Shown here in pieces: positions 1 through 64,000 of a stretch of 64,000 bases of DNA. How positions within the stretch are numbered: the first letter of the stretch is position 1; each line of letters opens with the position of its first letter. Made by a program: the position numbers and the translations under genes. The notes beneath the pieces are model-generated. The model saw only the letters and a list, made by a program, of their open reading frames with translations. It made no database searches and had not been told where the DNA came from. The DNA comes from Thioalbus denitrificans (GTDB taxonomy: Bacteria > Pseudomonadota > Gammaproteobacteria > DSM-26407). Location of the stretch: contig NZ_QPJY01000008.1 in the NCBI RefSeq assembly GCF_003337735.1, positions 1 through 64,000 of the forward strand, written 5' to 3'.

Positions 1-1
1 G

Positions 2-88
2 AACAACCGCCCCCGCAAATGCCTTGGAATGAAAACGCCGAACCAGGTATTTTTCGGGATCAACCCACCGGTTGCACTAGTGAGTTGA
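2..88 (+). mobile_element. IS30-family transposase, C-terminal end only
   Basis: The window opens inside a reading frame ending NNRPRKCLGMKTPNQVFFG..., which matches the C-terminal NxRPRKxLGxKTP signature of IS30-family DDE transposases. The stop is at 86-88. The sequence just after it (GTTGAATCCGC) resembles IS30-type element ends. Only the last 28 codons are visible, so whether the copy is intact upstream is unknown. Confidence 0.8.
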
Positions 89-280
89 ATCCGCGGACTT
101 TGTTTCTACTCATGCACGCCAATTATTTGAGCGACAATGTGACAGCATTGCTCCGTTTGACCTGTCCCCACGATTAGAACCACTGTTGGGTTAGTCCAGT
201 CCTAACAGTGAGAAGCCCGGACGGAGCGCGAGTGGTCTATACCCGCCAGTGCTATCGCAATGTCACACGGAGGTGGCTAC

Positions 281-496
281 ATGCTGGTGCTTGAACTGGA
301 ATCAGGCGGCGCCGTCCGCATCGGCGATGACATCATCATCTGGGTTGCTCGAGACTCTCGCGGACAGGCCAAGCTCTTCATTTCTGCTCCGCGCGAAGTA
401 CCCATCCGCCGCACCGAGTTGGTCCCGCACAAGGCCACAAAGACCGGCCTGACACAGCGCCCCGACCAATACTCTATTTCACACACCCGACGCTAG
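281..496 (+). CDS. csrA: CsrA/RsmA-family post-transcriptional regulator, element-borne
   Basis: The product is 71 residues. It starts MLVLELESGG, has the IGDD turn and the SAPREVPIRRTEL strand, and so follows the CsrA pattern MLIL...IGD...APKEVAVHREEI. The arginine needed for RNA contact is kept (second R of IRRTE) and the usual histidine before it is replaced. The ATG at 281 was chosen because a Shine-Dalgarno run (CGGAGGT) lies 7-8 bases upstream and because the conserved N-terminus begins there. CsrA proteins bind GGA motifs in mRNA leaders. Copies on mobile elements are known and may act on host or element transcripts; the targets here are unknown. Confidence 0.85.
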   Translation: MLVLELESGGAVRIGDDIIIWVARDSRGQAKLFISAPREVPIRRTELVPHKATKTGLTQRPDQYSISHTRR

Positions 497-507
497 GGCG
501 ACTCGAT

Positions 508-678
508 ATGGAAATCGATTTTGAAATCAAGGAAATGCCCAATGAGCATGGCACTGGAACCCTCTGGGCCGTCCTCCAGCGCGACGCTGTACTATGCACT
601 TTCCTGACGATGGAGGAGGCGGAATTCTACGTCGCCTTTCTTCAGTCACACAGGTCAAGGTTGGTGACGGGTCAGTAG
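508..678 (+). CDS. Small acidic hypothetical protein following csrA
   Basis: This 56-residue frame begins MEIDFEIKEMPNEHGTG and ends at a TAG at 676-678. It starts 12 bases after the csrA stop on the same strand, so the two are probably co-transcribed. It contains a plausible two-layer composition (LWAVLQRD, LTMEEAEFYVAFLQSH) but no family that I recognise. No strong ribosome binding site is visible, so translation may be coupled to csrA. Confidence 0.5.
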   Translation: MEIDFEIKEMPNEHGTGTLWAVLQRDAVLCTFLTMEEAEFYVAFLQSHRSRLVTGQ

Positions 679-810
679 GAGGACTCCCTGAGCCACGTTG
701 CGATATCCCCATGGCACCATCGGTCAGCAGGCTCCGGACACGAGTAGGAGGAGTCTATTCGGCCCGAGCGACACGCTCGTACCGACTCTCGCACCAACAG
801 GCAAGGTCTG

Positions 811-1083
811 TTGGACCCGAGACACATCACAAGGAGGAGTTTCACAAGGCCTAGTTATGCACCCGAGACCTGCGCCTTCTGCAAGGGCAAAGGGCGAGCC
901 AAGACGCAAGTGCTTGGAAACGAGACATCTTGCAATTCCTGTAATGGCACAGGCAGTGTCCTGGTGGCGCAGCCAGCCAGGAAATGCGCGAGCCAGGTGA
1001 GATCCTGGCCGGCCGGTGCTTTGACCCAACGTAATCGGGTTGACCCGTCGGGACGCGCGCCGCGGCGACGACGACATCGATAG
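811..1083 (+). CDS. Small DnaJ-type zinc-finger protein, possibly decayed
   Basis: The frame contains CAFCKGKG...CNSCNGTG, two CxxCxGxG units typical of the DnaJ cysteine-rich domain, spaced as one zinc-binding module. A strong Shine-Dalgarno (AAGGAGG, about 831-837) lies just upstream but no start codon follows at a proper distance; the codon in the right place reads ACA. The C-terminal 35 residues are arginine-rich and look non-native. Small CxxCxGxG proteins occur as ICE cargo. Either the start codon and the 3' end have been lost, or an unusual start (TTG at 811) is used. Confidence 0.4.
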   Translation: MDPRHITRRSFTRPSYAPETCAFCKGKGRAKTQVLGNETSCNSCNGTGSVLVAQPARKCASQVRSWPAGALTQRNRVDPSGRAPRRRRHR

Positions 1084-1312
1084 CGACCAAGGGAAGCCCC
1101 CCCGGCCACACACCGGACGGACCAGTAGTGTTCCGAGTACTCCCTTCATCAGTCCCCCCTGGGACCTTTGCAGGGATGTGGTTCGGGTGGCATTCCGGCT
1201 GGGACATTCACGCGGTTCCGCCGACGCAGCCAGCTCCTTATTCTAAGGCCACGGAGGGTCACAAGGCACCGTGGTTCCCGTACCGGTCTTCGCACGATTA
1301 GGGACGACCCGC

Positions 1313-1744
1313 ATGAACGATGGCGTTGATACGAACCAAATAGGCTGCGCCCTGTTTATCCTTTACGTTGCGGACCAGGAGGCGAGCACGCGCTTTTACG
1401 CCGACGTGCTGGACCACGCTCCGGTCCTCCACGTCCCCGGTATGACCGAGTTCGACCTGCCCGGCGGATGCCGCTTGGGCCTAATGCCCGAGCGGGGGAT
1501 CCGGCGCCTGCTGGGCACCACCCTGCCCGATCCGGCACCGGGGACGGGGATCCCGCGGGCAGAGCTCTACCTCCAGGTGGACAACCCCGACGCCTACCAC
1601 CTGCGGGCACTCGAGGTCGGTGCCCGGGAGCTGAGCCCCATGGCCCCGCGCGACTGGGGCGACATGGTGGCGTACAGCCTCGATCCGGACGGGCACGTCC
1701 TCGCCTTCGCGACGCCCGCGCGACTGACCGCACCCCGCCGGTAG
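1313..1744 (+). CDS. VOC (glyoxalase/dioxygenase-fold) family protein
   Basis: The protein has 143 residues and two beta-alpha-beta-beta-beta halves characteristic of the vicinal oxygen chelate fold. The first half is CALFILYVADQEASTRFYADVLD and the last part is WGDMVAYSLDPDGHVLAFA, the usual G-x-x-x-x-x-x-DPDGH-x-x-x-F ending. Start at ATG 1313 gives the normal family length; an upstream GTG at 1271 would add an atypical tail. The substrate cannot be read from sequence. It lies upstream of the radical SAM operon on the same strand, but an apparent promoter at 1818-1845 suggests separate transcription. Confidence 0.75.
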   Translation: MNDGVDTNQIGCALFILYVADQEASTRFYADVLDHAPVLHVPGMTEFDLPGGCRLGLMPERGIRRLLGTTLPDPAPGTGIPRAELYLQVDNPDAYHLRALEVGARELSPMAPRDWGDMVAYSLDPDGHVLAFATPARLTAPRR

Positions 1745-1817
1745 GGTGTGGGAAGCGGCCCCCGGAGGACACGGCAAGGCGACTGCGAAACGGGTCACGG
1801 TTCGAAAAGGGGGCAGC

Positions 1818-1845
1818 TTGCAATCGGGAAGCGGTGTGCTATAGC
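1818..1845 (+). promoter_or_regulatory. Candidate sigma70-type promoter for the radical SAM operon
   Basis: TTGCAA at 1818-1823 and TATAGC at 1840-1845 are separated by 16 bases, close to the -35/-10 consensus. The stretch is less GC-rich than its surroundings. It lies about 90 bases upstream of the first radical SAM gene. This is a pattern match only. Confidence 0.45.
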
Positions 1846-1885
1846 TTCATTTGCTAGCGGCCCGCGGGAACAGGGCCGTGGGGAT

Positions 1886-1905
1886 CCGGCCTCCCGGGAG
1901 GCCGG
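1886..1905. promoter_or_regulatory. 20-bp perfect palindrome upstream of the radical SAM operon
   Basis: CCGGCCTCCC is followed directly by its reverse complement GGGAGGCCGG. It sits between the candidate promoter and the first ATG (1936), so it could be an operator or an RNA hairpin in the leader. No poly-T follows. Confidence 0.45.
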
Positions 1906-1935
1906 CCGGCAGGGAGCCAGAGGAGCAGTACCGGC

Positions 1936-3030
1936 ATGGACGCACACGCCAAACGGCCGCCCGGCGACACCTTCGTCACCGCTTTCAAGGCCCCGCTGTA
2001 TGTCGCCTGGGAGATCACCCAAAGGTGCAACGCCAGGTGCGTGCACTGCTATTCCAGCTCGAGTCCGGACGCTCCGACCGCAACCGACCTGACTACACAA
2101 GAGGCGCTGGGCCTCATCGACGAGCTGGCGGACGCCGGCGTGCTCGTCCTCGCCTTTTCGGGCGGAGAGCCCATGCTACGCCGGGACTGGCCCGTGCTGG
2201 TCGATCGCGCGGTCCGCAGGGGGCTCAGTGTCAACGTCGGCACCAATGGCTCCACCATCACGCGCCAGACGGCCCACCTCCTCAAGGATCTGGGTGTCAA
2301 GAGCGTAACCGTCAGTATCGACAGCCACCGCGCGGCCGAGCACGACGACTTCCGGCAACTCGACGGGCTCTTCGACAAGGCCACCCGGGCGATCCGGATG
2401 CTCTCCGACGTCGGGGTGCGCGTCGTGGTGGGCTATACCCCGACCCGCCGCAACCAGCAGGACGGCCGGGCAATAATCGAGCTGGCGATCCGGCTGGGCG
2501 CGGAGGCAGTCAACCTCTCCGAGTACGTGCCGGCGGGACGGGGGGCGACCGACCTGGCACTGGAGCCGGAGGCCCTGCGGGGACTCCTCGAACAGTGGAT
2601 CGCCTGGCGGGATGAGCTCCAGGACACCATCACTCTCATCTGGCACGACTGCCGGGTCGGCATGCTGGTCCCGGAGAGTGAGCGCCGCGACTACGTCGGC
2701 TGCGGGGCCGGCCGCCTGCTCGCCCGCATCCTGCCGGACGGCACCTTCACTCCCTGCGTCTTCCTGCCCACGGCGATAGGTAAATACCCGGAATCGTCCT
2801 TCAGCGAGATATGGCGGGGCGCCGGCCTGCTGACGAAGTTCCGGGAGCGTTGGGCGATCACCGGCAACTGCGGGGAGTGCGAACACCTGCACAAGTGCGG
2901 GGGCTGCCGCGCCGTGGCGTATGCGTACAGCGGCGGCGACCCGATGGCGGGCGACCCGCACTGCTGGATCGAGCCGCATGACCCGGTTCGGCTGGCCGAC
3001 TTGGCGGCCGGAGAAGACCTGCCGGTTTAG
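1936..3030 (+). CDS. Radical SAM/SPASM enzyme 1 of a peptide-maturation operon
   Basis: The 364-residue protein has the radical SAM cluster motif CNARCVHC (Cys31, 35, 38) and the SAM-contact GGEP (about residues 76-79). It also has a cysteine-rich C-terminal SPASM region (CGAG...PC...CGECEHLHKCGGCRA...CW) that would bind two auxiliary iron-sulfur clusters. This architecture is shared by PqqE, MftC, AhbC/D and NirJ-like enzymes, which modify peptides or porphyrins. It is the first gene of a four-gene operon with a PqqD-like protein, an NTF2-fold protein and a second related radical SAM enzyme. The PqqD-like neighbour favours a peptide or protein substrate. ATG 1936 has a GAGGAG ribosome site upstream. 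The exact reaction is unknown. Confidence 0.85.
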   Translation: MDAHAKRPPGDTFVTAFKAPLYVAWEITQRCNARCVHCYSSSSPDAPTATDLTTQEALGLIDELADAGVLVLAFSGGEPMLRRDWPVLVDRAVRRGLSVNVGTNGSTITRQTAHLLKDLGVKSVTVSIDSHRAAEHDDFRQLDGLFDKATRAIRMLSDVGVRVVVGYTPTRRNQQDGRAIIELAIRLGAEAVNLSEYVPAGRGATDLALEPEALRGLLEQWIAWRDELQDTITLIWHDCRVGMLVPESERRDYVGCGAGRLLARILPDGTFTPCVFLPTAIGKYPESSFSEIWRGAGLLTKFRERWAITGNCGECEHLHKCGGCRAVAYAYSGGDPMAGDPHCWIEPHDPVRLADLAAGEDLPV

Positions 3031-3043
3031 AGGGGACCACCCG

Positions 3044-3403
3044 ATGGACATGTCGCAACGATTCACACCCGCGGCTCGGCCGGTGACGCAGGACAGTGTG
3101 CTCACCCACACCCGGGAGTGCACCGTCCGCGAGCAGGAGGAGCAGTACCTGGTCTACAACGCCGCCACCGACGAGCTGCACCTGATCCCACCCGCCGGCC
3201 GCTACCTCTACGAGCTGTGTGACGGTCTGGCGACCGTGGGCGAAATCGCCGCTGCGGTGGCTGGGATTGCTGAGGCGCGGACCGGCGAGGCGGAAGGGTC
3301 CGTGGTCGCTTTCCTGCAACAGCTCGTGGACCGTGGGGTCCTGCGCCACGGCGAGCCGCATCCGGATGCGGACGGCCCGCAGACCGGCGCTGCAACCGAG
3401 TAA
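3044..3403 (+). CDS. PqqD-like RiPP recognition element protein
   Basis: The 119-residue protein reads ...YLVYNAATDELHLIPPAGRYLYELCDGLATVGEIAAAV... and then a helical segment VVAFLQQLVDRGVL. This is the winged-helix PqqD pattern (strands, an L-x3-G-x3-L/W-x-L-x-DG helix, then V-x-x-F-L-x-x-L-x-x-R/K-G-L/V-L). PqqD-like domains bind the leader part of a precursor and present it to a radical SAM partner. The gene starts 13 bases after the first radical SAM gene. An acidic tail of about 15 residues follows the domain. Confidence 0.75.
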   Translation: MDMSQRFTPAARPVTQDSVLTHTRECTVREQEEQYLVYNAATDELHLIPPAGRYLYELCDGLATVGEIAAAVAGIAEARTGEAEGSVVAFLQQLVDRGVLRHGEPHPDADGPQTGAATE

Positions 3404-3418
3404 GGCGGTGCCCCCGCG

Positions 3419-3526
3419 ATGTGGACACCGCTCGGGGAGGCCATTTCCTCCTCACCCACCCGCAAGGGTATGACCGTCAAGCAGGCACAATGGGAGGTGC
3501 AGCATGAGCAAGGCAACTCAGGGTGA
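3419..3526 (+). CDS. Candidate small precursor-peptide ORF (speculative)
   Basis: An ATG at 3419 opens a 35-residue frame (starts MWTPLGEAISSS, ends HEQGNSG) lying between the PqqD-like gene and the NTF2-fold gene and overlapping the start of the latter by 23 bases in another frame. Most third codon positions are G or C, as in real genes here. It begins MWT like PqqA but lacks the PqqA Glu-x3-Tyr core, so it is not PqqA. The ribosome site is weak. It could be a short precursor or chance. Confidence 0.25.
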   Translation: MWTPLGEAISSSPTRKGMTVKQAQWEVQHEQGNSG

Positions 3527-4043
3527 CGAAAAGCGGGTCGGCGAATACTTCAAGCAGATCGAGGCCCTGCGCAGCGGGGTGGACTCGTCGGTGGAGCGGC
3601 TCACCGAGATGTGGGACGACGACGGGGTCTTCGAGTTCTGCGGCGCGCCACCGTTGAACGCGCGGTACACGGGCAAGGTGGCCATCAAGACCCTGTACAA
3701 GAACCGGCTCCACGCCAACGGCATGGAGGTCAAGCTGGATGGGGAGTCGGCCAAGATGCTCAAGGAGGGGGAGGTCACCCTAAGCACGGTGAAGACCGAC
3801 GTCAATCGGGTCCGCGCCCATGACGGCAAGATGGTCGCTGGCTGGACGACGCTCGTCGGGACCCACCAGGGCGTCGGCTTCAATGTGTCTGGGAGCCATA
3901 CCTTCACCTTTCGCGACGGCCGCATCACCAGCCTGAAGGTGGTTATCTCGCCGAAGGCCGACGATGCCGCGAACCTGCGCCTGGAGGGCCTCAGCGTCAA
4001 CGACATCGGCCGGCTGGCCCTCGCGGCCTGGCCGGTGGTGTGA
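3504..4043 (+). CDS. NTF2/SnoaL-fold protein in the radical SAM operon
   Basis: The 179-residue protein has an SnoaL/NTF2-like layout: an N-terminal helix ending LTEMWDDDGVFEFCG, a strand region with Y-T-G-K-x-A-I-K-x-L-Y, and C-terminal strands (SGSHTFTFRDGRITSLKVVISPK). Such cone-shaped domains act as isomerases, cyclases or binding proteins. In this operon it may be the protein substrate of the two radical SAM enzymes, a scaffold, or an enzyme acting on the modified peptide. It ends in a hydrophobic tail (GRLALAAWPVV) after the fold, a feature worth noting for a modified substrate. ATG 3504 has a GGGAGGTG ribosome site. Confidence 0.65.
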   Translation: MSKATQGDEKRVGEYFKQIEALRSGVDSSVERLTEMWDDDGVFEFCGAPPLNARYTGKVAIKTLYKNRLHANGMEVKLDGESAKMLKEGEVTLSTVKTDVNRVRAHDGKMVAGWTTLVGTHQGVGFNVSGSHTFTFRDGRITSLKVVISPKADDAANLRLEGLSVNDIGRLALAAWPVV

Positions 4044-4069
4044 GCGGGCCCGGCCCATCCGGCCGGCGG

Positions 4070-4102
4070 GCCGCGTCCGGGCGCATCCCGTCCGGACGCG
4101 GC
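4070..4102 (+). terminator. GC-rich hairpin between the NTF2-fold and second radical SAM genes
   Basis: Arms 4070-4080 (GCCGCGTCCGG) and 4092-4102 (CCGGACGCGGC) are perfectly complementary over 11 bp with an 11-base loop. There is no T-run after it, so it may attenuate or protect the upstream message rather than end transcription fully. This could set the ratio of the NTF2-fold protein to the second enzyme. Confidence 0.5.
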
Positions 4103-4131
4103 GTTGTCGACCCGGGAGCGGAGTGTTGAAC

Positions 4132-5181
4132 ATGTCTGGCGAAGGCGGGCGTTTCCGCCCGGCGATGCCGTTCCATATGGTCTGGCTGGCCACCGACCGC
4201 TGCAACGCCCGGTGCGCGCACTGCTCGTCCAACTCCTCGGTCCGCTCGCCGGACGAACTGGGCACCACCGAGGCCTGCAACCTGGTCGAACAGTTGGCTG
4301 ACGCCGGGGTCGTCGACCTCGCCATCTCCGGGGGTGAACCGCTGCTGCGGCGGGACCTATTCGAGGTCATCGAGCACGCCAGGGGCCACGGCCTCGCAGT
4401 TGGCGTCGGCTCCAATGGCGCCCGATTGCGGGAGGAGACGGTACGGCGGCTGGCGGCAAGCGGTGTCAACCGCTTCCAGGTCAGCCTGGACGGTCTGGCC
4501 GAGAGCCACGACGCCTTGCGCCGATGGCAGGGCCTGTTCGAGCGCGCCGTCCGGAGCGTGCAGTTGGCGCAGCGCGCCGGGCTCCGAACCCACGTCTGCT
4601 GCACCATCAACCGCCTGAACTGGCAGACCCTCACGGAGCTCACCGAGTATGTGGCGGGGCTGGGCGTCGCCCGGTTGAACTTCTCGCGCTACGTCCCCAC
4701 CGGGCGGGGGACCGATGCCCTCGACCTGCGGCCGGACGAATGGCGTACCGCCATCGAGCTCTGCCAGGAGCTGCGGGAGCGCTACTCCGGCCGGCTCGAG
4801 ATCGTGACCCACCTCGCCCAGCAGATCCTTGTGGACGACGGCGTCCGGGACCTGCCCGGCTTCATCGGCTGCCAGGCCGGCGTCGGCCAGGGGGCGGTCA
4901 CCGGTAACGGGACGCTCCTGCCGTGCGTCCTGCTCCCCATCCCGATCGGCAACTTCCGCCAGCGGCCCTTCCGGGAACTGTGGGAGAAATCGCCGGTGAT
5001 CCGGGCCCTGCAGGACCGGGACCGTTTGGAGGGCAGGTGCGCGGATTGCCGGGTGCGCGCCCGCTGCGGCGGCTGCCGGGCGGTCTCCTTCGCCAAGACG
5101 GGCCGGTTGATGGCCGAAGACCCCCGCTGCTGGCACCGGCCAGAGGAGATGCCGGCCGTCGCCGCCTGTGAGGCCCGGTAG
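4132..5181 (+). CDS. Radical SAM/SPASM enzyme 2 of the same operon
   Basis: The 349-residue protein carries the cluster motif CNARCAHC (Cys24, 28, 31), SGGEP, and a SPASM end with CQAG...PCVLLP...CADCRVRARCGGCRA...CW. It is clearly a paralogue of the first radical SAM enzyme (same motif spacing, same RYVPTGRG/EYVPAGRG segment, same PIGNF/AIGKY region), so the pair probably arose by duplication and makes two related or sequential modifications. The ATG at 4132 gives a normal N-terminus; the open frame continues upstream through the NTF2 gene but without a plausible start. Confidence 0.85.
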   Translation: MSGEGGRFRPAMPFHMVWLATDRCNARCAHCSSNSSVRSPDELGTTEACNLVEQLADAGVVDLAISGGEPLLRRDLFEVIEHARGHGLAVGVGSNGARLREETVRRLAASGVNRFQVSLDGLAESHDALRRWQGLFERAVRSVQLAQRAGLRTHVCCTINRLNWQTLTELTEYVAGLGVARLNFSRYVPTGRGTDALDLRPDEWRTAIELCQELRERYSGRLEIVTHLAQQILVDDGVRDLPGFIGCQAGVGQGAVTGNGTLLPCVLLPIPIGNFRQRPFRELWEKSPVIRALQDRDRLEGRCADCRVRARCGGCRAVSFAKTGRLMAEDPRCWHRPEEMPAVAACEAR

Positions 5182-5638
5182 GCGGCGGGGTACGGCTCCG
5201 CGGCGCACGCCGATTGTAGACGCACTTTCCTTCCAGGTTGCCCATATCCATCACCTTCTTGGCGTTCGCGGCGGCGGCACAGGAACAACCGGGTGGCGGG
5301 GCGCGGCTCCGCGGCGCAGCAGACGACGCAGCCGTTGCACGACACCACCCGCAACGTGAAGGATCTTGCCTTGCTGGGGGTGGCGACGACCAACCCCTTG
5401 GATTGACGCGCGACAGACGACATCGGACTGGCGCTGTTCCATGGGTGGTAGGACTTCATCAGCCAAGCACTCTACTGGAGCGATATCCCAAAGCCAACTG
5501 GAGCGTAATCGGCTTGATCCATGCGCGTCTTGTTGGCGTCGAGGCATCTCCCGGGGCTGTCGAGCTATGGCTACGGCTGTGCGCGCAGCAAGGTTCAGCT
5601 TCCTAGCCAAAACTCGAGGGGAGAATGCCCTCCTTGAA
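5182..5638. other. 457-base gap with no convincing gene
   Basis: The stretch separates the radical SAM operon from the convergent nucC gene. It contains a 15-base direct repeat (CGGCTCCGCGGCGCA near 5193 and near 5303). A minus-strand reading includes a cysteine-rich stretch (SCNGCVVCC) in one frame and KVMDMGNLEGKCVYN in another, as if a decayed gene were present. I cannot assign it. Confidence 0.4.
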
Positions 5639-6385
5639 CTACGCCAGCCCCGTCGCTTCCGTAGGCATCAGCCACCTCGCGTAGGCCTGGACGTCGATCA
5701 TCGGCACCGTGCCGCTGAACTGAAGCTGAGCAATCAGCCTAAAGAGAAACGCCGTCGCGGGCTTTCTGCCCGCAAGTATTGCGTAATTGCCGCTATCCGA
5801 ATCGCGCATAAAATAGCCATGTGCCGCGACGCAACCGATGTTGAGCTGGTTGTCGTCGGTCCCGCTCTCAAGCAGTCTTTCAAGCGGCTCCCCCATGCCC
5901 GGCTTCCAGTCACTCTCAAACGTGAGAATTCCGCCGTAGATCGGAATCAGCGGCTTCGCCGGAAAGACGCCGCCAGCATGCGGTATCGGCAGACTCGTGC
6001 GGTGCAGGCGCCTGACGCTGGCGACCTTCTCCATCGCATACTCGACTTCATGAGCATTGATCGCCTGCTTCGCCTCAAAACACGCATAAACACTTTCCGC
6101 GGGGATGATCGTCTGGTCCTGATAATGAAAGATGAAGGGTGAGTACTGTCGGTCGAAAACGACGACATCGATCTGGTCGCTGAACATGCCGTTGCTGTCC
6201 ACAACATGCGCCTTGGCCGCCTTGTAGCGCTCCGGCAGATACTTGTTCAGCAGGCCCAGCCATACGCCCTCGCTGGCATCACCTTTCGTCCCGGGATGAC
6301 CGAAGGCTTTGCGTGACCGCTCAAGCCCTTGCTGGATCTCGTCGTGAAGCTCAGATAGCAGAGTTGATAGTGACCATTGCGTCAT
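5639..6385 (-). CDS. nucC: NucC, cA3-activated CBASS endonuclease effector
   Basis: The 248-residue product matches NucC over its whole length. Matching segments include RKAFGHPGTKGDASEGVW, QIDVVVFDRQYSPFIF, PAESVYACFEAKQ and KVASVRRLHRTSLPIPHAGG. The restriction-enzyme-like active site D-x(n)-E-x-K is visible at about Asp73 and Glu104-Ala-Lys106. NucC is a trimer that forms hexamers on binding cyclic triadenylate and then cuts double-stranded DNA, killing the infected cell. The start overlaps the stop of cap6 by four bases, and it is the last gene of the CBASS operon. Confidence 0.95.
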   Translation of the reverse strand: MTQWSLSTLLSELHDEIQQGLERSRKAFGHPGTKGDASEGVWLGLLNKYLPERYKAAKAHVVDSNGMFSDQIDVVVFDRQYSPFIFHYQDQTIIPAESVYACFEAKQAINAHEVEYAMEKVASVRRLHRTSLPIPHAGGVFPAKPLIPIYGGILTFESDWKPGMGEPLERLLESGTDDNQLNIGCVAAHGYFMRDSDSGNYAILAGRKPATAFLFRLIAQLQFSGTVPMIDVQAYARWLMPTEATGLA

Positions 6386-7320
6386 GATGTTGCGTCCTGA
6401 AAGGGAGGCGTGGGAGCCATGCCCCTGGCGATTTCCATAGCTGCGCAGGCCGTGACCGGGCCGTCCGGATACGCGGCAAGGACAATCGCCGGCAGCAGGC
6501 GTTGTGTCAGGTCGGAGAACGTAAATCCGTAATCCCTGCCGTTCTGCGCACCCGTTGCCGCTACGAGGGCATCGATGTCCGACGTGGAAAACCCGGCTTC
6601 CGAGAGCGCGGGAGCGAGCACCGCCCGCCGCTGTTCATGACCAGGTCGTGAGAACGTCAGCACGTCGGCGGCACGACGGCGCACCGCGGGGTCCAGAGCG
6701 GAAAGCCGGTTCGTACACATGATTACCGCGGCGGGCAGGCCCTTCTCCGCCAGCCGGTCGACCCCCCGGATGAAAGCATTCACGCCCGCGCGGTCCTCGT
6801 GATGCATCTGCGCTGACTCGCGCGACTGCGCGAGCGCATCAGCCTCATCAACCAGGAGAATAACCGCGCCCCGCGCGCGACCGTTCCCGGATTTCAGCTT
6901 CGCGGCCTGCGCCGCCGTAATGTCGAACGCCGCCGAGATGAGCTGCGTCATCTCACCGACGCGCCCCTGACCCCGGCTCGACAGGCTTAGCGGGAAGAGT
7001 TCGATCTCGATCTCTTCCTGCCGTGCCACGGCGTCACCGATCGTTTCCGCAAGCTCAGTCTTCCCGGAGCCAACGTCGCCAGCAAGGACCACCAGCGGCG
7101 GGCGTCGCATGACGGAGCCCAGCAGCGCAGGCGCGCCGTTGTGATGCTTCTTGGCCCATGCCTCCAGCCCAGCCGGATTGACCAGCAGCCCCAGCATCTT
7201 ACGCAGTCGTTCCTTCTGCTCGTCGAGGCCGATCAGCCGCGCCAAGCGTTCCTGAGGGTCGAAATCCGGGTATCCGATCCTGCGATCGAACAGCTCATCG
7301 ATATTGGGTCCCGCCTGCAT
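6382..7320 (-). CDS. cap6: Cap6, TRIP13/Pch2-like AAA+ ATPase of type III CBASS
   Basis: The 312-residue protein has Walker A GDVGSGKT (about residues 81-88), Walker B ILLVDEAD (about 154-161) and sensor residues in CTNRLSALDPAVRRRA. In type III CBASS this ATPase disassembles the HORMA-CD-NTase complex and so keeps the synthase off until infection. Its ATG overlaps the stop of the HORMA gene (TGATG), and its stop overlaps nucC, showing tight translational coupling. Confidence 0.92.
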   Translation of the reverse strand: MQAGPNIDELFDRRIGYPDFDPQERLARLIGLDEQKERLRKMLGLLVNPAGLEAWAKKHHNGAPALLGSVMRRPPLVVLAGDVGSGKTELAETIGDAVARQEEIEIELFPLSLSSRGQGRVGEMTQLISAAFDITAAQAAKLKSGNGRARGAVILLVDEADALAQSRESAQMHHEDRAGVNAFIRGVDRLAEKGLPAAVIMCTNRLSALDPAVRRRAADVLTFSRPGHEQRRAVLAPALSEAGFSTSDIDALVAATGAQNGRDYGFTFSDLTQRLLPAIVLAAYPDGPVTACAAMEIARGMAPTPPFQDATS

Positions 7321-7835
7321 CAGTACGCCCTCACGCTGGAGCGATCAAGCGCCCTGCCACCCGAGGAGTAGGTGCGGTCACTCACCATGTAACCGTTAAC
7401 GCCCGGTTCCGATGCTCCGGTGCGCTTGAAGGGGAGCCCAGCTTTGACGGCGGCCTTCTGCGCGTCTGTCAGCTCGTCCCACGCCGGACTGTAGGTCAGG
7501 TAGCTGTAGAAGCTTGCACCAGAAACGTTCTTTCCAGGACGAATCTTTCCGGGGTCGTCGTCATTTGCCGACATTCCTGCCAGATCCCGTGCGGTGTAGC
7601 GCACCGTCGGTTCGATCCATTCATCATCCCTGCGGAACCCGTAGCTCACCGTGCCGAGCAGACCCTGCTTCAGGAGCTGAATGACCTCATCCTCGTATTT
7701 GGCGATGTCCGTATCGCCCGGCTTCCCATAGAGCCGCTGCATCCGCTTCAGGTCGGTCGCCACCTTCGCGGCCATATGCCGCGCATGGGTGACCGTGAAG
7801 GTCCGGGATTCAGAGAGGGTAAAACTTGACGTCAT
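7320..7835 (-). CDS. cap7: Cap7, bacterial HORMA-domain protein of type III CBASS
   Basis: The 171-residue frame starting MTSSFTLSESRTFTVTHARHMAAKVATDLKRM is the bacterial HORMA pattern, with a C-terminal safety-belt-like segment (GVNGYMVSDRTYSSGG). HORMA proteins sense a closure peptide and activate the CD-NTase. Start at 7835 was chosen over the longer open frame because homology begins there and because it lies 7 bases after the synthase stop. Confidence 0.88.
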   Translation of the reverse strand: MTSSFTLSESRTFTVTHARHMAAKVATDLKRMQRLYGKPGDTDIAKYEDEVIQLLKQGLLGTVSYGFRRDDEWIEPTVRYTARDLAGMSANDDDPGKIRPGKNVSGASFYSYLTYSPAWDELTDAQKAAVKAGLPFKRTGASEPGVNGYMVSDRTYSSGGRALDRSSVRAY

Positions 7836-7842
7836 GGGGACC

Positions 7843-8808
7843 TCATACCTGGAAGCTGGAGCCGAATACTTTCTGCCAGTAGTAGACGGTCTCCTGTTTG
7901 GTGGGTGCGGCCAGAGCCGCGTCAATGGCATCGCCCGCGTCGAGGGCGACTTCGACGATGTCTTCCGCCTGCGAGTCGGTGTAAAGGCGGGCGACATTGT
8001 TGTCGCTGTTTACCGGGTCGATGATCTGGACCGGATCGCCGGATGCCGGTACGGAAGAGGGATTGTAGTAATCGCCGAACACTATCTGCTCACGCAGGTT
8101 ACTGCGCGCGACGTAGGTGAAGAAGTGCTGCAGCGCCTCCGGGTAGTCGGAAAAGTCGAGGCCCTGGTCGCACAGGTGCGAAAGGATCATTTCCACCATG
8201 AACGACTTAAACCTAAAGTCCTCGCGCTCCCGCTTGATCTGGCGCACCCAGAACTTGACGAGCCGTGCCACCTGCGCGAAGTCGTCCGGCTGCCGGTCCT
8301 TCCGCCTCTTCGTGAATTCGAGGTGCAGCGGGATGCTCGTCTTCAGGAAGGAACCGTCCTCCTGGCTGACGAGATTGCCGTACCACTGCGGATCGCCACT
8401 GTAGAGGATCGGCACCACATCAACGTCGAGCCCGGTTCCTCTGAAGGAAACGGTGACGCTGTAAGTCTTGGGCTGCACCTGGTCGGGGCTGAAGTTCGGA
8501 AACGCCTTGCGCAAGCGCTCGGCGAGGTATAGCAGCAGTTCCGCCACATCACCCGGCGCATCCGAGCCGCTTATGTAGCAAGCAACGTCGATGTCGTTGA
8601 TCGACCGCAGCGCCGTGCCCTTGGCGAGGCTACCCGACAGCAGCATCTTCTTGAGCGCGAAATCCGGGTGATCGTTCAGATAACCCTCCAACTTTTCGCG
8701 CAGGCGCCTGACCTGCGCTCGGTATTCGTCCGCCTTGTCCTTGGGCAGGTTGACTTTGTCCCGCGCGAAGCTGGCTATATCCTTGTGCTCGACGTGCTTC
8801 CTTCCCAT
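7843..8808 (-). CDS. CD-NTase cyclic oligonucleotide synthase of type III CBASS
   Basis: The 321-residue protein has the polymerase-beta-like motif LLSGSLAKGT (about residues 57-65), NDIDVA (acidic pair Asp72/Asp74) and the third acidic strand LDVDVVPIL. With the HORMA, TRIP13 and NucC partners it is expected to be a CdnC/CdnD-type enzyme making cA3, which fits the NucC effector. ATG 8808 has an AGAGG ribosome site; the frame extends upstream without a better start. It is the first gene of the operon. Confidence 0.93.
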   Translation of the reverse strand: MGRKHVEHKDIASFARDKVNLPKDKADEYRAQVRRLREKLEGYLNDHPDFALKKMLLSGSLAKGTALRSINDIDVACYISGSDAPGDVAELLLYLAERLRKAFPNFSPDQVQPKTYSVTVSFRGTGLDVDVVPILYSGDPQWYGNLVSQEDGSFLKTSIPLHLEFTKRRKDRQPDDFAQVARLVKFWVRQIKREREDFRFKSFMVEMILSHLCDQGLDFSDYPEALQHFFTYVARSNLREQIVFGDYYNPSSVPASGDPVQIIDPVNSDNNVARLYTDSQAEDIVEVALDAGDAIDAALAAPTKQETVYYWQKVFGSSFQV

Positions 8809-8885
8809 TGGAACCTCTTTTTTGTTGCCATTGTCTATACCGCCATGCAAGATATGTCGAGTATGATGACCTGATTCGTTAAATA

Positions 8886-8904
8886 CGTCAAGTTTTACTT
8901 GTCG
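8886..8904. promoter_or_regulatory. Candidate CapH operator between the CBASS operon and capH
   Basis: CGTCAAGT-TTT-ACTTGTCG is an imperfect palindrome: seven of eight arm positions pair around a three-base centre. It lies 8 bases upstream of the capH start, in the 104-base divergent intergenic region, where a CapH dimer could repress both directions. Confidence 0.6.
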
Positions 8905-8912
8905 AGATCGCC

Positions 8913-9275
8913 ATGACTCAGAAACCGACCCCTTCCGACCTGTTCAAACAACGCCTCCGCACGGCCCGCGAAATGCGGAAATGGAGCCAAAGTGACCTGG
9001 GAACTAAAGCCGGACTGCCACCCAGCTCTATCGCGCATTTCGAGGCCGGGTCCCGCAAGCCTTCGTTCGACACGCTGCACCGCTTGGCGAACGCTCTCGA
9101 AGTGACTACCGACTATCTGCTCGGGCGGGTGGAGGAACCCACTGTCGCCGCCGAAGGCGACCCTCTGTTCCGCGACGTCAGCAAGCTCACCGGCAACGAC
9201 CGGGATCTGGCCAAAGATTTCCTCAAGATGCTTGCCGAGCGAAACGCAGCCAAGTTAGAAGGCGGCGGGAAATGA
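8913..9275 (+). CDS. capH: CapH, XRE-family transcriptional repressor of CBASS
   Basis: The 120-residue protein has an N-terminal helix-turn-helix (RLRTAREMRKWSQSDLGTKAGLPPSSIAHFEAGSRKPS) and a C-terminal segment that would dimerise and contain the CapP cleavage site. Its gene overlaps capP by four bases and is divergent from the CBASS operon. CapH represses CBASS until CapP cleaves it after DNA damage. Confidence 0.85.
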   Translation: MTQKPTPSDLFKQRLRTAREMRKWSQSDLGTKAGLPPSSIAHFEAGSRKPSFDTLHRLANALEVTTDYLLGRVEEPTVAAEGDPLFRDVSKLTGNDRDLAKDFLKMLAERNAAKLEGGGK

Positions 9276-10165
9276 GCCGCCCGCTACGCTTGCTGATGGC
9301 GCAGCAGCGCGCACAAAACCTGTTACGCGAACTGGGGATCAACGAGCTTCCGGTCGACCCCGTGGCTATCGCCGCAAGGCACGACATCATTGTCGAGGCG
9401 AAGCCGGACACCGCCCAGGGCGTGTCCGGAATGCTCCTGCGCCACGGCAACACGTTCGGGATTCTCTATGCCACGCACATCGAGAGCGAAGGCTTCCGGC
9501 GTTTCAGCATCGCCCACGAGCTTGGGCACTACTTTCTCGATGGTCACATCGACCATATTCTTCCCGATGATGGGTTCCACGCCTCCCACGCGGGCTTCGT
9601 CTCCGGCGACCCGTACGAGTTGGAAGCTGACCAGTTCGCCGCCGGGCTGCTCATGCCAGCGACTCTGTTCCGCAGAGCGCTCGGCAAACACAATCCCGGA
9701 TTTGATGTCGTGAAATCCGTGGCGGCGACTTGCCGAACATCGCTCACGGCAACGGCCCTCCGCTACGCTGAACTGACTGAGGACGCTGTCGCCGTCATTC
9801 TCAGCACCGGCCAGACCATCGACTTCTGCCGGCTGTCCGGGACGATGAAGTCGCTTCGAGAGATAACCTGGCTCAAGAAGGGGATGGCTGTGCCACGCAG
9901 AACCGTCACCGCCAGACTGAACGCTGATCCGGCTCGCGTCCGCAGTGCGGACCGCGACGAGGAAGAGATCGACATCTGTGAATGGCTTGGCGGAAACCGG
10001 TCCGTCTCGGCCACCGAAGAAGTCATCGGCCTTGGTTCCTACGGCAAGACGCTAACCGTCATCGCATGCCCGACTCTCGTCGAGGAGACGTTCAGGGACG
10101 AGGACGATGATGATGAAGACAACGAGGACCTGATCGAGAGCTGGACACCTCGCTTCAGGCGGTAG
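9272..10165 (+). CDS. capP: CapP, ImmA/IrrE-type metallopeptidase that cleaves CapH
   Basis: The 297-residue protein has the zinc motif HELGH (His82-Glu83...His86) followed by ELEAD (third ligand region, about 116-120) and FAAGLLMP, the COG2856 signature. The C-terminal half probably carries the sensor domain. CapP family members are stimulated by single-stranded DNA, which links CBASS induction to DNA damage. The C-terminus has an unusually acidic run (DEDDDDEDNED). Confidence 0.85.
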   Translation: MSRPLRLLMAQQRAQNLLRELGINELPVDPVAIAARHDIIVEAKPDTAQGVSGMLLRHGNTFGILYATHIESEGFRRFSIAHELGHYFLDGHIDHILPDDGFHASHAGFVSGDPYELEADQFAAGLLMPATLFRRALGKHNPGFDVVKSVAATCRTSLTATALRYAELTEDAVAVILSTGQTIDFCRLSGTMKSLREITWLKKGMAVPRRTVTARLNADPARVRSADRDEEEIDICEWLGGNRSVSATEEVIGLGSYGKTLTVIACPTLVEETFRDEDDDDEDNEDLIESWTPRFRR

Positions 10166-10225
10166 TTCCCTGAGTCTGTTTAAGGCCTTACAAACCGATT
10201 TCCGCAGATTACCGACGCTAGAATC

Positions 10226-10489
10226 ATGTTGGAGATCTTAAAATTTCTCCGAACTCTTGGGTATGAAGCCATAACTGTTACCAACGGTGTCACCATAGGC
10301 GATTCGTTTCCGAGCGCAATTGAAGAGCGCAGGAAGTTCATCTGCGCCATTAGAATCGGTCTTGACGACCTCGAGGCTGGCCGCGAACTCTCATTTGATG
10401 ACGCCGCAATCCGTCTCGGACTCGATCAACACAAGGCGCGGACATGTTCGTTGATCGGGAAGGCACATTCTTCATTAGCGGGGGAGTGA
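10226..10489 (+). CDS. Hypothetical protein downstream of capP
   Basis: The 87-residue frame starts MLEILKFLRTLGYEAITVTNG. Its C-terminal part (ICAIRIGLDDLEAGRELSFDDAAIRLG) resembles the tail of ParD/RHH-like antitoxins (xxGLxDLEAGR), but no partner toxin follows. A TAGAAT box lies just before the ATG, suggesting a leaderless or very short leader transcript. Function is not recognised. Confidence 0.45.
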   Translation: MLEILKFLRTLGYEAITVTNGVTIGDSFPSAIEERRKFICAIRIGLDDLEAGRELSFDDAAIRLGLDQHKARTCSLIGKAHSSLAGE

Positions 10490-10682
10490 AGATGCCTTAC
10501 CGGAAATCACCCTCACGGGCCGTAGGCAATGAAAAGGCCGTGTGAACAGCAACCACTCAGATTCTACATCATATAACTGGTGTAGGCGGCGGGGTCCGAC
10601 GACTATGCGTGTAAGACTGGCCCGTACACGTCCTTGCGAAACGATGGCCATTATCGGTGAGGACTTAAGGCCCCTGCGGCTT

Positions 10683-11228
10683 ATCGTCCGGGGTGGCGTC
10701 CTTCTCGCCGTAACCTCCCCCCAGCTTGTCGCTGGGCCACTGCTTCTGTGACGGCGTGAGGAGTTGGTTCGCGGTGGGCGCGGCATCGCCCAGGGTGACC
10801 ACGCGGGTCTCGGGATCGGTCTCCTCGCCCACATCCACATCATCCGCAGTAACCGCGCGCCGCCCCTCGGCCGTCCCCCGGTGACGCGGGCCCTGTCGGG
10901 CACTCCCCGCTCCTCGCCTGCCGCATGCGCCTGCCTGGCATAGAAGTCCCCGGCGTTGTCGATCCCGGCACCCTGGGCGCGGACCCCGGCCAGCGCCGCC
11001 TCGCCCGCGGCACGCACCCCCTCGGGACCAGGCGCGACCGCCACTCCCGCCAGCTCCAGGCCCTGCTCCCGGATGAACGCGCCGGCCATGTGCTGAATGA
11101 TCCCCAGCGAGTGGAGGTCGCCGTTGGCCGCCCGCGCCAGGTGGCGGTCGATCTCCCGCGCCGTCTAGCGGGCGCCTGGGCCTAAACCGGGCCTAGCGAA
11201 CATCCCCATCTCCCGGCCGATGGCCCGC
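10683..11228 (-). pseudogene. Decayed duplicate of the 3' end of traG
   Basis: The segment aligns with 13501-14102, the 3' end of the intact traG gene, in the same orientation. Shared stretches include the regions around TTTGTCGCTG/CTTGTCGCTG, GGGTGACCACGCGGGTCTCGGG and CATCCCCATCTCCCGGCCGATGG. It is degenerate: a deletion of roughly 60 bases, several frameshifts, an in-frame stop (TAG in place of CAG at about 11165) and many substitutions. The upper end breaks off near 11228. Confidence 0.85.
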
Positions 11229-11346
11229 CGCTCTTCCGGGCTGCGATAGCGACTTGGTGCCACACCGCCGAATACGTAATGCAATACATTCTTGCAATTA
11301 ACGTTTCGCAAGACTATAGTTCCCCCCCTAGGAAAGAGGGCGCGCC

Positions 11347-12468
11347 ATGTTCGAAAACCTGTCACAGAAACTCATCGGATATCGCGTCAAAGCTGCCCGC
11401 GAGTCGGCCGGCTGGACGCAGGATCGACTGGCTGAGGCCATGGGTCTGAAAGACCGTCAGAGCGTCTCCGACATCGAGAATGGCAAGCGGGCGCTCAAGC
11501 CGGATGAACTAGTCCTCCTGTCCGACGCCCTGGATCGCGAACTCGCTTACTTCCTTGATTTGTTTCAAGTCGCCGGCGAGGCCCAGTTCTCCTGGCGCGC
11601 CTCCCCCGGACTGGCCGAGGACAGCCTAGATGGTTTCGAACTGAGAGCTGGCCAGTGGATCGGCCTGCTGCGTTGGTTGCGCGAAAAAGAGCAGAACCGG
11701 CCAAATCCCCTCAAACACGCACTCCGGCTCACCGCACAATCCTCATACGAAGATGCGATCGCTCGAGCCGAGAGCCTGGTCGAGGCGCTCGATCTGGGCA
11801 TTGTTCCGGCCGAGCGGTTGGCCGAAAAGATCGAGCAGGATCTCGACATCCCAGTCCTTTACGTCGATACGATCGAGACACCCGATGGGGATTCTATTTC
11901 CGGTGCGACCTGTCATCTTCAGGACATGGGTGTGATCCTGATCAACCGCAGCGAACCAGAGGCCCGTAGATTCTTCGATCTGGCTCACGAGTTGTTCCAC
12001 GCCCTGACCTGGGATGCCATGAAGCCAGATCACCGCGAATCCAATTCGGTCGAAGACCGTGCCAAAATCAAGCGCGTCGAACAACTGGCCAACAATTTCG
12101 CCGCTGCCCTGCTGATGCCTCAAGCTTCTTTGGTCAATCTGATCGACAGACGTCGAATCGATGACACAGATCATCTTGCAGGCGTGGCTGCGCAATTGCA
12201 CGTCGCGCCCGTGGCTCTTGCCTGGAGGCTGTTCAATCTGAAGTGGTTAGGCGTGGAAACGCGGAATGCCCTTGCACAGGAGCACCAGCGCCCAACCGCT
12301 ACTGGTACGCCGAAGCGGTTCTCGCCAAGCTTCGTTGACATGCTGCACCGATCGATAGACAAAGGCCACCTGTCCGCCCGCAAGGCTGCAAAGGCCATGG
12401 GCGCAAGCCTGACACAGCTTGTGGATCTTTTTGCCGAGCACTCGCTACCCGCCCCCTTCGAGTTGTAA
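11347..12468 (+). CDS. XRE-helix-turn-helix/ImmA-IrrE fusion protein
   Basis: The 373-residue protein has an N-terminal XRE domain (residues 10-60, AARESAGWTQDRLAEAMGL...SDIENGKR) and a COG2856 metallopeptidase domain with HELFH (His214-Glu215...His218) and ANNFAAALLMP. Such fusions are commonly the regulator/antitoxin partner in two-gene stress modules or cleave phage-type repressors. It is followed 14 bases later by a PIN-domain gene, which suggests a toxin-antitoxin-like pair. It differs in architecture from CapH/CapP nearby, so it is not a duplicate of them. Confidence 0.8.
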   Translation: MFENLSQKLIGYRVKAARESAGWTQDRLAEAMGLKDRQSVSDIENGKRALKPDELVLLSDALDRELAYFLDLFQVAGEAQFSWRASPGLAEDSLDGFELRAGQWIGLLRWLREKEQNRPNPLKHALRLTAQSSYEDAIARAESLVEALDLGIVPAERLAEKIEQDLDIPVLYVDTIETPDGDSISGATCHLQDMGVILINRSEPEARRFFDLAHELFHALTWDAMKPDHRESNSVEDRAKIKRVEQLANNFAAALLMPQASLVNLIDRRRIDDTDHLAGVAAQLHVAPVALAWRLFNLKWLGVETRNALAQEHQRPTATGTPKRFSPSFVDMLHRSIDKGHLSARKAAKAMGASLTQLVDLFAEHSLPAPFEL

Positions 12469-12482
12469 GGGGTGCGCAAGGC

Positions 12483-13004
12483 ATGGTTAAGACGCGGGTA
12501 TTCATTGACACCAATATCCTCATCGAGGCATTCCGGACAGGATGCTGGACGGCGATCTGCAACAAGTTTGCTATCGAAACCGTCGACAAATGCGTCGAGG
12601 AAGCCCTGACCGGCAACCCAGAGGACCCCGGGCATATACACATTGACGGGGATGTTCTTTTGGAAGGCTTGGCCGCTCGACATGAAGTCGGAAATCGTGA
12701 GCTGGCAAACCTTGTCCTTTCCCATCCATCATGCCACGGCCTCGACGACGGCGAACTGCACCTCCTTGCGTGGCTCCATACCCAGAACCTGCTTCCGGAT
12801 GCGTTGGTCCTACTTTCCACTGCCGATAAAGCGGCTATCGTAGCCACCGGCAATATTGGATGGCTCGACTCACTTACTTCCCTGGAACATTTGGCCCAGG
12901 AATCCGGCGTTACCCATGGGCAGGTCAATGCCCTCGCACGTCACTATCGCGCTGACTGGCTGAATGAGATCAGACTGAAGATCCGTCTCGGAGTCATTCC
13001 ATAG
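12483..13004 (+). CDS. PIN-domain RNase-like protein, probable toxin partner
   Basis: The 173-residue protein begins MVKTRVFIDTNILIEAF, the first acidic position of PIN nucleases (Asp9). Further acidic residues are in LDDGELHLLAWL and LLSTADKAAIVA. PIN domains are metal-dependent RNases. The gene is in tandem with the XRE-ImmA gene at 11347 and shares its base composition, so the pair was probably acquired together. Confidence 0.7.
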   Translation: MVKTRVFIDTNILIEAFRTGCWTAICNKFAIETVDKCVEEALTGNPEDPGHIHIDGDVLLEGLAARHEVGNRELANLVLSHPSCHGLDDGELHLLAWLHTQNLLPDALVLLSTADKAAIVATGNIGWLDSLTSLEHLAQESGVTHGQVNALARHYRADWLNEIRLKIRLGVIP

Positions 13005-13126
13005 GTCGGCTGGGCGGGTCCTTCTAGTATGCACTGCCAGTAAGGACTGCTTGGCAAGCCCCCAACCCGCATACCCCGGCCCCGGTCCTGCAGGCTATAA
13101 TCAGTAGCCGAACAAGGAGGTCAAGG

Positions 13127-13474
13127 ATGAACGAAGGGACGATTCGCACCGTGAAGACGGTCGGAAGGACGATGCGGACGGTCACCGTGAGGCGCGAGCG
13201 CCCGCCCTGGAAGGGTGGACGGTGGCGCGGGTTCGACTGGGTCATGGCGGCGGCGTTCGCCCTGGTCGGGCTCTTCATCGCGCTGCTCACCGGCTTCCAC
13301 CTCTCCGGCATCATCGCCGGGGCCTTGGTGTTCGTTCTGGGCGTCCGCCCGGTGCGACCGTGGACGCCACAGGAGTGGACTCAGTACAAGGCGGAGAATG
13401 CGCGCTGGTTGGAGGCGGAGATGAGCCGGATGATGGAGGAGGATGACTTGCGACGATATTATCGGGAGGACTAA
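13127..13474 (+). CDS. Small membrane protein convergent with traG
   Basis: The 115-residue product has a basic N-terminus (VRRERPPWKGGRW), two hydrophobic segments (VMAAAFALVGLFIALLTGF and IIAGALVFVLGV) and a charged tail. A strong ribosome site (AAGGAGG) precedes ATG 13127. It ends 26 bases before the convergent traG stop. The tail motif EAEMSRMMEE recurs in TraN. I recognise no family. Confidence 0.65.
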   Translation: MNEGTIRTVKTVGRTMRTVTVRRERPPWKGGRWRGFDWVMAAAFALVGLFIALLTGFHLSGIIAGALVFVLGVRPVRPWTPQEWTQYKAENARWLEAEMSRMMEEDDLRRYYRED

Positions 13475-13500
13475 GGTCCCGGCAGTGTGTCGTCCGACTT

Positions 13501-16386
13501 CTAACCCTCCTCCTTGTAGCCTCCCCCCAGTTTGTCGCTGAGCCACTGCCTCTGTGACGGCGTGATCAGCTGATTCGTCGTGGGCGCAACATCACCCAGG
13601 GTGACCACGCGGGTCTCGGGGTCGGCCTCCTCCCTCGCCTCCTCCCGGATGGGCCTGCCGCCTTCATCCACCTTCGTCCTGCCCGCCTCCACATCATCCG
13701 CAGTGGCCGCGCGCCGCCCCTCGGTTTCTTCCCGGATGGTCTCGGCCCGCCCGGTGACGCCTGCCTCGTCGGGCACGCCCGCCTCCTCGCCCGCCGCGTG
13801 CGCCTGCCTGGCGTAGAAGTCCCCGGCGTTGTCGATCCCGGCGCCCTGGGCGCGGACTCCGGCCAGCGCGGCCTCGCCTGCTGCGCGCACCCCCTCGGGA
13901 CCGGGCGCGGCCGCAACCCCCGCCAGTTCCAAGCCCTGCTCCCGGATGAACCCGCCGGCCAGGTGCTGGATGATCCCCAGCGAGTGGAGATCGCCGTTGG
14001 CCGCCCGCGCTAGGTGGTGGTCGATCTCTTGCGCCGTCCAGCGGGCGCCGGAGCCCATACCGGGGCCGGCGAACATCCCCATCTCCCGACCGATGGCCCA
14101 CTGGCGCACCGCCATCCCCGCCTCCGCGTTGAAGGCCACCCCCTGCTCCTCCATGCGGGCCAGGGACTCCTGCCATCCCCGGGCCTCCTGGAGGCTGGCC
14201 TGAGCTGACTCCCGCAGCGCCTCCTGGCGCTGCAGGCCCCCGGCGAGCTCCGCCGCAAGGCTGTCGCCAGTCTTTTCCGACACCTGGGCGGCCGTCGACC
14301 TGGCGGCCTCCTCCATCGCCTGCCAGTGCCGGCCGTACTGGGTGTCCTCCCCGAACTTTACCGCGTCCTGCCATGCTTGTTTCAGTGTGGCTTGATTTAT
14401 CCCGCGCAATCCCACACTAGCCGAGAGAGGAATCTTGCTCGCCAACCTCGATAGGAATGACTGCTGCTCTGCAGGTGCCATCTTATCGAGACTCCCAATG
14501 GCCAAGCCAGCTGATGCCAGCAACTCTGTCGCCTGCTTCTTATCCAGCCCATGGGTCCTGCCAAACTCCTCCTGCAGCCGCTGTACCTCCCCGTGCTCCT
14601 GCCGGAAGGTGGCTCCCTCGCCATGGCGCCATGTGTCGCTGGCCGCGGTCTCGCTGCCGGCCTGGTGCAGGAACCGCTCCATCTGGTTGAAGACCGCCGC
14701 GGTGTTGGTGGAGTAATCCGCCATCTGCGTCTCGGCCGTCTGGAGAGACCGGCTGAGTTGGCTCTGGACGTTGGACTTGACCGCGTTGCTGATGCTCGCG
14801 CTGAAGGGCAAGTCCGACTGTGGCACCTGCATGAAGGCGCCGGCTCCGGTGGTGGTGTAGGTGACGCCGGTTTCCGGGTCGGTGATGGTGGTGGTGCCGG
14901 TCCGGAAGCTCGGGGAGGTGTTCTGCTGCCACCAGGATGCGTTGCCGAGGCTGGTGTTGCCGAGGCTGATGTTGCCGGTGGAGGCCTCGTCGGCCCCCTT
15001 GCTCACCGGTGCCTCGTAGCTGCCGGCCACCCGGGCGGCGAGGCTCGCCATCATCGCCCCGCCCTGGTTGATCACCAGGTAGGAGATCATGGGGATGGAG
15101 AGGGAGAGGTAGCCCGCCACCGCCGAGACGTCACTCATGACCTGCCCCAGGGCGGTGTGGGTCGCCATGGAGAGGGCCGTGTAGCCGGTCGGCAGCACCA
15201 GGCCGCTCTGGGCCGGAAACTGCGAGAAGAAGGTCATGGCGAAGTGCAGCAGCGCGTAGAGGGGCGCCCAGAGCTGGATCCAGAGCAGGGCCTTCAGGTA
15301 GGTCAGCGCCACCTTGGCGGCCGCGGGCAGGATGAGCAGCATCAGCACCACGGGGAAGATGGCGTAGATGAACGACTCGAAGATCCCCCGCAGCAGCGGG
15401 AGGGTTCGCCCGGCGAGCTCGCCCATGGCCGCGAAGGTGGTGCGCCGCTCCTGCTCGGCGCGGGCCAGCGCGAAGTCCTGGGCCGCGGCGCCGGCGTCGA
15501 CCCGGGCGGCGAACTGGGTGAGTCCGCGGCGCAGGGAGTTGGCGAGCGCATTTTGGCGGATGATCTGCTCGGCGCTCATGGAGAGCCCGGCGATGTACTG
15601 GTAGGAGATGGGCATCGCCGCGGCGAACCTGGCGACGGCGGCCGCCTGGTCGGGCGCCTTGACGAGCTTGCGGCCGTAGTAAGTCCGGGCGTTATCCACG
15701 GTGGCGTTGATCTCGGTGCCGAGCACGCCGTTGGCCCCCACCCGGCAGACCACTGTGTCCCGGCTCCCGGCGGCATCGGTGTGCACATAGCTCCGGGACT
15801 GGGAGGTGTGGCCCTTCAGGAACTCCAGGGTGTCCGTGGCCGAGAGCAGGTCATCCCAGGTGTAGAGCCCCAGCAGCAGGTCGTAGAAGACGCAGGACTG
15901 CCAGAACTCGGCGAGGTTCCCGGCCACCCGGCTGTCGGTGATCTCGAACCGGGTGCTGGCCTCTACCAGGTACTGGCCGAAGAGCATGCCGCTCTTGTGG
16001 TACTGGATATCGTCCGGCAGGCTGAACACCGTCTCGAAGGCCCGGGTCATCCAATCGCCAATCTTGCTGGCGCCGCCGGCGAACATGGCGAGCCCCAGCG
16101 GGACGTTGCCCACCACCCCCGACTGGGTCACGTCGATGCGATCGGTGATGATGACGTTGGTGCGCGGCACCAGCACCACGTTGACCACCAGCACCACGGC
16201 CAGCAGCCACTGGAGGTTGACCGCCCTCCCCCGGAAGGCCGCCTCCACCATCACCCAGAGCAGCCCCACCAGCCCCGAGATCTTGAGGATGGCGATGAAG
16301 TCCCCGTCCCCGACGATGGCGGCGATGCCGTTGAACACCAGCCGCAGGAACTCGCCGTTGCCGTAGCTGAAGATCTCCCAGTTCAT
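13501..16386 (-). CDS. traG: TraG, F-type mating-pair formation/stabilisation protein
   Basis: The 961-residue protein begins MNWEIFSYGNGEFLRLVFNGIAAI, the typical TraG N-terminus, followed by several membrane segments in the first 450 residues (for example PVVLMLLILPAAAKVALTYLKALLWIQLWAPLYALLHF). It then has a long hydrophilic periplasmic region. TraG helps assemble the pilus and stabilise mating pairs and, in F, also mediates entry exclusion. It is the last gene of the transfer operon. Its 3' 600 bases are duplicated in decayed form at 10683-11228. Confidence 0.92.
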   Translation of the reverse strand: MNWEIFSYGNGEFLRLVFNGIAAIVGDGDFIAILKISGLVGLLWVMVEAAFRGRAVNLQWLLAVVLVVNVVLVPRTNVIITDRIDVTQSGVVGNVPLGLAMFAGGASKIGDWMTRAFETVFSLPDDIQYHKSGMLFGQYLVEASTRFEITDSRVAGNLAEFWQSCVFYDLLLGLYTWDDLLSATDTLEFLKGHTSQSRSYVHTDAAGSRDTVVCRVGANGVLGTEINATVDNARTYYGRKLVKAPDQAAAVARFAAAMPISYQYIAGLSMSAEQIIRQNALANSLRRGLTQFAARVDAGAAAQDFALARAEQERRTTFAAMGELAGRTLPLLRGIFESFIYAIFPVVLMLLILPAAAKVALTYLKALLWIQLWAPLYALLHFAMTFFSQFPAQSGLVLPTGYTALSMATHTALGQVMSDVSAVAGYLSLSIPMISYLVINQGGAMMASLAARVAGSYEAPVSKGADEASTGNISLGNTSLGNASWWQQNTSPSFRTGTTTITDPETGVTYTTTGAGAFMQVPQSDLPFSASISNAVKSNVQSQLSRSLQTAETQMADYSTNTAAVFNQMERFLHQAGSETAASDTWRHGEGATFRQEHGEVQRLQEEFGRTHGLDKKQATELLASAGLAIGSLDKMAPAEQQSFLSRLASKIPLSASVGLRGINQATLKQAWQDAVKFGEDTQYGRHWQAMEEAARSTAAQVSEKTGDSLAAELAGGLQRQEALRESAQASLQEARGWQESLARMEEQGVAFNAEAGMAVRQWAIGREMGMFAGPGMGSGARWTAQEIDHHLARAANGDLHSLGIIQHLAGGFIREQGLELAGVAAAPGPEGVRAAGEAALAGVRAQGAGIDNAGDFYARQAHAAGEEAGVPDEAGVTGRAETIREETEGRRAATADDVEAGRTKVDEGGRPIREEAREEADPETRVVTLGDVAPTTNQLITPSQRQWLSDKLGGGYKEEG

Positions 16387-16451
16387 CTCCGGTCACCCCT
16401 CCCTATGCCAGCCTGTTCTGTCGCCTTTCCTCGCCATGCCCGCCCTGCTCC

Positions 16452-17867
16452 CTACTGGGAGGAGGCCCACACCAGGTTCCGGTAGATGCCCGGCGAGAGC
16501 CGGCCGATGAGGGCCCGCTCGTACTCCCGCACCCGGGTGGTGAACATCAGCGACTCGTCGAAGGCCTTGCGGTTCTTTTCCATGAAGGCGCTGATCTGCT
16601 CGCGGGCCTTGCGCACGCCGTCATTAAACGCCTCGACCTTGTCTCCCGACTGGTTGGGCAGGGTGCTCACGCTGGCGGAGACCTTCCCCAGCAGGTCGCG
16701 CAGATAGGTGTAGAGGATGTCCTTGGCGATGAGGGCGGCGTACTGGTCGATGGAGTCGGAGATGAGGCCGGGCAGCATGGCGTACTCCACGGTGAGGAAC
16801 TTGTGGACCGGCAGGGTGGTGGCGGAAAGCAGGCCGCGCTGCGCGTCATCTAGGGCGGCGTCGGCCCCGATCTTCCCGGCGATACCGTTGAGCAGGGTCC
16901 CCACCATGGCGGTGAAGCTCTTCGCCGGGTCGATTTTCAGGGTCGTCTCGGTATCCATCTCGGTGCAGCTCCGCTCATCGCTTGTGCCGTCGGAGCAGGT
17001 GCGGATGGTCACCTCGCCGCCCACGAGGAGGGCCTGCAGGAACTGCTGGCCGCGGCTGTCCTCGAGGATCGAGGGGTAGATCCGGCGGATGGTCAGGGTG
17101 TCCTCCTTGCCGGGCTCCTGGGGCGCCAGGATGATGGTCCCGGAGAGGTTCATCATGACCTGGGCCATGTTCTTGTCGCTGCGGAAGAAGGAGTTGTGGT
17201 AGAGCGCCCGCCAGGCGATGTTGCCCGGAGTGGCGATCACGTCCGCCGCGCTGCCCGGGGCGGCGCCGTCCAGGGTGGCGCGGCGCTCGCCGCCGGTGGT
17301 GCAGGCCACCTCGGCCTCCGCCCAGGCCTCGCCCCTGCTGCCGACCCGCTCCACGATGCAGCCCTGCTTATCCGCTCCGAATTGCTTGAGGACTCCGCCC
17401 AGCAGCTCGCTGCCCGCCTCGCAGGCGTTGACCGAGTTGAGGCCGTACTTCTGGGCCCAGGTCTCGATCTGCTCCATGGTGGAGGCGATCTGGGGGCTGA
17501 TGGTGCGCAGCGCCAGCATGAAGGCCTGGCTGACGGCCACCGAGCCGATGTTCTGCAGCATGGCCACGAACTGGTCGGCGTTGATGAAGCTGAAGCCCCC
17601 GGAGAAGAGATCGATGCCGCCACAGCCGGCCCGGAACTTGGGGAACTGGATGCTGTAGAGGGTGTAGTTGCGCTGGGGCACGCGCATGAACAGGCTCCCG
17701 CCGGTGTAGTAGCCGGCGGACTGCCCCTCGTAGGCGCCCGGCTTCGTCACGTTGGTGAAGTTGAGGTCCCCGAAGAAGGACTCCATGTCGCCGGCCACGT
17801 CGGCGCGGGCGGCGGTCGCGGCCAGCAGTGCGGCCGCGCAGAGACAGGCGAGCAGGCGAAGGGGCAT
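16452..17867 (-). CDS. traH: TraH, F-type conjugal pilus assembly protein
   Basis: The 471-residue protein has a signal peptide (MPLRLLACLCAAALLAATAARA) and a TraH signature region (GYYTGGSLFMRVPQRNYTLYSIQFPKFRAGCGGIDLFSGGFSFI). TraH is a periplasmic/outer membrane component needed for pilus extension. It starts 3 bases before the traF stop. Confidence 0.92.
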   Translation of the reverse strand: MPLRLLACLCAAALLAATAARADVAGDMESFFGDLNFTNVTKPGAYEGQSAGYYTGGSLFMRVPQRNYTLYSIQFPKFRAGCGGIDLFSGGFSFINADQFVAMLQNIGSVAVSQAFMLALRTISPQIASTMEQIETWAQKYGLNSVNACEAGSELLGGVLKQFGADKQGCIVERVGSRGEAWAEAEVACTTGGERRATLDGAAPGSAADVIATPGNIAWRALYHNSFFRSDKNMAQVMMNLSGTIILAPQEPGKEDTLTIRRIYPSILEDSRGQQFLQALLVGGEVTIRTCSDGTSDERSCTEMDTETTLKIDPAKSFTAMVGTLLNGIAGKIGADAALDDAQRGLLSATTLPVHKFLTVEYAMLPGLISDSIDQYAALIAKDILYTYLRDLLGKVSASVSTLPNQSGDKVEAFNDGVRKAREQISAFMEKNRKAFDESLMFTTRVREYERALIGRLSPGIYRNLVWASSQ

Positions 17868-17869
17868 GG

Positions 17870-18703
17870 TCAGTCTCCCGCGAGGATGCGTGTCACGAAG
17901 GGATCGGGCGCCCCAGGCGCCATGAGGGTGTAGATGCGGTCCCGGAGCTCGGAGTGGCTCACGTAGCCGAAGCTGACGGGGTGGATGGCCCGGGAGCGGG
18001 GCTCCACCAGGTAGACCGCGGGCACGGTGTCCACCTGCAGGGCCACGCCGGCGCCGGCGTTCAGCCGCGGATTGGGGTACTCGAGCAGCCCGCCGCCGTC
18101 CAGGCTCACCGGAATGACGTGGAAGCCGTAGGCCCCGGCGAAGGCCCTGAGCACAGGCGCGAAGCGGTGGCAGTAGGGGCAGTCGGACTTGAAGAAGAAG
18201 AGCAGCCCCCGCCTGGCGGCCAGCTCCCGCAGCGCGGCGTCCATGGCCGCCAGGCGCGTGTCGTTGCGCACGTGGACCGCCTGGTCGTTGACCGGATGCT
18301 CGATGCGCGTGTCGAGCGCCGGGGTGGACCACAGCACCCGCTGCCAGCTCTCGGCGAAAGCCCCGGAGCGGGCCATCACCTCCTGGTTGAGGCGCATGTA
18401 GGCGCGCACGGCCGCCTCGCGCTCCCGCGGCCGGTCGGCCATGATGGCCGCCGCCCGCGCCGCCTCCAGGGCCTGCTGGAGCCCCTGCAGGGCCGCCACG
18501 GGATCGGGTGCCGCTGGCGCGGCGGCCGCCGGCGCCGGGAGCTCGGCTTCGGGCGCCTCCCGTTTCGTCTCCGGCTCAGGCTCCGGGTCGGGCGCCTCGT
18601 ACCAGAACCAGCCCTCCCCCGGGCGGGTGAATAGGGAGCCGCCCTCCCCGGCCAGGACCACGACCGGGAGCAGGAGCAGGACCACCAGCAATGCCCTTCT
18701 CAT
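17870..18703 (-). CDS. traF: TraF, thioredoxin-fold pilus assembly protein with intact CPYC
   Basis: The 277-residue protein has a signal peptide and a C-terminal thioredoxin-like domain (LLFFFKSDCPYCHRFAPVL...VDTVPAVYLVEP). It keeps a CPYC redox pair, whereas the F-plasmid TraF lacks a CxxC, so this version may be redox active and may help fold the cysteine-rich TraN, TraU and TraH. The stop overlaps traN by four bases at the other end. Confidence 0.88.
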   Translation of the reverse strand: MRRALLVVLLLLPVVVLAGEGGSLFTRPGEGWFWYEAPDPEPEPETKREAPEAELPAPAAAAPAAPDPVAALQGLQQALEAARAAAIMADRPREREAAVRAYMRLNQEVMARSGAFAESWQRVLWSTPALDTRIEHPVNDQAVHVRNDTRLAAMDAALRELAARRGLLFFFKSDCPYCHRFAPVLRAFAGAYGFHVIPVSLDGGGLLEYPNPRLNAGAGVALQVDTVPAVYLVEPRSRAIHPVSFGYVSHSELRDRIYTLMAPGAPDPFVTRILAGD

Positions 18704-20589
18704 GGCATCATCCCCCGGATGCGCTCCTCCATCATCCGGCTCATCTCCACCTCCGAGGGGCGGATGACCGACTCAGCCGCCTGAAGGGCATCGGCGTAGA
18801 ACTCCGAGAAGTCGATGGCGGCGAAGTCGAGGGAAACCAGCTCCTCGGGGGTGAAGCCGCGGCACTCCGGGCGCTTGGCCTCGCCCCAGCCCAGGTCGAT
18901 CTGGGGCCGGCCCTGCTCGTGGATGATGCGCCCCAGCTTGGACTTGAAGCAGCAGTAGGTGTACTTGCGGGCGATGCAGCCGAAGGGGGTGTCGTTGCTG
19001 CAGTAGTTGCCCACGTAGTGGCACTGGCCGGCGCCCCGGCGCTCGGCGAGGATCCGCTCGTCCTCGCTGCACTGGGCAAGCCCCAGGTCCTGCCCCCAGC
19101 CGCTCTCCTTGCAGCAGTTGGAGAAGCCGAGCACGGTCTTCTTGCAGCGCAGGTCCTCGCCCTTGAAGATGACCAGCGTCTCGGTGTCGAAGTCCTTGGC
19201 CGCCGCCTCGATGGCGCCGAGGTAGCTCGCCGCGAGCGCGAAGTCCTGGTTCGGCTCGTAGCCGGTGTCGAAGCACTCCCCCTCGATGCAGAAGAGCGCC
19301 CCGCCGCAATCGAGCACGGTGCGCGACTCGCCCGCGCCGGCCGGGCAGCGGAAGGTCTGCTCGTACTCGGTGCAGCGGCCCTCCCCGTCCCGGGTGAGGC
19401 AGAGCGAGCCGGTCTGGGTGCAGCCCCGCTCCCGGAGCTCGGCGCAGTAGGGCTCCTCCTCGGTGGCCCCCCCGGCGCCGCAGAGGTAGTCCCCCTGGTA
19501 GCGCCAGCAGGCCCGGTGGACCTCCACCCCGTCGATGATGCGGGTCTCCTCCGGCTCCAGACACGTCTCCGCGCCGACGGCGCTGCAGGCCTCCCCGGTC
19601 CCGCAGGTGCTGCTCCAGTGGTCCGTCACCCGGGGCTCCCCCTCCAGGCGGAACTGGAAGCGCGCCCCGTAGCGGTGCCAGCTGCTCCCGCCGTCGTCGT
19701 CCACCTCTGCCACCACCTGCCAGCCGTTGCCGGCGGAAGGCAGCTCGAGGATCCGGCAGGCGGCGGTGTCGTCGTAGCTACCCTTGGAGATGCGGCTGCC
19801 CGGGTCCCAGAGCGCGCAGGAGGCGGCCGCCAGACTGTAGCGGTCCGCCTCCCCCGCCGGCGGGTCGAAGGGGACGGTGAGCTCCTGCCAGAACTCCACG
19901 CAGGGCGCCGTGACATAGTTGCCGGTCTCCGGGTCCTTCACGAGACAGCTGCCCTCCCCCTTGTTGTGAGCCACCGAAAGGACCTCCCCGGTGCGCAGGT
20001 CGATGCGCCAGGTGCCGCGGTCCTTGAGATAGGCGCCCACGTGGAGAATCGCTTCCTGGGCCGCCGGCCGGTCCACCTCCACCTCGAGCACCCGCTGGCA
20101 TCCCACCTCGGCCCGCACGCCCCACTCGGTGCAGCGCTCCTCGCTATAGGTGGCCGGGGCCAGCGGGGCCTCCCGGGCCTCACAGCCGTCATACTCCCCC
20201 GTCAGGCGCTGCCCGAGGGTGGCCTCCGGGTCGCCGGCGATCGCCTCGCCACGCTGCAAGAGGGGGTCCTTCTCCCGGTCCAGGGTGAAGCGCGGCCGGC
20301 TGAAGGCGGTCTCATCCACCCAGCGGCCCGTCTCGTGTTCCGGCAGCGACTCGCGGGCGCGCGCCTCGATGCCGAGCCCCTCGTCGTAGTAGTCCCGCTC
20401 GGGCACGTCGCTCCCCGCGTAGCCCGGCACCTGCTCGGTCGGCGTAGCCGTCGCCGCGTCGCGGACGCTCTCCTTCCCGGCATTCCCCAGGGCCTTGCCG
20501 AGCCCGAGAGCAGACTCGCGGGTCAGCTCCCCGGCCATGACGGGATGCGCCAGCGCCAGCAGCAGGAGGAGAATCCACGGGCGCCGCAT
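18700..20589 (-). CDS. traN: TraN, cysteine-rich outer-membrane mating-pair stabilisation protein
   Basis: The 629-residue product starts with a signal peptide (MRRPWILLLLLALAHPVMAGE) and is rich in cysteines spread through the body (for example CRYQGDYLCGAGG, CSNDTPFGCIARKYTYCCFKS). TraN recognises recipient surface proteins in F-type conjugation. It lies in the fixed order trbC-traN-traF. Its C-terminus carries EVEMSRMMEE, encoded by a 31-base stretch nearly identical to one at 13411-13441. Confidence 0.9.
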   Translation of the reverse strand: MRRPWILLLLLALAHPVMAGELTRESALGLGKALGNAGKESVRDAATATPTEQVPGYAGSDVPERDYYDEGLGIEARARESLPEHETGRWVDETAFSRPRFTLDREKDPLLQRGEAIAGDPEATLGQRLTGEYDGCEAREAPLAPATYSEERCTEWGVRAEVGCQRVLEVEVDRPAAQEAILHVGAYLKDRGTWRIDLRTGEVLSVAHNKGEGSCLVKDPETGNYVTAPCVEFWQELTVPFDPPAGEADRYSLAAASCALWDPGSRISKGSYDDTAACRILELPSAGNGWQVVAEVDDDGGSSWHRYGARFQFRLEGEPRVTDHWSSTCGTGEACSAVGAETCLEPEETRIIDGVEVHRACWRYQGDYLCGAGGATEEEPYCAELRERGCTQTGSLCLTRDGEGRCTEYEQTFRCPAGAGESRTVLDCGGALFCIEGECFDTGYEPNQDFALAASYLGAIEAAAKDFDTETLVIFKGEDLRCKKTVLGFSNCCKESGWGQDLGLAQCSEDERILAERRGAGQCHYVGNYCSNDTPFGCIARKYTYCCFKSKLGRIIHEQGRPQIDLGWGEAKRPECRGFTPEELVSLDFAAIDFSEFYADALQAAESVIRPSEVEMSRMMEERIRGMMP

Positions 20590-21374
20590 CAGCCGCCCTC
20601 CCCCAGCCGCCCGAGCCAGTGTCGGGCCAGCTCCCGGGCCCGGGCCGAGGCCGCTTCCCGCGCCATCACGCCAAGCGCGTAGTCGAGAGTGACATCGCCA
20701 GCTACCTTCACATGGGGCGGGGTCTCGCAGCGGGTGTTGGAGCAGGCGCCGGGCGGCTCGAGCGGCAGCACGAAGGCCGGCACCGCGCCCACCTCGAAGC
20801 GCTGGAACAGCGTCGGGTCGATGACCAGCGCCGGCCACCGGGGGGCATCGGGCGCCGCCGAGGCCTCCAGGTCGATGCCCGCCAGCTCGGCCAGCCGCGC
20901 CACGGTCCTGGCCATGGAGTTCTCCACCATCCCCCGCAGGGCGAGGGTGGCCACGGTGTCGCTCCGGAGCAGCGTACGCAGTGCGGCCTCCGGCATGGAG
21001 AGCGACACGAAGACGATGGGCGCGGGCGCGGTCTCCCGCCCGCCGGACGCCTCCGCCAGGCCGAGCGCCGGATCGGCCAGGAGCGCGCGGATGTCCGTCC
21101 GCGCCTGTTCCAGGGCGGCCGGATCGAGGTCGGGGAGCGCCGCGGACGGGTCGACGCCGGGACCCTGGGAGACCGCCGTCCGGGCGGCCTCGATGTCGGA
21201 GTGCGCCTGCGCCTGCCGCTCCGCGTCGACCGGGGCCTCCAGCTGCTCAAGCGCCTCACTGATTGCGCCGGCGCTCTGGCGCCGGGCCGCCTCGCGCACG
21301 GCGCCAGAGGGCGTCTCCCCGGCGCCGGACAGGGCCGGAGCCAGAAGCAGCAGCAGGGTCAGAATGCGCAGCAT
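20589..21374 (-). CDS. trbC: TrbC, F-type conjugal transfer periplasmic protein
   Basis: The 261-residue product has a signal peptide (MLRILTLLLLLAPALSGA), a helical region, then the TrbC/TraW-type domain beginning PIVFVSLSMPEAALRTLLR and continuing FEVGAVPAFVLPL. It is required for pilus assembly together with TraW, TraU and TraN. The start lies inside the traU 3' end, overlapping by 16 bases. Confidence 0.88.
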   Translation of the reverse strand: MLRILTLLLLLAPALSGAGETPSGAVREAARRQSAGAISEALEQLEAPVDAERQAQAHSDIEAARTAVSQGPGVDPSAALPDLDPAALEQARTDIRALLADPALGLAEASGGRETAPAPIVFVSLSMPEAALRTLLRSDTVATLALRGMVENSMARTVARLAELAGIDLEASAAPDAPRWPALVIDPTLFQRFEVGAVPAFVLPLEPPGACSNTRCETPPHVKVAGDVTLDYALGVMAREAASARARELARHWLGRLGEGG

Positions 21375-22342
21375 GCCTTCTTTCTCCAGATCAGATAGGC
21401 CCAGTCCTCGCCCTTGACCGGGTACTCCCGGCCAGCGCCGTAGGGCATGGTGACCCGCCCGAAGGGCTGGGCGTTGGCGGGATAGGGGGTCGGGTAGAGG
21501 ATCTGGGTCTTGTACTGGGTCTTGCGCAGGATGGGCAGCGGCAACGGCATGCACATGGCGTCCCGGCTCGAGGTGTCCCGGGCGATGAACTGGCGGTGCA
21601 GCTTGGCGGCCATGCGCTGGACCAGCAGCAGGGAGGAGTCGACTCCGCCGGTGTGGTGCTTGACGTTGCCGTCCACCGGATACATGGAGCCCTGGCAGCC
21701 CGCGCACCAGAAGAGGCTGTCGATGGGAAAGCCGGCGCTCGCGGCCGCGCAGTCGGCGGCGCAGGCCGCCTGGGCCGCGGTGTTGGCGAACAGCGCCGCC
21801 TCCGGGTTGATGAGGAAGGCCAGCTCGTCGTCCTCCCACAGGGGGTCGAATTCCGTCAGGTAGAGCAGGTCGAAGCTCTCGGGGGTGACGCAGGACAGCT
21901 CGGTGAGCAGATTCATCCAGGCGAGTAGCGGGTAGACGTACCAGTGGACGTGGTAGAAGGCGTCCTCGTTCTCGCTGGCGTGGGTGTTGCCGCCGGCCGG
22001 CGCCGGCAGGGAGCCCAGCCGCACCCCGCCGAGCAGGGTGGAGCAGAAGGGGGTGCGGACCACCTCCGCCACCCGGGCCGGCTCCCAGAAGCCCACCCCC
22101 AGCCCGATGCGCACGAACAGCGGCGGCGGTGCCGGGCAGGTACAGATGAGCGGCACCTCGTCGCCGGCGTCCTCCATGCCCATGTCCACCTTCAGGGGGC
22201 CGATGCTGATGGGGAAGACGTACTTCCAGCAGATGTCGGTGAAGGGGTTGGGGAACTTCCCGTGGCAGGGCGGCTCGGCCTGGACCGGCAGGCCCGCCAG
22301 ACTCGCCGCCAGCGCCACCAGCAAAAACATTGATCGCCTCAT
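21359..22342 (-). CDS. traU: TraU, F-type conjugal DNA-transfer protein
   Basis: The 327-residue product has a signal peptide and the TraU signature (NPFTDICWKYVFPISIGPLKVDMG and later LFWCAGCQGSMYPVDGNVKHHTGG). It is a cysteine-rich periplasmic protein needed more for DNA transfer than for pilus growth. Its start overlaps the traW stop by four bases. Confidence 0.93.
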   Translation of the reverse strand: MRRSMFLLVALAASLAGLPVQAEPPCHGKFPNPFTDICWKYVFPISIGPLKVDMGMEDAGDEVPLICTCPAPPPLFVRIGLGVGFWEPARVAEVVRTPFCSTLLGGVRLGSLPAPAGGNTHASENEDAFYHVHWYVYPLLAWMNLLTELSCVTPESFDLLYLTEFDPLWEDDELAFLINPEAALFANTAAQAACAADCAAASAGFPIDSLFWCAGCQGSMYPVDGNVKHHTGGVDSSLLLVQRMAAKLHRQFIARDTSSRDAMCMPLPLPILRKTQYKTQILYPTPYPANAQPFGRVTMPYGAGREYPVKGEDWAYLIWRKKACCAF

Positions 22343-22971
22343 TCCCCCTCCTCCTCCACCGCCACCTCGGTGAGCTCGAGCAGCCTTCCTGCCTGGCGGA
22401 TGCGGGTGGGCAGCGCGGTGATCCCGAAATGCTCCGCCAGGCGGCCGCGCTGGTCGAAGTAGACTCGCAGGCCCCAGCGCCGCATCAGCTCCAGCACCGG
22501 CCCGTTGGTGGCGATGGCCCGCACCCGAGCCGCGCCCCGCTCCTCGAGCCGCGCCCGCGCCCAGGCGGTCTGGAGCGGGTCGTCCCCGTCGAAGAACAGC
22601 AGCTCCCGGGAGAGGCTCAGGTAGTCGAGCGGATTGACGGTGGCTCCGGCGGCGTGGATGAGATGGCCCCGGTGATCGCGGATGTCGGCCGGCACCACGA
22701 GGGTCGGGTCGAAGTAGCGCACCCGCTCCCGCGCCGCCCGCGGCAGGCGGATTCCCTCGGGATGCTCGGCGTAGGCGCGCATCCGATCCCGGGCGGTGGC
22801 CTCGAGGCGGGCCAGTTCCCCCTGCGCCTCGAGCGACCGCAGCCGGGCGTGGATGGCCTCGAGCAGATCGGGCTCGGAGATGGGATAGAGCGTACCCACT
22901 ACGCCGAGGTCCTCCCCCCGGCAGAGAGGAGTCAGCACGGTCATGGCCAGGAGCAGGATCATCCAACGCAT
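22339..22971 (-). CDS. traW: TraW, F-type conjugal pilus assembly protein
   Basis: The 210-residue protein has a signal peptide (MRWMILLLAMTVLTPLCRGE) directly followed by DLGVVGTLYPISEPDLL, the TraW hallmark, and a C-terminal GPVLELMRRWGLRVYFDQRGRLAEHFGI module. It acts in the periplasm with TrbC and TraU. Confidence 0.92.
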   Translation of the reverse strand: MRWMILLLAMTVLTPLCRGEDLGVVGTLYPISEPDLLEAIHARLRSLEAQGELARLEATARDRMRAYAEHPEGIRLPRAARERVRYFDPTLVVPADIRDHRGHLIHAAGATVNPLDYLSLSRELLFFDGDDPLQTAWARARLEERGAARVRAIATNGPVLELMRRWGLRVYFDQRGRLAEHFGITALPTRIRQAGRLLELTEVAVEEEGE

Positions 22972-22984
22972 CCAGTCCGTCTCC

Positions 22985-23494
22985 CTACAGCAACCGCAGC
23001 GCCCGGCCGACGATGCGATCCGCGGCGATCCAGCCGATGTCGGCGTAGCGGGAGTCGTAGCTGTCCGGGTGGCCGGTCCACACGAAGATCGCCCCGGCCG
23101 GGATCACCCCCACCGGCCCCGGGGCCAGCGGCTCGCCGCCGGAGGTCTCCGCCTTGGCCAGCCCCACGAACCCGCCGTTGATGTAGAAGGCTGGGCCCCG
23201 CCGGGAGACCACATCGCCCGGCACTCCGCCCACCCGCTTGATGAACACCATCCCCTCGGGATAGAAGCGGTGGGTCGGCGGCCGGAATGCCACCAGGTCC
23301 CCGCGCCCGCGTGGCGTCTGCCCCTTGATAACCAGGTAGAGCACGCCCGGCAGGCTGGGAGTCCCGTTGATGCCGAGGGTCACCCAGGGCGAGGTGAGCG
23401 CGTCCACACCCCCGATGAGCCCGATGAGCAGCAGGGTGAGGCCGCACCAGCGCCGGAAGCGGCGCCAGGCCGGCCGGATGCGCTCAGCGTCCAT
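22985..23494 (-). CDS. S26-type signal peptidase of the conjugation system (TraF/TrhF-like)
   Basis: The 169-residue protein has one N-terminal membrane segment (GLTLLLIGLIGGVDAL), then GINGTPSLPGVLYLV in place of the usual SMxP serine box, with the lysine motif FIKRVGGVPGD and a final TGHPDSYDSRY. This is the conjugative S26 peptidase family that matures or cyclises pilin. Start at 23494 lies inside the end of trbI. Confidence 0.85.
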   Translation of the reverse strand: MDAERIRPAWRRFRRWCGLTLLLIGLIGGVDALTSPWVTLGINGTPSLPGVLYLVIKGQTPRGRGDLVAFRPPTHRFYPEGMVFIKRVGGVPGDVVSRRGPAFYINGGFVGLAKAETSGGEPLAPGPVGVIPAGAIFVWTGHPDSYDSRYADIGWIAADRIVGRALRLL

Positions 23495-23888
23495 CGGCCA
23501 CGCCTCCCGCCCCGGCCGGCGCCGCACCGGCGGGAAGCCCCAGCCGGCGGCGTAGCACGGGGCTCAGGTCCGGAGCGCCGGCCACCACCGCCGGGGCGGC
23601 CAGCACGATGACGCCATAGTCCTCACTCAGGGCACGGGCCTCGCGGGCCAGGCGCTCCGCGAAGCGGCCGGCCTCGGCCGCCGGATCCCCAGGATTGGTC
23701 CTGGTGTCCTCGGCGAGGACCTTCACCTGGTCGGCCACGATGGCGGCGAGATCCACGGCGGCCAGCGCCACCGGCGGGGTCACCAGGCGCACCAGGAGCA
23801 CCACCGCCGCGCCGCCCACCAATCCCCCCGCCAGGCTCGCGAGGGCTCCGGGCCAGCGCCCCGTCCGGCTGAACCATCCGCTGTTCAT
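23484..23888 (-). CDS. trbI: TrbI-like protein of the F-type system
   Basis: The 134-residue protein has one membrane anchor near the N-terminus (GGLVGGAAVVLLVRLVTPPVALA) and a periplasmic segment with VIVLAAPAVVAGAPDLSP, consistent with F-type TrbI. The position between traC and the signal peptidase/traW is the usual one. The start overlaps traC. Confidence 0.75.
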   Translation of the reverse strand: MNSGWFSRTGRWPGALASLAGGLVGGAAVVLLVRLVTPPVALAAVDLAAIVADQVKVLAEDTRTNPGDPAAEAGRFAERLAREARALSEDYGVIVLAAPAVVAGAPDLSPVLRRRLGLPAGAAPAGAGGVADGR

Positions 23889-26380
23889 CGCTGCCCCTTC
23901 ATCTCCGCCAGCCGTTCCAGGGCCTCCACCAGCCCCAGCCCTTGCCGGCGCATCTGCTCGATGGCCTCGTACTCCTCGCCCTTGGTGGTGAAGAGCAGCT
24001 CCGAGAAGCGGTCCACCACCAGGCGGCCCACCGAGGTGGCGCCGTCGAAGCGCACCGCGATCTCCGAGTACTCCCCCTCCTGGGTGTCCACCGAGGCGAG
24101 CAGCGTGCGCAGGTGCCCGTCCATCACCAGCTGGTCATTGCTCTCCGCCGCCTTGAGGGACTCCTCCTTCTGGCGCAGCAGGAACACCCAGTCGGCGTTG
24201 GCCAGCGCCGCCTTGGAGGTGCCCGAACGGTGATAGTCGTCGATGCCCTGGGTGATGGTCATGAAGGCCCCGCCGTGCTTGCGGGCGGTGCGGTAGCCCC
24301 CCTCGATGAAGTCCCCGGCGTTGCCGCGGCCCATCAGCTTCCAGGCCTCGTCGATGATGCAGAGCTTGCGCCGGCTGCGATCCCCGAGGTACATGGCCTC
24401 GGCGATGCGCATCATCAGCATCAGCACCACCACCGCCTGCAGGTCCGGCTTGGCGTCGAGCTCGCCGAGCTCCAGCACCACCAGGGGGTTGTCCAGGTCG
24501 ATGTTCGCCTCGCCCTCGAACCAGCGCCCGAAGGCCCCCTCCCGGGTGTAGGGATAGAGCATGTGGCCCACCTCCCGTGCCGGCTCCTCGGAGCGCTCGA
24601 GCAGCGCCTCGGCCACCCGGGTGATGGAGGCCTCACGGCCGTGGGCGCGCCAGACCGCCTTGATGGTCCGCTCCAGGTGCCCCTTGCGCAGGGAGTCGAG
24701 CGGCGCCTCCGGGGCGGCTATCTGGGCGAGCAGGTCCCGCAGCATGAGCTGCACGTCCTCGTCGAAGTCGTGAATGCCGCTGAAGGGGTTGAGGTTGACG
24801 CGCGAGTCTGCGGAGAACTCCAGGTAGGAGCCCCCCACCAGCTGGCACAGCCGCTGGTAGCTGCGGCCGCGGTCGATGACCCAGGCCCGGCCGCCGGCGC
24901 CCAGCAGGTTGAAAAGCATCTCCTGGGAGAAGACCGACTTGCCGGCCCCCGAGGCCGCGGCCACGGCGATGTTGTAATTCCCCTGGCGGTTGTCCCAGGG
25001 ATCCAGGTGCATGATCTGCCCCCGCCGGCCCACCAGCTGCAGCAGCGGCGTGCCGGTGCCGCGCCACTCGCCCATCCAGGGCGCGGTGTGGACGCAGTTC
25101 CAGGTCAGGAAGCTCCGCAGCCGGCCGAGGCTTCGCATCTCGCGGATGAAGGCGGGGCCGGGCATCAGCGGCAGCGCCGTCAGGAAGGCGTGCAGGCTGG
25201 TGAAGCGGTCGCGGCTCAGCTTCCAGCCGCGCGCCCCGTAGAGCGCCGTCAGCCGCTGCTCGGCGTAGTCGCCATCCCCCTGCGGCGCGAAGAGCACCAG
25301 CTGGCTGTGGACCTGGAACAGCTGGTGGCCGTCGTCCATGCGCCGGGCGACGATCTCCCAGTCGCGCTGGCGCTCGCGCCAGGCGGGCAGGAAGCGGCCC
25401 ACCGGGGACTCGGCCATCTGCTGGGCCCGGGCCGCCTTGAGCTTGGCCCGGTTGCCGGCGCCGAGCTGGTCCGGCACATGGAGGGTCTGGGTGTGGAGGA
25501 AGGGACAGGGGATGCGCAGGCTGTTCTCGAACAGGTCGCCGATGAGATCCCCCATGCCCCAGCCGGCCCAGCTCTGGGGGTACTGGCGCACCGTGTAGGG
25601 CCGCACATCCAGGTGCAGATCGCCATGGCTCAGCCCCAGCCCGTCCCGCCCCACGAGCAGCAGGGTGTCGTGGTCCACCATCTGCTCGCGCAGCAGCCTC
25701 GAGTCCTCCCAGCGGAGCGGCTCCCGGCGCTCCGCCGGATTCAGGATCGTGTCCAGGAGGTTGATCAGCCCCGCGGCGTCAAGCTCCTCGGCGGGCATCC
25801 GGGCCGAGCTCAGGATGCCGCGCATGGCGTCGCGGGTGCGCATCAGCCACTCCCGCTCCTCCCCTGCCGCGGGCCGGAGCACGCTCAGAAAGAGGTGGTA
25901 GTCCCTTAGCAGGAAGGGCTGGCCGCCGAGCAGCGAGTGCCAGGCGCCCCGGGCCAGGTAGTCGGTGCGCTTGCGGGCGAGGAACTCGTAGATCCCGCCC
26001 TGCTTGCGCGCCGCCCACCGCTCCAGCAGGGGCCGGATGTCCGGGGAGGCGTAGAGGGTGACCTGCACCGTGGTGCCGGCCTTGAGCCCGAGGGTGAACA
26101 GGCCGCTCAGCACCCGGAGGGACTCCTCGCTGAGGCCCACCCCCGGCGCCACCTCGAGCGTCCACCCGATGGCGTCCTCGGTATGGAACAGCCGGGTCGC
26201 CGGCTCGAAGCTCTCGTAGGGGAGCAGCCCCGCCAGCCGATGGGCCGACGTCAGCCGCTGCATCTCCCGGATGGAGGGCGGCAGACCGCCCGCGGCGTAG
26301 ACCGCGCCCGGCGGCTCCTCCTGCAGCCAGCGCCGGAGATCCGCCGCCGCCCGGGACCTCAGCTGCCCGATCAGGCTCAT
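23885..26380 (-). CDS. traC: TraC, F-type T4SS ATPase (VirB4 family)
   Basis: The 831-residue protein has a VirB4-like N-terminal domain, Walker A AASGAGKSVF (about residue 475) and Walker B LCIIDEAWKLM. It powers pilus assembly and retraction at the inner membrane. The start overlaps the traV stop by four bases. Confidence 0.95.
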   Translation of the reverse strand: MSLIGQLRSRAAADLRRWLQEEPPGAVYAAGGLPPSIREMQRLTSAHRLAGLLPYESFEPATRLFHTEDAIGWTLEVAPGVGLSEESLRVLSGLFTLGLKAGTTVQVTLYASPDIRPLLERWAARKQGGIYEFLARKRTDYLARGAWHSLLGGQPFLLRDYHLFLSVLRPAAGEEREWLMRTRDAMRGILSSARMPAEELDAAGLINLLDTILNPAERREPLRWEDSRLLREQMVDHDTLLLVGRDGLGLSHGDLHLDVRPYTVRQYPQSWAGWGMGDLIGDLFENSLRIPCPFLHTQTLHVPDQLGAGNRAKLKAARAQQMAESPVGRFLPAWRERQRDWEIVARRMDDGHQLFQVHSQLVLFAPQGDGDYAEQRLTALYGARGWKLSRDRFTSLHAFLTALPLMPGPAFIREMRSLGRLRSFLTWNCVHTAPWMGEWRGTGTPLLQLVGRRGQIMHLDPWDNRQGNYNIAVAAASGAGKSVFSQEMLFNLLGAGGRAWVIDRGRSYQRLCQLVGGSYLEFSADSRVNLNPFSGIHDFDEDVQLMLRDLLAQIAAPEAPLDSLRKGHLERTIKAVWRAHGREASITRVAEALLERSEEPAREVGHMLYPYTREGAFGRWFEGEANIDLDNPLVVLELGELDAKPDLQAVVVLMLMMRIAEAMYLGDRSRRKLCIIDEAWKLMGRGNAGDFIEGGYRTARKHGGAFMTITQGIDDYHRSGTSKAALANADWVFLLRQKEESLKAAESNDQLVMDGHLRTLLASVDTQEGEYSEIAVRFDGATSVGRLVVDRFSELLFTTKGEEYEAIEQMRRQGLGLVEALERLAEMKGQR

Positions 26381-26766
26381 GGCAGGCTCCAGCGCCCCTC
26401 GTCGAGGCGCAGGAAGAGGTAGGTCTCGTCGTGGAGATCGCCCTCGGCGTCCTCCCAGCGGCGGACCCAGACCCGCAGCTGCTCGGGGCGGGTCAGCACC
26501 GGTGCGCCCGGGGTGACGGTGGCCACCACGGTCCGGGGCCCGGAGGCAGCAGCCGGTCCGCCGGCGTCGGCAGTCTCCCCGGAAACCGGCGCCTCCGGAG
26601 AGGCGCTGCCGCGCGTCAGGCCGCCCGCCATCACCGCCGCGTAGATGTCGCTCTCCGGCGAGCAGCTGATCCCCTCCCCCACCGGGCAGCCGTAGCGGGG
26701 CGCCCCGCCGCAGCCGCCAAGGCCCAGCAGCGCGAGGAGAACGCCCAGGCGCGTCACGCTCTTCAT
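26377..26766 (-). CDS. traV: TraV, outer-membrane core lipoprotein
   Basis: The 129-residue product has a lipobox (LLALLGLGGC), then CPVGEGISCSPESDIYAAV, close to the TraV cysteine pattern. It would form the outer-membrane core with TraB and TraK. The gene lies directly upstream of traC with overlap. Confidence 0.82.
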   Translation of the reverse strand: MKSVTRLGVLLALLGLGGCGGAPRYGCPVGEGISCSPESDIYAAVMAGGLTRGSASPEAPVSGETADAGGPAAASGPRTVVATVTPGAPVLTRPEQLRVWVRRWEDAEGDLHDETYLFLRLDEGRWSLP

Positions 26767-26767
26767 G

Positions 26768-27079
26768 TCACTGCCGCCGGTAGCAGCTGAAGGCGACCAC
26801 GTCGTCGGGACCCACCCGGCCCTGGGTGAGATCCTCGGCGCTGCCCCGGGTGATGAGGTAGCAGCCGTTGGCGCCCGAGTGCATGTTCGACAGGGTGGTG
26901 CCCGGGATGAGGCTCCCGTCCCGGTGCACGTAGACGGTCTTGGCGCCGCTGCTCTCCCGGAAGACCACCTCGCCCACCTGGCCGAGGAAGGGGAAGTTCT
27001 CGGCGGCCGGCGCCGCCCCGGCCAGCAGCATGAGCACCCCGGCGACCGCGGGATAAACCGGCTTAGATATCCTTTTCAT
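26768..27079 (-). CDS. Small exported protein in the transfer operon
   Basis: The 103-residue protein begins with a signal peptide (YPAVAGVLMLLAGAAPAAE) and has a short mature domain with two cysteines (NGCYLITRG...FSCYRRQ). It sits between dsbC and traV. I do not recognise a family; a small periplasmic accessory protein is likely from the context. Confidence 0.65.
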   Translation of the reverse strand: MKRISKPVYPAVAGVLMLLAGAAPAAENFPFLGQVGEVVFRESSGAKTVYVHRDGSLIPGTTLSNMHSGANGCYLITRGSAEDLTQGRVGPDDVVAFSCYRRQ

Positions 27080-27950
27080 CAGCTCTCTCCTCCTTGGATG
27101 GAACGGCATCGAGCCACGCCCGTAGGGGGGCCGGCTCCAGGTAGCCCGGATGGACCCGGCCATCAGGCGCAATCAGGATGGGGGTGCCCTCGAGGGCATG
27201 GCGGCGCACGAAGGCGCGGGCATCATCCAGCGCCTCCGCCGCGGTCTCGCAGTCCGCCCCGGGCGGCTCGGGCAGGGACTCGCCGGCCATGGCGGCGTCC
27301 AGCGCCGCCAGCGGCTCGGCCGCGCACAGGATCCGGCGCATAGCGTCCTGGGACCGGGGAACCAGCACCGCATGCACCCTGAGATCCCCGCTCGCGCGCA
27401 GCTCCCGGTGCAGCCGCCGGCACCAGGGGCAGTCGGGATCCGCCAGCACAGCGATCTCGCGGGCGCCGGCGCCGAAGCCCAACATGGCCGAGCGCGGGAG
27501 CGCGTCCCACGGCACGGTGGCGGCCTCTGCTGCCTGCGCCACACGCCCCTCGAGCTCCGCCTTGCGCGCTGCGGTCAGGTCGGTGGCCGTGCGCAGGTCG
27601 TAGAGGTGGCCCACCACCAGCCACTGCCCGCCGCGGTCCACGTAGAGCACGTTGGGACCCGCCACCACCTCCATGAGCCCGGGGATGGGCGTGGGGGTGA
27701 CCGTCTCAATGCGAGTGCCGGGCAGGGCCGCCCGGACGGCCTGCTCCGCCGCCGCGACCGGATCTACACCATCTGGCACCCCATGCGATGTCGGCCCGAA
27801 CACCACCCAGAGAACCCAGACGCCTGCGATGGCCCAGCCCAAGGCGAGGGTCAGCGCGACCCGGTCCCGCCTTCCGATGGCGACCAACAGAAGGACCAGG
27901 GGCCCCACCACCCACAGCATCACCGACGCCCACGAATGCGGCCCCTCCAT
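27063..27950 (-). CDS. dsbC: DsbC-type disulfide isomerase with N-terminal membrane segments
   Basis: The 295-residue protein has two N-terminal hydrophobic helices (VMLWVVGPLVLLLVAIG and LALGWAIAGVWVLWVVFG). A DsbC dimerisation-like region (VVAGPNVLYVDRGGQWLVVG) and a thioredoxin domain with active site CPWC (LADPDCPWCRRLHREL) follow. A membrane-anchored isomerase in the operon fits the many cysteines of TraN, TraU and TraH. The start overlaps the traB stop. Confidence 0.85.
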   Translation of the reverse strand: MEGPHSWASVMLWVVGPLVLLLVAIGRRDRVALTLALGWAIAGVWVLWVVFGPTSHGVPDGVDPVAAAEQAVRAALPGTRIETVTPTPIPGLMEVVAGPNVLYVDRGGQWLVVGHLYDLRTATDLTAARKAELEGRVAQAAEAATVPWDALPRSAMLGFGAGAREIAVLADPDCPWCRRLHRELRASGDLRVHAVLVPRSQDAMRRILCAAEPLAALDAAMAGESLPEPPGADCETAAEALDDARAFVRRHALEGTPILIAPDGRVHPGYLEPAPLRAWLDAVPSKEERADEKDI

Positions 27951-29239
27951 CAGCGCGCCTCCCCGCCGGCGGCCTGGCGGAGGATGTCCACGCCCAGATC
28001 CACGCCCTGCTTGATGATGAGCTCCCCGATGCGGCCGGAGTCCACCTCGATGACCGGATAGACCTCGTCGGCCCGCTTCAGGTACCACTCCGCGATGCGG
28101 TCGAGCGCCGAGGCCATCCCCTCGGAGAGGCCGTACTTGGCGATGTTGCCCCCCTCCACCGACTGCACCGCGCCGAGCGCGCTGGTGGAGAGGCTGGTCA
28201 GGGACTGGGAGAGCCCCTTGCCGATGCCCCCAGCGACCCCTGCCACCAGGGCGCGGGCGATGAGCTGCCCCTGCTTGCTCACCACCCGCCCGCGCATGCC
28301 GGCCTTGCCGTCCTCGCCGGTGATGTAGCCGTCCACCAGGGTCTCCACCACCGCCCCGTCCCGCAGCACGCAGCTCAGGCGCTCGGCGCGGAAGTAGACC
28401 CGCTCGCTCGCCAAGTCCCCCCGCGCCGCGGCGATGATGTGACACTCCCGCACCCGGGAGCGGAAGCGGTTGGGCAGCGTGCCATGGTCCAGCAGCGTCA
28501 GCAGCACCGGCACCGGGTTCTTCTCCGCGACCCCGCCGGTGGGGGCATCGACGCCGGCGAGCAGCGCCGCGCGGGCGAAGGATCCGGCGGGAATGAACTC
28601 GTGGATGGTGTGGTCGCCTGCCACCCGCCCGCCGCCACTCCGGTTGGCGGGCTTCACCGCGGGCGTCCCCCTCCCCGGCTCTCCCACGCCAGCCGCGGCG
28701 CGCAGATCGACCACCCGCATGCCCGGAATGGCCGGCTGCCCGGCCGTGGCGCCCGGCCCGGCCGGGCGGGCGCCGATGGCCGGCGCGGGGAGGGACGGCG
28801 GCGGCAGCGGCAAGGGTTTGGGGGATGTGACCGTGGCAGCCGAATCAGGCTTCGGGTCCGGCTGCGATGCCGGCAGTGGAGGCGGCAATGGCAGCGTCGT
28901 CTTCGCACTCCGCTCCCCGCGGCGCTCCTCCTGCTCTCGCTGCGCCTGCTGCAAACGCTCCAGCCGATCGGTCAGGTTGTTCAGCTGCCGTTCGAGTTCC
29001 TGGTTGTCGCGGCGCAGCGCGGTCAGCTCCGCCTCGGAGCGGGTCATCCAGACCTCCGCCGGGTCCAGGTCCGCGGCCGGCGTCCGGAAGCTCTTCGCCA
29101 CCTCCCGCTCCGCCACCTCCTCGATGCGCCGCTTGGGATCGGAGAGGTAGAGGCCGAGGATCACCACGCCCACGAGCGCCGCGACGGCCCCCGAGGCCAG
29201 CAGCCGCTGGCGGCGCCGGGTCTGGAGGGCGCTCTCCAT
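27950..29239 (-). CDS. traB: TraB, inner-membrane-spanning core protein (VirB10-like)
   Basis: The 429-residue protein has an N-terminal membrane helix (AVAALVGVVILGLYL), a coiled coil (ELTALRRDNQELERQLNNLTDRLERLQQA), a proline-rich linker, and the C-terminal barrel region (FIPAGSFARAALLAGVDAP...PVLLTL...LSCVLRDGAVVE). It links inner and outer membrane parts of the type IV machine. Confidence 0.93.
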   Translation of the reverse strand: MESALQTRRRQRLLASGAVAALVGVVILGLYLSDPKRRIEEVAEREVAKSFRTPAADLDPAEVWMTRSEAELTALRRDNQELERQLNNLTDRLERLQQAQREQEERRGERSAKTTLPLPPPLPASQPDPKPDSAATVTSPKPLPLPPPSLPAPAIGARPAGPGATAGQPAIPGMRVVDLRAAAGVGEPGRGTPAVKPANRSGGGRVAGDHTIHEFIPAGSFARAALLAGVDAPTGGVAEKNPVPVLLTLLDHGTLPNRFRSRVRECHIIAAARGDLASERVYFRAERLSCVLRDGAVVETLVDGYITGEDGKAGMRGRVVSKQGQLIARALVAGVAGGIGKGLSQSLTSLSTSALGAVQSVEGGNIAKYGLSEGMASALDRIAEWYLKRADEVYPVIEVDSGRIGELIIKQGVDLGVDILRQAAGGEAR

Positions 29240-29937
29240 CAGCGCGCCTCCCGGACCAGGTAGACCCGGGTCGTGCCGCCCGGGGGCAGGGCATGCCGGG
29301 CAATCGCCACCGCCAGGATGTTGCCGGCGAGCGCCCCGAACTCCCGCTCGTCGAGCCGCATCTCATCCACGGAGACGTTGGTCAGCTCGTAGACCTCGCC
29401 CGCGAGCTCGCCCTGGTAGCGGGCGGTCCGCACCAGGCGCGCCTCGCGCCAGAGGGGTACCTCCCGCCGGGCCAGGTCGGCGCCGTAGCCCTCGGGGACG
29501 GCGTCCGTGGCGAGCGACCGCATGAGCGCCTTGATGCGGGCCACGTGGGGCACGGATGCCCCGGCGTGCGTCTCGGGCGGCGCCAGGGTGCTATTCCGCG
29601 GCCGGATCAGGACCGTCTCCGCCGGCATGTCGGTGGGCGCCACCAGCAGCGTGTAGGTGGCCCCGGCCGCGTCGGTCACGAAGAGGCTGAAGGAGGACGG
29701 TCCACCCAGGGGCCGCACGTAGACCTGGCCCCGCGCGGCATCCTCCTGGGACTGGAATCGCTCCTCCGGCCCCCGCACCACCTCGATGCGGTTGCCATCA
29801 GCCATTCCCAGGCGGTTCCAGTCGCGGCTCGAGAGCTTGACGGCGATGCTCTGCCCGTCGACCGCCTCCACGATCTGCACCGCCCCGGCCTCAAGACCGG
29901 CGGCCAGCAGCAACAGTCCCAGCAGCAAACGGATCAT
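29239..29937 (-). CDS. traK: TraK, periplasmic core protein (VirB9-like)
   Basis: The 232-residue product has a signal peptide (MIRLLLGLLLLAAGLEAGA) and a TraK-type domain (NRIEVVRGPEERFQS...YVRPLGGPSSFSLFVTDAAGATYTLLV). It forms the outer-membrane ring with TraV and TraB. Its start lies 47 bases inside traE. Confidence 0.9.
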   Translation of the reverse strand: MIRLLLGLLLLAAGLEAGAVQIVEAVDGQSIAVKLSSRDWNRLGMADGNRIEVVRGPEERFQSQEDAARGQVYVRPLGGPSSFSLFVTDAAGATYTLLVAPTDMPAETVLIRPRNSTLAPPETHAGASVPHVARIKALMRSLATDAVPEGYGADLARREVPLWREARLVRTARYQGELAGEVYELTNVSVDEMRLDEREFGALAGNILAVAIARHALPPGGTTRVYLVREAR

Positions 29938-30487
29938 CGGACTGAACCTCCAGGAACCGCCGCACCGTGAGGCGGCCGTTCCGATAGTTGAACTCGATCA
30001 GGAAAGTCGCCTCCCGCTGCCCCGTGGACTTGCTCGCCACCAGGGTCATCAGCGTGCCGGTGACCGCCACCAGCTGCCCCCGGATCCGCACCTCGCGGGC
30101 GTGGAAGACGCTGCTCATCTGGTTGCGCCGCACCTTCTCCGCGTCGCTCTCGAGCCGGGCCGCCAGCTCCCCGTAGGCGCGGGGGTCGGCGTAGCTCAGG
30201 AACTGCCGGACCTGGTAGTCGATGTTGTCGGGGTTGTAAGTGAGCGCGAGCCCCGCGAACCAGGGGGCCATCTGCTCAAGGTACTCGGGCGAGACCTCCT
30301 CGCCCTGGACCGAGAAGGGCTTGTGGAGCGCCGGCGGGGTGACGATGGTCTTCTCGGCCACCCCCAGCCGGGAGAGCAGTCCGCCGGCGAGCAGCAGGTT
30401 CGACACACCCAGCAGGAGGGCGACGAGGATCCAGAGATTCCTGCGCCGCACCGCCTCGGCCAGCGCGGAGGTGTAGTTGCGCCTCAT
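29891..30487 (-). CDS. traE: TraE, inner-membrane pilus assembly protein (VirB5/8-like)
   Basis: The 198-residue protein has one N-terminal membrane segment (LWILVALLLGVSNLLLAGGLL) and a TraE/VirB8-like periplasmic domain (FLSYADPRAYGELAARLESDAEKVRRNQMSSVF). Start MRRNYTSA at 30487 overlaps the traL stop. Confidence 0.9.
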   Translation of the reverse strand: MRRNYTSALAEAVRRRNLWILVALLLGVSNLLLAGGLLSRLGVAEKTIVTPPALHKPFSVQGEEVSPEYLEQMAPWFAGLALTYNPDNIDYQVRQFLSYADPRAYGELAARLESDAEKVRRNQMSSVFHAREVRIRGQLVAVTGTLMTLVASKSTGQREATFLIEFNYRNGRLTVRRFLEVQSDDPFAAGTVAAGRRS

Positions 30488-30789
30488 CATCCGGTGTACT
30501 CCCGAACGTGGCTCGGAGCGCGGGCCCTGAGCCACCACTCCGAGGGGGTGTACCAGAAGAGGAAACGGGTGATGACGCCCCGCCCGCCCTCCGCCTTGAT
30601 GCGGGAGAGCGAGCGGGCCGCCACCACCCCGAGGATCGCGGCCCCCACCACCGCCAGGAGGTGGTTCAGCAGCGAGCCCAGCACGAGGAAGACGATCACC
30701 ACGACGGCCACGTCCGCGTCCCAGAAGAAGAACTGGACGGGGTCGTCGAGCCGCCGCGGGATCCAGTAGTGGTCGGCGCCATTGGCCAT
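30487..30789 (-). CDS. traL: TraL, inner-membrane pilus assembly protein
   Basis: The 100-residue product reads WIPRRLDDPVQFFFWDADV and then two hydrophobic segments, the typical TraL layout (IPRxLDxPxxxxxW...). It ends in a basic region. It starts 24 bases after the traA stop. Confidence 0.9.
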   Translation of the reverse strand: MANGADHYWIPRRLDDPVQFFFWDADVAVVVIVFLVLGSLLNHLLAVVGAAILGVVAARSLSRIKAEGGRGVITRFLFWYTPSEWWLRARAPSHVREYTG

Positions 30790-30813
30790 GAGCGTCGGTG
30801 CGGAGCCTGCGCC

Positions 30814-31125
30814 TCAGATGATGGCCGAGCCGAAGATGTTGTCGATGATGCTCGGGCCGAGCGCGCCGAACACCGCCAGCACCACCCCCAGGATGGCGAT
30901 GACCGCCTTGCCGGTGCCGGCCGCGATGCCCAGCGTGATGAGGCCGCCGGTGATGGCGATGCCGCGCCCGAGGTAGCCGGTCGCCGCGTCGTAGACGAAC
31001 TGGTAGAAGGTCGAGAACTCCGCGCCGGTGGTGGAGGCGAGCGCCGCCAGCGGCACCGCCGCCATCAGGAAGAACTGCATCGCCTGCTGCTTGTGCTGCT
31101 TCAGGGAGTGGATGAGATTACGCAT
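30814..31125 (-). CDS. traA: TraA-like pilin precursor
   Basis: The 103-residue product has a long leader (MRNLIHSLKQHKQQAMQFFLMAAVPLAALAST) followed by two hydrophobic helices separated by a short loop, the F-pilin layout. It lies directly upstream of traL, as in F. ATG 31125 has a GGAGG site; maturation is expected after the ALA-like signal by a signal peptidase. Confidence 0.82.
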   Translation of the reverse strand: MRNLIHSLKQHKQQAMQFFLMAAVPLAALASTTGAEFSTFYQFVYDAATGYLGRGIAITGGLITLGIAAGTGKAVIAILGVVLAVFGALGPSIIDNIFGSAII

Positions 31126-31153
31126 GAGCAAGGTGCCTCCGTTTACTTGGAAC

Positions 31154-31942
31154 TCACAGGGATACAACAAGGGGGCCGACCCGGAAGGCCACCGTCTGGC
31201 GGCCGTTGTCCGGACCCGGCGTCACCACCACCCGCCGGTTCGCGGCGCGTCCTGCAGGGGTGGAATTGGTGGCCACGTAGCAGCAGCTGCCGTAGCCTCG
31301 AACCTGGATGCGCCCGGCCTCGACGCCGAGCTCCACCAGCGCATCGCGCACCGCCCGGGCCCGGCGCAGGGCGAGGTGGTCGTTGTACTCCTCCCCGCCG
31401 GTGTGGTCGGCGTAGCCGGTGACCCAGATCTCGCCGGCCCGGCGCCGCAGCGCCCCGGCCATGGCGCTCAGCGTCTCGCGCTGCGCGGCCGTCATGCCCG
31501 CCGAGTCGAAGGCGAACCGGACTGTGTGCACGGCCCGCTCCGGGGGGACGGCGGGGGCGCCCTCTTCCCCCGGGCGGTAGGCAACCGGCGTGATTCCATC
31601 GGGACCTGCGCCGGCGCCGTCCCGCCACTCGATTCGGAGCTCGCCCGCGGCGACGGCCGACAAGGCCTCGCCCACCTGGCCGGCCACCGCGCTGACCATC
31701 CGCCCGAGCGGCTCCAGCACATCCGGGACTGAAACCCCGGCGGCACGTTCCTTCTCCGTCTCTCCGTCCGCGGCCACAGGCGTCTTGGGCGTCGGCGCCA
31801 GGCAGTCGGCGCAGAACAGCCAATCCCCGTCCGCGGCCTGCTGCATGCCCAACCGGGGGTGAGGCATGGCCAGCCCTTCAACGGGGTGAAGGGTCGCCGG
31901 CGCCGCAGCGCAGCCCGCCAGCGTCACAATCCAGATGCTCAT
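31154..31942 (-). CDS. OmpA-domain lipoprotein at the head of the transfer operon
   Basis: The product starts MSIWIVTLAGCAAAP (262 residues), a lipobox with Cys11, and ends in an OmpA-like peptidoglycan-binding domain (VRFAFDSAGMTAAQRETLSAMAGAL...VTGYADHTGGEEYNDHLALRRARAVRDAL). An ATG five codons further up (31957) is also possible. The first 65 bases overlap the lytic transglycosylase gene. It probably anchors the transfer machine to the cell wall. Confidence 0.8.
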   Translation of the reverse strand: MSIWIVTLAGCAAAPATLHPVEGLAMPHPRLGMQQAADGDWLFCADCLAPTPKTPVAADGETEKERAAGVSVPDVLEPLGRMVSAVAGQVGEALSAVAAGELRIEWRDGAGAGPDGITPVAYRPGEEGAPAVPPERAVHTVRFAFDSAGMTAAQRETLSAMAGALRRRAGEIWVTGYADHTGGEEYNDHLALRRARAVRDALVELGVEAGRIQVRGYGSCCYVATNSTPAGRAANRRVVVTPGPDNGRQTVAFRVGPLVVSL

Positions 31943-32396
31943 AAATCCTGCGCGCATAGTTCACCCGTCTGTTCTGCGTTGTCTCGCTCGTCCCGGTGCC
32001 CGCGTTGTAGGCGCCGACCGCCTCCCAGGTGTAGCCGTAGCGGGCGACGTTCCCCGCCAGAATCCAGGCGCCCACCTGGATGTTGGTGCAGGGGTCCCAC
32101 AGGCTCGCCTCGGTGATCCCGTACCCGGAGAGCCGGGGCAGCCACCAGCTGTTGACCTGCATCAGGCCGATGTCCCGGGAGCCGTCCCGGTTCACCGCCT
32201 GGGCGGCGTGGTCCATGGCGCTTTCCGCCCGGGCGATGGCCCGCAGGAGTTTCGGGGAGAGGTCGTAGCGCGCCGCGGCCGCCTCGAAGCACCCATCGAG
32301 GGCCGTCGCGCCGGCGGCGCCGGGGAGAAGCCACACCAGAAGGAACAGCAGGCAGGTGTGGCGGTGTGATTTGTAGCGTCCGTCCATGTGAGCCAT
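31878..32396 (-). CDS. Lytic transglycosylase (VirB1-like) for conjugation
   Basis: The 172-residue protein has a signal peptide (LLFLLVWLLPGAAGATA) and an SLT domain. The catalytic glutamate is in IARAESAMDHAA, followed by GLMQVNSWWLP and VGAYNAGTG. It opens peptidoglycan for the transfer channel. A start at 32387 (MDGRYKSH) is an alternative. Confidence 0.85.
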   Translation of the reverse strand: MAHMDGRYKSHRHTCLLFLLVWLLPGAAGATALDGCFEAAAARYDLSPKLLRAIARAESAMDHAAQAVNRDGSRDIGLMQVNSWWLPRLSGYGITEASLWDPCTNIQVGAWILAGNVARYGYTWEAVGAYNAGTGTSETTQNRRVNYARRIYEHLDCDAGGLRCGAGDPSPR

Positions 32397-32411
32397 CCCC
32401 TGGCAACAACC

Positions 32412-32912
32412 CTATCCCTGGCGTTCACCCTCTGGTCCAGGCCCGGCGTAGCGAATCTCGACCCGCCGGTTCAGGGCCCGTCCTTCCCTGTGTTCGTTAC
32501 TGGCCAGGTAGTCCTGGCATCCCCAACCTTCCACCCGGAACAGGCGACCATCGTTCCCCGCTTCCACCAAGTGATCAGCCACGTCCTTCGCGCGGCGGAA
32601 CGCCAGCGCATCGTTGTACGCCCGGGGACCGATGTCGTCGGTGTAGCCGGTGATGACCAGGCAGCGCCCCGGCTCGAGGTCACCAGCAACCCGCTGGAGC
32701 GCACGCAACTGGGCGCCGGATGGCTGGTCCTCGGCGAAATCAAACAGAACCGTGTGCAGGGGAGGTAATCTGTCTCGCGGCATAGCGGGGTCCGGAAGGA
32801 TGACGGCGCTTCCCGCCCATGAGGCGACAGTCAGTACGACTGCCATGGCCCAGGCCATTCCCTTGGCGACTTTTCCGGCGGCGTCTCGCACGTCTGCGTC
32901 CCTGTGCTCCAT
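32412..32912 (-). CDS. Second OmpA-family protein
   Basis: The 166-residue frame has a membrane segment (GMAWAMAVVLTVASWAGSAVIL) and an OmpA-like domain (LFDFAEDQPSGAQLRALQRVAGDL...VITGYTDDIGPRAYNDALAFRRAKDVADHL...GCQDYLASNEHREGRALNRRVEI). It resembles the OmpA domain at 31154, so the two are probably paralogues. The start at 32912 was chosen because upstream codons lack coding character. Confidence 0.75.
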   Translation of the reverse strand: MEHRDADVRDAAGKVAKGMAWAMAVVLTVASWAGSAVILPDPAMPRDRLPPLHTVLFDFAEDQPSGAQLRALQRVAGDLEPGRCLVITGYTDDIGPRAYNDALAFRRAKDVADHLVEAGNDGRLFRVEGWGCQDYLASNEHREGRALNRRVEIRYAGPGPEGERQG

Positions 32913-33152
32913 CGCAGTGAAAAGGGTTGCGCCCCGCAGGGCGCAACAAGTTTCATGTGGAGGATGTGAGTGGCGCGCCGTCGCAGGTGAACCTGACCTC
33001 AACGGCGCGGGGAGAATTTGACGACACCAGGGAGAGGACGAGAAGCGAAAACCGTGCCCAGTTATTGTTGTCATTACCTCTTGACACTCGAGAGGCGCTT
33101 GACCCCAGACCGATCACTTTCATTAAGTGCGTGCGAACGATCTGAAGGGCGG

Positions 33153-33638
33153 TCAGTCACTCGGCGGTGCTATCCGTGTGACAGCCTTTTCGCGCCAGGC
33201 CTCGTGGCAGGTAATGCAGGCCGTGGTGAGGTCATTGTAGGACTGGTTGGCCTGCGCCCAGTCACCGGCTCTCGCCGCCTCCAGAAGTGCCCTGCTGTGG
33301 GTGTCGAGAATCTGGTCGAAGGCCAGCAGCGCCTGCTTGAATCCGGCCTGGTCCTCGGCGGGCATGATGGACCAGGGGTTATGGTTGGGCGCCGGATGCG
33401 TGAAGATGAAGTGGGTACCCTGCTCGACCATCTGTTTGTTCTCCGCGAGGATGCCCAAGGTCATGGTGGCGGTCGCCTCACCCATCATTTGCATGAGTTG
33501 GCGGTAGGTCATGTCGGCGCGCTTCATCGACTGCACCAGGCCTTCCGCCGTCGTTGGAGGCTCCTGCGCCATCACGCCACCCACACCCGACAGCGCCGTG
33601 ATTAGCAGAAATACACCCATTGTGAATCTGGTATTCAT
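33153..33638 (-). CDS. Cytochrome c'-like (class II) periplasmic protein
   Basis: The 161-residue product has a signal peptide (MGVFLLITALSGVGGVMAQ), four predicted helices, and a heme-binding CITCH near the C-terminus (TTACITCHEAWREKA), as in class II c-type cytochromes. These bind NO/CO or act in electron transfer. The GGGAGGGC site precedes ATG 33638. It is not part of known transfer systems and looks like cargo or a borrowed host gene. Confidence 0.75.
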   Translation of the reverse strand: MNTRFTMGVFLLITALSGVGGVMAQEPPTTAEGLVQSMKRADMTYRQLMQMMGEATATMTLGILAENKQMVEQGTHFIFTHPAPNHNPWSIMPAEDQAGFKQALLAFDQILDTHSRALLEAARAGDWAQANQSYNDLTTACITCHEAWREKAVTRIAPPSD

Positions 33639-34482
33639 TCTTGCCCTCCCGGGAAATTATGGATTGTCAACGACAAACTATTGGACCATTGCCATGTAAA
33701 CCGTTTGTTTCCGGCAGAGGCTAAGATGTAACGGAACGTAACGAATTACTTATATATCGCTCACGGCAAACATAAGACTGACATTCTCACAAAGAATCAG
33801 GGTAAAGCAGCCTTTCCGGAGAACCCACATGCCTATGGAATGCTCCGGAAAGACCGCTCGCCAAGCGAGGGCCTCTCGACATGGAAACAGGAGTAGACAG
33901 GCGGCATCCGCGGACGGCAGATTGTGGCGCGGACACAGATGAGGAATGAGCCCCTGCAACGGCCCGAAAGCCCTCCCGTATGGCCTTCTGCGCATTGCCG
34001 ACCTGTGACCGGGGGCGGCAGGTCCTGATCGTCCGGGCGCGGTCATTCGCACAAAGGGGCACCGCCGTTCTCCGGCGACGGGCGACCGGCGAGATAGAAC
34101 GAAGGCCCATGGCCTTCCCGGGAGCGGCGCAACTCAGCACCCACCCCGGGAAGGCCACGAGCCGACTCGCCAGCCACGACCAGGCTCATGATGGAGAAAG
34201 GGAAAGAGCGCCGGTTCACGGCCGGCGCGGGATGGAGCAGGTCCCTCGGACCTTCAGCACACGTTGTCGTTATAGGAAGGGACCGCAGGGCCGGGACCCG
34301 AAGGCCCGCCTCTCTCCCCGGCCCGGAGAGGCTTCTGACGCCGGCACGAAGCCGGCAGGGCGCCACTGGTGCCGCAGTGGCCACGGGTGAAACCGTTTGT
34401 TTCCAACAATCTTACCATGACTCGAAGAGAACCAAGTTTCCGAGTCTGAAGTGGGCATGAGCTACACCACTACCCGGCGCTA
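33639..34482. other. 844-base intergenic region with structured repeats
   Basis: No gene is supported. It holds the repeat copy at 34288-34392. It also holds a 12-bp inverted repeat (34110-34121 GGCCTTCCCGGG and 34144-34155 CCCGGGAAGGCC) that resembles the last stem of the repeat copies at 38.9, 42.9 and 44.9 kb. The stretch AACCGTTTGTTTCC occurs near 33703 and near 34392. Both flanking genes are transcribed on the minus strand. Confidence 0.6.
34288..34392. ncRNA. Structured repeat, copy A
   Basis: Pseudoknot arms GGGCCGGG (34288-34295) and CCCGGCCC (34317-34324), with the second arm in the loop of hairpin GCCTCTC/GAGAGGC (34308-34314, 34326-34332). Then hairpin CCACTG/CAGTGG (34363-34368, 34375-34380). 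It is the most divergent copy, yet all stems keep pairing. An extra hairpin GCCGGC/GCCGGC is inserted. Confidence 0.6.
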
Positions 34483-34965
34483 CTAATCCTCTGTCTTCCC
34501 GGCCTTCGGGACAAGACGTCCATCAAAGACAAAGGGCTCGGGCTCACCCACCCCGATCTTCCCAAAATCGGGATGGGCCGGATTAAGGATGTAGTTGAGC
34601 TCAGCGGGGACGATGACCGAGGGTACACCCAGGACAGCGGATTCACCCGCCTCGATCCAGGCACTGCCGATGAGCTGAAGGAACCCCGGCGCCGGGGTCG
34701 CGTTCCATTCGTCGGGAAGGCTTTCCCGCGGCAGCTCGATGACCTCCACTGCCTCTGGTATGTCGACGGGGAACAGCACGAAATTGTCGCGAAGCTGAGG
34801 CACATCGAGGTGTACCAGCGTCTCCAGCACCGCACCGGACGATGAGCCGGAGGTGTAGACAGCTGGAATCCCCCTGGGGACCCAACGGCTCCCGACCAGG
34901 CGATTGCCCTCGCCACTGAAGGCATCATGAGCATGCCGCCGATGGGTCAGGCGCCAGGCCCGCAT
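34483..34965 (-). CDS. RES-domain toxin
   Basis: The 160-residue protein starts MRAWRLTHRRHAHDAFSGEG and has GSRWVPRGIPAVYTSGSSSGAVLETLVHLD, the R-x(n)-E-x(n)-S arrangement of RES toxins. RES toxins deplete NAD or ADP-ribosylate host enzymes. The start overlaps the antitoxin stop (TGATG). Confidence 0.88.
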   Translation of the reverse strand: MRAWRLTHRRHAHDAFSGEGNRLVGSRWVPRGIPAVYTSGSSSGAVLETLVHLDVPQLRDNFVLFPVDIPEAVEVIELPRESLPDEWNATPAPGFLQLIGSAWIEAGESAVLGVPSVIVPAELNYILNPAHPDFGKIGVGEPEPFVFDGRLVPKAGKTED

Positions 34966-35609
34966 CAGCTGTAGACACCATACTCGATGCGGGTCAGTAC
35001 CTCTTCAACCGCCTCGGCCCCCGCATCGGTATCGAGAAGGTCAACCGGCACCTGCCCTCCCAACGCGCGATTCGGTGCCTTCAGCCAGGCATTGGCGGGC
35101 TCGGAATCACCGAAGATCTCTTCCGCCCGTGAACCGATTCTTGCCAACCGGAACACCTTGTCCGACTGCTCAGGGTCCAGCGGCCTGTTCTCGGCCTTCC
35201 TCCGCTGGTAGGTACGCTTGTTCAGGCCGATGATATGCAGCACGCGGTCTTCCTTGATCCCGAGGAATGACATGAGCTCCGGCACGGTACGCACCGACAG
35301 CCCCTGGCGGATCTCCTCGGCCATGCGAATATCCCATGGCTTTCCTTGTTTTCGGTTGAATCGCCGGAGCTCGCCCTTGAACAGGACGGTCACAACCCGC
35401 TTTCTTTGCGGGTCACCGGAGTCCCTATCAATCTTGAAGCGGATCGACCGTTCAACCCTCTTCCCAGAACCAGGCTGACCCGAAACACGCACTACTTCCG
35501 GCTTGCCCTTTCCCTTTTCAGGCACCAGGACGGCCTTCAGCAGTCGCCGCCCGGCCTCCCGTGCGGAGGGGCGTTCATCAGCCGCATTCCCGGTCTTACT
35601 GACGCTCAT
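34965..35609 (-). CDS. Xre/MbcA/ParS-type antitoxin partner of RES
   Basis: The 214-residue protein has a C-terminal Xre-MbcA-ParS domain (GLNKRTYQRRKAENRPLDPEQSDKVFRLARIGSRAEEIFG...AWLKAPNRALGGQVPVDLLDTDAGAEAVEEVLTRIEYGVYS). The N-terminal 90 residues are longer than usual and basic. It probably represses its own promoter and neutralises the RES toxin. The ATG at 35609 (MSVSKTG) is preferred over one four codons earlier. Confidence 0.88.
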   Translation of the reverse strand: MSVSKTGNAADERPSAREAGRRLLKAVLVPEKGKGKPEVVRVSGQPGSGKRVERSIRFKIDRDSGDPQRKRVVTVLFKGELRRFNRKQGKPWDIRMAEEIRQGLSVRTVPELMSFLGIKEDRVLHIIGLNKRTYQRRKAENRPLDPEQSDKVFRLARIGSRAEEIFGDSEPANAWLKAPNRALGGQVPVDLLDTDAGAEAVEEVLTRIEYGVYS

Positions 35610-35718
35610 TTGCGATCCCACCCAGCCATGTCATCTGTCGTTAATCATATGCCAATTGTCTCAACGGATCGAGCTGTGATAAAAGGAGGGCCGCCCGAAG
35701 GCGGCCCTGAATACCCGT

Positions 35719-37974
35719 TCAGGCGGCCAGCTGCCGCGCCAGTTCCACCTCGATGCTGTCCCCGTGCGGATTCAGCACCTCGAGGCCCGTCTCCGGCATG
35801 TCCCCGGAGGTGGACTGGGCGACGGCGATCTTCTGGGCCATGAGGGTGAGGCAGGCGGTCTGCGCCGTCCCCTCATAACCGAAGAAGACCACCTCCACCG
35901 GCTGTTTCTGGCCGATACGCCAGGAGCGCCGGGCGGCCTGCTGCAGGGTGTAGACGTTGAAGCCCGTCTGGAGGAAGGCGATGGTCGGGAAGTCCAGGAG
36001 GTCGAGGCCCGTCTTCACCAGCTCGGGATTGGTGATGAGCACATCAATCCCCCGATCCACCTGCTCCATGATCCAGTCCTCCCGCCGGGCGGTGTCCACC
36101 GAGGCCCGCAACACCCCCGCCTTGAGCCCCGCCGCGGAGAGCAGCGCCCTGAGACGGGCGGTGGTGTCCCGGGTGCCGGTATAGACCGTGTAGGCCAGCA
36201 CCCGCCGGCCCCGGGCCTTCTCCCGGCGGCAGAGCTCGATGAGCGCCTCCTCCTTGGGCGAAGGCTCAGTCTCCCCGAACACCGACCCGGCAAAGGCCAA
36301 CAGGGTCCGCGTGCGGGGATGCTTCACCGCCTCCTCCCGGAAGCAGCAGTCCGGCCAGGCCAGCAGGGTGTTGAGCACCACGCCGAGAAGACTGTTGTCC
36401 CCCTTGCGCAGGGCCTCCTTCAGCTCCGCGGTCAGCGTCGCCTCCAGATTGCGATACCGGTTCGCCTGCTCCGGCGTCATGGGCACCTCGACGTAGCGCT
36501 CGTCGTAGCGCGGCAGGATGCCCTCGCCGATGTCCCTGAGCTTCAGGAACACGGTGAAGGGCAGCACGTAGCGGGCGATGCCCTGGGGCCCGAAACCCGG
36601 CCCCTTGACGGTGCGCACCGCCACCCGCTTGCCGCGGGCGGTACGGTGCGCCTCACCCTCCGACTCCCTGTAGATGTCCTTGAGCACCCCATGGGCGCGC
36701 ATGAACGCCATGGCCGCCGAGCCGAGGCTGCCGCGGCCGTTGGGCCGGAACCCGTCCTCCACCATCCGCCGGGGCATGATCCGCCACAGCAAAAAGAAGA
36801 GATCGTCGGCGTAGCCGCCCATGAGGGTTCCGGTGAGCAGCAGGACCTTGCGGACCTTGTTCGCCAGCACGCCCATGGCCTGGCCCTGGGCCGAGCCCTC
36901 GTTCTTGTACTCGTGCCCCTCGTCGACGATGAGCAGGTCGAAGAACTCCCGCGGCAGGTAGCGCTTGATGTACTCCGTGGGCTGGTAGCCCCCCTGCCCG
37001 AAGCCGAACTCCAGGGTGGCGAGCCGGCGCTCGATGCGCGCCGCCTGCCGGTCCCCGAAGACCAGCTCGCCATTCCCGTCCATGAGGTTGACGAACTCGT
37101 AGAGGTTGTCGGAGAGCATCTCCTCCAGCGCCGCCTCCCCGAAGGTAGCCAACAGCCGCTCAGCGGACTTCTTCCCGATGGTCGGGATCTGCAGCAGGGC
37201 CGCCCGCACCCGGTCCCGGGGACTGCTGGCGCGGCCCGGGCGGACCAGGGTCCACAGGGCCGCCCCGCAGGCGCAGCGGCGCCGGGCGTCGTCCGGGACG
37301 CTGCCACGGGGAACCGGGTTGTTCTCCCCGTCCCGCAGCACCTCCCCGCAGTCCGGGCAGGCGGCGTACTCCACCGTCTGCACGAACGACCGGGCACCTC
37401 CGTTGCCCTCCTCGGTGGACTTGCGCAGGTGATAGCGTCGAGTAGCCACCGCCGGCCTCCAGTTGAACCCCATGCGCATCCGCACCCGGCCCAGAACAAA
37501 GAACTCGGGTGCGTCGCTTGCCGGGGCGCCCACCATCCCGCGCAGGGTGATGAGCTTGCGCAGGGTGTCCGGGCCGTTCAACACCCAGACACGGGCCCCG
37601 GCGATGGTCTCCCGGATCTCGCGCCGCCACTTGTAGACCAGGTGCGGCGGCGCGATCACCAGGAACCGACGGGCCCCCTCGGCATGCATGACCGCCGCCG
37701 TGGCGATGGCCATCATGGTCTTGCCGGTCCCCATCTCGGCGTTGATCACCGCGGCCGGCTCGTTGGCGTCCGCCAGGAGCCTCACTGCGGCCTGCACCGC
37801 CTCGCGCTGGGAGGGAAACGGCTGGCGGGCCAGCCCCTCCATCACCAGGTCCCGGAAGGGATCCGGCTGCCCGTCATAGACAGGCGGGTTCTGACGGGCG
37901 ACGGCCTCGAGAAGCCCATCGCCGAAGTCCTCGACGAACTGCGACAGGGGAATGATGTTTTCAATGTTGCCCAT
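35719..37974 (-). CDS. SNF2/DEAD-type helicase of the ICE
   Basis: The 751-residue protein has Walker A NAEMGTGKTMMAIATA, a DEGH box (LLIVDEGHEYKNEG), TGTLMGGYADDLFFLL and a C-terminal helicase motif VI (LQQAARRSWRIGQ). A zinc-ribbon-like insert is present (CPDCG...CRCGAA-like, about residues 205-250). This is the SNF2-like single-stranded nucleic acid helicase found in conjugative elements. A long hairpin leader lies 28 bases upstream of its start. Confidence 0.85.
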   Translation of the reverse strand: MGNIENIIPLSQFVEDFGDGLLEAVARQNPPVYDGQPDPFRDLVMEGLARQPFPSQREAVQAAVRLLADANEPAAVINAEMGTGKTMMAIATAAVMHAEGARRFLVIAPPHLVYKWRREIRETIAGARVWVLNGPDTLRKLITLRGMVGAPASDAPEFFVLGRVRMRMGFNWRPAVATRRYHLRKSTEEGNGGARSFVQTVEYAACPDCGEVLRDGENNPVPRGSVPDDARRRCACGAALWTLVRPGRASSPRDRVRAALLQIPTIGKKSAERLLATFGEAALEEMLSDNLYEFVNLMDGNGELVFGDRQAARIERRLATLEFGFGQGGYQPTEYIKRYLPREFFDLLIVDEGHEYKNEGSAQGQAMGVLANKVRKVLLLTGTLMGGYADDLFFLLWRIMPRRMVEDGFRPNGRGSLGSAAMAFMRAHGVLKDIYRESEGEAHRTARGKRVAVRTVKGPGFGPQGIARYVLPFTVFLKLRDIGEGILPRYDERYVEVPMTPEQANRYRNLEATLTAELKEALRKGDNSLLGVVLNTLLAWPDCCFREEAVKHPRTRTLLAFAGSVFGETEPSPKEEALIELCRREKARGRRVLAYTVYTGTRDTTARLRALLSAAGLKAGVLRASVDTARREDWIMEQVDRGIDVLITNPELVKTGLDLLDFPTIAFLQTGFNVYTLQQAARRSWRIGQKQPVEVVFFGYEGTAQTACLTLMAQKIAVAQSTSGDMPETGLEVLNPHGDSIEVELARQLAA

Positions 37975-38001
37975 GGTGTGCCTCCAACGGTTGAGAAGAA
38001 G

Positions 38002-38040
38002 CCGGGGGCACACCACCCCTTCCGGGGTGTGTGCCCCGGC
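38002..38040 (-). promoter_or_regulatory. Hairpin leader, helicase gene
   Basis: On the plus strand GGGGGCACAC and GTGTGCCCC form arms around CACCCC/GGGGTG. It is 28 bases upstream of the start, with a GGAGG-like site between. Member of the leader family described in findings. Confidence 0.65.
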
Positions 38041-38099
38041 GGGGATGTGGATGGGGAGCGCGAACAGCGCTCTAGTTTTCTAGTCTCGCCAACGTGGAG

Positions 38100-38363
38100 C
38101 TAGGCGGTCGGACGATAAGCGTCGTATCCGCGAATCGATGTGTGTTCCACATGGCGCTCTTCAAAGGTCACCGGCTCGCCGGCAGCCTCCTTCGCGCGCA
38201 TGAACGTCGAGAGATCACAGTCCTCCTCGAGAAACACGAGGTCACCTCGCTGGTACGAGTACGGGGTGATCTCCCGGGCGATGCCCAGGCGTGTGATCTC
38301 GGCCCTCCGGACATGAAGCCAGCCGTGTCCGGGGTCCTGCTCGTAGATGTAAGCGGATTGCAT
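38100..38363 (-). CDS. Small ICE protein, unknown
   Basis: The 87-residue product begins MQSAYIYEQDPGHGWLHVRRAEI and is mostly beta-rich and charged. It resembles small accessory proteins with YxQ...GHGWLxV found beside ICE maintenance genes, but I know no function. ATG 38363 has an AGGAG site (ACGAGGAGCTG) and the hairpin leader upstream. Confidence 0.65.
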   Translation of the reverse strand: MQSAYIYEQDPGHGWLHVRRAEITRLGIAREITPYSYQRGDLVFLEEDCDLSTFMRAKEAAGEPVTFEERHVEHTSIRGYDAYRPTA

Positions 38364-38382
38364 GGTGCAGCTCCTCGTATGG

Positions 38383-38432
38383 AGCCGGAGACACACCACG
38401 CCCCTGGCAGGGTGGTGCGATCCCCGGCAGGG
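38383..38432 (-). promoter_or_regulatory. Hairpin leader, gene at 38100
   Basis: Arms GGAGAC...CACCACG and CGTGGTG-like partner GGTGGTGCGATCCCC fold around CCCCTGGCAGGG. Followed on the plus strand by CCGGCAGGGTTGAG, the common family edge. Confidence 0.55.
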
Positions 38433-38591
38433 TTGAGTGAAAACCGGCAGTGAACTACGCTGCCGGCATGGGACTGAAAGAGCACAACCTGGTGGTCGTG
38501 GAGGGTGGACGTGCCGTACTGGAAAAGGCGCTCCTGGAGGCGCTGTTCCGGGGCGAGGGCATCGAGACCCTCGAGGCGCTTGCCGCTCCCC

Positions 38592-38825
38592 TCAAGTCCC
38601 CTGCCCCGCCGCTGAAGATGGTTCGTTCGGGGCAGGCCCCTGCAGTTCCATCCGCGCCAGCAGCTCCTCGTCAATCAGACGAAGCGCCAACCTAGCGTCC
38701 GACCTGCCTTCCAGCGTCCGGATATCCGCCAGGTGCTTTGTGATGAAGGTCTGGCGATTCCGCATCTCCTCGAGCGTCGCGGACTCCAGCCAGGCGATGA
38801 AGGCCTTGATGGTCTCCTTGTTCAT
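38592..38825 (-). CDS. Small helical ICE protein, unknown
   Basis: The 77-residue product MNKETIKAFIAWLESATLEEM... is predicted helical and acidic. ATG 38825 has a CAGGAG site. It carries the hairpin leader and structured repeat B upstream. No family is recognised; the C-terminal 15 residues are proline/serine-rich. Confidence 0.65.
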   Translation of the reverse strand: MNKETIKAFIAWLESATLEEMRNRQTFITKHLADIRTLEGRSDARLALRLIDEELLARMELQGPAPNEPSSAAGQGT

Positions 38826-38845
38826 GGTGCTGCTCCTGAAGAAAG

Positions 38846-38893
38846 CCGGAGACGCACCGGTCCCCTGGCGGGGCGGTGTTCCCCGACAGGGTT
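38846..38893 (-). promoter_or_regulatory. Hairpin leader, gene at 38592
   Basis: CCGGAGACGCACCGG pairs with the CCGGGG-side sequence via GGTGTTCCCCG, with apical CCCCTGGCGGGG. The edge CGACAGGGTTGAAGG matches other copies. Confidence 0.6.
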
Positions 38894-38910
38894 GAAGGAG
38901 TGTGAAAGAT

Positions 38911-39060
38911 GGATCGAGGCCCTGAGGGGCCCGCACTTCCGCCCGATCCGGAGGTGCTTCGAGGGCGCGACTGAACCGCAGTCGCCACGGTTGAAAGCCT
39001 TTCCGCGGAGCCCGGTCCGGCCAGACTCCGGGGAAAGGCCCGTCCCCCAGAGGGGACGGG
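38911..39060. ncRNA. Structured repeat, copy B (full length)
   Basis: GGATCG (38911-38916) can pair with CGATCC in the loop of hairpin GCACTTCC/GGAGGTGC, forming a pseudoknot. Then follow CGACTG/CAGTCG and CTTTCCGCGGAG/CTCCGGGGAAAG, ending with CGTCCCC/GGGGACG next to the upstream gene stop. It lies between the genes at 38592 and 39068. Confidence 0.75.
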
Positions 39061-39067
39061 CGGGGTG

Positions 39068-39472
39068 TCAACGCTCCGGCATCGCATCCAGCGCCGCTTC
39101 GAGGGCCTCATCCACATCGGCCCAGTCCACCGAACCGCCGCGATCCTCGCCACGGCGGTAGGCCTCCACCAGCAGGGCCGCCGCCCGGAAGGCGGCTTTC
39201 TGCCGGCGGATCGCCTTCACGCTGGCATCCGGCGCCGGCCAGTCCGCTGAGGCCTCGATTGCCTGCTCCACGGTGAAGCACAACACCTGACCTGAGTCCC
39301 CCTCCTCCTCGAAATCATCGAGAAGCAGAGGAACCGCCGCCGTGTCCTGCCAGATCTCACCCTCATTGAACAGCCGCTCCGCCTTGGACACCGCGGCTTC
39401 GGCGTCATCGGCCTCGATGCCCACCTGCACCCGGTGCGTGTAGGGCAGTTCGTACTGAATGACATACCTCAT
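39068..39472 (-). CDS. ICE protein of unknown function
   Basis: The 134-residue product starts MRYVIQYELPYTHRVQVGIEADDAEAAVSKAERLFNEGEIW, a short-repeat beta-alpha pattern, then a helical second half. The GGAGGGTGAG site precedes ATGATG, so either ATG (39475 or 39472) may be used. It lies 14 bases after the methyltransferase-type gene stop in transcription order, probably the same transcript. Confidence 0.65.
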   Translation of the reverse strand: MRYVIQYELPYTHRVQVGIEADDAEAAVSKAERLFNEGEIWQDTAAVPLLLDDFEEEGDSGQVLCFTVEQAIEASADWPAPDASVKAIRRQKAAFRAAALLVEAYRRGEDRGGSVDWADVDEALEAALDAMPER

Positions 39473-39486
39473 CATCTCACCCTCCG

Positions 39487-40602
39487 TCACTGGATGGTCA
39501 GGATCCGGCTGTAGGTGGAACTCCCCACGGTGAAGTCGATGGCGCGGATCACGGGAACGAACCGGTCCGTGTGGATGCGGGTTTCGGTGACCGCTCCGGT
39601 CCGCTCGTTCACTTCGGTCTCCACCTTCACCTCCTTCTCCTTGTGGGTGTCGCCCTTGACCACGAAGGTCCGCCCGTCCTTCGAGCGGACCACGCCGGAG
39701 ATCTGACCCGCGGCCAGCGCGAGGGCCAGGTGCCAGCGGGACAGGGCCCGCAATGGCCGCCGGTGCTCCCTGGCGTTCGCCTGGAAGGTGATGCCAAAGC
39801 GATCCCACAGGGTCGGGCCACTCCGCGCCACCTCCTCGGCCAGCTGGCGGGCGTCCAGGCGCACGGTGAAGAAGCGGGGCTCGCCGCGGGGCGCCGGCGG
39901 CACGCGGTAGGGCGCATCCATCCAGGACCCGGGCAGCGGCAGGGCCATGACGTCACCCTTGCCCACCGCCGCCAGCAGCTCGCGCGTCTCCGCATCCACC
40001 GCACCATCCACCCGCTTGCGGACCCCGAACACCACCACCTGCTGGAAGCGGTCGGTGGCGGCCCGGAAGACGCGCAGGCGCGTGAAATGGCGCGTGAGCC
40101 AACCGGCGAACTCCGCATCGAGGGCATAGCCCGGGACAATCAGGACCAGGACACCGCCGAACTGGAGCGTCCCGACGGTCCGCTCGTAGAAGAGCTTCTC
40201 GAGGCGCTTGCGCCCCTTCCACTTGGCCGCCGAGGCGGCGGCCTGGTCGGCGACCAGATCGCCGTAGGGCGGGTTGAGCCACAACAGGCCGAACTGCCGG
40301 GGCTGAACCACCGTGTCCATGAGATCGCCATGGATGCAGCTGTCCAGCAGGGACTTGGCGTGCCAAGCCCGCTCGGCGTCATACTCCACGCCGAAGGACT
40401 CCACCGCGCCCTCGCCCAAAGCACCCAGATGATGGGCGGTCTCGGCAAGCGCCGTGCCCTCCCCGCAGCAGGGATCGAGAATCCGCATCGGGGCGTCCGC
40501 CGGCTGCAGCGCCGACAGAATCCGCTCGAGGGTCGCCTCGTCAGTCGGGAAATAGCCGTTCTTGATGAAATTGCGCGCCAGGCGCTGAAACATGAGAGCC
40601 AT
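39487..40602 (-). CDS. DUF6094-type class I SAM-dependent methyltransferase
   Basis: The 371-residue protein has a SAM motif RILDPCCGEGTALAETA and the catalytic NPPYGD (LLWLNPPYGDL), as in N6-adenine or N4-cytosine methylases. The C-terminal 100 residues are ICE-specific. Such orphan methylases are part of the conserved maintenance block of ICEs and may protect the element from restriction. Confidence 0.82.
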   Translation of the reverse strand: MALMFQRLARNFIKNGYFPTDEATLERILSALQPADAPMRILDPCCGEGTALAETAHHLGALGEGAVESFGVEYDAERAWHAKSLLDSCIHGDLMDTVVQPRQFGLLWLNPPYGDLVADQAAASAAKWKGRKRLEKLFYERTVGTLQFGGVLVLIVPGYALDAEFAGWLTRHFTRLRVFRAATDRFQQVVVFGVRKRVDGAVDAETRELLAAVGKGDVMALPLPGSWMDAPYRVPPAPRGEPRFFTVRLDARQLAEEVARSGPTLWDRFGITFQANAREHRRPLRALSRWHLALALAAGQISGVVRSKDGRTFVVKGDTHKEKEVKVETEVNERTGAVTETRIHTDRFVPVIRAIDFTVGSSTYSRILTIQ

Positions 40603-40631
40603 GAGTTTCTCCTCGGCTGTGTCGTTGAAAG

Positions 40632-40677
40632 CCCGGGGAGACGGCGCCCCACGGGGAGCGCACGACTCCCCGCGGGG
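40632..40677 (-). promoter_or_regulatory. Hairpin leader, methyltransferase gene
   Basis: CCCGGGGAGACGGCGCCCC is complementary in part to GGGGAGCGCACGACTCCCCGCGGGG. It lies 30 bases upstream of the start at 40602. The edge CGCGGGGTGAGTGG matches the family. Confidence 0.6.
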
Positions 40678-40727
40678 TGAGTGGATGGTTGAATCCCGGC
40701 GAGACTTGGCCGGCCGGGGTCCCTTGA

Positions 40728-40895
40728 CTATCGTTGGCGTCGAAAGGCGTTACCCCAGCCATGCTGGGACCAGTCGACACCGCCTTTGGTTGAGCGGAGC
40801 AGGCACCGCTGTTCCTGGCCCGGATGGCCCGCCAGGATGTGCTTTCGGCCGCAGATACGGCACGCCCGCCATTGCGGGTCGATAACACGCTCCAT
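40728..40895 (-). CDS. 55-residue zinc-finger-like small protein
   Basis: The peptide MERVIDPQWRACRICGRKHILAGHPGQEQRCLL... contains CRICGRKH and a later C, a partial zinc-binding pattern (C-x-x-C-x3-H...C). A strong site GAGGAG lies three bases before ATG 40895. It sits between the RadC-like gene and the methyltransferase gene on the same strand. It is too short for most gene finders. Confidence 0.6.
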   Translation of the reverse strand: MERVIDPQWRACRICGRKHILAGHPGQEQRCLLRSTKGGVDWSQHGWGNAFRRQR

Positions 40896-40905
40896 GGACT
40901 CCTCC

Positions 40906-41382
40906 TCAGACGAGACCGCGCTCGGCCATGCTCACCACCTCCATGCCGCCCACCACCAGGTGGTCGAGGAGGCGGACATCCACCAGCGCCAGCGCATCGC
41001 GCAGCCGCCGGGTGATGTTGCCGTCCGCCGTGCTCGGCTCGGGAACCCCAGAGGGGTGGTTGTGGGCCACGATCAGCGCCGCGGCGTTGTGCCGCAGCGC
41101 CGCCTTGACCACTTCGCGCGGGTGAACCGAGGCGCCGTCGATGGTGCCGAAGAAAAGCTCCTCGTAGGCAATGAGACGGTGCCGGTTATCGAGGAACAGT
41201 ACCGAGAACACCTCCCGCTCCCGCTCGGAGAGCTTGAGTGTGAAAAAGCGCCGGGAGTCCGCGGGACTTCCGAGCACGACACTGCCGTCCGCCCGGTAGC
41301 TCAGGCGCTTCTCGAGCACCCGGCAGGCGTAGTTGATGACCTCATCATCGGACAGCTCGATGATGGAGACAGGGTTGGACAT
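40906..41382 (-). CDS. RadC-like JAB/MPN-domain protein
   Basis: The 158-residue protein has the JAB motif [20 protein letters not shown] (H-x-H-x7-S-x2-D). Ahead of it is [36 protein letters not shown], the RadC (COG2003) signature without the N-terminal helix-hairpin-helix of chromosomal RadC. Such short forms are common on ICEs. ATG 41382 has GGAGGTG. Confidence 0.88.
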
Positions 41383-41404
41383 GGGACACCTCCGTGCAGA
41401 ACAG

Positions 41405-41443
41405 GCCGGGAGGCGCCCCGGCCGGGGAGCGTTTCCCCGGCGG
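41405..41443 (-). promoter_or_regulatory. Hairpin leader, RadC-like gene
   Basis: GCCGGGAGGCGCCCCGGCCGG pairs with CCGGGGAGCGTTTCCCCGGCGGG. It is 22 bases upstream of the start. Confidence 0.6.
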
Positions 41444-41463
41444 GATTGAAGACAGATTTGAAG

Positions 41464-41545
41464 CTGGACCAAGGCCTGAAGACCCGCACCTCCTCCTGGT
41501 CCGAAGATGCTTTCGAGACGCCGCGATACCCACGCGGCCAGGGTT
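41464..41545. ncRNA. Structured repeat, copy C (lacks last stem)
   Basis: GGACCA pairs with TGGTCC, replacing the GGATCG/CGATCC pairing of other copies and so keeping the stem by two-sided change. Hairpin GCCGCG/CGCGGC follows. The next hairpin is weaker (GCACCTC against GAAGATGC). The last stem is missing where the antitoxin-like gene begins on the plus strand. Confidence 0.6.
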
Positions 41546-41674
41546 GGAAACCTTGCTTTTCAAGAACAGAGGACTGGGCAACCCTGTCCAATTCTTCCTC
41601 TTCATCGAACCATCGGACGGTTTGATGTACGTTGGGAACAGAACCATCCCACAGCGTTACAAAGGAGAGAGACC

Positions 41675-41917
41675 ATGGCTGTCATGACAGCCAAAGTGGC
41701 CCGTGCGAAGTTGCACGAACTCATCGACGAGGTGTCTGAGTCCCACCTTCCACTGCGGATATTGGGCAAGCGGAACAATGCGGTTCTCGTCGCCGAGGAG
41801 GACTGGAATGCAATCCAAGAGACGCTGTTCCTCGTGTCGATCCCTGGGATGCGCGACTCAATCCGCGAAGGCATGGAGACTCCTGTCGATTGCTGCGACC
41901 AGGTTCCGGACTGGTAA
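41675..41917 (+). CDS. Phd/YefM-type antitoxin, no partner visible
   Basis: The 80-residue protein starts MAVMTAKVARAKLHELIDEVSESHLPLRILGKRNNAVLVAEEDWNAIQETL, a Phd/YefM antitoxin pattern. An AAAGGAG site precedes ATG 41675. No YoeB- or Doc-like frame follows, so it is an orphan. It is the only plus-strand gene among minus-strand genes here, which suggests insertion. Confidence 0.82.
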   Translation: MAVMTAKVARAKLHELIDEVSESHLPLRILGKRNNAVLVAEEDWNAIQETLFLVSIPGMRDSIREGMETPVDCCDQVPDW

Positions 41918-42040
41918 CAGTCGTCCACATCATGCAAGCCCTGAAGGCGAACGAGAGTGCTGTCAGCGCTAGACGGCAATCAGCTGCCGACCAGCTATCC
42001 GGGGGTTCACCGATGACCTCGGCAAACCCCCGGTCCCTGC

Positions 42041-42841
42041 TCATGAAGCCTTCAGCTGGGCGAACCGTTCGGCCAGTCGCCACAGGGCGCGGTTGAGGCG
42101 AACATCCTCGGTCACCGAGTTGACCGCCCGGGTCCGCATCCGCCGGCCGCTCCGGGAGCGGCCCCGGATGCCGCCCTTCAGCAGGTTCTCCTGCACCCGG
42201 TTGTAGGCGGACCAGAGATCGGCGCCCACGTCATCCGCGCGGCGCGCCTCCAGGAGGTGGACGGGGCGCACGGGGCTGGTCTGCGACCACCCCTCCCCGT
42301 AGCGCACCTCGAGGGCCGCCTCGGCGAACAACGCCTCCTCCCGCTCGTCGAGCCGGGTGGAGCGGAACTGATCCACCGAGGCGGCGATCCGCGGCACCTC
42401 CTCGATGAGCTCGTAGGAGCCCTCGATGATGTCGTCCACCACATTCTTGCCGTGGCGCACGCGGATGCCGCCGAACTCCCCGATGGGACAGACCATCCCG
42501 TTGGAGCAGACCAGGCGGAACAGTCCCGCATCCAGCTGGTAGGCCGAGCTGCGGTCGTGGCTGTTGGTCAGCACCAGCTCGGCGACAGAGTCGCCCACCT
42601 GGATGGGCTGATCGGACTGGCGGAACCGCACCAGGTGGCGTGTGAATGCCTCCCGCTCGAGATCCCGCACCCGGGTCTGCTGGGCACGAACCGGGAACCA
42701 GCCCTGCTGGCGGAAGGCCTCGATGACCTGGATGGTCGGTACGAAGCCGTAGCGGCCGGACACCTCATGGTGAGGCGCTTCCGCGAAAATGGAGGGAGCG
42801 ACCCGCATCAGCCGGTCGTTGGACAGTGCGATCATGGACAT
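42041..42841 (-). CDS. DUF932 protein
   Basis: The 266-residue protein has the DUF932 core (GFVPTIQVIEAFRQQGWFPVRAQQTRVRD...TNSHDRSSAYQLDAGLFRLVCSNGMVC). DUF932 proteins are conserved on plasmids and ICEs; their role is unclear. The start at 42841 (MSMIALSN) follows the hairpin leader, and copy D of the structured repeat lies beyond. Confidence 0.88.
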   Translation of the reverse strand: MSMIALSNDRLMRVAPSIFAEAPHHEVSGRYGFVPTIQVIEAFRQQGWFPVRAQQTRVRDLEREAFTRHLVRFRQSDQPIQVGDSVAELVLTNSHDRSSAYQLDAGLFRLVCSNGMVCPIGEFGGIRVRHGKNVVDDIIEGSYELIEEVPRIAASVDQFRSTRLDEREEALFAEAALEVRYGEGWSQTSPVRPVHLLEARRADDVGADLWSAYNRVQENLLKGGIRGRSRSGRRMRTRAVNSVTEDVRLNRALWRLAERFAQLKAS

Positions 42842-42867
42842 GGCGTGTCTCCTTGGTGGAAATGAAA

Positions 42868-42914
42868 CCGGAGACACCCCTCGCCCCTGGCAGGGAGGTG
42901 TGTCCCCGGCAGGG
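42868..42914 (-). promoter_or_regulatory. Hairpin leader, DUF932 gene
   Basis: CCGGAGACACCCCTCG pairs with GAGGTGTGTCCCCGG around CCCCTGGCAGGG. It lies 27 bases upstream of the start. Confidence 0.65.
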
Positions 42915-42938
42915 TTGAAGAAAGGACGGTGGAAGGAT

Positions 42939-43096
42939 GGATCGAGACCCCAAGGGATCCGCGCCTCTGCCCGATCCGGAGGCGCTTCGAGGGCGCGACT
43001 GAACCGCAGTCGCCACGGTTGAAAGCCTTTCCGCGGAACCCGGCCCGATCGGACCAGGCGCCGGGGAAAGGCCCGTCCCCCGGCGAGGGGGACGGG
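42939..43096. ncRNA. Structured repeat, copy D (full length)
   Basis: GGATCG/CGATCC pseudoknot arms, hairpin GCGCCTC/GAGGCGC, hairpin CGACTG/CAGTCG, last stem GCCTTTCC/GGAAAGGC, final CGTCCCCC/GGGGGACG. The hairpin arms differ from copy E at paired positions (GCG/CGC versus GCA/TGC), keeping pairing. Confidence 0.75.
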
Positions 43097-43103
43097 CATG
43101 CCG

Positions 43104-43337
43104 TCAAGGCGATGGCTTCATGTAGGCCGCCATCTTGCCGGCGATCTCGCGGGCCACGCCCTGCCACGCCGCGGGGGACACCGGACCTCCCTCCATCGCG
43201 GCCAGCTCGTCGGGCGTGGCCTTCGCCACGGCCTCGGCGTGCTTGACCACCGCATCCACCACGAACACCTGCGACAGGGCGCCGTAGGCCGAGAACTCCA
43301 TTACATCGACAATCCGCTCCACATTGGTCTTGCACAT
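43104..43337 (-). CDS. Small helical ICE protein, unknown
   Basis: The 77-residue product MCKTNVERIVDVMEFSAYGALSQVFVVDAVVKHAEAV... ends GKMAAYMKPSP and is helical. It is typical of ICE proteins of the DUF932 neighbourhood. A CAAGGAGCA site precedes ATG 43337. No hairpin leader of the common type is seen; a hairpin CCCACC/GGTGGGC-like stem lies about 20 bases upstream. Confidence 0.65.
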   Translation of the reverse strand: MCKTNVERIVDVMEFSAYGALSQVFVVDAVVKHAEAVAKATPDELAAMEGGPVSPAAWQGVAREIAGKMAAYMKPSP

Positions 43338-43408
43338 GGACGTTGCTCCTTGTCCGAATCTTGAATCATGAAAGGAGCCCACCCCGCGAACGGAGTGGGC
43401 GGTGATCA

Positions 43409-44014
43409 TCAGGCCGCGGCGGACTTCGTCGCCTCCGGCTCCAGCGTCAGGCGCCCGATCCGCACCAGCCGGGAGACGTGCATCTCCACCGCCTCGCGAT
43501 CGGACAGGTCGAGCCGCCAGGCGCCGACCTGGTAGCCGGGCAGCCGCTCTATCCAGCCATACTCCCGGCACAGCGCCAGCAGCTCGGCGCTCCAGTGCTC
43601 GAGCACCGGAACCCACAGGGTCTGCCGGACCAGCGCCCACAGCCGCTCCTCGATGCGCGCCTCCGGCTCATCCCGGTGGAGCAGCAGGGCCCGGCCGTTG
43701 GCCCGGTCGGGCTCCACGGCCAGGCGGTCATAGAGCCAGGCGTGTACGAGCTCGCCGAAGACCGTACCGCTCCGACGGGCCGTGGTCTTGACCAGCCGAT
43801 CGACGTCGATGGACGAGACCAGGCACGCCCCGTCCTGGCCGCGCTGCCCGATCCGGAAGGAGCGAAGGCCGCCCTCCCGCTCGGATACCGACAGCCGGGC
43901 GAAGAACTCCTGCAGCGCCGTGTCACGGCCCCAGAGGGAGAGAAAGCGCGGCGCGCCGTCGTCGATCAGGTGGGCGTCGCAGAAGATGCCTGGCACTCCG
44001 GATAGCTGAAGCAT
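43409..44014 (-). CDS. ICE protein of unknown function
   Basis: The 201-residue product begins MLQLSGVPGIFCDAHLIDDG and contains RLVRIGRLTLEPEATKSAAA at the end. It is moderately charged with no membrane segments and no recognised motif. The hairpin leader lies 25 bases upstream of its start. Confidence 0.65.
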   Translation of the reverse strand: MLQLSGVPGIFCDAHLIDDGAPRFLSLWGRDTALQEFFARLSVSEREGGLRSFRIGQRGQDGACLVSSIDVDRLVKTTARRSGTVFGELVHAWLYDRLAVEPDRANGRALLLHRDEPEARIEERLWALVRQTLWVPVLEHWSAELLALCREYGWIERLPGYQVGAWRLDLSDREAVEMHVSRLVRIGRLTLEPEATKSAAA

Positions 44015-44039
44015 GGTGTTGCCTCCTCGATGAAGCGCG

Positions 44040-44078
44040 CCGGGGCCGCCACCCGCCGGGGTGAGCACCCCGGCGGGT
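44040..44078 (-). promoter_or_regulatory. Hairpin leader, gene at 43409
   Basis: CCGGGGCCGCCACCCGCCGG pairs with GGGTGAGCACCCCGGCGGG. Confidence 0.6.
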
Positions 44079-44096
44079 TGGTGGATCGTTCAGCTG

Positions 44097-44297
44097 CTAG
44101 TAGGGCACATCCCTGCCGAGGCTGAACGGGAAGATGACGTAGGCTGACTCAAGGCGCCCGAGCTCGTTGGGCACGAGTGTCCGGGCCACGCGTATGTCGC
44201 CCTCGGGACAGTGCGTACGCATCACCTCGACGCACGCATCGGCACCCGCCTGCGACCACGCATAGGCAACGCCGGCCTGAATTCCGTTGGAGTCCAT
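44097..44297 (-). CDS. Small ICE protein, 66 residues
   Basis: MDSNGIQAGVAYAWSQAGADACVEVMRTHCP... ends in a hydrophobic-acidic segment. It follows the gene at 44307 with 9 bases between and is probably in its operon. No family is recognised. Confidence 0.6.
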   Translation of the reverse strand: MDSNGIQAGVAYAWSQAGADACVEVMRTHCPEGDIRVARTLVPNELGRLESAYVIFPFSLGRDVPY

Positions 44298-44306
44298 GAC
44301 GATGCC

Positions 44307-44678
44307 CTACCAGCCTGGGTAAGTGAGGAACAGTTCCGCGATGACTTCGGCTCGAGGCGGGTCGAGCTTCGATGCCACATCACAGAGGTTCGGGAACCCG
44401 GCGCGGACCAGCAGCGCCTGTCCATCCTCGGCGTTGAAGAAGCTGTACATGGCGGCGAGAAAGGCCGCCTCGCCGCGGCTGATGACACCGATGGCGTGCT
44501 CGATGCGTTGCCAGTCCGGCCGCAGCTGGTTCTTGTTGATGGCCTCCGCCACCGAGGCGGAGGTGACATGGAAGTAGGACTCGCCCGCGAGGGCCACACC
44601 CCGCTTCCATGCGGCGAGGAACCGGCGCTCGCGATGGGTGTAGTCGTCCAGTTCGTGAAACTCGGTCTGCATATCCAT
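44307..44678 (-). CDS. ICE protein of unknown function
   Basis: The 123-residue product MDMQTEFHELDDYTHRERRFLAAWKRGVALAGESYFHV... is mainly helical. A GGAGAAGG site precedes ATG 44678. It shows no catalytic motif. It lies 13 bases after the stop of the next upstream gene. Confidence 0.65.
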   Translation of the reverse strand: MDMQTEFHELDDYTHRERRFLAAWKRGVALAGESYFHVTSASVAEAINKNQLRPDWQRIEHAIGVISRGEAAFLAAMYSFFNAEDGQALLVRAGFPNLCDVASKLDPPRAEVIAELFLTYPGW

Positions 44679-44691
44679 GACCTTCTCCTCC

Positions 44692-44853
44692 TCAGTGAAG
44701 GGTGGCCACCGCCCGCACGCGGACAGTGCCGTTGACGTGAAAACGAATCGCATAGCGCCGCCCGCCGAGATCGGCCAGGCAGGCCCGGCGGCCCCGCGGC
44801 TTCAGGGCGGCCAGCGGAAGACGCCGCATGGCGTCGGGAATGGATGAGCTCAT
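44692..44853 (-). CDS. Small basic protein, 53 residues
   Basis: MSSSIPDAMRRLPLAALKPRGRRACLADLGGRRYAIRFHVNG... is basic and may bind nucleic acid. It has a CGGGAGC site before ATG 44853 and heads a three-gene set with the hairpin leader and copy E upstream. Confidence 0.55.
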   Translation of the reverse strand: MSSSIPDAMRRLPLAALKPRGRRACLADLGGRRYAIRFHVNGTVRVRAVATLH

Positions 44854-44875
44854 GGTGGTGCTCCCGGAACGTGGG

Positions 44876-44922
44876 CCGGAGACACCGGACCCCGGCCGGG
44901 GTGCGGTGCGCCCCGGCGGGGG
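44876..44922 (-). promoter_or_regulatory. Hairpin leader, gene at 44692
   Basis: CCGGAGACACCGGACCCC pairs with GGGGTGCGGTGCGCCCCGG around CCGG. The edge is CGGCGGGGGTTGAAG. Confidence 0.65.
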
Positions 44923-44941
44923 TTGAAGAAGCGTCGAAGAA

Positions 44942-45090
44942 GGATCGAGGCCCGAAGGCCCGCACCTCTGCCCGATCCGGAGGTGCTTGACGGGCGCCAC
45001 TGAACCGCAGTGGCCACGGTGAAAAACCTTTCCACGGAATCCGGACCCGCCAGGTTCCGTGGAAAGGCCCGTCCCCGAGGGGGGACGGGA
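44942..45090. ncRNA. Structured repeat, copy E (full length)
   Basis: GGATCG (44942-44947)/CGATCC, hairpin GCACCTC/GAGGTGC, hairpin CCACTG/CAGTGG, last stem CCTTTCCACGGAA/TTCCGTGGAAAGG (13 bp, all paired), final CGTCCCC/GGGGACG. Its middle hairpin differs from copy B (CCACTG/CAGTGG versus CGACTG/CAGTCG) by paired changes. Confidence 0.75.
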
Positions 45091-45096
45091 CAGGGG

Positions 45097-45582
45097 TCAG
45101 TCCGGATCGCCCTTCACGAAGATCCGGCCCACCGGCTGGAACCGGTAGCCCAGCTCCTTCAGGCGGGTGGCCTGGCGGCGCAGGATCTCCCGATCCACCG
45201 TGGGGTCGAGCTTCACCTTCTCGCCGAGCGGCCACAGCTGGCCGAAGAGCGCCTTGTCCTCGCTCGGGACCCCGGTGGCCGGGAGCTCGGGCTCCGGCTC
45301 GGCCGGGGGCTCCTCCTCCTGGGCCGTGGTGGTATCGAGACCGGTGAGGGCGATGGCCACGAGCGTCGCCCGCACCTCGGTGATGGAGCGCCCGCCGATG
45401 GCGTAGGACGCCTGGTAGATGCGGCTGATGGTGAACTCGCCCTCGTACTGGCCGGGATCGAACTCCTCGATGCCCTCCTTGACTGAGAACTCGCCCACCT
45501 CGGTGACGAGCTTGCCGACGTTGAACGGGCCGTTGCGGCCGTTGATTGTCTTCACGGTGACAGCACCGCTGATCTTGATCAT
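45097..45582 (-). CDS. DUF3275 protein
   Basis: The 161-residue product starts MIKISGAVTVKTINGRNGPFNVGKLVTEVGEFSVKE and has YEGEFTISRIYQASYAIGGRSITEVRATL, the DUF3275 core of ICE proteins. The C-terminal segment after an acidic linker (EEEPPAEPEPELP) ends LGYRFQPVGRIFVKGD. The role is unknown; it belongs to the maintenance block. Confidence 0.85.
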   Translation of the reverse strand: MIKISGAVTVKTINGRNGPFNVGKLVTEVGEFSVKEGIEEFDPGQYEGEFTISRIYQASYAIGGRSITEVRATLVAIALTGLDTTTAQEEEPPAEPEPELPATGVPSEDKALFGQLWPLGEKVKLDPTVDREILRRQATRLKELGYRFQPVGRIFVKGDPD

Positions 45583-45613
45583 GGGTTGGTCTCCCCGATT
45601 GCCGTGGAAACAC

Positions 45614-45656
45614 CGCCGGGAAGAGACGCCCCACCGGGGAGCGGGCCCCGGCGGGA
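45614..45656 (-). promoter_or_regulatory. Hairpin leader, DUF3275 gene
   Basis: CGCCGGGAAGAGACGCCCC faces GGGGAGCGGGCCCCGGCGGG. Arms are shorter than in other copies. Confidence 0.5.
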
Positions 45657-45670
45657 CAGTCGATGTGGAT

Positions 45671-45979
45671 TCAGTGCAGGTCGCCCGGCTCGATGAGCAG
45701 GTCGCAGACATGCGCCTCGGCATGGCCGACCCGGCAGAGCGCGCCGGTCCGGCGCACGACGCCGGCCTCGACCAGCGCCTCCAGGACGCCCCGGTTCTCC
45801 GCGAAGTCCTTGATGAGCACCTGATTCGGACCAAGCGGATGACAGGGCACGTTGACGGTGGCCGTGGCCATGGGACCCTCATGGGTGAAGAGCCGCAGGG
45901 CGATCCGGCCGTTGCCGTAGCGTGCGAAGGACAGCTGGCAGGGCTGCCCGGCAAAGGACACCGTGACTTGGGTGTTCAT
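45671..45979 (-). CDS. ICE protein of unknown function
   Basis: The 102-residue product MNTQVTVSFAGQPCQLSFARYGNGRIALRLFTHEGPMATATVNVP... is a beta-rich domain that is widespread on plasmids and ICEs next to DUF3275. Function is unknown. A GAGGTG site precedes ATG 45979. Confidence 0.65.
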   Translation of the reverse strand: MNTQVTVSFAGQPCQLSFARYGNGRIALRLFTHEGPMATATVNVPCHPLGPNQVLIKDFAENRGVLEALVEAGVVRRTGALCRVGHAEAHVCDLLIEPGDLH

Positions 45980-46000
45980 GGAATCACCTCGATGGGAATG

Positions 46001-46049
46001 CCGGGGGACACGCCACCCCCGGACCGGGGTGTGGTGCACCCCGGCGGGG
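46001..46049 (-). promoter_or_regulatory. Hairpin leader, gene at 45671
   Basis: CCGGGGGACACGCCACCCC pairs with GGGGTGTGGTGCACCCCGG. It lies 22 bases upstream of the start. Confidence 0.65.
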
Positions 46050-46112
46050 TTGGTGGAAGCGCGGCAGGAGTCTGGCGCCGGGGAACGTGCTCCCCGGCGC
46101 CGTCTCACGGCA

Positions 46113-46730
46113 TCAGGCCGCCAGGCGCCAGGTGCAGGTCTGCCCGTCGAAGCGGTAGCCCTGCGCCTTCAGTCGCGCCTTCTTGGCCTCGAAGTCGGGA
46201 TCATCCCGCGCGAGCGTCACCTCCTCGGGGAGGTAGTCCGCGACACCCTCCGCAGCGCCGGTGGAGGAGTCCTCCGGCCCGGACACCGGAGCGGGGTCGC
46301 CGTCACCCTCCTGGGACCGTGCCGGCGCATCGGACGATGCGGGCGCGGAGTAGACGGTCTCGCCATCCACCTTGACCCAGTCGATGCGCAGCAGGCGGGC
46401 CTTGAGCGAGACGCCGGTCTGACCCGCCTTCTCGCCCTTCCCGTAGGTGAAGGTCTCGGCGTAGAGATCGCCGAGCTTGAAGGCCACCAGCACCTTGCGC
46501 TCGGCCTGCAGGTGCTTCATGGCCGCCTTGACCACCTTCTTCGCCTCCTCGCCGGAGACGCGGCAGTCGAACCGGGTGTACTCCACCTGGTCCGCGGCGC
46601 CGTGCAGCGCGGAGATATCCACGGCCAGGAAGGGCTCGCCCCTGCGGACCGGGACCTCGCGGGCGCGGTTGAGATAACCGATGCCGGTGACGTGGAGATC
46701 GAAGAACTTCGTGGAAGCGTTTTCGGACAT
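46113..46730 (-). CDS. DUF3577/STY4534-family ICE protein
   Basis: The 205-residue product starts MSENASTKFFDLHVTGIGYLNRAREVPVRRGEPFLAVDISALHGAAD, the DUF3577 hallmark. The C-terminal tail ends FEAKKARLKAQGYRFDGQTCTWRLAA, similar in logic to the DUF3275 tail. It is thought to act in ICE replication or stability. A structured leader precedes it; leaders upstream of this family have been proposed as conserved RNAs. Confidence 0.9.
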   Translation of the reverse strand: MSENASTKFFDLHVTGIGYLNRAREVPVRRGEPFLAVDISALHGAADQVEYTRFDCRVSGEEAKKVVKAAMKHLQAERKVLVAFKLGDLYAETFTYGKGEKAGQTGVSLKARLLRIDWVKVDGETVYSAPASSDAPARSQEGDGDPAPVSGPEDSSTGAAEGVADYLPEEVTLARDDPDFEAKKARLKAQGYRFDGQTCTWRLAA

Positions 46731-46752
46731 GGTGTTTCTCCTTGGATGAATA

Positions 46753-46807
46753 CAGGGAAACACCGCGCGGATTGCGCCCCGTCGGGGAAGGTGTCTCCCC
46801 GGTGGGG
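46753..46807 (-). promoter_or_regulatory. Hairpin leader, DUF3577 gene
   Basis: GGGAAACACCGCGCGG pairs in part with AAGGTGTCTCCCC around GCGCCCCGTCGGGG. It lies 22 bases upstream of the start. Confidence 0.6.
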
Positions 46808-46865
46808 TGAATGGCTGACGGTTCAGCCTGAGAGTTCTGGAACTGCTGCAGCAGTGGCTGATGAT

Positions 46866-47222
46866 TCAGCCGAAGAACCGCATCGCCGCCAGCGCACCGA
46901 CGGCTACGACAAGCATGCCGCCGAGGCGGATGGTCAGGCGGTTGGCCACCAGATCGATCTTATGATCCAGCGCGGCGATATCCGCCTTGGTGGCGGCTTC
47001 CAGGCGCGCGATATCCGCCTTGGTGGCGGCCTTGAGATCCTCGATATCCGTCTTGGTGGCCATGTCACGGACATCGTCCTTGGTGGCCAGCGTGGACTCG
47101 AGCATCTCGCGGAACACCTCGCCTTGCGCCTCGGCAAGCGCCTCGGCCTGGGCCTCGGTGTAGCCCGCGTTCTTCAACTTCTTGGCAAACGCCAGTGTGT
47201 CGAATGCGTGCATGACGCTCAT
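46866..47222 (-). CDS. DUF1640-type coiled-coil membrane protein
   Basis: The 118-residue product MSVMHAFDTLAFAKKLKNAGYTEAQAEALAEA has the DUF1640 start and then coiled-coil repeats (DIEDLKAATKADIARLEAATKADIAALDHKID). Its DNA shows an imperfect repeat of about 33 bases (GATATCCGCCTTGGTGGCGG). A C-terminal membrane helix (GGMLVVAVGALAAMRFFG) ends it. This is a CCDC90-like protein, function unknown. Confidence 0.85.
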   Translation of the reverse strand: MSVMHAFDTLAFAKKLKNAGYTEAQAEALAEAQGEVFREMLESTLATKDDVRDMATKTDIEDLKAATKADIARLEAATKADIAALDHKIDLVANRLTIRLGGMLVVAVGALAAMRFFG

Positions 47223-47280
47223 TCCGGTCTCCTTCCGGTCGGGTGGGTGGTTGGTTATCCGCCCGGCGGAAGGAGCGCTG

Positions 47281-47312
47281 TTCCCTTGCGGGGCGTCTCC
47301 CCGCAAGGCGGT
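47281..47312 (-). promoter_or_regulatory. Hairpin leader, DUF1640 gene (divergent copy)
   Basis: CCTTGCGGGG and CCCCGCAAGG are complementary over 10 bp around CGTCTC. It lies about 60 bases upstream of the start and is shorter than the other copies. Confidence 0.55.
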
Positions 47313-47388
47313 GCAATACCTGAGGTCAGCAACCCCAAGGAGATAGATCCCGCGAGGGAGACACCATCACTGTGGGGCTGTTGATCAT

Positions 47389-47465
47389 GGATCGAGGCCA
47401 CAGGGCCCGCCTCTCTGCCCGATCCGGAGAGGCTTCAAGGGCATCGCTGAGAGAGCAGCGACACT
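47389..47465. ncRNA. Structured repeat, copy F (lacks last stem)
   Basis: GGATCG (47389-47394)/CGATCC, hairpin GCCTCTC/GAGAGGC (changed from copies D and E but paired), hairpin TCGCTG/CAGCGA. It ends before the last stem, about 40 bases before the ParB stop. Confidence 0.65.
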
Positions 47466-47505
47466 CGTCGAGCAATTTACCTATAGCGGAATATTCTGGC
47501 GATGG

Positions 47506-48384
47506 TCAAGGCTCCTCCTGGGAAATACCCAGCCGGGAAAGGATCCCTTCCAGCTCCTCGTGGCTGTGGAAGGTGAGCGTCATGGTCCCGCGCCGGGACG
47601 CCCCGTCATACTCGAGCCGCGTGGGCGACCCCACCGTCTCCCCGACGCGCCGCTCCAGCTGCTCCAGATTCGGATCCCGATTCTCCCGGCCAACCGGCCC
47701 GGCGGCTGGCGCCTTCGCCCGCTGCTCCAGCCGCCGCACCGACCAGCCGCGGTCGGCGGCCTCCCGCGCCAGGTCCACCTGGCGCGCCGGGGGCAGCCCG
47801 GCGAGCACCTTGGCGTGACCGAAGGAGAGCGCGCCCGAGGCCACCAGCGCCTTCACCGGCGGCTCCAGCCGGGTGATGCGCAGCAGGTGCGAGACGTGCT
47901 CCCGCTTGCGCCCCAGGGCCTCCGCCACCTCCTGGTGGGTCAACCCGAACTCCTCCACCAGGCGGGCGACGCCCTCGGCCGCCTCGACGGGATTGAGGTC
48001 CTCCCGCTGGGTGTTCTCCAGCAGCGCGAGCACCGCCGCGGCGGTGTCGTCCAGCTCCCGCACCAGCACCGGCACTTCGTGCAGTCCCGCCCGCTGCGCC
48101 GCGCGCCAACGCCGCTCGCCGGCAACGATCTCGTAGTCCTCCCCACCGAGGCTGCGCACCACGATGGGCTGCACGACCCCCTGGCTGCGGATCGACTCGG
48201 CGAGCTCGGCCAGCCCCTCGTCCGGGAAATCCCGCCGCGGCTGGTAACGGCCGCGCCGCAGCCGCTCCAAACCCACATGGCGCAGGGTGCCGGCATTCAT
48301 CCGGTCGGCGTCGGACGGGTGTGCCACGTGGCACATGCCGGCGGATGAACGGGGTTCCCTGCTCTGCGTGGCCATTCCCGTCAC
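47506..48384 (-). CDS. parB: ParB/Spo0J-family partition protein
   Basis: The 292-residue protein has the ParB N-terminal domain (PDEGLAELAESIRSQGVVQPIVVR...YEIVAGERRWRAAQRAGL...LLENTQREDLNPVEAAEG) and the central helix-turn-helix (LTHQEVAEALGRKREHVSHLLRI). It probably binds a centromere-like site and, as CTPase, spreads along DNA. The start overlaps the topB stop by four bases. It is distinct from the larger ParB-like protein at 56860. Confidence 0.9.
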   Translation of the reverse strand: MTGMATQSREPRSSAGMCHVAHPSDADRMNAGTLRHVGLERLRRGRYQPRRDFPDEGLAELAESIRSQGVVQPIVVRSLGGEDYEIVAGERRWRAAQRAGLHEVPVLVRELDDTAAAVLALLENTQREDLNPVEAAEGVARLVEEFGLTHQEVAEALGRKREHVSHLLRITRLEPPVKALVASGALSFGHAKVLAGLPPARQVDLAREAADRGWSVRRLEQRAKAPAAGPVGRENRDPNLEQLERRVGETVGSPTRLEYDGASRRGTMTLTFHSHEELEGILSRLGISQEEP

Positions 48385-50714
48385 CGCCCCTGGCCTGCAT
48401 CCGTGGCGGCATGCCCGCGGGACCGTCGTGCGCCGGTGCGTGTCTCCCCGGAACCAAGCAGCAGCCTCACCTTGCCCTCTTCAATGCGGGCGTCGGCCTC
48501 GAACACCTTCCCCGCCCGGGACTTCAGCCCCTGCAGCCGCACCACCTGGCCGGCGAGAAGCGCCAGTGCCTGCCTCTGGGTGAGCCGCTTGCCGGCCGTC
48601 TCCCGCCACACCGTCGCCCCGCAGGCCTGACAGCTCCAGGCCCTGGGCGTCTCCTTCACGGCGCCGCCGCACCGGCACTGGCCCACCGGCTCCTTCGACA
48701 GCGGCCGACCGGGCTTGCCACCCTTGTCCGGCAGGGTGGTCCCGCACTCCGGGTACCCGCTGCAGCCCCAGAAATGCCGCGTGCTGCCGTTACGCCGCAG
48801 GCGCCGCAGGGGACGGCCACAGTCGGGACAGGCGGGCCGCTCGCTCGCCACGCCTACCGCGCCGCTGCCGGTGCGGGCCCGCTCCACCAGCTGGCGCACC
48901 CACTCGGTCTGCCGCGCCAGGAAGGCCTCGAGGTTGCCGGCCCCCTGGGCGATCTCCTCCAGCGCCTCCTCCCACAGGGCCGTGGTCCCCGGGTCCTTCA
49001 CCGGTCCCGGCAGGGCATCGATCAGCGCCCGGCCGGTTTCGGTCGAGACCAGGTGCTGCTTGTGCTTCTCCACGTAGCGCCGATCCAGCAGCGTCCGGAT
49101 GATGCCCGCCCGCGTCGCCTCGGTGCCGAGGCCCGCGGTCTCCTTCAGCATGCGTTTGAGCCGCGCATCCTCCACCAGGCGCGCGGCGTTCTTCATCGCC
49201 GCGATGAGCGTCCCCTCGGTGTAGCGGGCCGGGGGCCTGGTCTGGCGTGACGCCACCTCCGCCTCCAGCACCCGGCAGCCATCGCCCTGTCGGAGCTCCG
49301 GCAGCTCCTGGGCCTCATCCTCACCCTCCTCCGTCCGCTCCCGGCCGAACAGCGCCCGCCAGCCGGCCACCACCACCCGCCGTCCAGTGGCGCGGAAATC
49401 GTCCCCGCCTACCGCCAGGGTCACCGTGGTGGCGTCATACTCGTGCCGGGGATAGAACTGGGCCAAGTAGCGCCGCCGCACCAGGTCGTAGACCCGCCGT
49501 TCCGCCTCGCCCATGGCGGCCACGCCGCAGGGCGCGGCCGTGGGGATGATGGCGTGGTGGGCGGTGATCTTGCCGTCGTTCCAGGCCCGTGACCGGAGGG
49601 ACTGGTCAGCCCGCTCCACCAGCATCCCGATACGGCCGTCGGACTGCCGCAGGGCCTCCAGCACCCGGGGCGCCTCGGCCAGCATGGACTCTGGCAGGTA
49701 GGGACAGTCGGTCCGCGGGTAGGTGGTGGCCTTGTGCTTCTCGTAGAGGGACTGGGCCGCGTCCAGCACCTCCTGGGCTCCCATGCCGTAGCGGCGGGAG
49801 GACTCCTGCTGCAGGGTTCCCAGGTCGAAAGGCAGCGGCGGCGCCTCCCGCACACGTCGCGTCTGCGCGTCCGCCACCCGGCCCGTTCCGCCCGCCACCC
49901 GCTGCGCCAGGGTGCGGGCCGCCGGTTCGCTGATGCAGCGGCCCTCCGAATCGGCCATCTCCTCGGGCGGCAGCCACTTCGCGCGGAAGGACGAGCCGCC
50001 CTCCCCCGGCGCCCCGAAGCTGACTACCACCTCCCAGTAGGGCCGGGGCGTGAAGGCCTCGATCTCCCGGTCACGGTCCACCACCAGGCGCAGCGTCGGC
50101 GTCTGGACCCGCCCCACGGAGAGCACCCCGTCGAACCCCTGGCCCCGCGCCAGCACCGTGTAGGCCCGGGTAAGGTTCATGCCCACCAGCCAGTCGGCCC
50201 GTGCCCGGCCGATGCCGGCCCGGTAGAGGGGCTCGGTCCGCTCGCCGGGCCACATCGAAGCCAGTGCCTTGCGGATGCTGGCATCGTCCAGGGCCGAGAG
50301 CCACAACCTCTGCACCGGCCCCCGCCACCGGAACCGCTCCAGGACCTCCCGGGCGATGGTCTCGCCCTCCCGGTCCGCGTCGGTGGCGATCACCACCTCG
50401 CCCGCTTCGGCCAGCAGCCCCCGGATGACCTTGAGCTGCCTCCCGGCCTCCCTGCGGGGCTCGTAGCGCCAGGCGTCGGGGATGATGGGCAGCGCCTCGA
50501 GGCTCCAGCGCCTGAACACCTCGCCGTAGCTGTCGGGCGGGGCCATCTCGAGCAGGTGGCCGAAACACCAGGTCACCACCACCCCATTACCCCGGAGACA
50601 CCCCTCGCCCCTCGCGCCACAACCCAGCACCCGGGCGATGTCGCGGGCCTGGGAGGGCTTCTCGCAGAGGAACACGCGCGCCTTCCGCCCCGTCCGCCCG
50701 GGCGCGGTCGTCAC
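48381..50714 (-). CDS. topB: DNA topoisomerase III of the ICE
   Basis: The 777-residue protein has a Toprim domain at the N-terminus (VFLCEKPSQARDIARVLG...ATDADREGE), a VGRVQTPTL segment and the catalytic tyrosine region TTYPRTDCPYLPES (about residue 325). C-terminal zinc ribbons (CPDCGRPL..., CRCGGA..., CQACGAT) end it. ICE-type topoisomerase III resolves replication or transfer intermediates. Confidence 0.95.
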   Translation of the reverse strand: MTTAPGRTGRKARVFLCEKPSQARDIARVLGCGARGEGCLRGNGVVVTWCFGHLLEMAPPDSYGEVFRRWSLEALPIIPDAWRYEPRREAGRQLKVIRGLLAEAGEVVIATDADREGETIAREVLERFRWRGPVQRLWLSALDDASIRKALASMWPGERTEPLYRAGIGRARADWLVGMNLTRAYTVLARGQGFDGVLSVGRVQTPTLRLVVDRDREIEAFTPRPYWEVVVSFGAPGEGGSSFRAKWLPPEEMADSEGRCISEPAARTLAQRVAGGTGRVADAQTRRVREAPPLPFDLGTLQQESSRRYGMGAQEVLDAAQSLYEKHKATTYPRTDCPYLPESMLAEAPRVLEALRQSDGRIGMLVERADQSLRSRAWNDGKITAHHAIIPTAAPCGVAAMGEAERRVYDLVRRRYLAQFYPRHEYDATTVTLAVGGDDFRATGRRVVVAGWRALFGRERTEEGEDEAQELPELRQGDGCRVLEAEVASRQTRPPARYTEGTLIAAMKNAARLVEDARLKRMLKETAGLGTEATRAGIIRTLLDRRYVEKHKQHLVSTETGRALIDALPGPVKDPGTTALWEEALEEIAQGAGNLEAFLARQTEWVRQLVERARTGSGAVGVASERPACPDCGRPLRRLRRNGSTRHFWGCSGYPECGTTLPDKGGKPGRPLSKEPVGQCRCGGAVKETPRAWSCQACGATVWRETAGKRLTQRQALALLAGQVVRLQGLKSRAGKVFEADARIEEGKVRLLLGSGETRTGARRSRGHAATDAGQGR

Positions 50715-50989
50715 CGCACCGCCTCCTTCAGGGAGGAACCCGGGATGAACGCAACGACCCGCCGCGTGGGTATCTCCATCGCCTGGCCGGTCCTGGGGTT
50801 CCGCGCCACCCGCGCCTCCCGCTCCCGCACGTCGAACTTGCCGAACCGGTTGATGGCGACCGTGTCGCCCCGGGTCAGTGACTGGGTGATGGTCTCCAGT
50901 ACGGCGTCCACCACGTCCCTGGCCAGCACCTGGTCGATGGAGGCCTTGAGGGAGACCGCATACACCAGGTCGGATTTCTTAACCGTCAT
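50711..50989 (-). CDS. HU/IHF-family DNA-binding protein
   Basis: The 92-residue protein starts MTVKKSDLVYAVSLKASIDQVLARDVVDAVLETIT and has FGKFDVREREARVARNPRTGQAMEIPTRRVVAF, the IHF/HU signature with the proline-containing arm. It bends DNA, useful for replication or transfer complexes. Its start overlaps the ssb 3' end. Confidence 0.92.
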   Translation of the reverse strand: MTVKKSDLVYAVSLKASIDQVLARDVVDAVLETITQSLTRGDTVAINRFGKFDVREREARVARNPRTGQAMEIPTRRVVAFIPGSSLKEAVR

Positions 50990-51377
50990 CGCGCTCGCCC
51001 TCCCTGGTCTCCTTGCGCCGCAGCTCGATGGACTCCAGCCGGCCCAGGTCGAGATCCACCGAATCCGCCTGCAGCTCCAGCCGGCCACGCTCTTCGCCGC
51101 TCTCCTTGTCGGTCCACGTGTGATGCACGAGCGTCCCGGCCGCCGCCACCCGCGCCCCCTTCGGCAGGATCTTCGCGGCGGCGACCGCCTTGGGACCCCA
51201 CAGGTTCACGTCGAGCCAGAAGCCGCCACGATCCTCGAAGCCACCGTCGCCGTCCGGCACCTGGCGGTCGAAGTAGATGCGCAGGGAGGCCACCGACCGG
51301 CTCTCGCCACCCACCTCCACCTGCCGGAGCGCGGGCGCCGCGCCCAGGTTGCCCCGTCCCCTGAATTCATTCGCCAT
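50979..51377 (-). CDS. ssb: Single-stranded DNA-binding protein
   Basis: The 132-residue protein reads MANEFRGRGNLGAAPALRQVEVGGESRSVASLRIYFDRQ... WLDVNLWGPKAVAAAKILPKGARVAAAGTL, an OB-fold SSB of the ICE type. The tail is acidic (KETREGERDDG) but lacks the usual DDDIPF, so it may not recruit host partners in the normal way. Confidence 0.88.
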   Translation of the reverse strand: MANEFRGRGNLGAAPALRQVEVGGESRSVASLRIYFDRQVPDGDGGFEDRGGFWLDVNLWGPKAVAAAKILPKGARVAAAGTLVHHTWTDKESGEERGRLELQADSVDLDLGRLESIELRRKETREGERDDG

Positions 51378-51463
51378 CCCTATGCCTCCTTGTCCTTCGG
51401 TGCTGTTGACGAGCCGTTCATACCAACGGGCGGACGGCTTGCTCCAGAAACAATCAGCCCGGG

Positions 51464-51919
51464 TCATCCCGCGCTTTCCCGCCCGAGGCGCCGCAGCACC
51501 GCCACGCGGTCGAGGTAGTCGCGCAGCCGCATCCGCTCGTAGTTGGTCAGCGCCAGCGCCAGGTTGAGCTCGATGCGGCGCCGCTCGTAGTCGATCCATA
51601 CCCGCCGCGTCTCCTCGGGCAGCCACTGCAGCAGGAGCATCCCGTCCTCGCCGGTGAGCTCGATGCTGGTGTTCCGCCTCCTTACCCCCTCGCCCCGCCA
51701 GCGCCTGGCCGCCGAGCGCCGCCAGCGGAAGTCGTTGTTGGTCCGGTCGGCGTAACGGGTCAGGTAGGCCGGGGCGTCCGGGAACCGCTCCCGGAACTCC
51801 GCCACCATCCGGTCGCCGTAGGCCCGCAACCGGTTCCTGCGCTCCTCCAGCGCGGCGAGCCGTCCCCGGACCTCCTGCTGCGAGCGCGGAATGAGATCCC
51901 GCGGGCTAAGGCTCACCAT
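51464..51919 (-). CDS. DUF3158 protein
   Basis: The 151-residue, arginine-rich product contains NNDFRWRRSAARRWRGEGVR and ERRRIELNLALALTNYERMRLRDYL, the DUF3158 pattern of ICE proteins located beside PFL_4669. The role is unknown. ATG 51919 has a GGAGGTG site and heads the operon DUF3158-ssb-HU-topB-parB. Confidence 0.75.
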   Translation of the reverse strand: MVSLSPRDLIPRSQQEVRGRLAALEERRNRLRAYGDRMVAEFRERFPDAPAYLTRYADRTNNDFRWRRSAARRWRGEGVRRRNTSIELTGEDGMLLLQWLPEETRRVWIDYERRRIELNLALALTNYERMRLRDYLDRVAVLRRLGRESAG

Positions 51920-51961
51920 TCACCTCCCGTTCGCTTGTGCTCACCGTTCCCCCCTTACCCT

Positions 51962-51982
51962 TAAAGGGTTTTAAACCCTTTA
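51962..51982. promoter_or_regulatory. 21-bp AT-rich palindrome upstream of the ssb-topB operon
   Basis: TAAAGGGTTT-T-AAACCCTTTA is a perfect palindrome around one base. It is AT-rich in GC-rich surroundings, 43 bases upstream of the DUF3158 start. It may be an operator or promoter element. Confidence 0.6.
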
Positions 51983-52004
51983 GGCCACACCCGGCGCCGG
52001 CACG

Positions 52005-52068
52005 ATCCGCGTACGTCACCACCCGGGCCGAAGGTGGCCACACTGTGGCCACATCCGCGTACGTCACC
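52005..52068. promoter_or_regulatory. Palindrome GTGGCCACA-C-TGTGGCCAC flanked by 16-base direct repeats
   Basis: The palindrome is at 52034-52052. ATCCGCGTACGTCACC occurs at 52005-52020 and again at 52053-52068, just either side of it. The arrangement suggests a protein-binding control region for the adjacent operons. Confidence 0.65.
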
Positions 52069-52072
52069 GGAT

Positions 52073-52879
52073 TCACGCTCCCTGGGCCGTTAGTTGCCGC
52101 AAGCCAGCGGTGGAATCCTCCTCCTCACCGCCTTCCTCCCCCGGCTCCTCCCCGCCCGCCGGGTTCGCCGCTCCGTCAACTGGCTCAGCGTCCCGCTTCT
52201 CCTCCCGGTGCCGGATGTCGGGCGCATGGGCAGCGCGGAGCCCACCCTCCAGCACCTCCTGGGGCAGATCACCCAGCATCTCCTTCGCCCGCCGCCCCTT
52301 GGCCGTCCCCTGGCGCACATCCTCCCGGGTCACCGCCAGGTACCGGTAGCCCTGCGCCACACTGTAGGCCCGCCGAACCGCACGGCCGCCCTCGTGCAGC
52401 AGCTTCTCCGCCGTGCTCCGGTCGAGCAGGCCCACGTGCCGCCCTGTCAGAATCGCCCGCACCAGGGCATCGTAGTCCGCCAGCAGGTATGCGCCCATGA
52501 AGGCGTAGGGACTGCTGAAGTTGAGATCCACCCGCACCGGCTCCAGGGACTGCGCCAGCTTCACATCCACCGCCGGCGCGCTCTTCAGCAGCCGGTCCAC
52601 GTGCTCCCGCAGCGCCTCCAGGTGCTCGCGCCCCTGCAGCAGCTCCCGCTCCACCTGCACCAGCCACCAGTCCGCATAGGGGTCGTCTGCCGCCGCGCCC
52701 GTCCAGATGGGCCGCAGCATGGTGGCGAAGCGCAACAGGCCCACGATGGTCGGTTTGTCCCCTTCCGGACGGCGCCCGTAGACCAGCCGCTGCGCCTGCC
52801 GGGTCTGGATCTCCATGATCGCCTGGCTGCGCAGCGCGCCCGGACGGTCACCGTGTGCGTTCTCCCTTGTGGTCGTCAT
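52073..52879 (-). CDS. PFL_4669-family ICE protein
   Basis: The 268-residue protein contains LQGREHLEALREHVDRLLKSAPAVDVKLAQSLEPVRVDLNFSSPYAFMGAYLLADYDALVRAIL, the core of the TIGR03761 (PFL_4669) family. It is a hallmark of PFGI-1/SPI-7-like ICEs. The role is unknown; location suggests replication. The start MTTTREN has an AAGGAGG site. Confidence 0.9.
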   Translation of the reverse strand: MTTTRENAHGDRPGALRSQAIMEIQTRQAQRLVYGRRPEGDKPTIVGLLRFATMLRPIWTGAAADDPYADWWLVQVERELLQGREHLEALREHVDRLLKSAPAVDVKLAQSLEPVRVDLNFSSPYAFMGAYLLADYDALVRAILTGRHVGLLDRSTAEKLLHEGGRAVRRAYSVAQGYRYLAVTREDVRQGTAKGRRAKEMLGDLPQEVLEGGLRAAHAPDIRHREEKRDAEPVDGAANPAGGEEPGEEGGEEEDSTAGLRQLTAQGA

Positions 52880-52938
52880 GTACACCTCCTTCGCTTGATA
52901 TGTTTTCTGCAGTCAGGGCCGCAGGGGTGCCAGATCCG

Positions 52939-52957
52939 GTGGCCACACTGTGGCCAC
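52939..52957. promoter_or_regulatory. Palindrome GTGGCCACA-C-TGTGGCCAC
   Basis: Identical to the 19 bases at 52034-52052. It lies between PFL_4669 and the BRO gene, 60 bases upstream of the PFL_4669 start. Confidence 0.65.
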
Positions 52958-53001
52958 ACCTCTTCGCCCACCCTGGCAGTCGGATCCGCCTCAAGGTCAC
53001 C

Positions 53002-53745
53002 TCAGTGGAGCAATGCCTTCGCGCGCCCCGGAAGCGGAAACTCCACCCGCTTCATCTCCCGGCGGATCCTTCCCATCAGCAACCGAATCCAGCCGCTTTC
53101 CCCTGGCCCGCCTCCACGCCGGCGCAGCAGACCCCATGCCTCCAGCCCGTCGAGCACCTTGACGAGACAGATCCGGGGGATGCCGACCTCGGCACTCAAC
53201 TGCCGCTGTGAGACCTCGTGCCAGGCGCCATCGCCGTATTGCTCGAGCAGATAGGCGAACACCTGGGCGGTATTGAGGGAGATGGCGTTGTACCCGCCGG
53301 GTCTCAGGGTGCGACCCCATCGCCCGTGAGTGAGCGCCAGCAGCGGCATGAGCCGGCACTCAGGCCCGGATCCGCGGATGTGGCGCTCCAGCACGTCCAG
53401 CACCCAGCGGCGGAAGGCCTTGGCCCGCTCGGTGCGCGAGAACATGGCGATGAGGTGGCAGCCGCGCGGCGAGAAGATGCGGACCTTCTGTCGGCCACCG
53501 GGGGTCTCCATATCCAACAGGTCCGTCATCTGGTCGGTGAACTCGTCCGCGTGGCGGTTGTAGAGACGGCGGATCTGTTTCGACGCTTCTGAATCTTCAA
53601 AGGGGGCGTCAGTTTGGGTACCCCCTTTGGCTGCATAGCCCAAGGCACGCCCCAAATCTGAAGCCGTCAGCCAAGGCTCCCCCTGGCGGTCGATAAGGGT
53701 CAGCGGCGTCTCTCCGAACGCCAGCGTTGCGGGTAACAGGCTCAT
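53002..53745 (-). CDS. BRO-N-domain DNA-binding protein, antirepressor-like
   Basis: The 247-residue protein has a BRO-N domain (LTLIDRQGEPWLTASDLGRALGY...FSPRGCHLIAMFSRTERAKAFRRWVLDVLERHI) and a C-terminal winged-helix-like region (EVSQRQLSAEVGIPRICLVKVLDGLEAWGLLRR). It may regulate the replication block. A palindrome lies upstream (53810) and another downstream (52939). Confidence 0.85.
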   Translation of the reverse strand: MSLLPATLAFGETPLTLIDRQGEPWLTASDLGRALGYAAKGGTQTDAPFEDSEASKQIRRLYNRHADEFTDQMTDLLDMETPGGRQKVRIFSPRGCHLIAMFSRTERAKAFRRWVLDVLERHIRGSGPECRLMPLLALTHGRWGRTLRPGGYNAISLNTAQVFAYLLEQYGDGAWHEVSQRQLSAEVGIPRICLVKVLDGLEAWGLLRRRGGGPGESGWIRLLMGRIRREMKRVEFPLPGRAKALLH

Positions 53746-53809
53746 GGAATGCCTCCGTTGTTCACTCCTCCGCGGGCACCGGACCGGTCACTTGGCCATC
53801 CGGCAATCC

Positions 53810-53829
53810 GTGGCCACACCTGTGGCCAC
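53810..53829. promoter_or_regulatory. Palindrome GTGGCCACA-CC-TGTGGCCAC
   Basis: Third copy, with a two-base centre, 65 bases upstream of the BRO gene start. Confidence 0.65.
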
Positions 53830-53874
53830 CTTGGTTCTCCATCCGTTCCCTCTTGTCCATCAGCATTTCCTGAA

Positions 53875-53894
53875 GTGGCCACAGCTGTGGCCAC
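53875..53894. promoter_or_regulatory. Perfect 20-bp palindrome GTGGCCACAGCTGTGGCCAC
   Basis: Fourth copy, extended by AA and TT on either side to a 24-bp perfect palindrome. It lies just after the STY4528 stop, within the BRO leader region. Confidence 0.7.
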
Positions 53895-53907
53895 TTGGCT
53901 GCTCCGC

Positions 53908-55383
53908 TCATGGGCGCGCCCCCCGCCGGGATTCCGCCTCCTGGAGCTGGGCCCGTAGCCGGCCGAGCTGGGTCTCCAGGCCCTTGCGTGCATTCGGGGT
54001 CCTTGAAGCCTCAATCAGCCGCTCCAGCGCCTGGATGTCGCCGCGCAGGTGGCTCAGCTCGAGGTCGCGTCCAGTGTTGGAAGCGCGCTCCGGGGCTCGG
54101 TTATGGGGGGGACTCCAGCTGGCGAGCGGGGGCCCGACGGGCACGAAGACGCCAGCCCTGACCCGCTCGCAGAGCTCGGCGGCGTACCGCCCGGGACTGC
54201 GGAGAGGATCGCTGGTGTCCAGCGCCTTGTGGGCGAGGGCGTCGAGGATGTCCTGGTGGTGTTCGGCGGGCAGCCTGGCCCGGAGGACGCGACCGACGAC
54301 CCGGCGGGTGTTGTCGTCGAACTGCTCGGGCCACCTGAGATCATCGGGCGTCGAGGGGGGTGCAGATTTTGAACGGCCCCCCGCTGTAGTAGTTGTAGTT
54401 TTATTACTACCACTACTACTACAGGAACCAGGTCCAAAATTTGTACTTTCTTTGTTTTCAGTGAGTTGTATGCCGGGTCTAAAATTTGTACCTGGCTGTG
54501 CCTCACCGGGTTCAAATTTTGGACCTGGTAAAATTTGCACCGCCCTGTGGCCGTTCTGCCCGTTTACGGGGGGTGCGCTGTCAAAATTTGTACCCGGTTC
54601 CGTCACCGGGTCTAGATTTTGAACACCCCCTCTGCTGGCCACACTGTGAACGGAACGCCGGGGTGCCCCGCCTTCGCCTGAGCCCCTGGTGTCATTCCGC
54701 CCCTTACGGTCGCCGCGGGCGGCCGAGCCCCCCAGCGCCAGTCCGAAAAACCCGCCCGAGCGACGCTCCACCGTGGCCGCCGCCTCCATGCGCCGGGCCA
54801 TGGCATCGGGTTGCTCGAGGGGGTCGCGCCCCTCGGCCACGTCCCGGTCGATCCCCTCCAGGGCCGACAGGGCGGCCCGCCGGACATGGGGATTCTGGTG
54901 TCCATGGGCGGACTCCTCGAGGAGCCTGATGTAGCCGTCGTCGAGGTAGGCGGCGTCGGCAAGGGGCGCCGGTTCGCTGTGGATGGCGTAGAGGTTGCCG
55001 CGGAAGCGACCGGAGGCATCACGGACCCGCTGGCACAGGCTGATCCAGCGGGTGATCCGCAGCAGCAGGAGATTGCGGATCACCGTCCCCCGGGAGTGGC
55101 CGAGCACCCGGCAGGTTTCCCGGACCGAGGGCATGGCGATGGCGCCGTTGGGTTTGCACCGCGCCTCCTGCATCAGGTAGAGGAAGTGCACCTTCGCCCC
55201 GTCGGTCAGGAAGGGGTCCCGGACCAGGATGGTGGGGTAGGCGTCATGCCAGGTGCCCAGGAAGAGCATCCCCTCCTGCTCGGCGCCGCCCGCGCTCGAT
55301 GTGGACAGGGCCTCGGCCTGGGCCCGGATCAGGGCTTCCAGCGCCCGCGTGTGGGGTGAGACGACGACAGGCTGGCCGTTCAT
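53908..55383 (-). CDS. STY4528-family ICE replication protein, with embedded repeats
   Basis: The 491-residue protein has a conserved N-terminal domain (GMLFLGTWHDAYPTILVRDPFLTDGAKVHFLYLMQEARC...MPSVRETCRVLGHSRGTVIRNLLLLRITRW), a winged-helix-like replication-initiator fold of the STY4528 family. A low-complexity middle (about residues 250-350) reads VQNLDPV, PGTNFD, VQILPGPKFEPG, PGTNFRPG, STNFGPG. A conserved C-terminal part ends with a coiled coil (LRGDIQALERLIEASRTPNARKGLETQLGRLRAQLQEAE). The middle is encoded by seven AT-rich palindromes (see next feature). Its ATG overlaps the methylase stop by four bases. Confidence 0.85.
   Translation of the reverse strand: MNGQPVVVSPHTRALEALIRAQAEALSTSSAGGAEQEGMLFLGTWHDAYPTILVRDPFLTDGAKVHFLYLMQEARCKPNGAIAMPSVRETCRVLGHSRGTVIRNLLLLRITRWISLCQRVRDASGRFRGNLYAIHSEPAPLADAAYLDDGYIRLLEESAHGHQNPHVRRAALSALEGIDRDVAEGRDPLEQPDAMARRMEAAATVERRSGGFFGLALGGSAARGDRKGRNDTRGSGEGGAPRRSVHSVASRGGVQNLDPVTEPGTNFDSAPPVNGQNGHRAVQILPGPKFEPGEAQPGTNFRPGIQLTENKESTNFGPGSCSSSGSNKTTTTTAGGRSKSAPPSTPDDLRWPEQFDDNTRRVVGRVLRARLPAEHHQDILDALAHKALDTSDPLRSPGRYAAELCERVRAGVFVPVGPPLASWSPPHNRAPERASNTGRDLELSHLRGDIQALERLIEASRTPNARKGLETQLGRLRAQLQEAESRRGARP
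54359..54624. repeat. Seven AT-rich palindromic iterons plus AT-rich tract: candidate origin of replication
   Basis: Copies of GGTNCAAAATTTGNACC (or reverse) start at about 54359, 54431, 54476, 54509, 54527, 54579 and 54609, mostly followed by a C/G-rich edge. Examples: GGTCTAAAATTTGTACC at 54476 and GGTTCAAATTTTGGACC at 54509. Between the first two copies is an AT-rich stretch (54385-54424) of TAG/CTA triplets, unlike the surrounding GC-rich DNA. All are inside the STY4528 gene. Iterons in a replication gene beside an AT-rich unwinding tract are the layout of, for example, the lambda origin. Confidence 0.65.
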
Positions 55384-56246
55384 GCGAAGAGCCTCCCCTG
55401 GTCGCCGTCCCGCGCCGCGATGCAGACCGGGTTCAGCCACAGGCACTCGGTCCGGGGAACAGTGCCGCGGCGGCCGTTTGCGTGGGCCTGGGTTTCGTGC
55501 CGCTCCCAGCCATAGGGCAGCAGCAGGTCGTCGTAGAGCTCGCTGCGGTAACCGGAAAGGACCACCGCAGACCGTGTCTTGCGCAGCCGGGCCAGCAGCG
55601 TCACGTGCTCCGGCTCGGACATCTCGTGGCGGTAGTAGGAGCCGCCGTCGATGACCCGGGTCTCGTGCAGGTAGGGGGGATCGGCGTAGATGAGCGTCCC
55701 GGGGTTGCGCTGCTCGGTAATGAGGTCGATCGCCGGGCGCCGTTCTATCAACACCCCCTGCAGGCGCTTCGCCAGCGCCTGGATGCGCCCGGGGAAGTTC
55801 GCCCAGTCGCCCGCCGTGGTCTGGGAGCGCCCCGAACCGGTGTAGGCCCGGAACCCGGTCCGGCCCTTGGTCGCGCCGGCCGAGCCATAACCCGCCTGGG
55901 CCCGGAACACGGTGCGCCGGGCCCGCTCCAGGGCATCCAGCTCCGCACCGCCCGTTTCCAGGCACACCTCGAACTCGGCCCGGGCGTAGGGAGTCAACGC
56001 GCAGAGCTCGGCCAGCCGGCTGGCCTGCTCCGGGTCGCGGAGGACCCGGAACAGGTTCACCACCTCCCCGTCGAGATCGTTGTAGATCTCCGCCCGGCTC
56101 CGCGGCTTGCGCAGCAGGACCCCGGCCGAACCCCCATAGGGCTCGAGGTAGGTGTCATGGTCCGGGAAGAAGGAGACGATCCAGGGCGCCAGGCGCCACT
56201 TGGCGCCGTGGTAGCGCATGACCGGTGCATGAACGTCCGTGTCCAT
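55380..56246 (-). CDS. D12-class DNA adenine methylase
   Basis: The 288-residue protein has the SAM motif YLEPYGGSAGVLL, the catalytic DPPY (LIYADPPYLHETR) and MRYHGAKWRLAPWI (GGK-like start). It would methylate adenine in a short site, perhaps protecting the element or timing replication. Start at 56246 lies 2 bases before the upstream stop. Confidence 0.9.
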   Translation of the reverse strand: MDTDVHAPVMRYHGAKWRLAPWIVSFFPDHDTYLEPYGGSAGVLLRKPRSRAEIYNDLDGEVVNLFRVLRDPEQASRLAELCALTPYARAEFEVCLETGGAELDALERARRTVFRAQAGYGSAGATKGRTGFRAYTGSGRSQTTAGDWANFPGRIQALAKRLQGVLIERRPAIDLITEQRNPGTLIYADPPYLHETRVIDGGSYYRHEMSEPEHVTLLARLRKTRSAVVLSGYRSELYDDLLLPYGWERHETQAHANGRRGTVPRTECLWLNPVCIAARDGDQGRLFA

Positions 56247-56248
56247 GG

Positions 56249-56854
56249 CTACGCCTCCAGCCGCGCGGGGCCGGCAGACTTCCGCCCGGTGCCGGTTGCA
56301 GCGGGAGGAAACTCCTCCAGCCAGCGCTGGGCGAGCCGCCAGATAATGCGCAGACTCGCCCCGGTCTCGTCCGCGATCTCGGTCCACTGGTCCGGCCGCG
56401 GCCACCCGGTCTCGCCGGCAACTCGCTTCCAGACCATCCAGATCCGGCTGGTCGTCTCTTCGTCCGGCTCCGGCGGGCGCCCCACGCCCCGTGGCGCCCG
56501 GATCGAGCGCCGGCAGGCCACGTACTCCTTCTGCCCCATCCCGAAGAGGGACTCCATCATCTCCGCCGGCGCGTTCCGGCGCACCAGCTCCAGCTTGGCC
56601 GCCTGGAGCTGCGACTCGCGGCGCACCTGGTCGAGCACCATCCAGAACGCCGCCCGGTCGAGCTGCACCCGCAGAATGTGCCCGTCGAGCTTGCGCTCCA
56701 GCAGCGTCAGCTCGCCGAGGGTGAGGTTGCGGAGCGCCTCCGCCTCGCGGTCGCCGATGTTCATGTCCCGCAACGCGGACCAGTCACCCTCGCGGGTGCA
56801 GGAGGTGGCGTAGCGCAGGACGGCGTTGGTCAGTTCGTATTCCTTGCGAGCCAT
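56249..56854 (-). CDS. DUF2857/STY4526-family ICE protein
   Basis: The 201-residue product MARKEYELTNAVLRYATSCTREGDWSALRDMNIGDREAEALRNLTLGELTLLERKLDGHILRV... shows the DUF2857 pattern, a helical DNA-binding-like protein found next to ICE ParB. It has a C-terminal helix-turn-helix-like region (WTEIADETGASLRIIWRLAQRWLEEF). Confidence 0.85.
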   Translation of the reverse strand: MARKEYELTNAVLRYATSCTREGDWSALRDMNIGDREAEALRNLTLGELTLLERKLDGHILRVQLDRAAFWMVLDQVRRESQLQAAKLELVRRNAPAEMMESLFGMGQKEYVACRRSIRAPRGVGRPPEPDEETTSRIWMVWKRVAGETGWPRPDQWTEIADETGASLRIIWRLAQRWLEEFPPAATGTGRKSAGPARLEA

Positions 56855-56859
56855 GGCGC

Positions 56860-58575
56860 CTACCTCCACGGATTGCCGCTGGTGAGCCGGTGGACCGCCC
56901 GGTAGGTCTCCACCAGGTCGGTCCACAACGACCATTCCCGGTCGCCCCAGGCCTGGTACATGGCCGGTCCGATGTCGGGCCCGTCGAGCGGGGGCACGTC
57001 GGTGGCCAGCTGCTCGTCGAATCGGCCCCAGTACCACTGGCTCCACAGCGAGGGTCCCGAATCACCCCCCGCCGCCTGGATCGCCTCGCCGATGGGGCGC
57101 TCGCACCATTCCTCCGGCATGTGGGAGATCGCCCCGCCATGGGCGGCGAACTGCTCCGCCAGGGCGGCCAGGTGCCACCAGACCACCGCGGCGGTCCGCA
57201 CCGCCTCGGGTGCCATGGGCTCCAGGACCTCTTGGGGAACCGGGCTCACCAGGTAGCCCAGGCCCGCGGGAATCGGGATCACCACATCCCCCATGCGGGT
57301 CAGGTGCGCCAGGCGGGTGGCGAGGGTCCAGCAGCGCGCCCGCAGGGATTTGAGGTCGGTGGGCAGATCCGGCGTGGACCGTCCCAGCGGGGTCTCGCTC
57401 TCCCGGGTCTGCGCCGCCCCGGCCGACTCGGCGGGCGGCACCACGGCGAGCCGCGGCGTCCGCTGGGCCGGCTCCCGCTCGGGGGCGTGCCCGCCCGCCG
57501 GCGCTGGATTCGGCGCCTCCGGTTCTGCGCGCGGGGAAGCGGTCGTCACCGGAGTCGACGCCGGTGCCGATGCCGGGGCAGCGCTCCCGGGGTCCTGGGC
57601 AAGGCTCCCCTGTTCAGGCTCCTCCGCACCCGCGGGCTCCGCCCCTTCCTCATCGGCCTGGCCATTGCCCGGCTGCTCCTCAAGCAGCTGCGCCACGGTG
57701 CGGCCGCTCAGCGCCGCGCCGAGCACCAGGCTCGCGCGCTGCACGTCGCAGTCCGCCGAGACGGAGAGCTCCGTCTCCAGGTCACGCCTAACCGGGTCCA
57801 GGTCGAGGGTCTCGCCGTCGTGGCGGGAGAGGACATCGATGAAAAGGGATTGCGCGGATTCGGCCTCGCCCAGTCCGAGAACGGCCCAGGCGGCGCAGAA
57901 GGCCCTGTCGAGGTTCCGGATCCGCTCGATCTGCGGCCGCCCCATGCCGGTCCGCAGGGCGGTGGGAATGGCCGGGTGCAGCGTGTCCACCGCATAGTCG
58001 AACCACATGAGGATGGTGCGGCCGACGCTGTAGCCGTACCGCTTCAGCCGCTCGGCGAGCTGGCGCGGTGTGAGGCGCTCACCCCCGCCCTCTTCTTCCA
58101 GCAGCTGACGCAGCTCACGGATCGCCAGGGCCCTGTCGATGAAGGTGAGATCCCCGCGGAGATCGTTCTCCTTCAGGTGCGCCACCAGGGTCTCCGTGTC
58201 GCCCGCCCAGGGCTGGAACAGGCAGTGGACCCGGAGGAAACGCTCATCCCCCGTCTCCTGCCACAGCTCCTGGACCGCCTTCAGGCGGGTGTTACCGCCC
58301 TCGGCCACCATGTAGTGCTCGGCGTCCGGCCGCCGGGTGATGTTCAGTGTCTGGGTCATGCCCGAGGCGCGGATGGAGTCCTTGATTGCCTCGAACATGC
58401 TGTTCGGGACCCGCCGCGGGTTTCGGTCATAGGTCCGGATCCGGTCCACCTCCAGGATCATCGGGGTGGGATTGATGGGGTCGGTGGACGGCATGACCTC
58501 TCCCTGGTCACGGCGGAAATGGGGCTGCTGCAACAGGTCGATGAGCTCCGCATCGCTCGGTCGTTGTTTCTTCAT
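56860..58575 (-). CDS. ICE-type ParB-family protein
   Basis: The 571-residue product has a ParB-like nuclease/partition domain (ILEVDRIRTYDRNPRRVPNSMFEAIKDSIRASGMTQTLNITRRPDAEHYMVAEGGNTRLKAVQELWQ) and a central region with VGRTILMWFDYAV. A long alanine/proline-rich linker (about residues 300-400) leads to a C-terminal domain. This is the large ParB relative adjacent to ParA in PFGI-1-like ICEs. It starts 2 bases from the ParA stop. Confidence 0.88.
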   Translation of the reverse strand: MKKQRPSDAELIDLLQQPHFRRDQGEVMPSTDPINPTPMILEVDRIRTYDRNPRRVPNSMFEAIKDSIRASGMTQTLNITRRPDAEHYMVAEGGNTRLKAVQELWQETGDERFLRVHCLFQPWAGDTETLVAHLKENDLRGDLTFIDRALAIRELRQLLEEEGGGERLTPRQLAERLKRYGYSVGRTILMWFDYAVDTLHPAIPTALRTGMGRPQIERIRNLDRAFCAAWAVLGLGEAESAQSLFIDVLSRHDGETLDLDPVRRDLETELSVSADCDVQRASLVLGAALSGRTVAQLLEEQPGNGQADEEGAEPAGAEEPEQGSLAQDPGSAAPASAPASTPVTTASPRAEPEAPNPAPAGGHAPEREPAQRTPRLAVVPPAESAGAAQTRESETPLGRSTPDLPTDLKSLRARCWTLATRLAHLTRMGDVVIPIPAGLGYLVSPVPQEVLEPMAPEAVRTAAVVWWHLAALAEQFAAHGGAISHMPEEWCERPIGEAIQAAGGDSGPSLWSQWYWGRFDEQLATDVPPLDGPDIGPAMYQAWGDREWSLWTDLVETYRAVHRLTSGNPWR

Positions 58576-58576
58576 G

Positions 58577-59410
58577 TCAGGCCTCCTGCCTCGAGCGCTC
58601 GGTCACGGCATCCAGAGTGATGTCGAGATGGGGAAACAGCTCCTGGACCAGGATCACCATCGTCTCCAGCGCGCAGGCCGTGGCGCCGCGGCGCTGAGGC
58701 TCCCAGCGATGGACCGGCACCCGGGCCGTGGCGGCCTCCCGGTAGGCGACGGTGGTGGGAACGACGGTGTCCAGAATGGAGATGCCGCCGCGCGACTCGG
58801 CGAAGGTGGCCTTGCGCAGGCCATCCGCGACCCGGCGCGCGTCGATGGTCCGATCCATGCGGTAGACCAAACCATAGAGGTGCCCGACCGGAGCCCCGAG
58901 GTACTGCATGGGTCGCAGGCGCTCGAGCATGCCGAGGGTGCCTCGGGCAAACTCGCGGGCGGAGAGGATCTCCGGCGGGATGGGCGAGAGCAGGATGTCA
59001 GCCGCCAGCACGCCCGCGTCCTGGAGCGGACCCACCGCGCCCTGGGTGTCGATCAGGACAATGTCGTAGTCCTGCAGCTGCCGGAGCGCATGCCGCATCC
59101 GGACCCGGCCATCGGGCGTGTGGAGAATCCAGTTCTCCAGGCTGCCGTCGGGGTCATCCGACAGGACGATGTCCAGGTTCTGGATGCTGGTGCGGCTTAT
59201 GGCGCCCGAGGCCGATCCGCAGGTCACGAGACGGTGCAGGCCCGCCTCGGCGCGGAACTCCAGTGGGTAATAAGAGCTCAGGGTTGGTTGGATATCCGCA
59301 TCCACTATGAGGACGCGGATGCCGGAGTCGGCTAGGATACCGCCCAGATTGGCGGTTATGGTCGTCTTGCCTACACCACCCTTTGTGGAACAGATAGTTA
59401 CTGCGATCAT
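58577..59410 (-). CDS. parA: ParA/Soj-family ATPase
   Basis: The 277-residue protein has the deviant Walker A KGGVGKTTITANLGG at residues 10-24, DADIQPTLSSYY and Walker B YDIVLIDTQGAVG. ParA relatives at this end of the ICE (soj) help keep the excised circle. ATG 59410 is preceded by GGAGGGTGTG. It reads away from the att site 62 bases away. Confidence 0.92.
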   Translation of the reverse strand: MIAVTICSTKGGVGKTTITANLGGILADSGIRVLIVDADIQPTLSSYYPLEFRAEAGLHRLVTCGSASGAISRTSIQNLDIVLSDDPDGSLENWILHTPDGRVRMRHALRQLQDYDIVLIDTQGAVGPLQDAGVLAADILLSPIPPEILSAREFARGTLGMLERLRPMQYLGAPVGHLYGLVYRMDRTIDARRVADGLRKATFAESRGGISILDTVVPTTVAYREAATARVPVHRWEPQRRGATACALETMVILVQELFPHLDITLDAVTERSRQEA

Positions 59411-59472
59411 CACACCCTCCTCTTGTTGGAGGGTGTCTACTCTCGGTTACCTTGGATTTGGGCCCTGGAATT

Positions 59473-59520
59473 GGACTGTTAATCCGTGTGTCGTTGGTTC
59501 GAGTCCAACCGGGGGAGCCA
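59473..59520 (+). repeat. att site: 3' half of a tRNA-Asn(GTT) gene
   Basis: GGACTGTTAATCCGTGTGTC starts with the anticodon arm (loop CTGTTAA, anticodon GTT). The T arm (GTTGGTTCGAGTCCAAC) and acceptor end CGGGGGAGCCA follow, matching the 3' half of tRNA-Asn. The 5' half is absent: the upstream sequence (TTGGGCCCTGGAATT) does not pair with the acceptor. This is what remains at one junction when an ICE inserts at a tRNA 3' end; the intact tRNA should lie at the other junction. Confidence 0.85.
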
Positions 59521-59525
59521 GACAG

Positions 59526-59564
59526 AAAAGGGGTTGACGAGAAATCGCCAATCCCTTTTTTCTT
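59526..59564 (+). terminator. Rho-independent terminator of the original tRNA gene
   Basis: Arms AAAAGGGGTTG (59526-59536) and CAATCCCTTTT (59549-59559) pair (one G-T) and are followed by a T run. Confidence 0.75.
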
Positions 59565-60065
59565 TGCCGCCCGCGTGGCGGCACCCGCCCCGCCTGGTCC
59601 TCGCCTCCCCCCGCCGAGCCACCCCCTTCGCGCGCCATTGCGCCCCGCGCACGACCTGCCGGATCCGAAGCCCGCCCGCGGCGGTGCTGGCCATGAGAGA
59701 CGGTGACGCACCCGCGGCGATTTCACGGGGACGCATTGCCCCACACGCCGGGCGACTGTCGGCACGGTTTCGTGACGGCATCGCCTCTTACCATCACTGA
59801 CTATGTCGGCGATTTTCAACCTTTCCTTGCCTCCCGTTCCCGTACCGGGCGCAAATCCGGCATGCCGCGACCCCGCGACTGATTGAAATCCCGCAGCGGA
59901 ATTCCTCGCTGCGCTCTTTTCCGGTGCCCGATGGTTATCGGCACCGCGCCGGTTTTACAAACCCCGTCCCGAGTTGTTAAGTTCGGAATCGAGGTGTTCG
60001 GAAGGACTCCGCACTCATGCATCTCCCGTCCTCTCCAGGCCAACGGCTCGATTCCAGGGAATTTC
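59565..60065. other. Intergenic region between att and the GABA cluster
   Basis: No gene, RNA or repeat is supported in this 500-base stretch. A minus-strand frame ending LDSNQRHTD crosses the tRNA fragment and is an artefact. The region must contain the promoter for the plus-strand cluster, but I cannot fix its position. Confidence 0.5.
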
Positions 60066-61526
60066 ATGCATATCAACCAGCTCCAGAACCCCGCGCTCTT
60101 CCGCCAGCAGTGCTACATCGACGGCCGGTGGCGCGATGCCGACAACCGGGCCACCATCGAGGTGGTGAATCCGGCCGACCGGGCCGTACTCGGTTCCGTG
60201 CCCGACATGGGTGCCGCCGAGACGGATGCCGCCATCGCCGCGGCGAATTCGGCTTTCAGGAGCTGGAGAAACAGGACGGCCGCCGAGCGCGGCGCGATCC
60301 TGCATCGCTGGCATGAACTGATGCTGGAGAACCAGGACGACCTCGGCGCACTGATGACCCTGGAGCAGGGCAAGCCGCTCCCCGAGGCGAAGGGTGAGAT
60401 CGCCTATGCCGCGGCCTTCCTGCAGTGGTTTTCCGAGGAGGCCAAGCGGGCCTACGGCGACACCATCCCGGCGGCCAGGCCCGGGCAGCACATTGTCGTC
60501 ATCAAGCAGCCGGTGGGCGTGTCCGCGGCCATCACCCCCTGGAATTTCCCGGCCGCGATGATCACCCGCAAGGCCGGCGCGGCCCTGGCTGCGGGCTGCA
60601 CCATGGTGGTGAAACCCGCCTCGGAGACCCCCTTCTCGGCCCTGGCGCTGGCAGAGCTGGGCGAGCGGGCCGGGCTTCCGGCCGGCGTGTTCAACGTCGT
60701 CACCGGCAACGCCCGGGAAATCGGCCAGGCCCTCAACAGCAGTTCCACGGTGCGCAAGATCAGTTTCACCGGTTCCACCGAGGTGGGCCGGATACTGATG
60801 CGTCAGAGCGCCGAGCACATCCAGAAGATCTCCCTCGAGCTCGGCGGCAATGCCCCCTTCATCGTCTTCGACGACGCCGACGTGGACCGGGCGGTGGAAG
60901 GCGCGATTGCCTCGAAATTCCGCAATACCGGCCAGACCTGCGTCTGCGTCAACCGGTTCATCGTCCAGGACGGCATCCACGATCGGTTCGTGGAGAAGCT
61001 GAAGGCGGAAATGGCGAAGCTGAAGGTCGGCGACGGGTTCGAGGAGGGAGTCAACCAGTCGGCCCTGATCAACGACGCCGCGGTCGGCAAGGTGCGGGAA
61101 CACCTGGACAACGCCCTGGAGGGCGGGGCCACCGTCCTCGCCGGCGGCGTGCCCCACCCGCTCGGCCGCCAGTTCGTGACGCCCACGCTGGTGACCGGGG
61201 TGAAACCCGACATGAAGGTCTGCCGGGAGGAAACCTTCGGGCCCCTGGCGGCGATTATCCGGTTCGAGACCGAGGCGGAGGCGATCGAGATCGCCAACGA
61301 CACGCCCTTCGGCCTGTCCGCCTATTTCTACAGCCGGGATATCCATCGCATCTGGCGCGTGGCGGAAGCGCTCGAGACGGGCATGGTCGGCATCAACGAG
61401 GGCATGATCTCCAACCCGGCCGCCCCCTTCGGCGGCGTCAAGGAGTCCGGCCTCGGCCGCGAGGGGTCCAAGTACGGCATGGACGAATACATGGAAGTGA
61501 AATACCTCTGCATGGGAAGCGAGTGA
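60066..61526 (+). CDS. gabD: NAD(P)-dependent succinate-semialdehyde dehydrogenase
   Basis: The 486-residue protein is an aldehyde dehydrogenase: ITPWNFPAAMITRK (cofactor region), FTGSTEVGR, the general base in LELGGNAPFIVF and the catalytic cysteine in NTGQTCVCVNRF. The sequence is closest in pattern to GabD/succinate-semialdehyde dehydrogenase (FRNTGQTCVCVNR). It oxidises succinate semialdehyde to succinate, and the class III aminotransferase downstream supports GABA catabolism. It is host chromosome, just outside the ICE. Confidence 0.88.
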   Translation: MHINQLQNPALFRQQCYIDGRWRDADNRATIEVVNPADRAVLGSVPDMGAAETDAAIAAANSAFRSWRNRTAAERGAILHRWHELMLENQDDLGALMTLEQGKPLPEAKGEIAYAAAFLQWFSEEAKRAYGDTIPAARPGQHIVVIKQPVGVSAAITPWNFPAAMITRKAGAALAAGCTMVVKPASETPFSALALAELGERAGLPAGVFNVVTGNAREIGQALNSSSTVRKISFTGSTEVGRILMRQSAEHIQKISLELGGNAPFIVFDDADVDRAVEGAIASKFRNTGQTCVCVNRFIVQDGIHDRFVEKLKAEMAKLKVGDGFEEGVNQSALINDAAVGKVREHLDNALEGGATVLAGGVPHPLGRQFVTPTLVTGVKPDMKVCREETFGPLAAIIRFETEAEAIEIANDTPFGLSAYFYSRDIHRIWRVAEALETGMVGINEGMISNPAAPFGGVKESGLGREGSKYGMDEYMEVKYLCMGSE

Positions 61527-61540
61527 GGGACCGGATAACC

Positions 61541-62701
61541 ATGCCTGGAAAAACCTGGAAAATCGCCGTCCTCCCCGGCGACGGCATCGGCGTGGAGGTC
61601 ATCGATGCCACCCTGCCGCTGCTGGATGCCGTGGCGGAGCAGTCCGGCCTCCATCTCGTCCACGAGACCTTCCCGTGGCCAAGCTGCGCCTGGCACCGGG
61701 AGACCGGGCAGATGATGCCGGACGATGCGCTCGACCGGCTGCGTGGCTACGACGCGATGCTGCTGGGCGCGCTGGGGGATCCCGGCCCCCTGAGCGACCG
61801 CAGCCGCCATGTGTTGCCGGACGGGATCTCGCTCGCGCCGCTGCTGACCTTGCGCAAGGAGTTCGACCTCTGGGCCTGCGAACGCCCGGCGCGCTTCTAT
61901 CCCGGCGCCCGCCGGTACCTGGCGGATCCACGCTCCCGGGATATGGACATGCTCGTCATCCGCGAAAACAGCGAAGGCGAATACGTCAACCAGGGCGGAC
62001 GCCTGCACCGCGGAACCGCCCATGAAACCGCGACCCAGGTGGAGGTGTTCACCCGGGTTGCGACGGAGCGCCTGGTCCGGCACGCCTTCGAGTCGGCCGC
62101 CCGCCGCCTGGAGGAACGCCGCCGGGGACATCTCCCGGCCCGGTCGTTCAGCGATGATCGCGGCGGCGAGTCCGGGGCGCAGGTCTGCCTCGTCACCAAG
62201 CGCAATGCCCTGCCCCACTGGGGCGAGCTGTACACGGAAGTCTTCAATGAGATCGGACGCGACTATCCCGACATCGGCATGCATCACGAACTGGTGGATG
62301 CGGCCTGCATGAAATTCGTCCAGTCGCCCTGGCAGTTCGATGTCGTCGTTGCCAGCAACCTGCAGGGGGACATCCTCACCGACCTGGCGGCCGTGCTCTC
62401 CGGCGGCATGGGCGTGGCGCCCTCCTGCAACATCAAGCCCGACGACCGCGGCGTGCCGCCGTTGTTCGAACCGACCCACGGCAGCGCCCCGGACATCGCC
62501 GGCCAGGGCCGGGCCGATCCCCGCGCCATGTTCCTGACCGCGGCCATGATGCTGGAGTGGATGGGCGTTGAGGACGAAGCGGCGCAGGCCGCCGGCCTCG
62601 GCATCCGCCGGGCCGTGGAGAAGGATCTGTCAGAGCAGCACGAGGACCGCGGCACCGCGGAGATCACCGCCGCCGTGTTGGCCCGGCTTCAGCCTGAATA
62701 G
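61541..62701 (+). CDS. Isocitrate/isopropylmalate dehydrogenase-family protein (tartrate dehydrogenase-like)
   Basis: The 386-residue product has KIAVLPGDGIGVEVI, LLTLRKEFDLWACERPARFYPG, VIRENSEGEYVNQGGRLHRG, NLQGDILTDLAAVLSGG and LFEPTHGSAPDIAG, the signature of the beta-decarboxylating dehydrogenase family. The RxFDLW...RPARFYPG and GEYVNQGG pattern resembles tartrate/D-malate dehydrogenases more than LeuB. It starts 15 bases after gabD and is probably co-transcribed. The substrate is not certain. Confidence 0.8.
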   Translation: MPGKTWKIAVLPGDGIGVEVIDATLPLLDAVAEQSGLHLVHETFPWPSCAWHRETGQMMPDDALDRLRGYDAMLLGALGDPGPLSDRSRHVLPDGISLAPLLTLRKEFDLWACERPARFYPGARRYLADPRSRDMDMLVIRENSEGEYVNQGGRLHRGTAHETATQVEVFTRVATERLVRHAFESAARRLEERRRGHLPARSFSDDRGGESGAQVCLVTKRNALPHWGELYTEVFNEIGRDYPDIGMHHELVDAACMKFVQSPWQFDVVVASNLQGDILTDLAAVLSGGMGVAPSCNIKPDDRGVPPLFEPTHGSAPDIAGQGRADPRAMFLTAAMMLEWMGVEDEAAQAAGLGIRRAVEKDLSEQHEDRGTAEITAAVLARLQPE

Positions 62702-62839
62702 TCCGGCTGTCACCGCCTGCCCCCCTGGTGCACGGCGGCAGGCCCGAGGGACCCGCATGCCGGAATGCGGCCACGGGCCGGCATCCGGTTCCCTGGCCGG
62801 CTCGACGTAACAGACACCCCAGACAACAGGATTTGCCCT

Positions 62840-64000
62840 ATGAGTCATCTTTCACCCTTGTTGAAGCAGTCCAGCGGCATTCTCGCGGCACGCGGCGAGG
62901 GCGCCTGGCTGTATGATGCCGATGGTTCGAAATACCTGGACTTCACCGCCGGCATTGGCGTCACCAGCACCGGTCATTGCCACCCGAAGGTTGTCGCGGC
63001 GGCCCAGAAGCAGGTCGCAACCCTGATCCATGCCCAGTACACGACAGTGAGGCATCCGGGCATGCTGGCGTTGACCGATCGCCTCTACGAGCACCTGCCC
63101 GCTCCGCTCGACTCCATCGCATTCTCCAATTCCGGTTCCGAGGCGGTCGAAATGGCGGTGCGCCTCGCCCGGCACGCCACCGGGCGCAGCAACATCATCG
63201 CCTTCACCGGCGGCTTCCACGGCCGGACGATGGCGGCGGCCTCGCTGACCACCTCCATCAACAAGGTGCGGACCGGCTTTCACCCGATGATGGCGGGGGT
63301 GGTGCACTCCCCGTTTCCCCATGCCTACCGTTACGGCTGGGACGAGGAGGAGGCCACCCGCTTCTGCCTGAAGGAGCTGGACCACATCTTCCTGACCCAG
63401 TCCGCGCCGGAAGACACCGCCGCGATGATCATCGAGCCGGTGCAGGGCGAGTACGGCTACTACCCGGCCAACACAGCCTTCATGCAGGGCCTGCGCGAGC
63501 GCTGCGACCGGCACGGCATCCTGCTCATCACCGACGAGATCCAGGCCGGCTTCGGGCGCACGGGCCGGTTCTGGAGCCATGCCCACTTCGGCGTCACGCC
63601 GGACATCCTGATCACCGCCAAAGGACTGGCCAGCGGCTTCCCCCTCTCCGCCATCGCCGCGTCGACCGCGCTCATGTCCAAGGGCCTCCCGGGCTCCCAG
63701 GGCGGAACCTACGGCGCCAACGCCGTCGCCTGTGCCGCGGCGCTGGCCACCATCGACGTGATCGAAGGGGAGAATCTGGTCGAAAACGCGAAATCGACAG
63801 GCGCCCACCTGCGCCGGCGGCTGGAGGAGCTGAAGAGCGGGTTTGCGTTCATCGATGCGGTGCGCGGCATGGGCCTGATGCACGGCATGGAGATCGTGGA
63901 CGCGGAGGGACAGCCGGACGGCGAGCTGGCCGGCAATCTGCTGAAGGCCGCCGAGCGGCACGGCCTGCTGTTGCTGCGCTGCGGCACCCACGGCCAGATC
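62840..64000 (+). CDS. gabT: Class III aminotransferase, GabT-like (3' end beyond window)
   Basis: The first 387 codons are visible, with YLDFTAGIGVTSTGHCHPKVV, NSGSEAVEMAVRLAR, GGFHGRTMAA, ITDEIQAGFGRTGRFW and the PLP lysine in ITAKGLASGFPLSA. This fits 4-aminobutyrate aminotransferase (about 420-430 residues). It would pass GABA nitrogen to 2-oxoglutarate and give succinate semialdehyde for the dehydrogenase upstream. The stop lies outside the window. Confidence 0.85.
   Translation, partial: MSHLSPLLKQSSGILAARGEGAWLYDADGSKYLDFTAGIGVTSTGHCHPKVVAAAQKQVATLIHAQYTTVRHPGMLALTDRLYEHLPAPLDSIAFSNSGSEAVEMAVRLARHATGRSNIIAFTGGFHGRTMAAASLTTSINKVRTGFHPMMAGVVHSPFPHAYRYGWDEEEATRFCLKELDHIFLTQSAPEDTAAMIIEPVQGEYGYYPANTAFMQGLRERCDRHGILLITDEIQAGFGRTGRFWSHAHFGVTPDILITAKGLASGFPLSAIAASTALMSKGLPGSQGGTYGANAVACAAALATIDVIEGENLVENAKSTGAHLRRRLEELKSGFAFIDAVRGMGLMHGMEIVDAEGQPDGELAGNLLKAAERHGLLLLRCGTHGQI

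Follow-up and report, generated by a model that had tools for sequence, protein, structure and literature searches.

The four genes at positions 1936–5181 of the window (the whole stretch of 64,000 nt of Thioalbus denitrificans DNA that was analyzed) form one co-inherited cassette encoding two radical SAM/SPASM enzymes (E1 and E2), a PqqD-like protein and an NTF2/SnoaL-fold protein. We consider it probable that the NTF2 protein serves as a folded carrier and that the PqqD-like protein, a predicted RiPP recognition element (RRE), delivers its C-terminal tail to E1 and E2 for modification.

The cassette and its distribution

The first-pass annotation had described these four genes, and all frames were found where it had placed them, with Pfam matches in agreement. 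The features are:

1313..1744, + strand: VOC/glyoxalase-fold protein upstream of the cassette, possible accessory
1936..3030, + strand: E1, radical SAM/SPASM enzyme, 364 aa; CX3CX2C at 31–38, SPASM CX2CX5CX2C at 312–324
3044..3403, + strand: PqqD-like protein, predicted RRE fold, 119 aa
3419..3526, + strand: short frame, 35 aa; earlier suggested as substrate, genus-restricted, rejected
3504..4043, + strand: NTF2/SnoaL-fold protein, 179 aa; proposed substrate/carrier
3990..4040, + strand: C-terminal tail of the NTF2 protein, residues 163–179, LSVNDIGRLALAAWPVV; Trp176 at 4029–4031, proposed modification site
4070..4102, + strand: G+C-rich hairpin (14-bp stem, no U-run) separating the NTF2 gene from E2; retained in the same-genus copy
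4132..5181, + strand: E2, second radical SAM/SPASM enzyme, 349 aa; CX3CX2C at 24–31, SPASM CX2CX5CX2C at 303–315

E1 and E2 of the window share 38% identity, and both matched Pfam Radical_SAM and SPASM above the cut-off. The PqqD-like protein scored 35.2 bits with Pfam PqqD (cut-off 23.4) and the NTF2 protein 29.9 bits with SnoaL_2 (cut-off 27). The E2 ORF starts at 3964, and the ATG matching the conserved N-terminus is at 4132. The CX3CX2C motif and the C-terminal SPASM cysteine set were present in both enzymes in 14/14 aligned loci; an eighth cysteine of E1, C239, lies within the invariant WHDCRV motif. The hairpin reported ahead of E2 was also confirmed. Its free energy was unexceptional within the window (z -1.1); in the same-genus copy, one G-C pair is changed to G-U and z was -3.4. 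No comparable spacer was found in the other cassette loci. The hairpin possibly tunes E2 expression.

About 85,000 species were scanned with E1 alone; with one plasmid match included, this gave 16 E1-family loci from Gamma-, Beta- and Alphaproteobacteria and one Opitutaceae MAG. The first-pass annotation had made its reading depend on co-occurrence of the four families elsewhere. In the neighborhood survey, based on E1-alone or NTF2-alone searches, the E1, PqqD, E2 and NTF2 genes were found together within about 4.5 kb in 16/16 of these loci, a recurrence that puts the gene set far beyond chance. Among 33 other SPASM loci, the NTF2 gene was never present and a weak PqqD match occurred once. 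Gene gaps across the E1–E2 span were -14 to +32 nt in all loci except those of the window genus, which have the NTF2 gene in between. Within clade A, the pairwise distances of the four proteins were correlated (r 0.67–0.87, permutation p ≤ 0.005). Since E1 and E2 are each monophyletic in the tree and show the same two-clade split, we concluded that the pair is old and jointly inherited.

The NTF2-only scans gave one plasmid match (Indioceanicola), and neither these nor the E1 scan matched viral contigs. Clade-B E1 matched only the window's own genome in a phylum sample of 398 genomes, and the NTF2 profile found three matches in 397 genomes of one order, all of them previously known cassette genomes. 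Apart from the cassette and its accessory genes, no conserved neighbors were seen in the neighborhoods examined.

The cassette appears to be a self-contained, horizontally moving unit spread over distantly related bacteria. Integrase-core, recombinase and phage-integrase genes are close to loci L017 and L061. The proposed location inside an ICE is plausible from the F-type transfer genes TraG, TraN and TraC present in the window, but the window begins at a contig end. Accessory genes vary. The second clade, with the tail A-W-M-V-A, carries an extra B12-radical SAM enzyme and usually also a DmpI-like tautomerase; its product should therefore differ. Pseudovibrio (L020) carries a set of this clade B. 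An ABM-like gene is common to L016, L018, L019 and L061. The VOC gene of the window has a cassette-like GC3 of 0.84 (adjoining genes 0.66–0.79), and in L023 a VOC gene of unrelated sequence abuts the cassette. A link to defense was considered and dismissed: the match of E1 to pVip (viperin) was weak, no more than any radical SAM protein would be expected to give, and the NTF2 protein had no PADLOC match.

The NTF2 protein, its tail and the PqqD-like protein

SnoaL_2 was detected in 15/15 NTF2 proteins. The AF2 model (pLDDT 86.5) adopts the NTF2/SnoaL fold, with ketosteroid isomerase matched at Z 15.2 (2.5 Å over 123 residues). Most PDB matches stop by residue 157; beyond it, an added helix (165–175) is predicted and the final residues are modeled with low confidence. 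The last 17 residues, outside the NTF2 fold, are the best-conserved stretch of that length in the protein. Between clades, tail identity was 51% versus a domain mean of about 20–21% and a domain maximum of 38%; within clade A it was 84% versus 47%. The window-type tail follows the pattern L-x-V-x-D-I-G-R-L-[S/A]-L-A-A-W-x-V-V-COOH, and A-W-x-V-[V/A] stands at the very C-terminus in 16/16 NTF2 proteins. The earlier idea of a modification near the C-terminal tail thus gained weight, and the tail is the likely site. Alternatively, the tail could be conserved because it docks to the RRE, and not as the modified part.

The NTF2 domain has near-invariant polar residues (Y15 in 14/15, Y65 in 15/15, R68 in 13/15 and H132 in 14/15 proteins) and may therefore have a binding or catalytic role of its own. 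No invariant acidic residue was found in it.

Two substrates had been suggested for the window, the NTF2 protein and the short frame at 3419. Only the former held up as a conserved candidate. The short frame is confined to two same-genus genomes, in which it is identical, and overlaps the NTF2 start. We searched for hidden precursors among ORFs of 20 aa or more lying no farther than 1.5 kb from the cassette loci. No precursor-like ORF other than the NTF2 gene was common to the loci; only the ABM-like gene recurred, plus shadow frames of known genes. The NTF2 gene, present in 16/16 cassettes with no other shared candidate, is the putative precursor gene, and the gene arrangement is compatible with a RiPP.

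The PqqD-like protein had been proposed as a guide to a peptide precursor, and its predicted structure agrees with this. Pfam PqqD was detected in 15/15 of these proteins. The AF2 model (pLDDT 82) shows the RRE arrangement of an N-terminal beta sheet followed by three helices, and its best PDB matches are mostly PqqD and RREs solved with leader peptides: TbiB1 5v1u (Z 12.2, 2.2 Å over 84), lasso B1 6jx3 (Z 12.6, 2.0 Å over 85) and PqqD 5sxy (Z 11.3, 2.0 Å over 92). The presence of an RRE implies a peptide or protein substrate.

Proposed mechanism and alternatives

In the mechanism we favor, the NTF2 domain (about 155 residues) would substitute for a leader and the last ~17 residues would be the target. 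The PqqD-type RRE would dock the carrier and present the tail to E1 and then to E2, whose SAM-derived radicals would remove hydrogen from the tail and make or break bonds there. The most likely site would be at or beside the invariant Trp at the fourth-last position and the Val that stands two residues later. The product may be a cofactor-like group, retained on the NTF2 protein or cut off. A secreted antibiotic is disfavored because neither an exporter nor a peptidase is common to the loci and the tail shows hardly any variation. We infer the modification itself, the residues hit, the order of the enzymes, and the release or retention of the tail. A more specific version, that the RRE-guided enzymes turn the A-W-x-V tail of an NTF2 enzyme into a catalytic or redox group for its own pocket, with one clade adding a B12-radical SAM enzyme and a tautomerase, is conceivable but doubtful; if it is true, the "leader" is the working enzyme.

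The NTF2 protein might instead be a cyclase- or isomerase-like enzyme, its tail a docking peptide for the RRE, E1 and E2, and the substrate a small molecule or a peptide encoded elsewhere. In favor of this, ketosteroid isomerase and limonene epoxide hydrolase have the same fold, there is almost no variation at Y15, Y65, R68 and H132, enzymes of small-molecule type (tautomerase, ABM-like, VOC) accompany the cassette at other loci, and short peptide motifs are what RREs bind. We nevertheless regard this as unlikely. The loci share no other precursor-like small ORF, the domain is without an invariant acidic residue, the fixed distance of the tail to the C-terminus in 16/16 proteins is not needed for docking, and a search of 11 genomes found the tail peptide in cassette NTF2 proteins only and in no second protein. 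A conventional RiPP, whose tail is modified, cut off and exported as a signaling or antimicrobial peptide, seems rather improbable. Several radical SAM enzymes alongside an RRE are the usual make-up of a RiPP system, and the patchy distribution and the mobile surroundings of L017 and L061 would suit it; yet the loci have no exporter, peptidase or immunity gene in common, and bacteriocin cores are not nearly invariant as this tail is.

E1 and E2 could also be tetrapyrrole enzymes of the AhbD/NirJ type that make or alter a heme-like cofactor, with the NTF2 protein binding the product and the PqqD-like protein merely bridging; a match to a porphyrin or heme d1 pathway had been named in the first-pass annotation as evidence against its own reading. 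The best HMM scores were those of AhbD (217.7 bits) and NirJ2 (209.5 bits) for E1 and of TIGR04053 (215 bits) and AhbD (210 bits) for E2, all below cut-off. The nearest profiles are thus mostly those of tetrapyrrole enzymes. Heme d1 genes lie beside some relatives outside the E1 family, and the SPASM spacing CX2CX5CX2C of both enzymes is that of AhbD (PMC10452713). Against this, E1 and E2 reached 146–218 bits with AhbD, AhbC, NirJ, NirJ1 and NirJ2 (heme b, heme d1), whose curated cut-offs are 500–650 bits, and no protein of the window's genome exceeded the AhbD cut-off. The E1 and E2 clades are separate from the NirJ, TIGR04053 and TIGR04347 references, and the subset of neighbors that was scanned contained no tetrapyrrole genes, whereas NirJ loci do carry them. 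We know of no role for an RRE in heme pathways. Of the explanations considered, we hold this one to be very unlikely.

Relation to known systems

No paper pairing radical SAM, PqqD or RiPP with NTF2 or SnoaL was found; this is a weak negative, as most subscription journals were outside the search. The radical SAM chemistry known to be guided by RREs mainly concerns short peptides. A dedicated NTF2-fold substrate, if true, extends it to folded proteins, a class that genome mining for small precursor ORFs would overlook. With the tail AAWxVV in sets lacking the B12-radical SAM enzyme and AWMVA in sets that have it, the products of two natural variants could be compared directly.

AhbD and NirJ, nearest to E1 and E2 in sequence and, for AhbD, in cysteine spacing, differ from the cassette by its RRE and NTF2 partners. 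The GeoRSP and SynChlorMet cassettes (NCBIfam) also combine SPASM proteins with a PqqD-family protein; to our knowledge, an NTF2 partner is part of neither. All scores were far below cut-off: GeoRSP_rSAM 178 of 400 (178/175 bits for the two enzymes with TIGR04303), geo_PqqD 20 of 100 (at most 20 bits with TIGR04302) and ScmD 23 of 100. Haloarchaeal TIGR04347 systems place a SPASM-family protein beside a ~100-aa "rSAM-partnered candidate RiPP" of the Htur_1727 type, but this candidate is a different protein without the AWxV tail, and TIGR04347 belongs to another clade of the tree.

The PQQ pathway (PqqA/PqqD/PqqE) likewise uses a PqqD-fold RRE and a PqqE-like SPASM enzyme on a ribosomal substrate. 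The cassette has two SPASM enzymes, no PqqA/B/C was seen, and a folded NTF2 protein stands in place of a ~23-aa peptide. E1 and E2 scored 121.6 and 122.9 bits with TIGR02109 (PqqE, cut-off 381), and no protein of the window's genome matched PqqE above cut-off. Mycofactocin (MftA/B/C) shares with the cassette an RRE-type chaperone, a SPASM enzyme and a substrate whose C-terminus is strikingly conserved (MftA ...IDGMCGVY; cassette ...AAWxVV); it was predicted from such a short, highly conserved C-terminus beside a PqqE-like enzyme (PMC3023750). The cassette loci, however, have no MftA-like small ORF in common, the scores with TIGR03962 were 156 and 151 bits (cut-off 265), and both enzymes fall outside the MftC clade. 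Their SPASM spacing also differs from the CX2CX5CX3C of the MftC references, which is common to MftC-type and other peptide/protein maturases (PMC3023750).

Proteusins offer a precedent for the role proposed here, with a metabolic-protein fold as an oversized, structured leader before a C-terminal target. They are structured RiPP substrates, and in one of them the terminal Trp undergoes bromination (PMC10858898). Their fold is helical and nitrile-hydratase-like (NHLP) rather than NTF2/SnoaL, and their enzymes are others. The NTF2 carrier, if true, would be a further case, beside proteusins, of a metabolic fold serving as leader.

The radical SAM/SPASM cassette and its neighbours

The gene set which the first-pass annotation had read at 1936-5181 was real: frames and Pfam domains were verified, and the case is stronger than the sequence alone had shown. 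Its interpretation largely held as well, apart from the 35-codon frame; the chemistry is a proposal.

Genes of the window cassette (Pfam domains above cut-off)
1936-3030, + strand: E1, Radical_SAM and SPASM
3044-3403, + strand: PqqD-like gene, PqqD
3419-3526, + strand: 35-codon frame, from reading of frames
3504-4043, + strand: NTF2/SnoaL-type gene, SnoaL_2
4132-5181, + strand: E2, Radical_SAM and SPASM

The two enzymes share 38% identity. E1 has a complete cysteine set (CX3CX2C, C256, C274, C312-X2-C315-X5-C321-X2-C324, C343) and an extra cysteine, C239, within the invariant motif WHDCRV. The set of E2 is complete and corresponds to that of E1 without C239.

A complete CBASS with NucC effector lies directly downstream of the cassette (5642-10162).

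CBASS genes of the window
5642-6385, - strand: NucC (effector)
6385-7320, - strand: TRIP13
7323-7895, - strand: HORMA
7846-8850, - strand: oligonucleotide cyclase
8913-9272 and 9272-10162, + strand: CapH/CapP-type regulators, divergent from the CBASS genes

Beside this region, 11347-12465 encodes a protein with HTH and M78 (IrrE-type) peptidase parts, RmrA-like in PADLOC. Defence-type genes adjoin two cassette loci, the window with its CBASS and the Indioceanicola plasmid with TIR-domain and SIR2 genes (L011:12650-15747). By codon-position composition no convincing coding frame was found at window positions 1-1270, the contig start, which is possibly an element end or decayed sequence.

Conservation and probable mobility of the cassette

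With the E1 motifs as sole query, about 85,000 species were scanned at one genome each, which revealed 14 additional loci with 46-99% identity to E1. The Indioceanicola plasmid was found via the NTF2 protein and carries the NTF2, E1, PqqD, B12-radical SAM and E2 genes consecutively. The suggestion that the four genes belong together held elsewhere, as PqqD, E2 and NTF2 genes adjoin E1 in 16 of 16 E1-family loci, which are partly non-independent (L015 is from the window's genus, four are from Pseudovibrio). Among 33 other-SPASM loci from the same scan and a Paenibacillus plasmid locus the NTF2 gene was absent and one weak PqqD match was seen. On this Paenibacillus polymyxa plasmid (L014:4803-8010) an AsnC-family gene accompanies a pair of neighbouring NirJ-like radical SAM genes; together they may form a heme d1-type cluster.

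Clade A (the window's genus, Bauldia UBA53, Gallionella, strain M00.F.Ca.ET.205, a proteobacterial MAG, Afifella, Hyphomonadaceae) has the order E1-PqqD-E2-NTF2, and NTF2 precedes E2 in the window's genus only. Clade B (Indioceanicola, Pseudovibrio, Bauldia UBA52, Rubrivivax, Opitutaceae) has the order NTF2-E1-PqqD-B12rSAM-E2, followed by a DmpI-like tautomerase gene in 7 of 8 loci. Within clade A the pairwise distances of the four cassette proteins correlate, and E1 and E2 divide into the same two clades in their trees. In Pseudovibrio denitrificans (L026:7995-10781) two genes are interrupted, E1 and the B12-radical SAM gene, each of which occupies two frames through either decay or a sequencing error; both are intact in relatives.

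The cassette is rare (3 of 397 genomes of one order). It most likely moves as a block, since its host distribution is at odds with species relationship, the neighbours differ at every locus, and mobility genes are nearby: an integrase-core gene (L017), a recombinase and a phage integrase (L061), an ArdC-type gene (L025) and, within the window, transfer genes.

Transfer region of the window (13504-28445)
13504-16386, - strand: TraG_N, F-type conjugative transfer gene
18703-20838, - strand: TraN, F-type conjugative transfer gene
23888-26380, - strand: TraC, F-type conjugative transfer gene
27066-28445, - strand: DsbC-like protein with long N-terminal extension

The NTF2 protein as candidate substrate

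The PqqD-like protein was modelled as an RRE (pLDDT 82, prediction); the best PDB matches of the model include structures of RREs in the presence of leader peptides (TbiB1, lasso B1, PbtF) as well as PqqD. By predicted fold it belongs to the RREs; the enzymes belong to the SPASM proteins. The presence of an RRE implies a ribosomal substrate. The cassette leaves no room for a further precursor, because the gaps from E1 to E2 are only -14 to +32 nt outside the window's genus and six-frame comparison down to 20 aa revealed no small ORF common to the loci except an ABM-like gene at four of them. The latter, just upstream of E1 at L016, L018, L019 and L061, encodes a protein of about 105 aa with weak ABM (dimeric alpha+beta barrel) similarity. 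Of the two substrates suggested by the first-pass annotation, the NTF2 protein, with its C-terminal tail, is therefore favoured; the 35-codon frame at 3419-3526 was rejected, as it is not among the small ORFs common to the loci.

Between the clades the NTF2 domain shows 20% identity versus 51% for the last 17 residues, the highest value of any window along the protein. The C-terminus reads A-W-x-V-[V/A] in 16 of 16 proteins. Residues 2-157 are the part that is mostly matched by solved NTF2 folds (ketosteroid isomerase, limonene epoxide hydrolase); the tail is predicted as an additional helix, whose end is of low confidence. In Pseudovibrio pairs the tail shows synonymous changes and at most 2 replacements, the domain up to 34, which is mildly informative given the lengths. 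No second protein bearing the tail was found in 11 cassette genomes.

We propose that the RRE would bind the NTF2 carrier, whose tail would enter E1 and afterwards E2. The invariant Trp and Val would be the natural targets, since the remaining invariant tail residues (L163, D167, G169, L171, A175) are part of, or adjacent to, the helix predicted for 165-175, which would present the two. In clade B the tail AWMVA is accompanied by the B12-radical SAM enzyme (best HMM ApyD, 99 bits, far under the cut-off of 750), and therefore an additional methylation or C-C step is likely. A cofactor-like role would fit better than an antibiotic role, because no exporter or peptidase is common to the cassette loci and the tail is nearly invariant; this reasoning follows that applied to mycofactocin (PMC3023750).

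Alternatives and known systems

The relation of E1 and E2 to heme enzymes is counter-evidence to a peptide substrate. The families nearest to both are mostly heme enzymes, and their SPASM spacing CX2CX5CX2C is that of AhbD (PMC10452713), unlike the CX2CX5CX3C that maturases of peptides or proteins, MftC among them, are reported to have (PMC3023750). A match of both enzymes to a known heme pathway was nevertheless not obtained, as the AhbD and NirJ cut-offs were missed. The NTF2 domain itself may bind or catalyse something, for which the nearly invariant Y15, Y65, R68 and H132 speak, and the conserved tail may serve docking instead of modification. The four-gene cassette is a real observation, and modification of the tail is our proposal for its function.

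The cassette proteins fail the curated cut-offs of PqqE, MftC, AhbD, NirJ and GeoRSP alike, and the literature searched described no radical SAM enzyme that acts on an NTF2 or SnoaL substrate. The best functional analogue is provided by the proteusins, which use a metabolic fold as leader, as proposed here for the NTF2 protein, and of which one structured substrate is modified at its terminal Trp (PMC10858898).

Follow-up and report, generated by a model that had tools for sequence, protein, structure and literature searches.

A dispersed, pseudoknotted RNA-like module in ICEs, exemplified by six copies in Thioalbus denitrificans, and its possible relation to radC RNA

The window, that is, the whole 64,000-nucleotide stretch of Thioalbus denitrificans DNA analysed here (GCF_003337735.1, NZ_QPJY01000008.1, positions 1-64,000), carries an ICE with an F-type transfer system, which we take to be of the SPI-7/PAGI/ICEclc kind. 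Six copies of one structured-RNA module family, A to F, lie in this conjugative element near its ssb, topB and parB genes, single and dispersed at successive distances of 1.5-4.6 kb (Table 1). The DUF3577 protein encoded at the locus has the NCBIfam label STY4534-family ICE replication protein. A sequence-only reading of this DNA had described six structured repeats, and all six were located where it placed them, with scores of 66.7-102.7 bits against a covariance model built from the copies themselves (R1); the best further match within the window had 15 bits (E 0.19). Run on the 4.1 Mb genome, with 150 of 4523 first-look candidates scored, R1 returned six matches at E <= 0.01, all of them copies A-F.

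Table 1. Positions of the module copies and associated features in the window
Feature	Positions	Strand	Description
Long conserved noncoding stretch (putative RNA)	33901..34396	-	copy A at its 5' end; matches profile 1-529
Core of the long stretch	33995..34096	-	hairpin P and its own pseudoknot; CCCUUUGUGCG, almost invariant; stem M; hairpin Q
Copy A	34282..34384	-	hairpins H1, H1b (extra), H2 and H3; pseudoknot GGGCCG/CGGCCC; opens the long stretch at its 5' end
Copy B	38905..38988	-	leader of 77-aa gene 38592-38825
Hairpin S at copy B	38995..39041	-	terminator-like, abuts copy B
Copy C	41460..41541	-	leader of radC-like gene 40906-41382
Copy D	42933..43016	-	leader of DUF932 gene 42041-42841
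Hairpin S at copy D	43023..43074	-	terminator-like, abuts copy D
Copy E	44936..45017	-	leader of small gene 44692-44854 and of those following
Hairpin S at copy E	45021..45073	-	terminator-like, CCUUUCC..GGAAAGG + UUUUU, abuts copy E
Copy F	47383..47464	-	leader of CCDC90-like gene 46866-47222, DUF3577 next
Sigma70-like promoter	47480..47509	-	TTGACC-18-TATAGG, 15 nt ahead of copy F; p 0.02, 100 shuffles

Each module consists, in order, of a hairpin H1, a CCC-containing linker, a hairpin H2, and H3, a small third hairpin, often with a UUCG loop, that the earlier description lacked; in copy A the additional hairpin H1b lies between H1 and H2. The loop of H2 pairs downstream past H3 and so closes a pseudoknot, the arms of which agree with those previously proposed and covary (GGATCG/CGATCC, GGACCA/TGGTCC and GGGCCG/CGGCCC). 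That this covariation is real is supported by two tests. Among the six window copies, 94.4% of 144 alignment cells are paired and two-sided changes occur at 9 of 24 pairs, giving 14 two-sided-change cells against 4.8 after shuffling (reached in 0 of 500 shuffles) and at most 3 when the partner is slid by 1-3 columns. For the broader test 64 candidate copies were available, 4 of them without a parse; one unclear case was dropped from the 50 distinct cores, and three of the remaining 49, which have long inserts, were omitted from alignment A4, leaving 46 cores that include the six window copies. In these, two-sided changes occur at 14 of 17 pairs and amount to 118 cells, against 45.5 +/- 6.3 shuffled (0/500) and at most 27 in the slid controls. 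A coding origin of the repeats was rejected, as the helices covary.

The orientation of the repeats, left unsettled in the sequence-only reading, can now be assigned to the minus strand, which is the sense of the genes. On the gene strand of the 46 distinct parsed copies, G-U pairs outnumber A-C pairs, scored alike, by 51 to 10, although H2 alone (10 G-U, 9 A-C) has no strand bias, and the H3 loops read on this strand are UUCG or UCCG in 27, GNRA in 3 and CUUG in 2 of 58 (same-sequence repeats kept in). The copies are accordingly described here as RNA-like on the minus strand.

The suggestion that all of the repeats could serve as leaders of the flanking genes fits copies B to F, whose 3' ends lie 77-160 nt upstream of a start codon, but not copy A, for which the nearest candidate start is at 219 nt and no recognised gene comes before 644 nt. 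Likewise, survey copies mostly lie 65-160 nt ahead of a start codon, and the next gene, wherever one was found, is on the same strand and 3' of the copy. These next genes vary among ICEs (DUF3577, SNF2, radC, DUF932, DUF3275 and small genes), and the module therefore does not track one gene. A second structured element, a start-proximal hairpin, is present before several start codons.

The further long stem once ascribed to B, D and E is no part of the element; it is the terminator-like hairpin S, lying 5' of it. In the window these hairpins abut copies E, D and B, and the 4-7 nt between them are too few to hold a promoter. Copy F instead follows a promoter candidate, which, like any other, went unreported in a stricter promoter scan of 33500-52500. 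Upstream context was compared for 67 distinct copies with sufficient upstream sequence, including 4 chosen by eye; at a hairpin threshold set in this analysis, 33 have an upstream hairpin and 34 do not, two of the latter (L037 5635 and L046 2160) showing an S hairpin by eye. TTGAC occurs within 65 nt upstream of 17 of the 34 hairpin-less copies (1.9 in shuffles) as against 1 of the 33 hairpin-bearing ones, and promoter matches at p <= 0.05 number 11/34 and 0/33, respectively. Many copies stand directly behind a promoter-like site, at the heads of operons, or directly behind a terminator-like hairpin, inside them. In the window, a strict terminator scan of 33500-52500 gave 10 sites against 7.7 +/- 3.2 in shuffled sequence, the three S hairpins not being among the 10, and 10 of 13 strong window hairpins have no copy behind them, one of these (33805-33859) being S-like.

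Copy A is no ordinary leader. It opens a separate conserved noncoding stretch of roughly 500 nt (about 400-570 nt across ICEs, with ends set by eye), which many Pseudomonas genomes also have near these ICE genes and which contains a core found once per genome or locus. A model of this core (R3), deliberately built without Pseudomonas sequences, matched once each in 74 of 85 sources, Pseudomonas included, 11 of the 74 being its own training rows; the core is absent from Rfam (Rfam 15). Several rows of alignment A9 have hairpin Q out of register (53.8% paired), and its support consequently comes from the per-sequence parse, in some rows of which P or the pseudoknot is mis-assigned. By that same parse, G-U and A-C counts (4 and 17 in the pseudoknot, 9 and 3 in P, 7 and 7 in Q) give no clear indication of strand. 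Downstream of the core, 16 of 24 representatives have a terminator-like hairpin, which that test did not find in the window. The core is a single-copy covarying RNA candidate whether or not the antitermination mechanism considered below holds.

Copies A-F have no match in Rfam. Neither outcome that the sequence-only reading had set as refuting it, a hit to a known class or a lack of supported covariation, was thus obtained. STAXI (RF01728), one of the classes named in the sequence-only reading, is in Rfam and did not match; DUF3577 and ssNA-helicase motifs, also named there, presumably share a gene neighbourhood with the element, to judge from their names, and no family so named appeared in our Rfam searches. 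STAXI RNAs have pseudoknots and UUCG loops and occur near ssb and topoisomerase genes (PMC2864571), as does the element; they differ in forming at least two tandem repeats where the element has single dispersed copies, and a tandem STAXI array was rejected on the spacing of the window copies. An HDV-like ribozyme, with its similar helix nesting, was also rejected, the P3 helix being missing and Rfam giving no match.

The nearest class is one that had not been named, radC RNA (RF01754), to which, to our knowledge, no function has been assigned. It was listed in 2010 (PMC2864571). radC RNA has three hairpins in the Rfam alignment, and both families combine a hairpin, a CCCA-type linker and a second hairpin pairing downstream across a small hairpin (the radC pairing being read by eye). 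Similarly, radC RNA starts at a sigma70-like promoter (TTGAC in 28 of 30 loci returned out of 65 places), is multicopy (2-8 in 16 of 16 genomes), and lies directly upstream of DUF3577 in Pseudomonas, the element also being found 5' of ICE genes including DUF3577. However, radC RNA has its own 3' domain of about 60 nt after the pseudoknot, absent from the element copies, whereas the element has the extra 5' hairpin H1, mostly GGAYCG/CGRTCC arms, and commonly lies behind terminator-like hairpins. The RF01754 gathering score (40 bits) was reached nowhere in the window or the genome, and RF01754 gave nothing at E <= 10 in 28000-52000 and six further loci; conversely, the model R2 with filters off found nothing at E <= 10 in the 30 radC copies, and a search of three genomes that carry radC RNA with R1 yielded nothing convincing (best E 0.053). 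Since neither covariance model finds the other, the element is not a member of radC RNA as Rfam defines the class. Further, the two would not align in MAFFT, so that homology rests on topology, place and the CACCCA-type linker, without a score. On these grounds we infer that the element shares ancestry with radC RNA. Position, promoter and topology now link radC RNA with this second family, which is the more diverse, and with a long conserved noncoding stretch.

Our preferred reading of function, held tentatively and at somewhat below even confidence, is that the module, as a leader, acts in cis to carry RNA polymerase past terminators within long ICE operons. Antiterminator RNAs with which it may be compared include put (HK022; PMC8955417, PMC9378689), EAR and conAn (PMC8955417), and the 452-nt canT of Tn916 (PMC11658703); intrinsic terminators within an operon are described as a good sign of such a system (PMC8955417). 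By description, put, EAR, conAn2 and canT are structured RNAs that lie towards the start of long operons in which internal terminators occur. The module, transcribed at an operon head, would fold and affect the elongation complex in cis, by itself or together with a bound factor; terminators between ICE genes would then be read through, while polymerases starting elsewhere would stop there. A silent ICE would thereby stay insulated, and a few promoters could express long operons. The long stretch, about as long as canT, may be an enlarged form of this device. The known systems act from the operon head, whereas element copies also lie behind internal terminator-like hairpins. Several observations count against antitermination. 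A copy inside an operon can have no cis effect on a terminator lying immediately 5' of it; 17 of the 34 hairpin-less copies have neither hairpin nor TTGAC; the U-tracts behind S hairpins are short (3-5 U); and the steady 65-160 nt spacing to start codons would suit translational control equally. On this side, too, are the strict terminator scan, the strong hairpins with no copy behind them, the lack of strand bias in H2 and the hairpin downstream of the core, all given above. If antitermination holds, it would account both for the silence of large Gram-negative ICEs and for their expression of long operons, and it would provide a Gram-negative counterpart of conAn and canT. More doubtful is the general form of the proposal, that proteobacterial ICEs of the SPI-7/PAGI/ICEclc kind carry RNA-only or RNA-plus-factor processive antitermination, with a pseudoknot module at transcription-unit heads, of which radC RNA would be a branch, and a long RNA present once in each ICE, absent from Rfam 15, that opens with this module in several lineages.

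The same spacing, together with the start-proximal hairpin, invites a different explanation, in which a protein or ligand binds the module and controls the next gene jointly with that hairpin, and the long RNA might sequester that protein in the way that CsrB sequesters CsrA. That the module is common to leaders and to a stretch with a single-copy core would be well accommodated; the distance of copy A from any start would not, nor would the SNF2 and DUF3275 orthologues that have the module in one ICE and lack it in another, and we consider such leader control fairly unlikely. Unlikely, too, is a module for mRNA 5' ends, in which cleavage of intercistronic RNA within the U-rich stretch that separates S from H1 would leave S guarding the upstream 3' end and the pseudoknot guarding the new 5' end of the downstream message. 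Internal copies do have the order S, U-rich stretch, H1, modules adjoin promoters, and unexpected RT-PCR gaps in ICEclc were taken by their authors as possible mRNA cleavage (PMC2892462); a simple hairpin would nevertheless suffice for protection, and the conserved pseudoknot and loop bases would suggest a specific partner.

Explanations at the DNA level fare worse. A single-stranded DNA structure of the transferred strand, serving as promoter or priming site, was raised as a possibility for STAXI (PMC2864571) and would suit a conjugative-element location near ssb, topB and parB, but UNCG, GNRA and CUUG loops, the gene-strand G-U bias and the placement of copies at promoters and terminators make it very improbable here; UUCG loops were an argument for the RNA nature of STAXI as well (PMC2864571). 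A double-stranded palindrome acting as an operator repeated over the ICE would account for the palindromic, GATC-rich arms common to the repeats. It was rejected, and is regarded as extremely improbable, because the pseudoknot arms covary across variable insert lengths and the next genes, where found, lie on the same strand and 3' of the copies.

The element is rare, being present in 6 of 369 genomes of the class. Over 398 genomes of the phylum, R2 gave weak matches in 21 besides the genome analysed here (E 2.6e-4 to 0.0092; two matches in one of the 21), which were treated as chance; four, inspected briefly in contig orientation, showed no module. A plasmid search with one 111-nt query did not find the element, and one with the Pseudomonas long stretch found only pieces, at 12-20% coverage in 3 records. 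In the survey, for which a contig scan of relatives kept the best 80 of 158, the element occurs in 1-8 copies per genome in five gammaproteobacterial families.

The six copies (A to F) of the pseudoknotted module that the sequence-only reading claimed in the window are real, and their sense is that of the minus strand, the same as that of the ICE genes 3' of them. On that strand the order is hairpin H1, linker, hairpin H2 with GGATCG in its loop, hairpin H3 and CGATCC, with an additional hairpin, H1b, placed between H1 and H2 in copy A. In the alignment of the six copies 94.4% of cells are paired and 9 of 24 pairs are changed on both sides, such two-sided cells numbering 14 against 4.8 shuffled (0/500 shuffles), counts that understate H1 because the copy F row is out of register there. 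The claimed covariation is likewise borne out in 46 distinct cores from the wider set, where 14 of 17 pairs show two-sided change (118 cells against 45.5 +/- 6.3 shuffled, 0/500; slid controls at most 27). Across 60 parsed copies the pseudoknot arms are GGATCG/CGATCC (28), GGACCG/CGGTCC (12), GGATCG/CGGTCC (10), GGACCA/TGGTCC (4), GGGCCG/CGGCCC (2), GCCTGC/GCAGGC (2) and two other singles, and GGTTGA/TCAACC was seen by eye in further loci. R1, the covariance model of the six copies, matches six copies in its own genome and five in a congener, and in the class survey 6 of 369 genomes from five families (6, 5, 7, 8, 1 and 1 copies). Among 81 relative loci, comprising the best 80 of 158 relatives by DUF3577 protein search of genome contigs and one viral-contig locus, R1 matches 17 at E <= 0.5, no Pseudomonas locus being matched.

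Features of the module, the long stretch and their surroundings
Feature	Position (strand)	Description
H1	(-)	e.g. GCCACTG/CAGTGGC
Linker H1-H2		contains CCC; ends in AAGC in most copies
H2		about 7 pairs, GCACCTC/GAGGTGC; loop of short spacer, GGATCG and a few bases, then 3' arm
H3		GGCC UUCG GGCC type, after H2 3' arm
Pseudoknot		CGATCC after H3 with GGATCG
Long stretch	33901-34396 (-)	5' module, GCGCYGGCCGUGAACCGGCGC hairpin, long GGCCUUCCCGG..CCGGGAAGGCC hairpin, conserved core
Core	33995-34096 (-)	hairpin P with own pseudoknot, near-invariant CCCUUUGUGCG, stem M, hairpin Q
S-like hairpin	33805-33859	not adjoining a copy
RES domain / Xre-MbcA antitoxin gene pair	34483-35621 (-)	between SNF2-helicase gene and copy A
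Start-proximal element	38840-38900, 38379-38430, 44878-44925 (-)	examples, directly 5' of start codons
Small gene	41675-41917 (+)	between DUF932 and copy C; antitoxin-like by eye only
S hairpin flanks	L047 12250, 13843, 16343	5' flanks
Head-promoter spacer region	L047 9779-9800	palindromic, GACGAGCG-CACAAA-CGCTCGTC

Orientation had been left unsettled. With G-U and A-C scored equally on the gene strand, the 46 distinct copies hold 51 G-U against 10 A-C (H3 32/0, pseudoknot 9/1, H2 10/9), in related sequences whose events are not independent and with the H3 count partly that of its outermost pair. The H3 loops are UUCG or UCCG in 27, CUUG in 2 and GNRA in 3 of 58 (repeats kept), and UCCG, CUUG and GNRA loops are, like UUCG, RNA-stabilising. 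For UUCG this is stated in PMC2864571. The G-U bias and these loops lead us to conclude that the element, so far as sequence can indicate, is RNA in the gene sense.

No Rfam class accounts for the copies: there is no match at gathering thresholds in the window or in six relative loci, and at E <= 10 over 28000-52000 none of the 9 matches overlaps a copy. The nearest likeness is radC RNA (RF01754), which lies directly 5' of DUF3577 in both Pseudomonas loci among five further loci and occurs in 2-8 copies per genome in 16 of 16 genomes asked (65 places in total). Its model has three hairpins, the second with an 11-nt loop; by eye this loop pairs past the third through varying arms (GAACC/GGTTC, GGATC/GATCC, ATAACC/GGTTAT). 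Topology and location are thus alike and the two are probably kin; the module nevertheless fails the match test that defines the family, and by that test is not a radC RNA member. R2, a second module model, matched 0 of 30 radC copies with filters off at E <= 10, and RF01754 at E <= 10 matched none of six other loci. R1 gave nothing convincing in three genomes that carry radC RNA, two having no match and the third a single one at E 0.053. RF01754 matches 2 of the 369 class-survey genomes, one above cut-off, Thioalbus denitrificans not being among them. In the parts covered, radC RNA is only named in a table (PMC2864571), and no RNA of the kind described here was met in the ICEclc transcriptome (PMC2892462). 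The literature searched, which leaves most subscription papers outside, yielded nothing on a DUF3577 RNA motif and, for DUF3577 and ssNA-helicase, no title on the module RNA.

The surroundings of the module hint at what it might do. Sequence reaching 85 nt or more upstream was available for 67 distinct copies. A strong hairpin stops no more than 50 nt 5' of the copy in 33 of them and is lacking in the other 34; it is often CCUUUCC..GGAAAGG (S), with 3-5 U separating it from the element. TTGAC occurs within 65 nt upstream of 17 of the 34 hairpin-less copies (shuffles 1.9 expected, maximum 8 in 500) and of 1 of the 33 with a hairpin; promoter scores reach p <= 0.05 in 11/34 versus 0/33. Among the 30 radC loci listed, TTGAC is present in 28 (1.7 expected), and a promoter at p <= 0.05 likewise in 28; its -10 box falls at, or partly covers, the opening bases of the Rfam match. 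The gene strand of 33001-52000 holds 13 strong hairpins, of which three adjoin copies E, D and B (gap 4-7 nt) and ten, one of them S-like, do not; 4 of 11 adjoin copies in relative locus L053 and 2 of 8 in L037. A general terminator scan found 10 sites against 7.7 expected, the S hairpins 5' of copies not among them, partly because it takes loops of 3-8 only.

The module is found at operon heads and also behind terminator-like hairpins, where no promoter intervenes, a placement suggestive of a role in elongation control. It might act in cis as an antiterminator, the preferred though tentative reading. Precedents are conAn (PMC8955417) and canT (PMC11658703) in conjugative elements and put (PMC9378689) in phage. 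The start codon lies mostly 65-160 nt 3' of the copy, and the gene that follows differs from ICE to ICE. Two rivals, a protein- or ligand-bound leader and a role in 5'-end processing or protection, both seem less likely than the antiterminator. In L047, S is apparently partly absent from three flanks where the relative L037 has it, through either true loss or assembly collapse of the hairpin, and the palindromic spacer looks as if it were a repressor operator. In L040 and L039 (G222), S is a near-perfect GUCAUUCCC..GGGAAUGAC repeat 5' of most copies, with N stretches near one copy.

No recognised gene lies within 644 bases after copy A, nor within 599 (L037) and 670 (L047) after its counterparts. 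In this region the window can be aligned with L037, L047 and L018 along roughly 500 nt of noncoding DNA. A profile of this long stretch matched Salinisphaera-type loci from the 5' module onward; in several other ICEs it found the core alone, and its matches to Pseudomonas loci were weak. Among 13 cores from outside Pseudomonas, two-sided change affects 12 of 20 pairs (22 cells against 8.8 shuffled, 0/500; slid controls at most 7). The paired fraction is 96.9% for P with its pseudoknot, 90.4% for M, which shows no two-sided change, and 53.8% for Q, lowered by misalignment. R3, the model built from these cores, has exactly one match in each of 74 of the 85 sources, 11 of them training rows; 58 non-training matches are Pseudomonas-type loci, only at E 0.0016-0.41, of which 56 start 515-634 nt 5' of DUF3577 and two (L091, L093) lie 7-8 kb from it. 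R3 has single matches in 9/369 genomes of the class survey (E <= 1.2e-7) and in 1/398 of a phylum draw, Thioalbus denitrificans alone. Rfam at E <= 10 gave 8 matches on the L037 stretch, zero reaching their own gathering score; the long stretch, with its single-copy core, is not in Rfam, and the literature searched, most subscription papers lying outside it, held no description.

TTGAC stands within 330 nt upstream of the core in 44/44 Pseudomonas-type loci looked at (without shuffle control), a run of at least five T within 234 nt downstream in 27/44, and a terminator-like hairpin within 260 nt 3' in 16 of 24 representatives, with none in the window. By eye and without a count, the Pseudomonas stretch opens with a similar module (CGCC..GGCG, ACCCA, GACCGA..UCGGUC, loop CUCCG pairing CGGAG), arms that an automatic search there did not pick. 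In several ICEs (L055, L059, L060, L066) the core follows a gene and has no module before it, which means that the long stretch does not everywhere stand as a unit of its own. We infer that the long stretch may be transcribed.

The start-proximal element is a CCCUGCCGGGG..CCCCGCAGGG hairpin. Pairing is possible between its loop, CACC, and a GGUG lying 3' of the hairpin, and its CCGGGGA strand can pair instead with UCUCCGG (this alternative by eye). Of 15 genes examined, the small gene that follows copy E, a 77-aa gene and a 99-aa gene show it most clearly, while the best fold in several of the rest does not exceed shuffles. The small plus-strand gene between DUF932 and copy C is missing from the congener locus L043, and therefore looks like a recent insertion.
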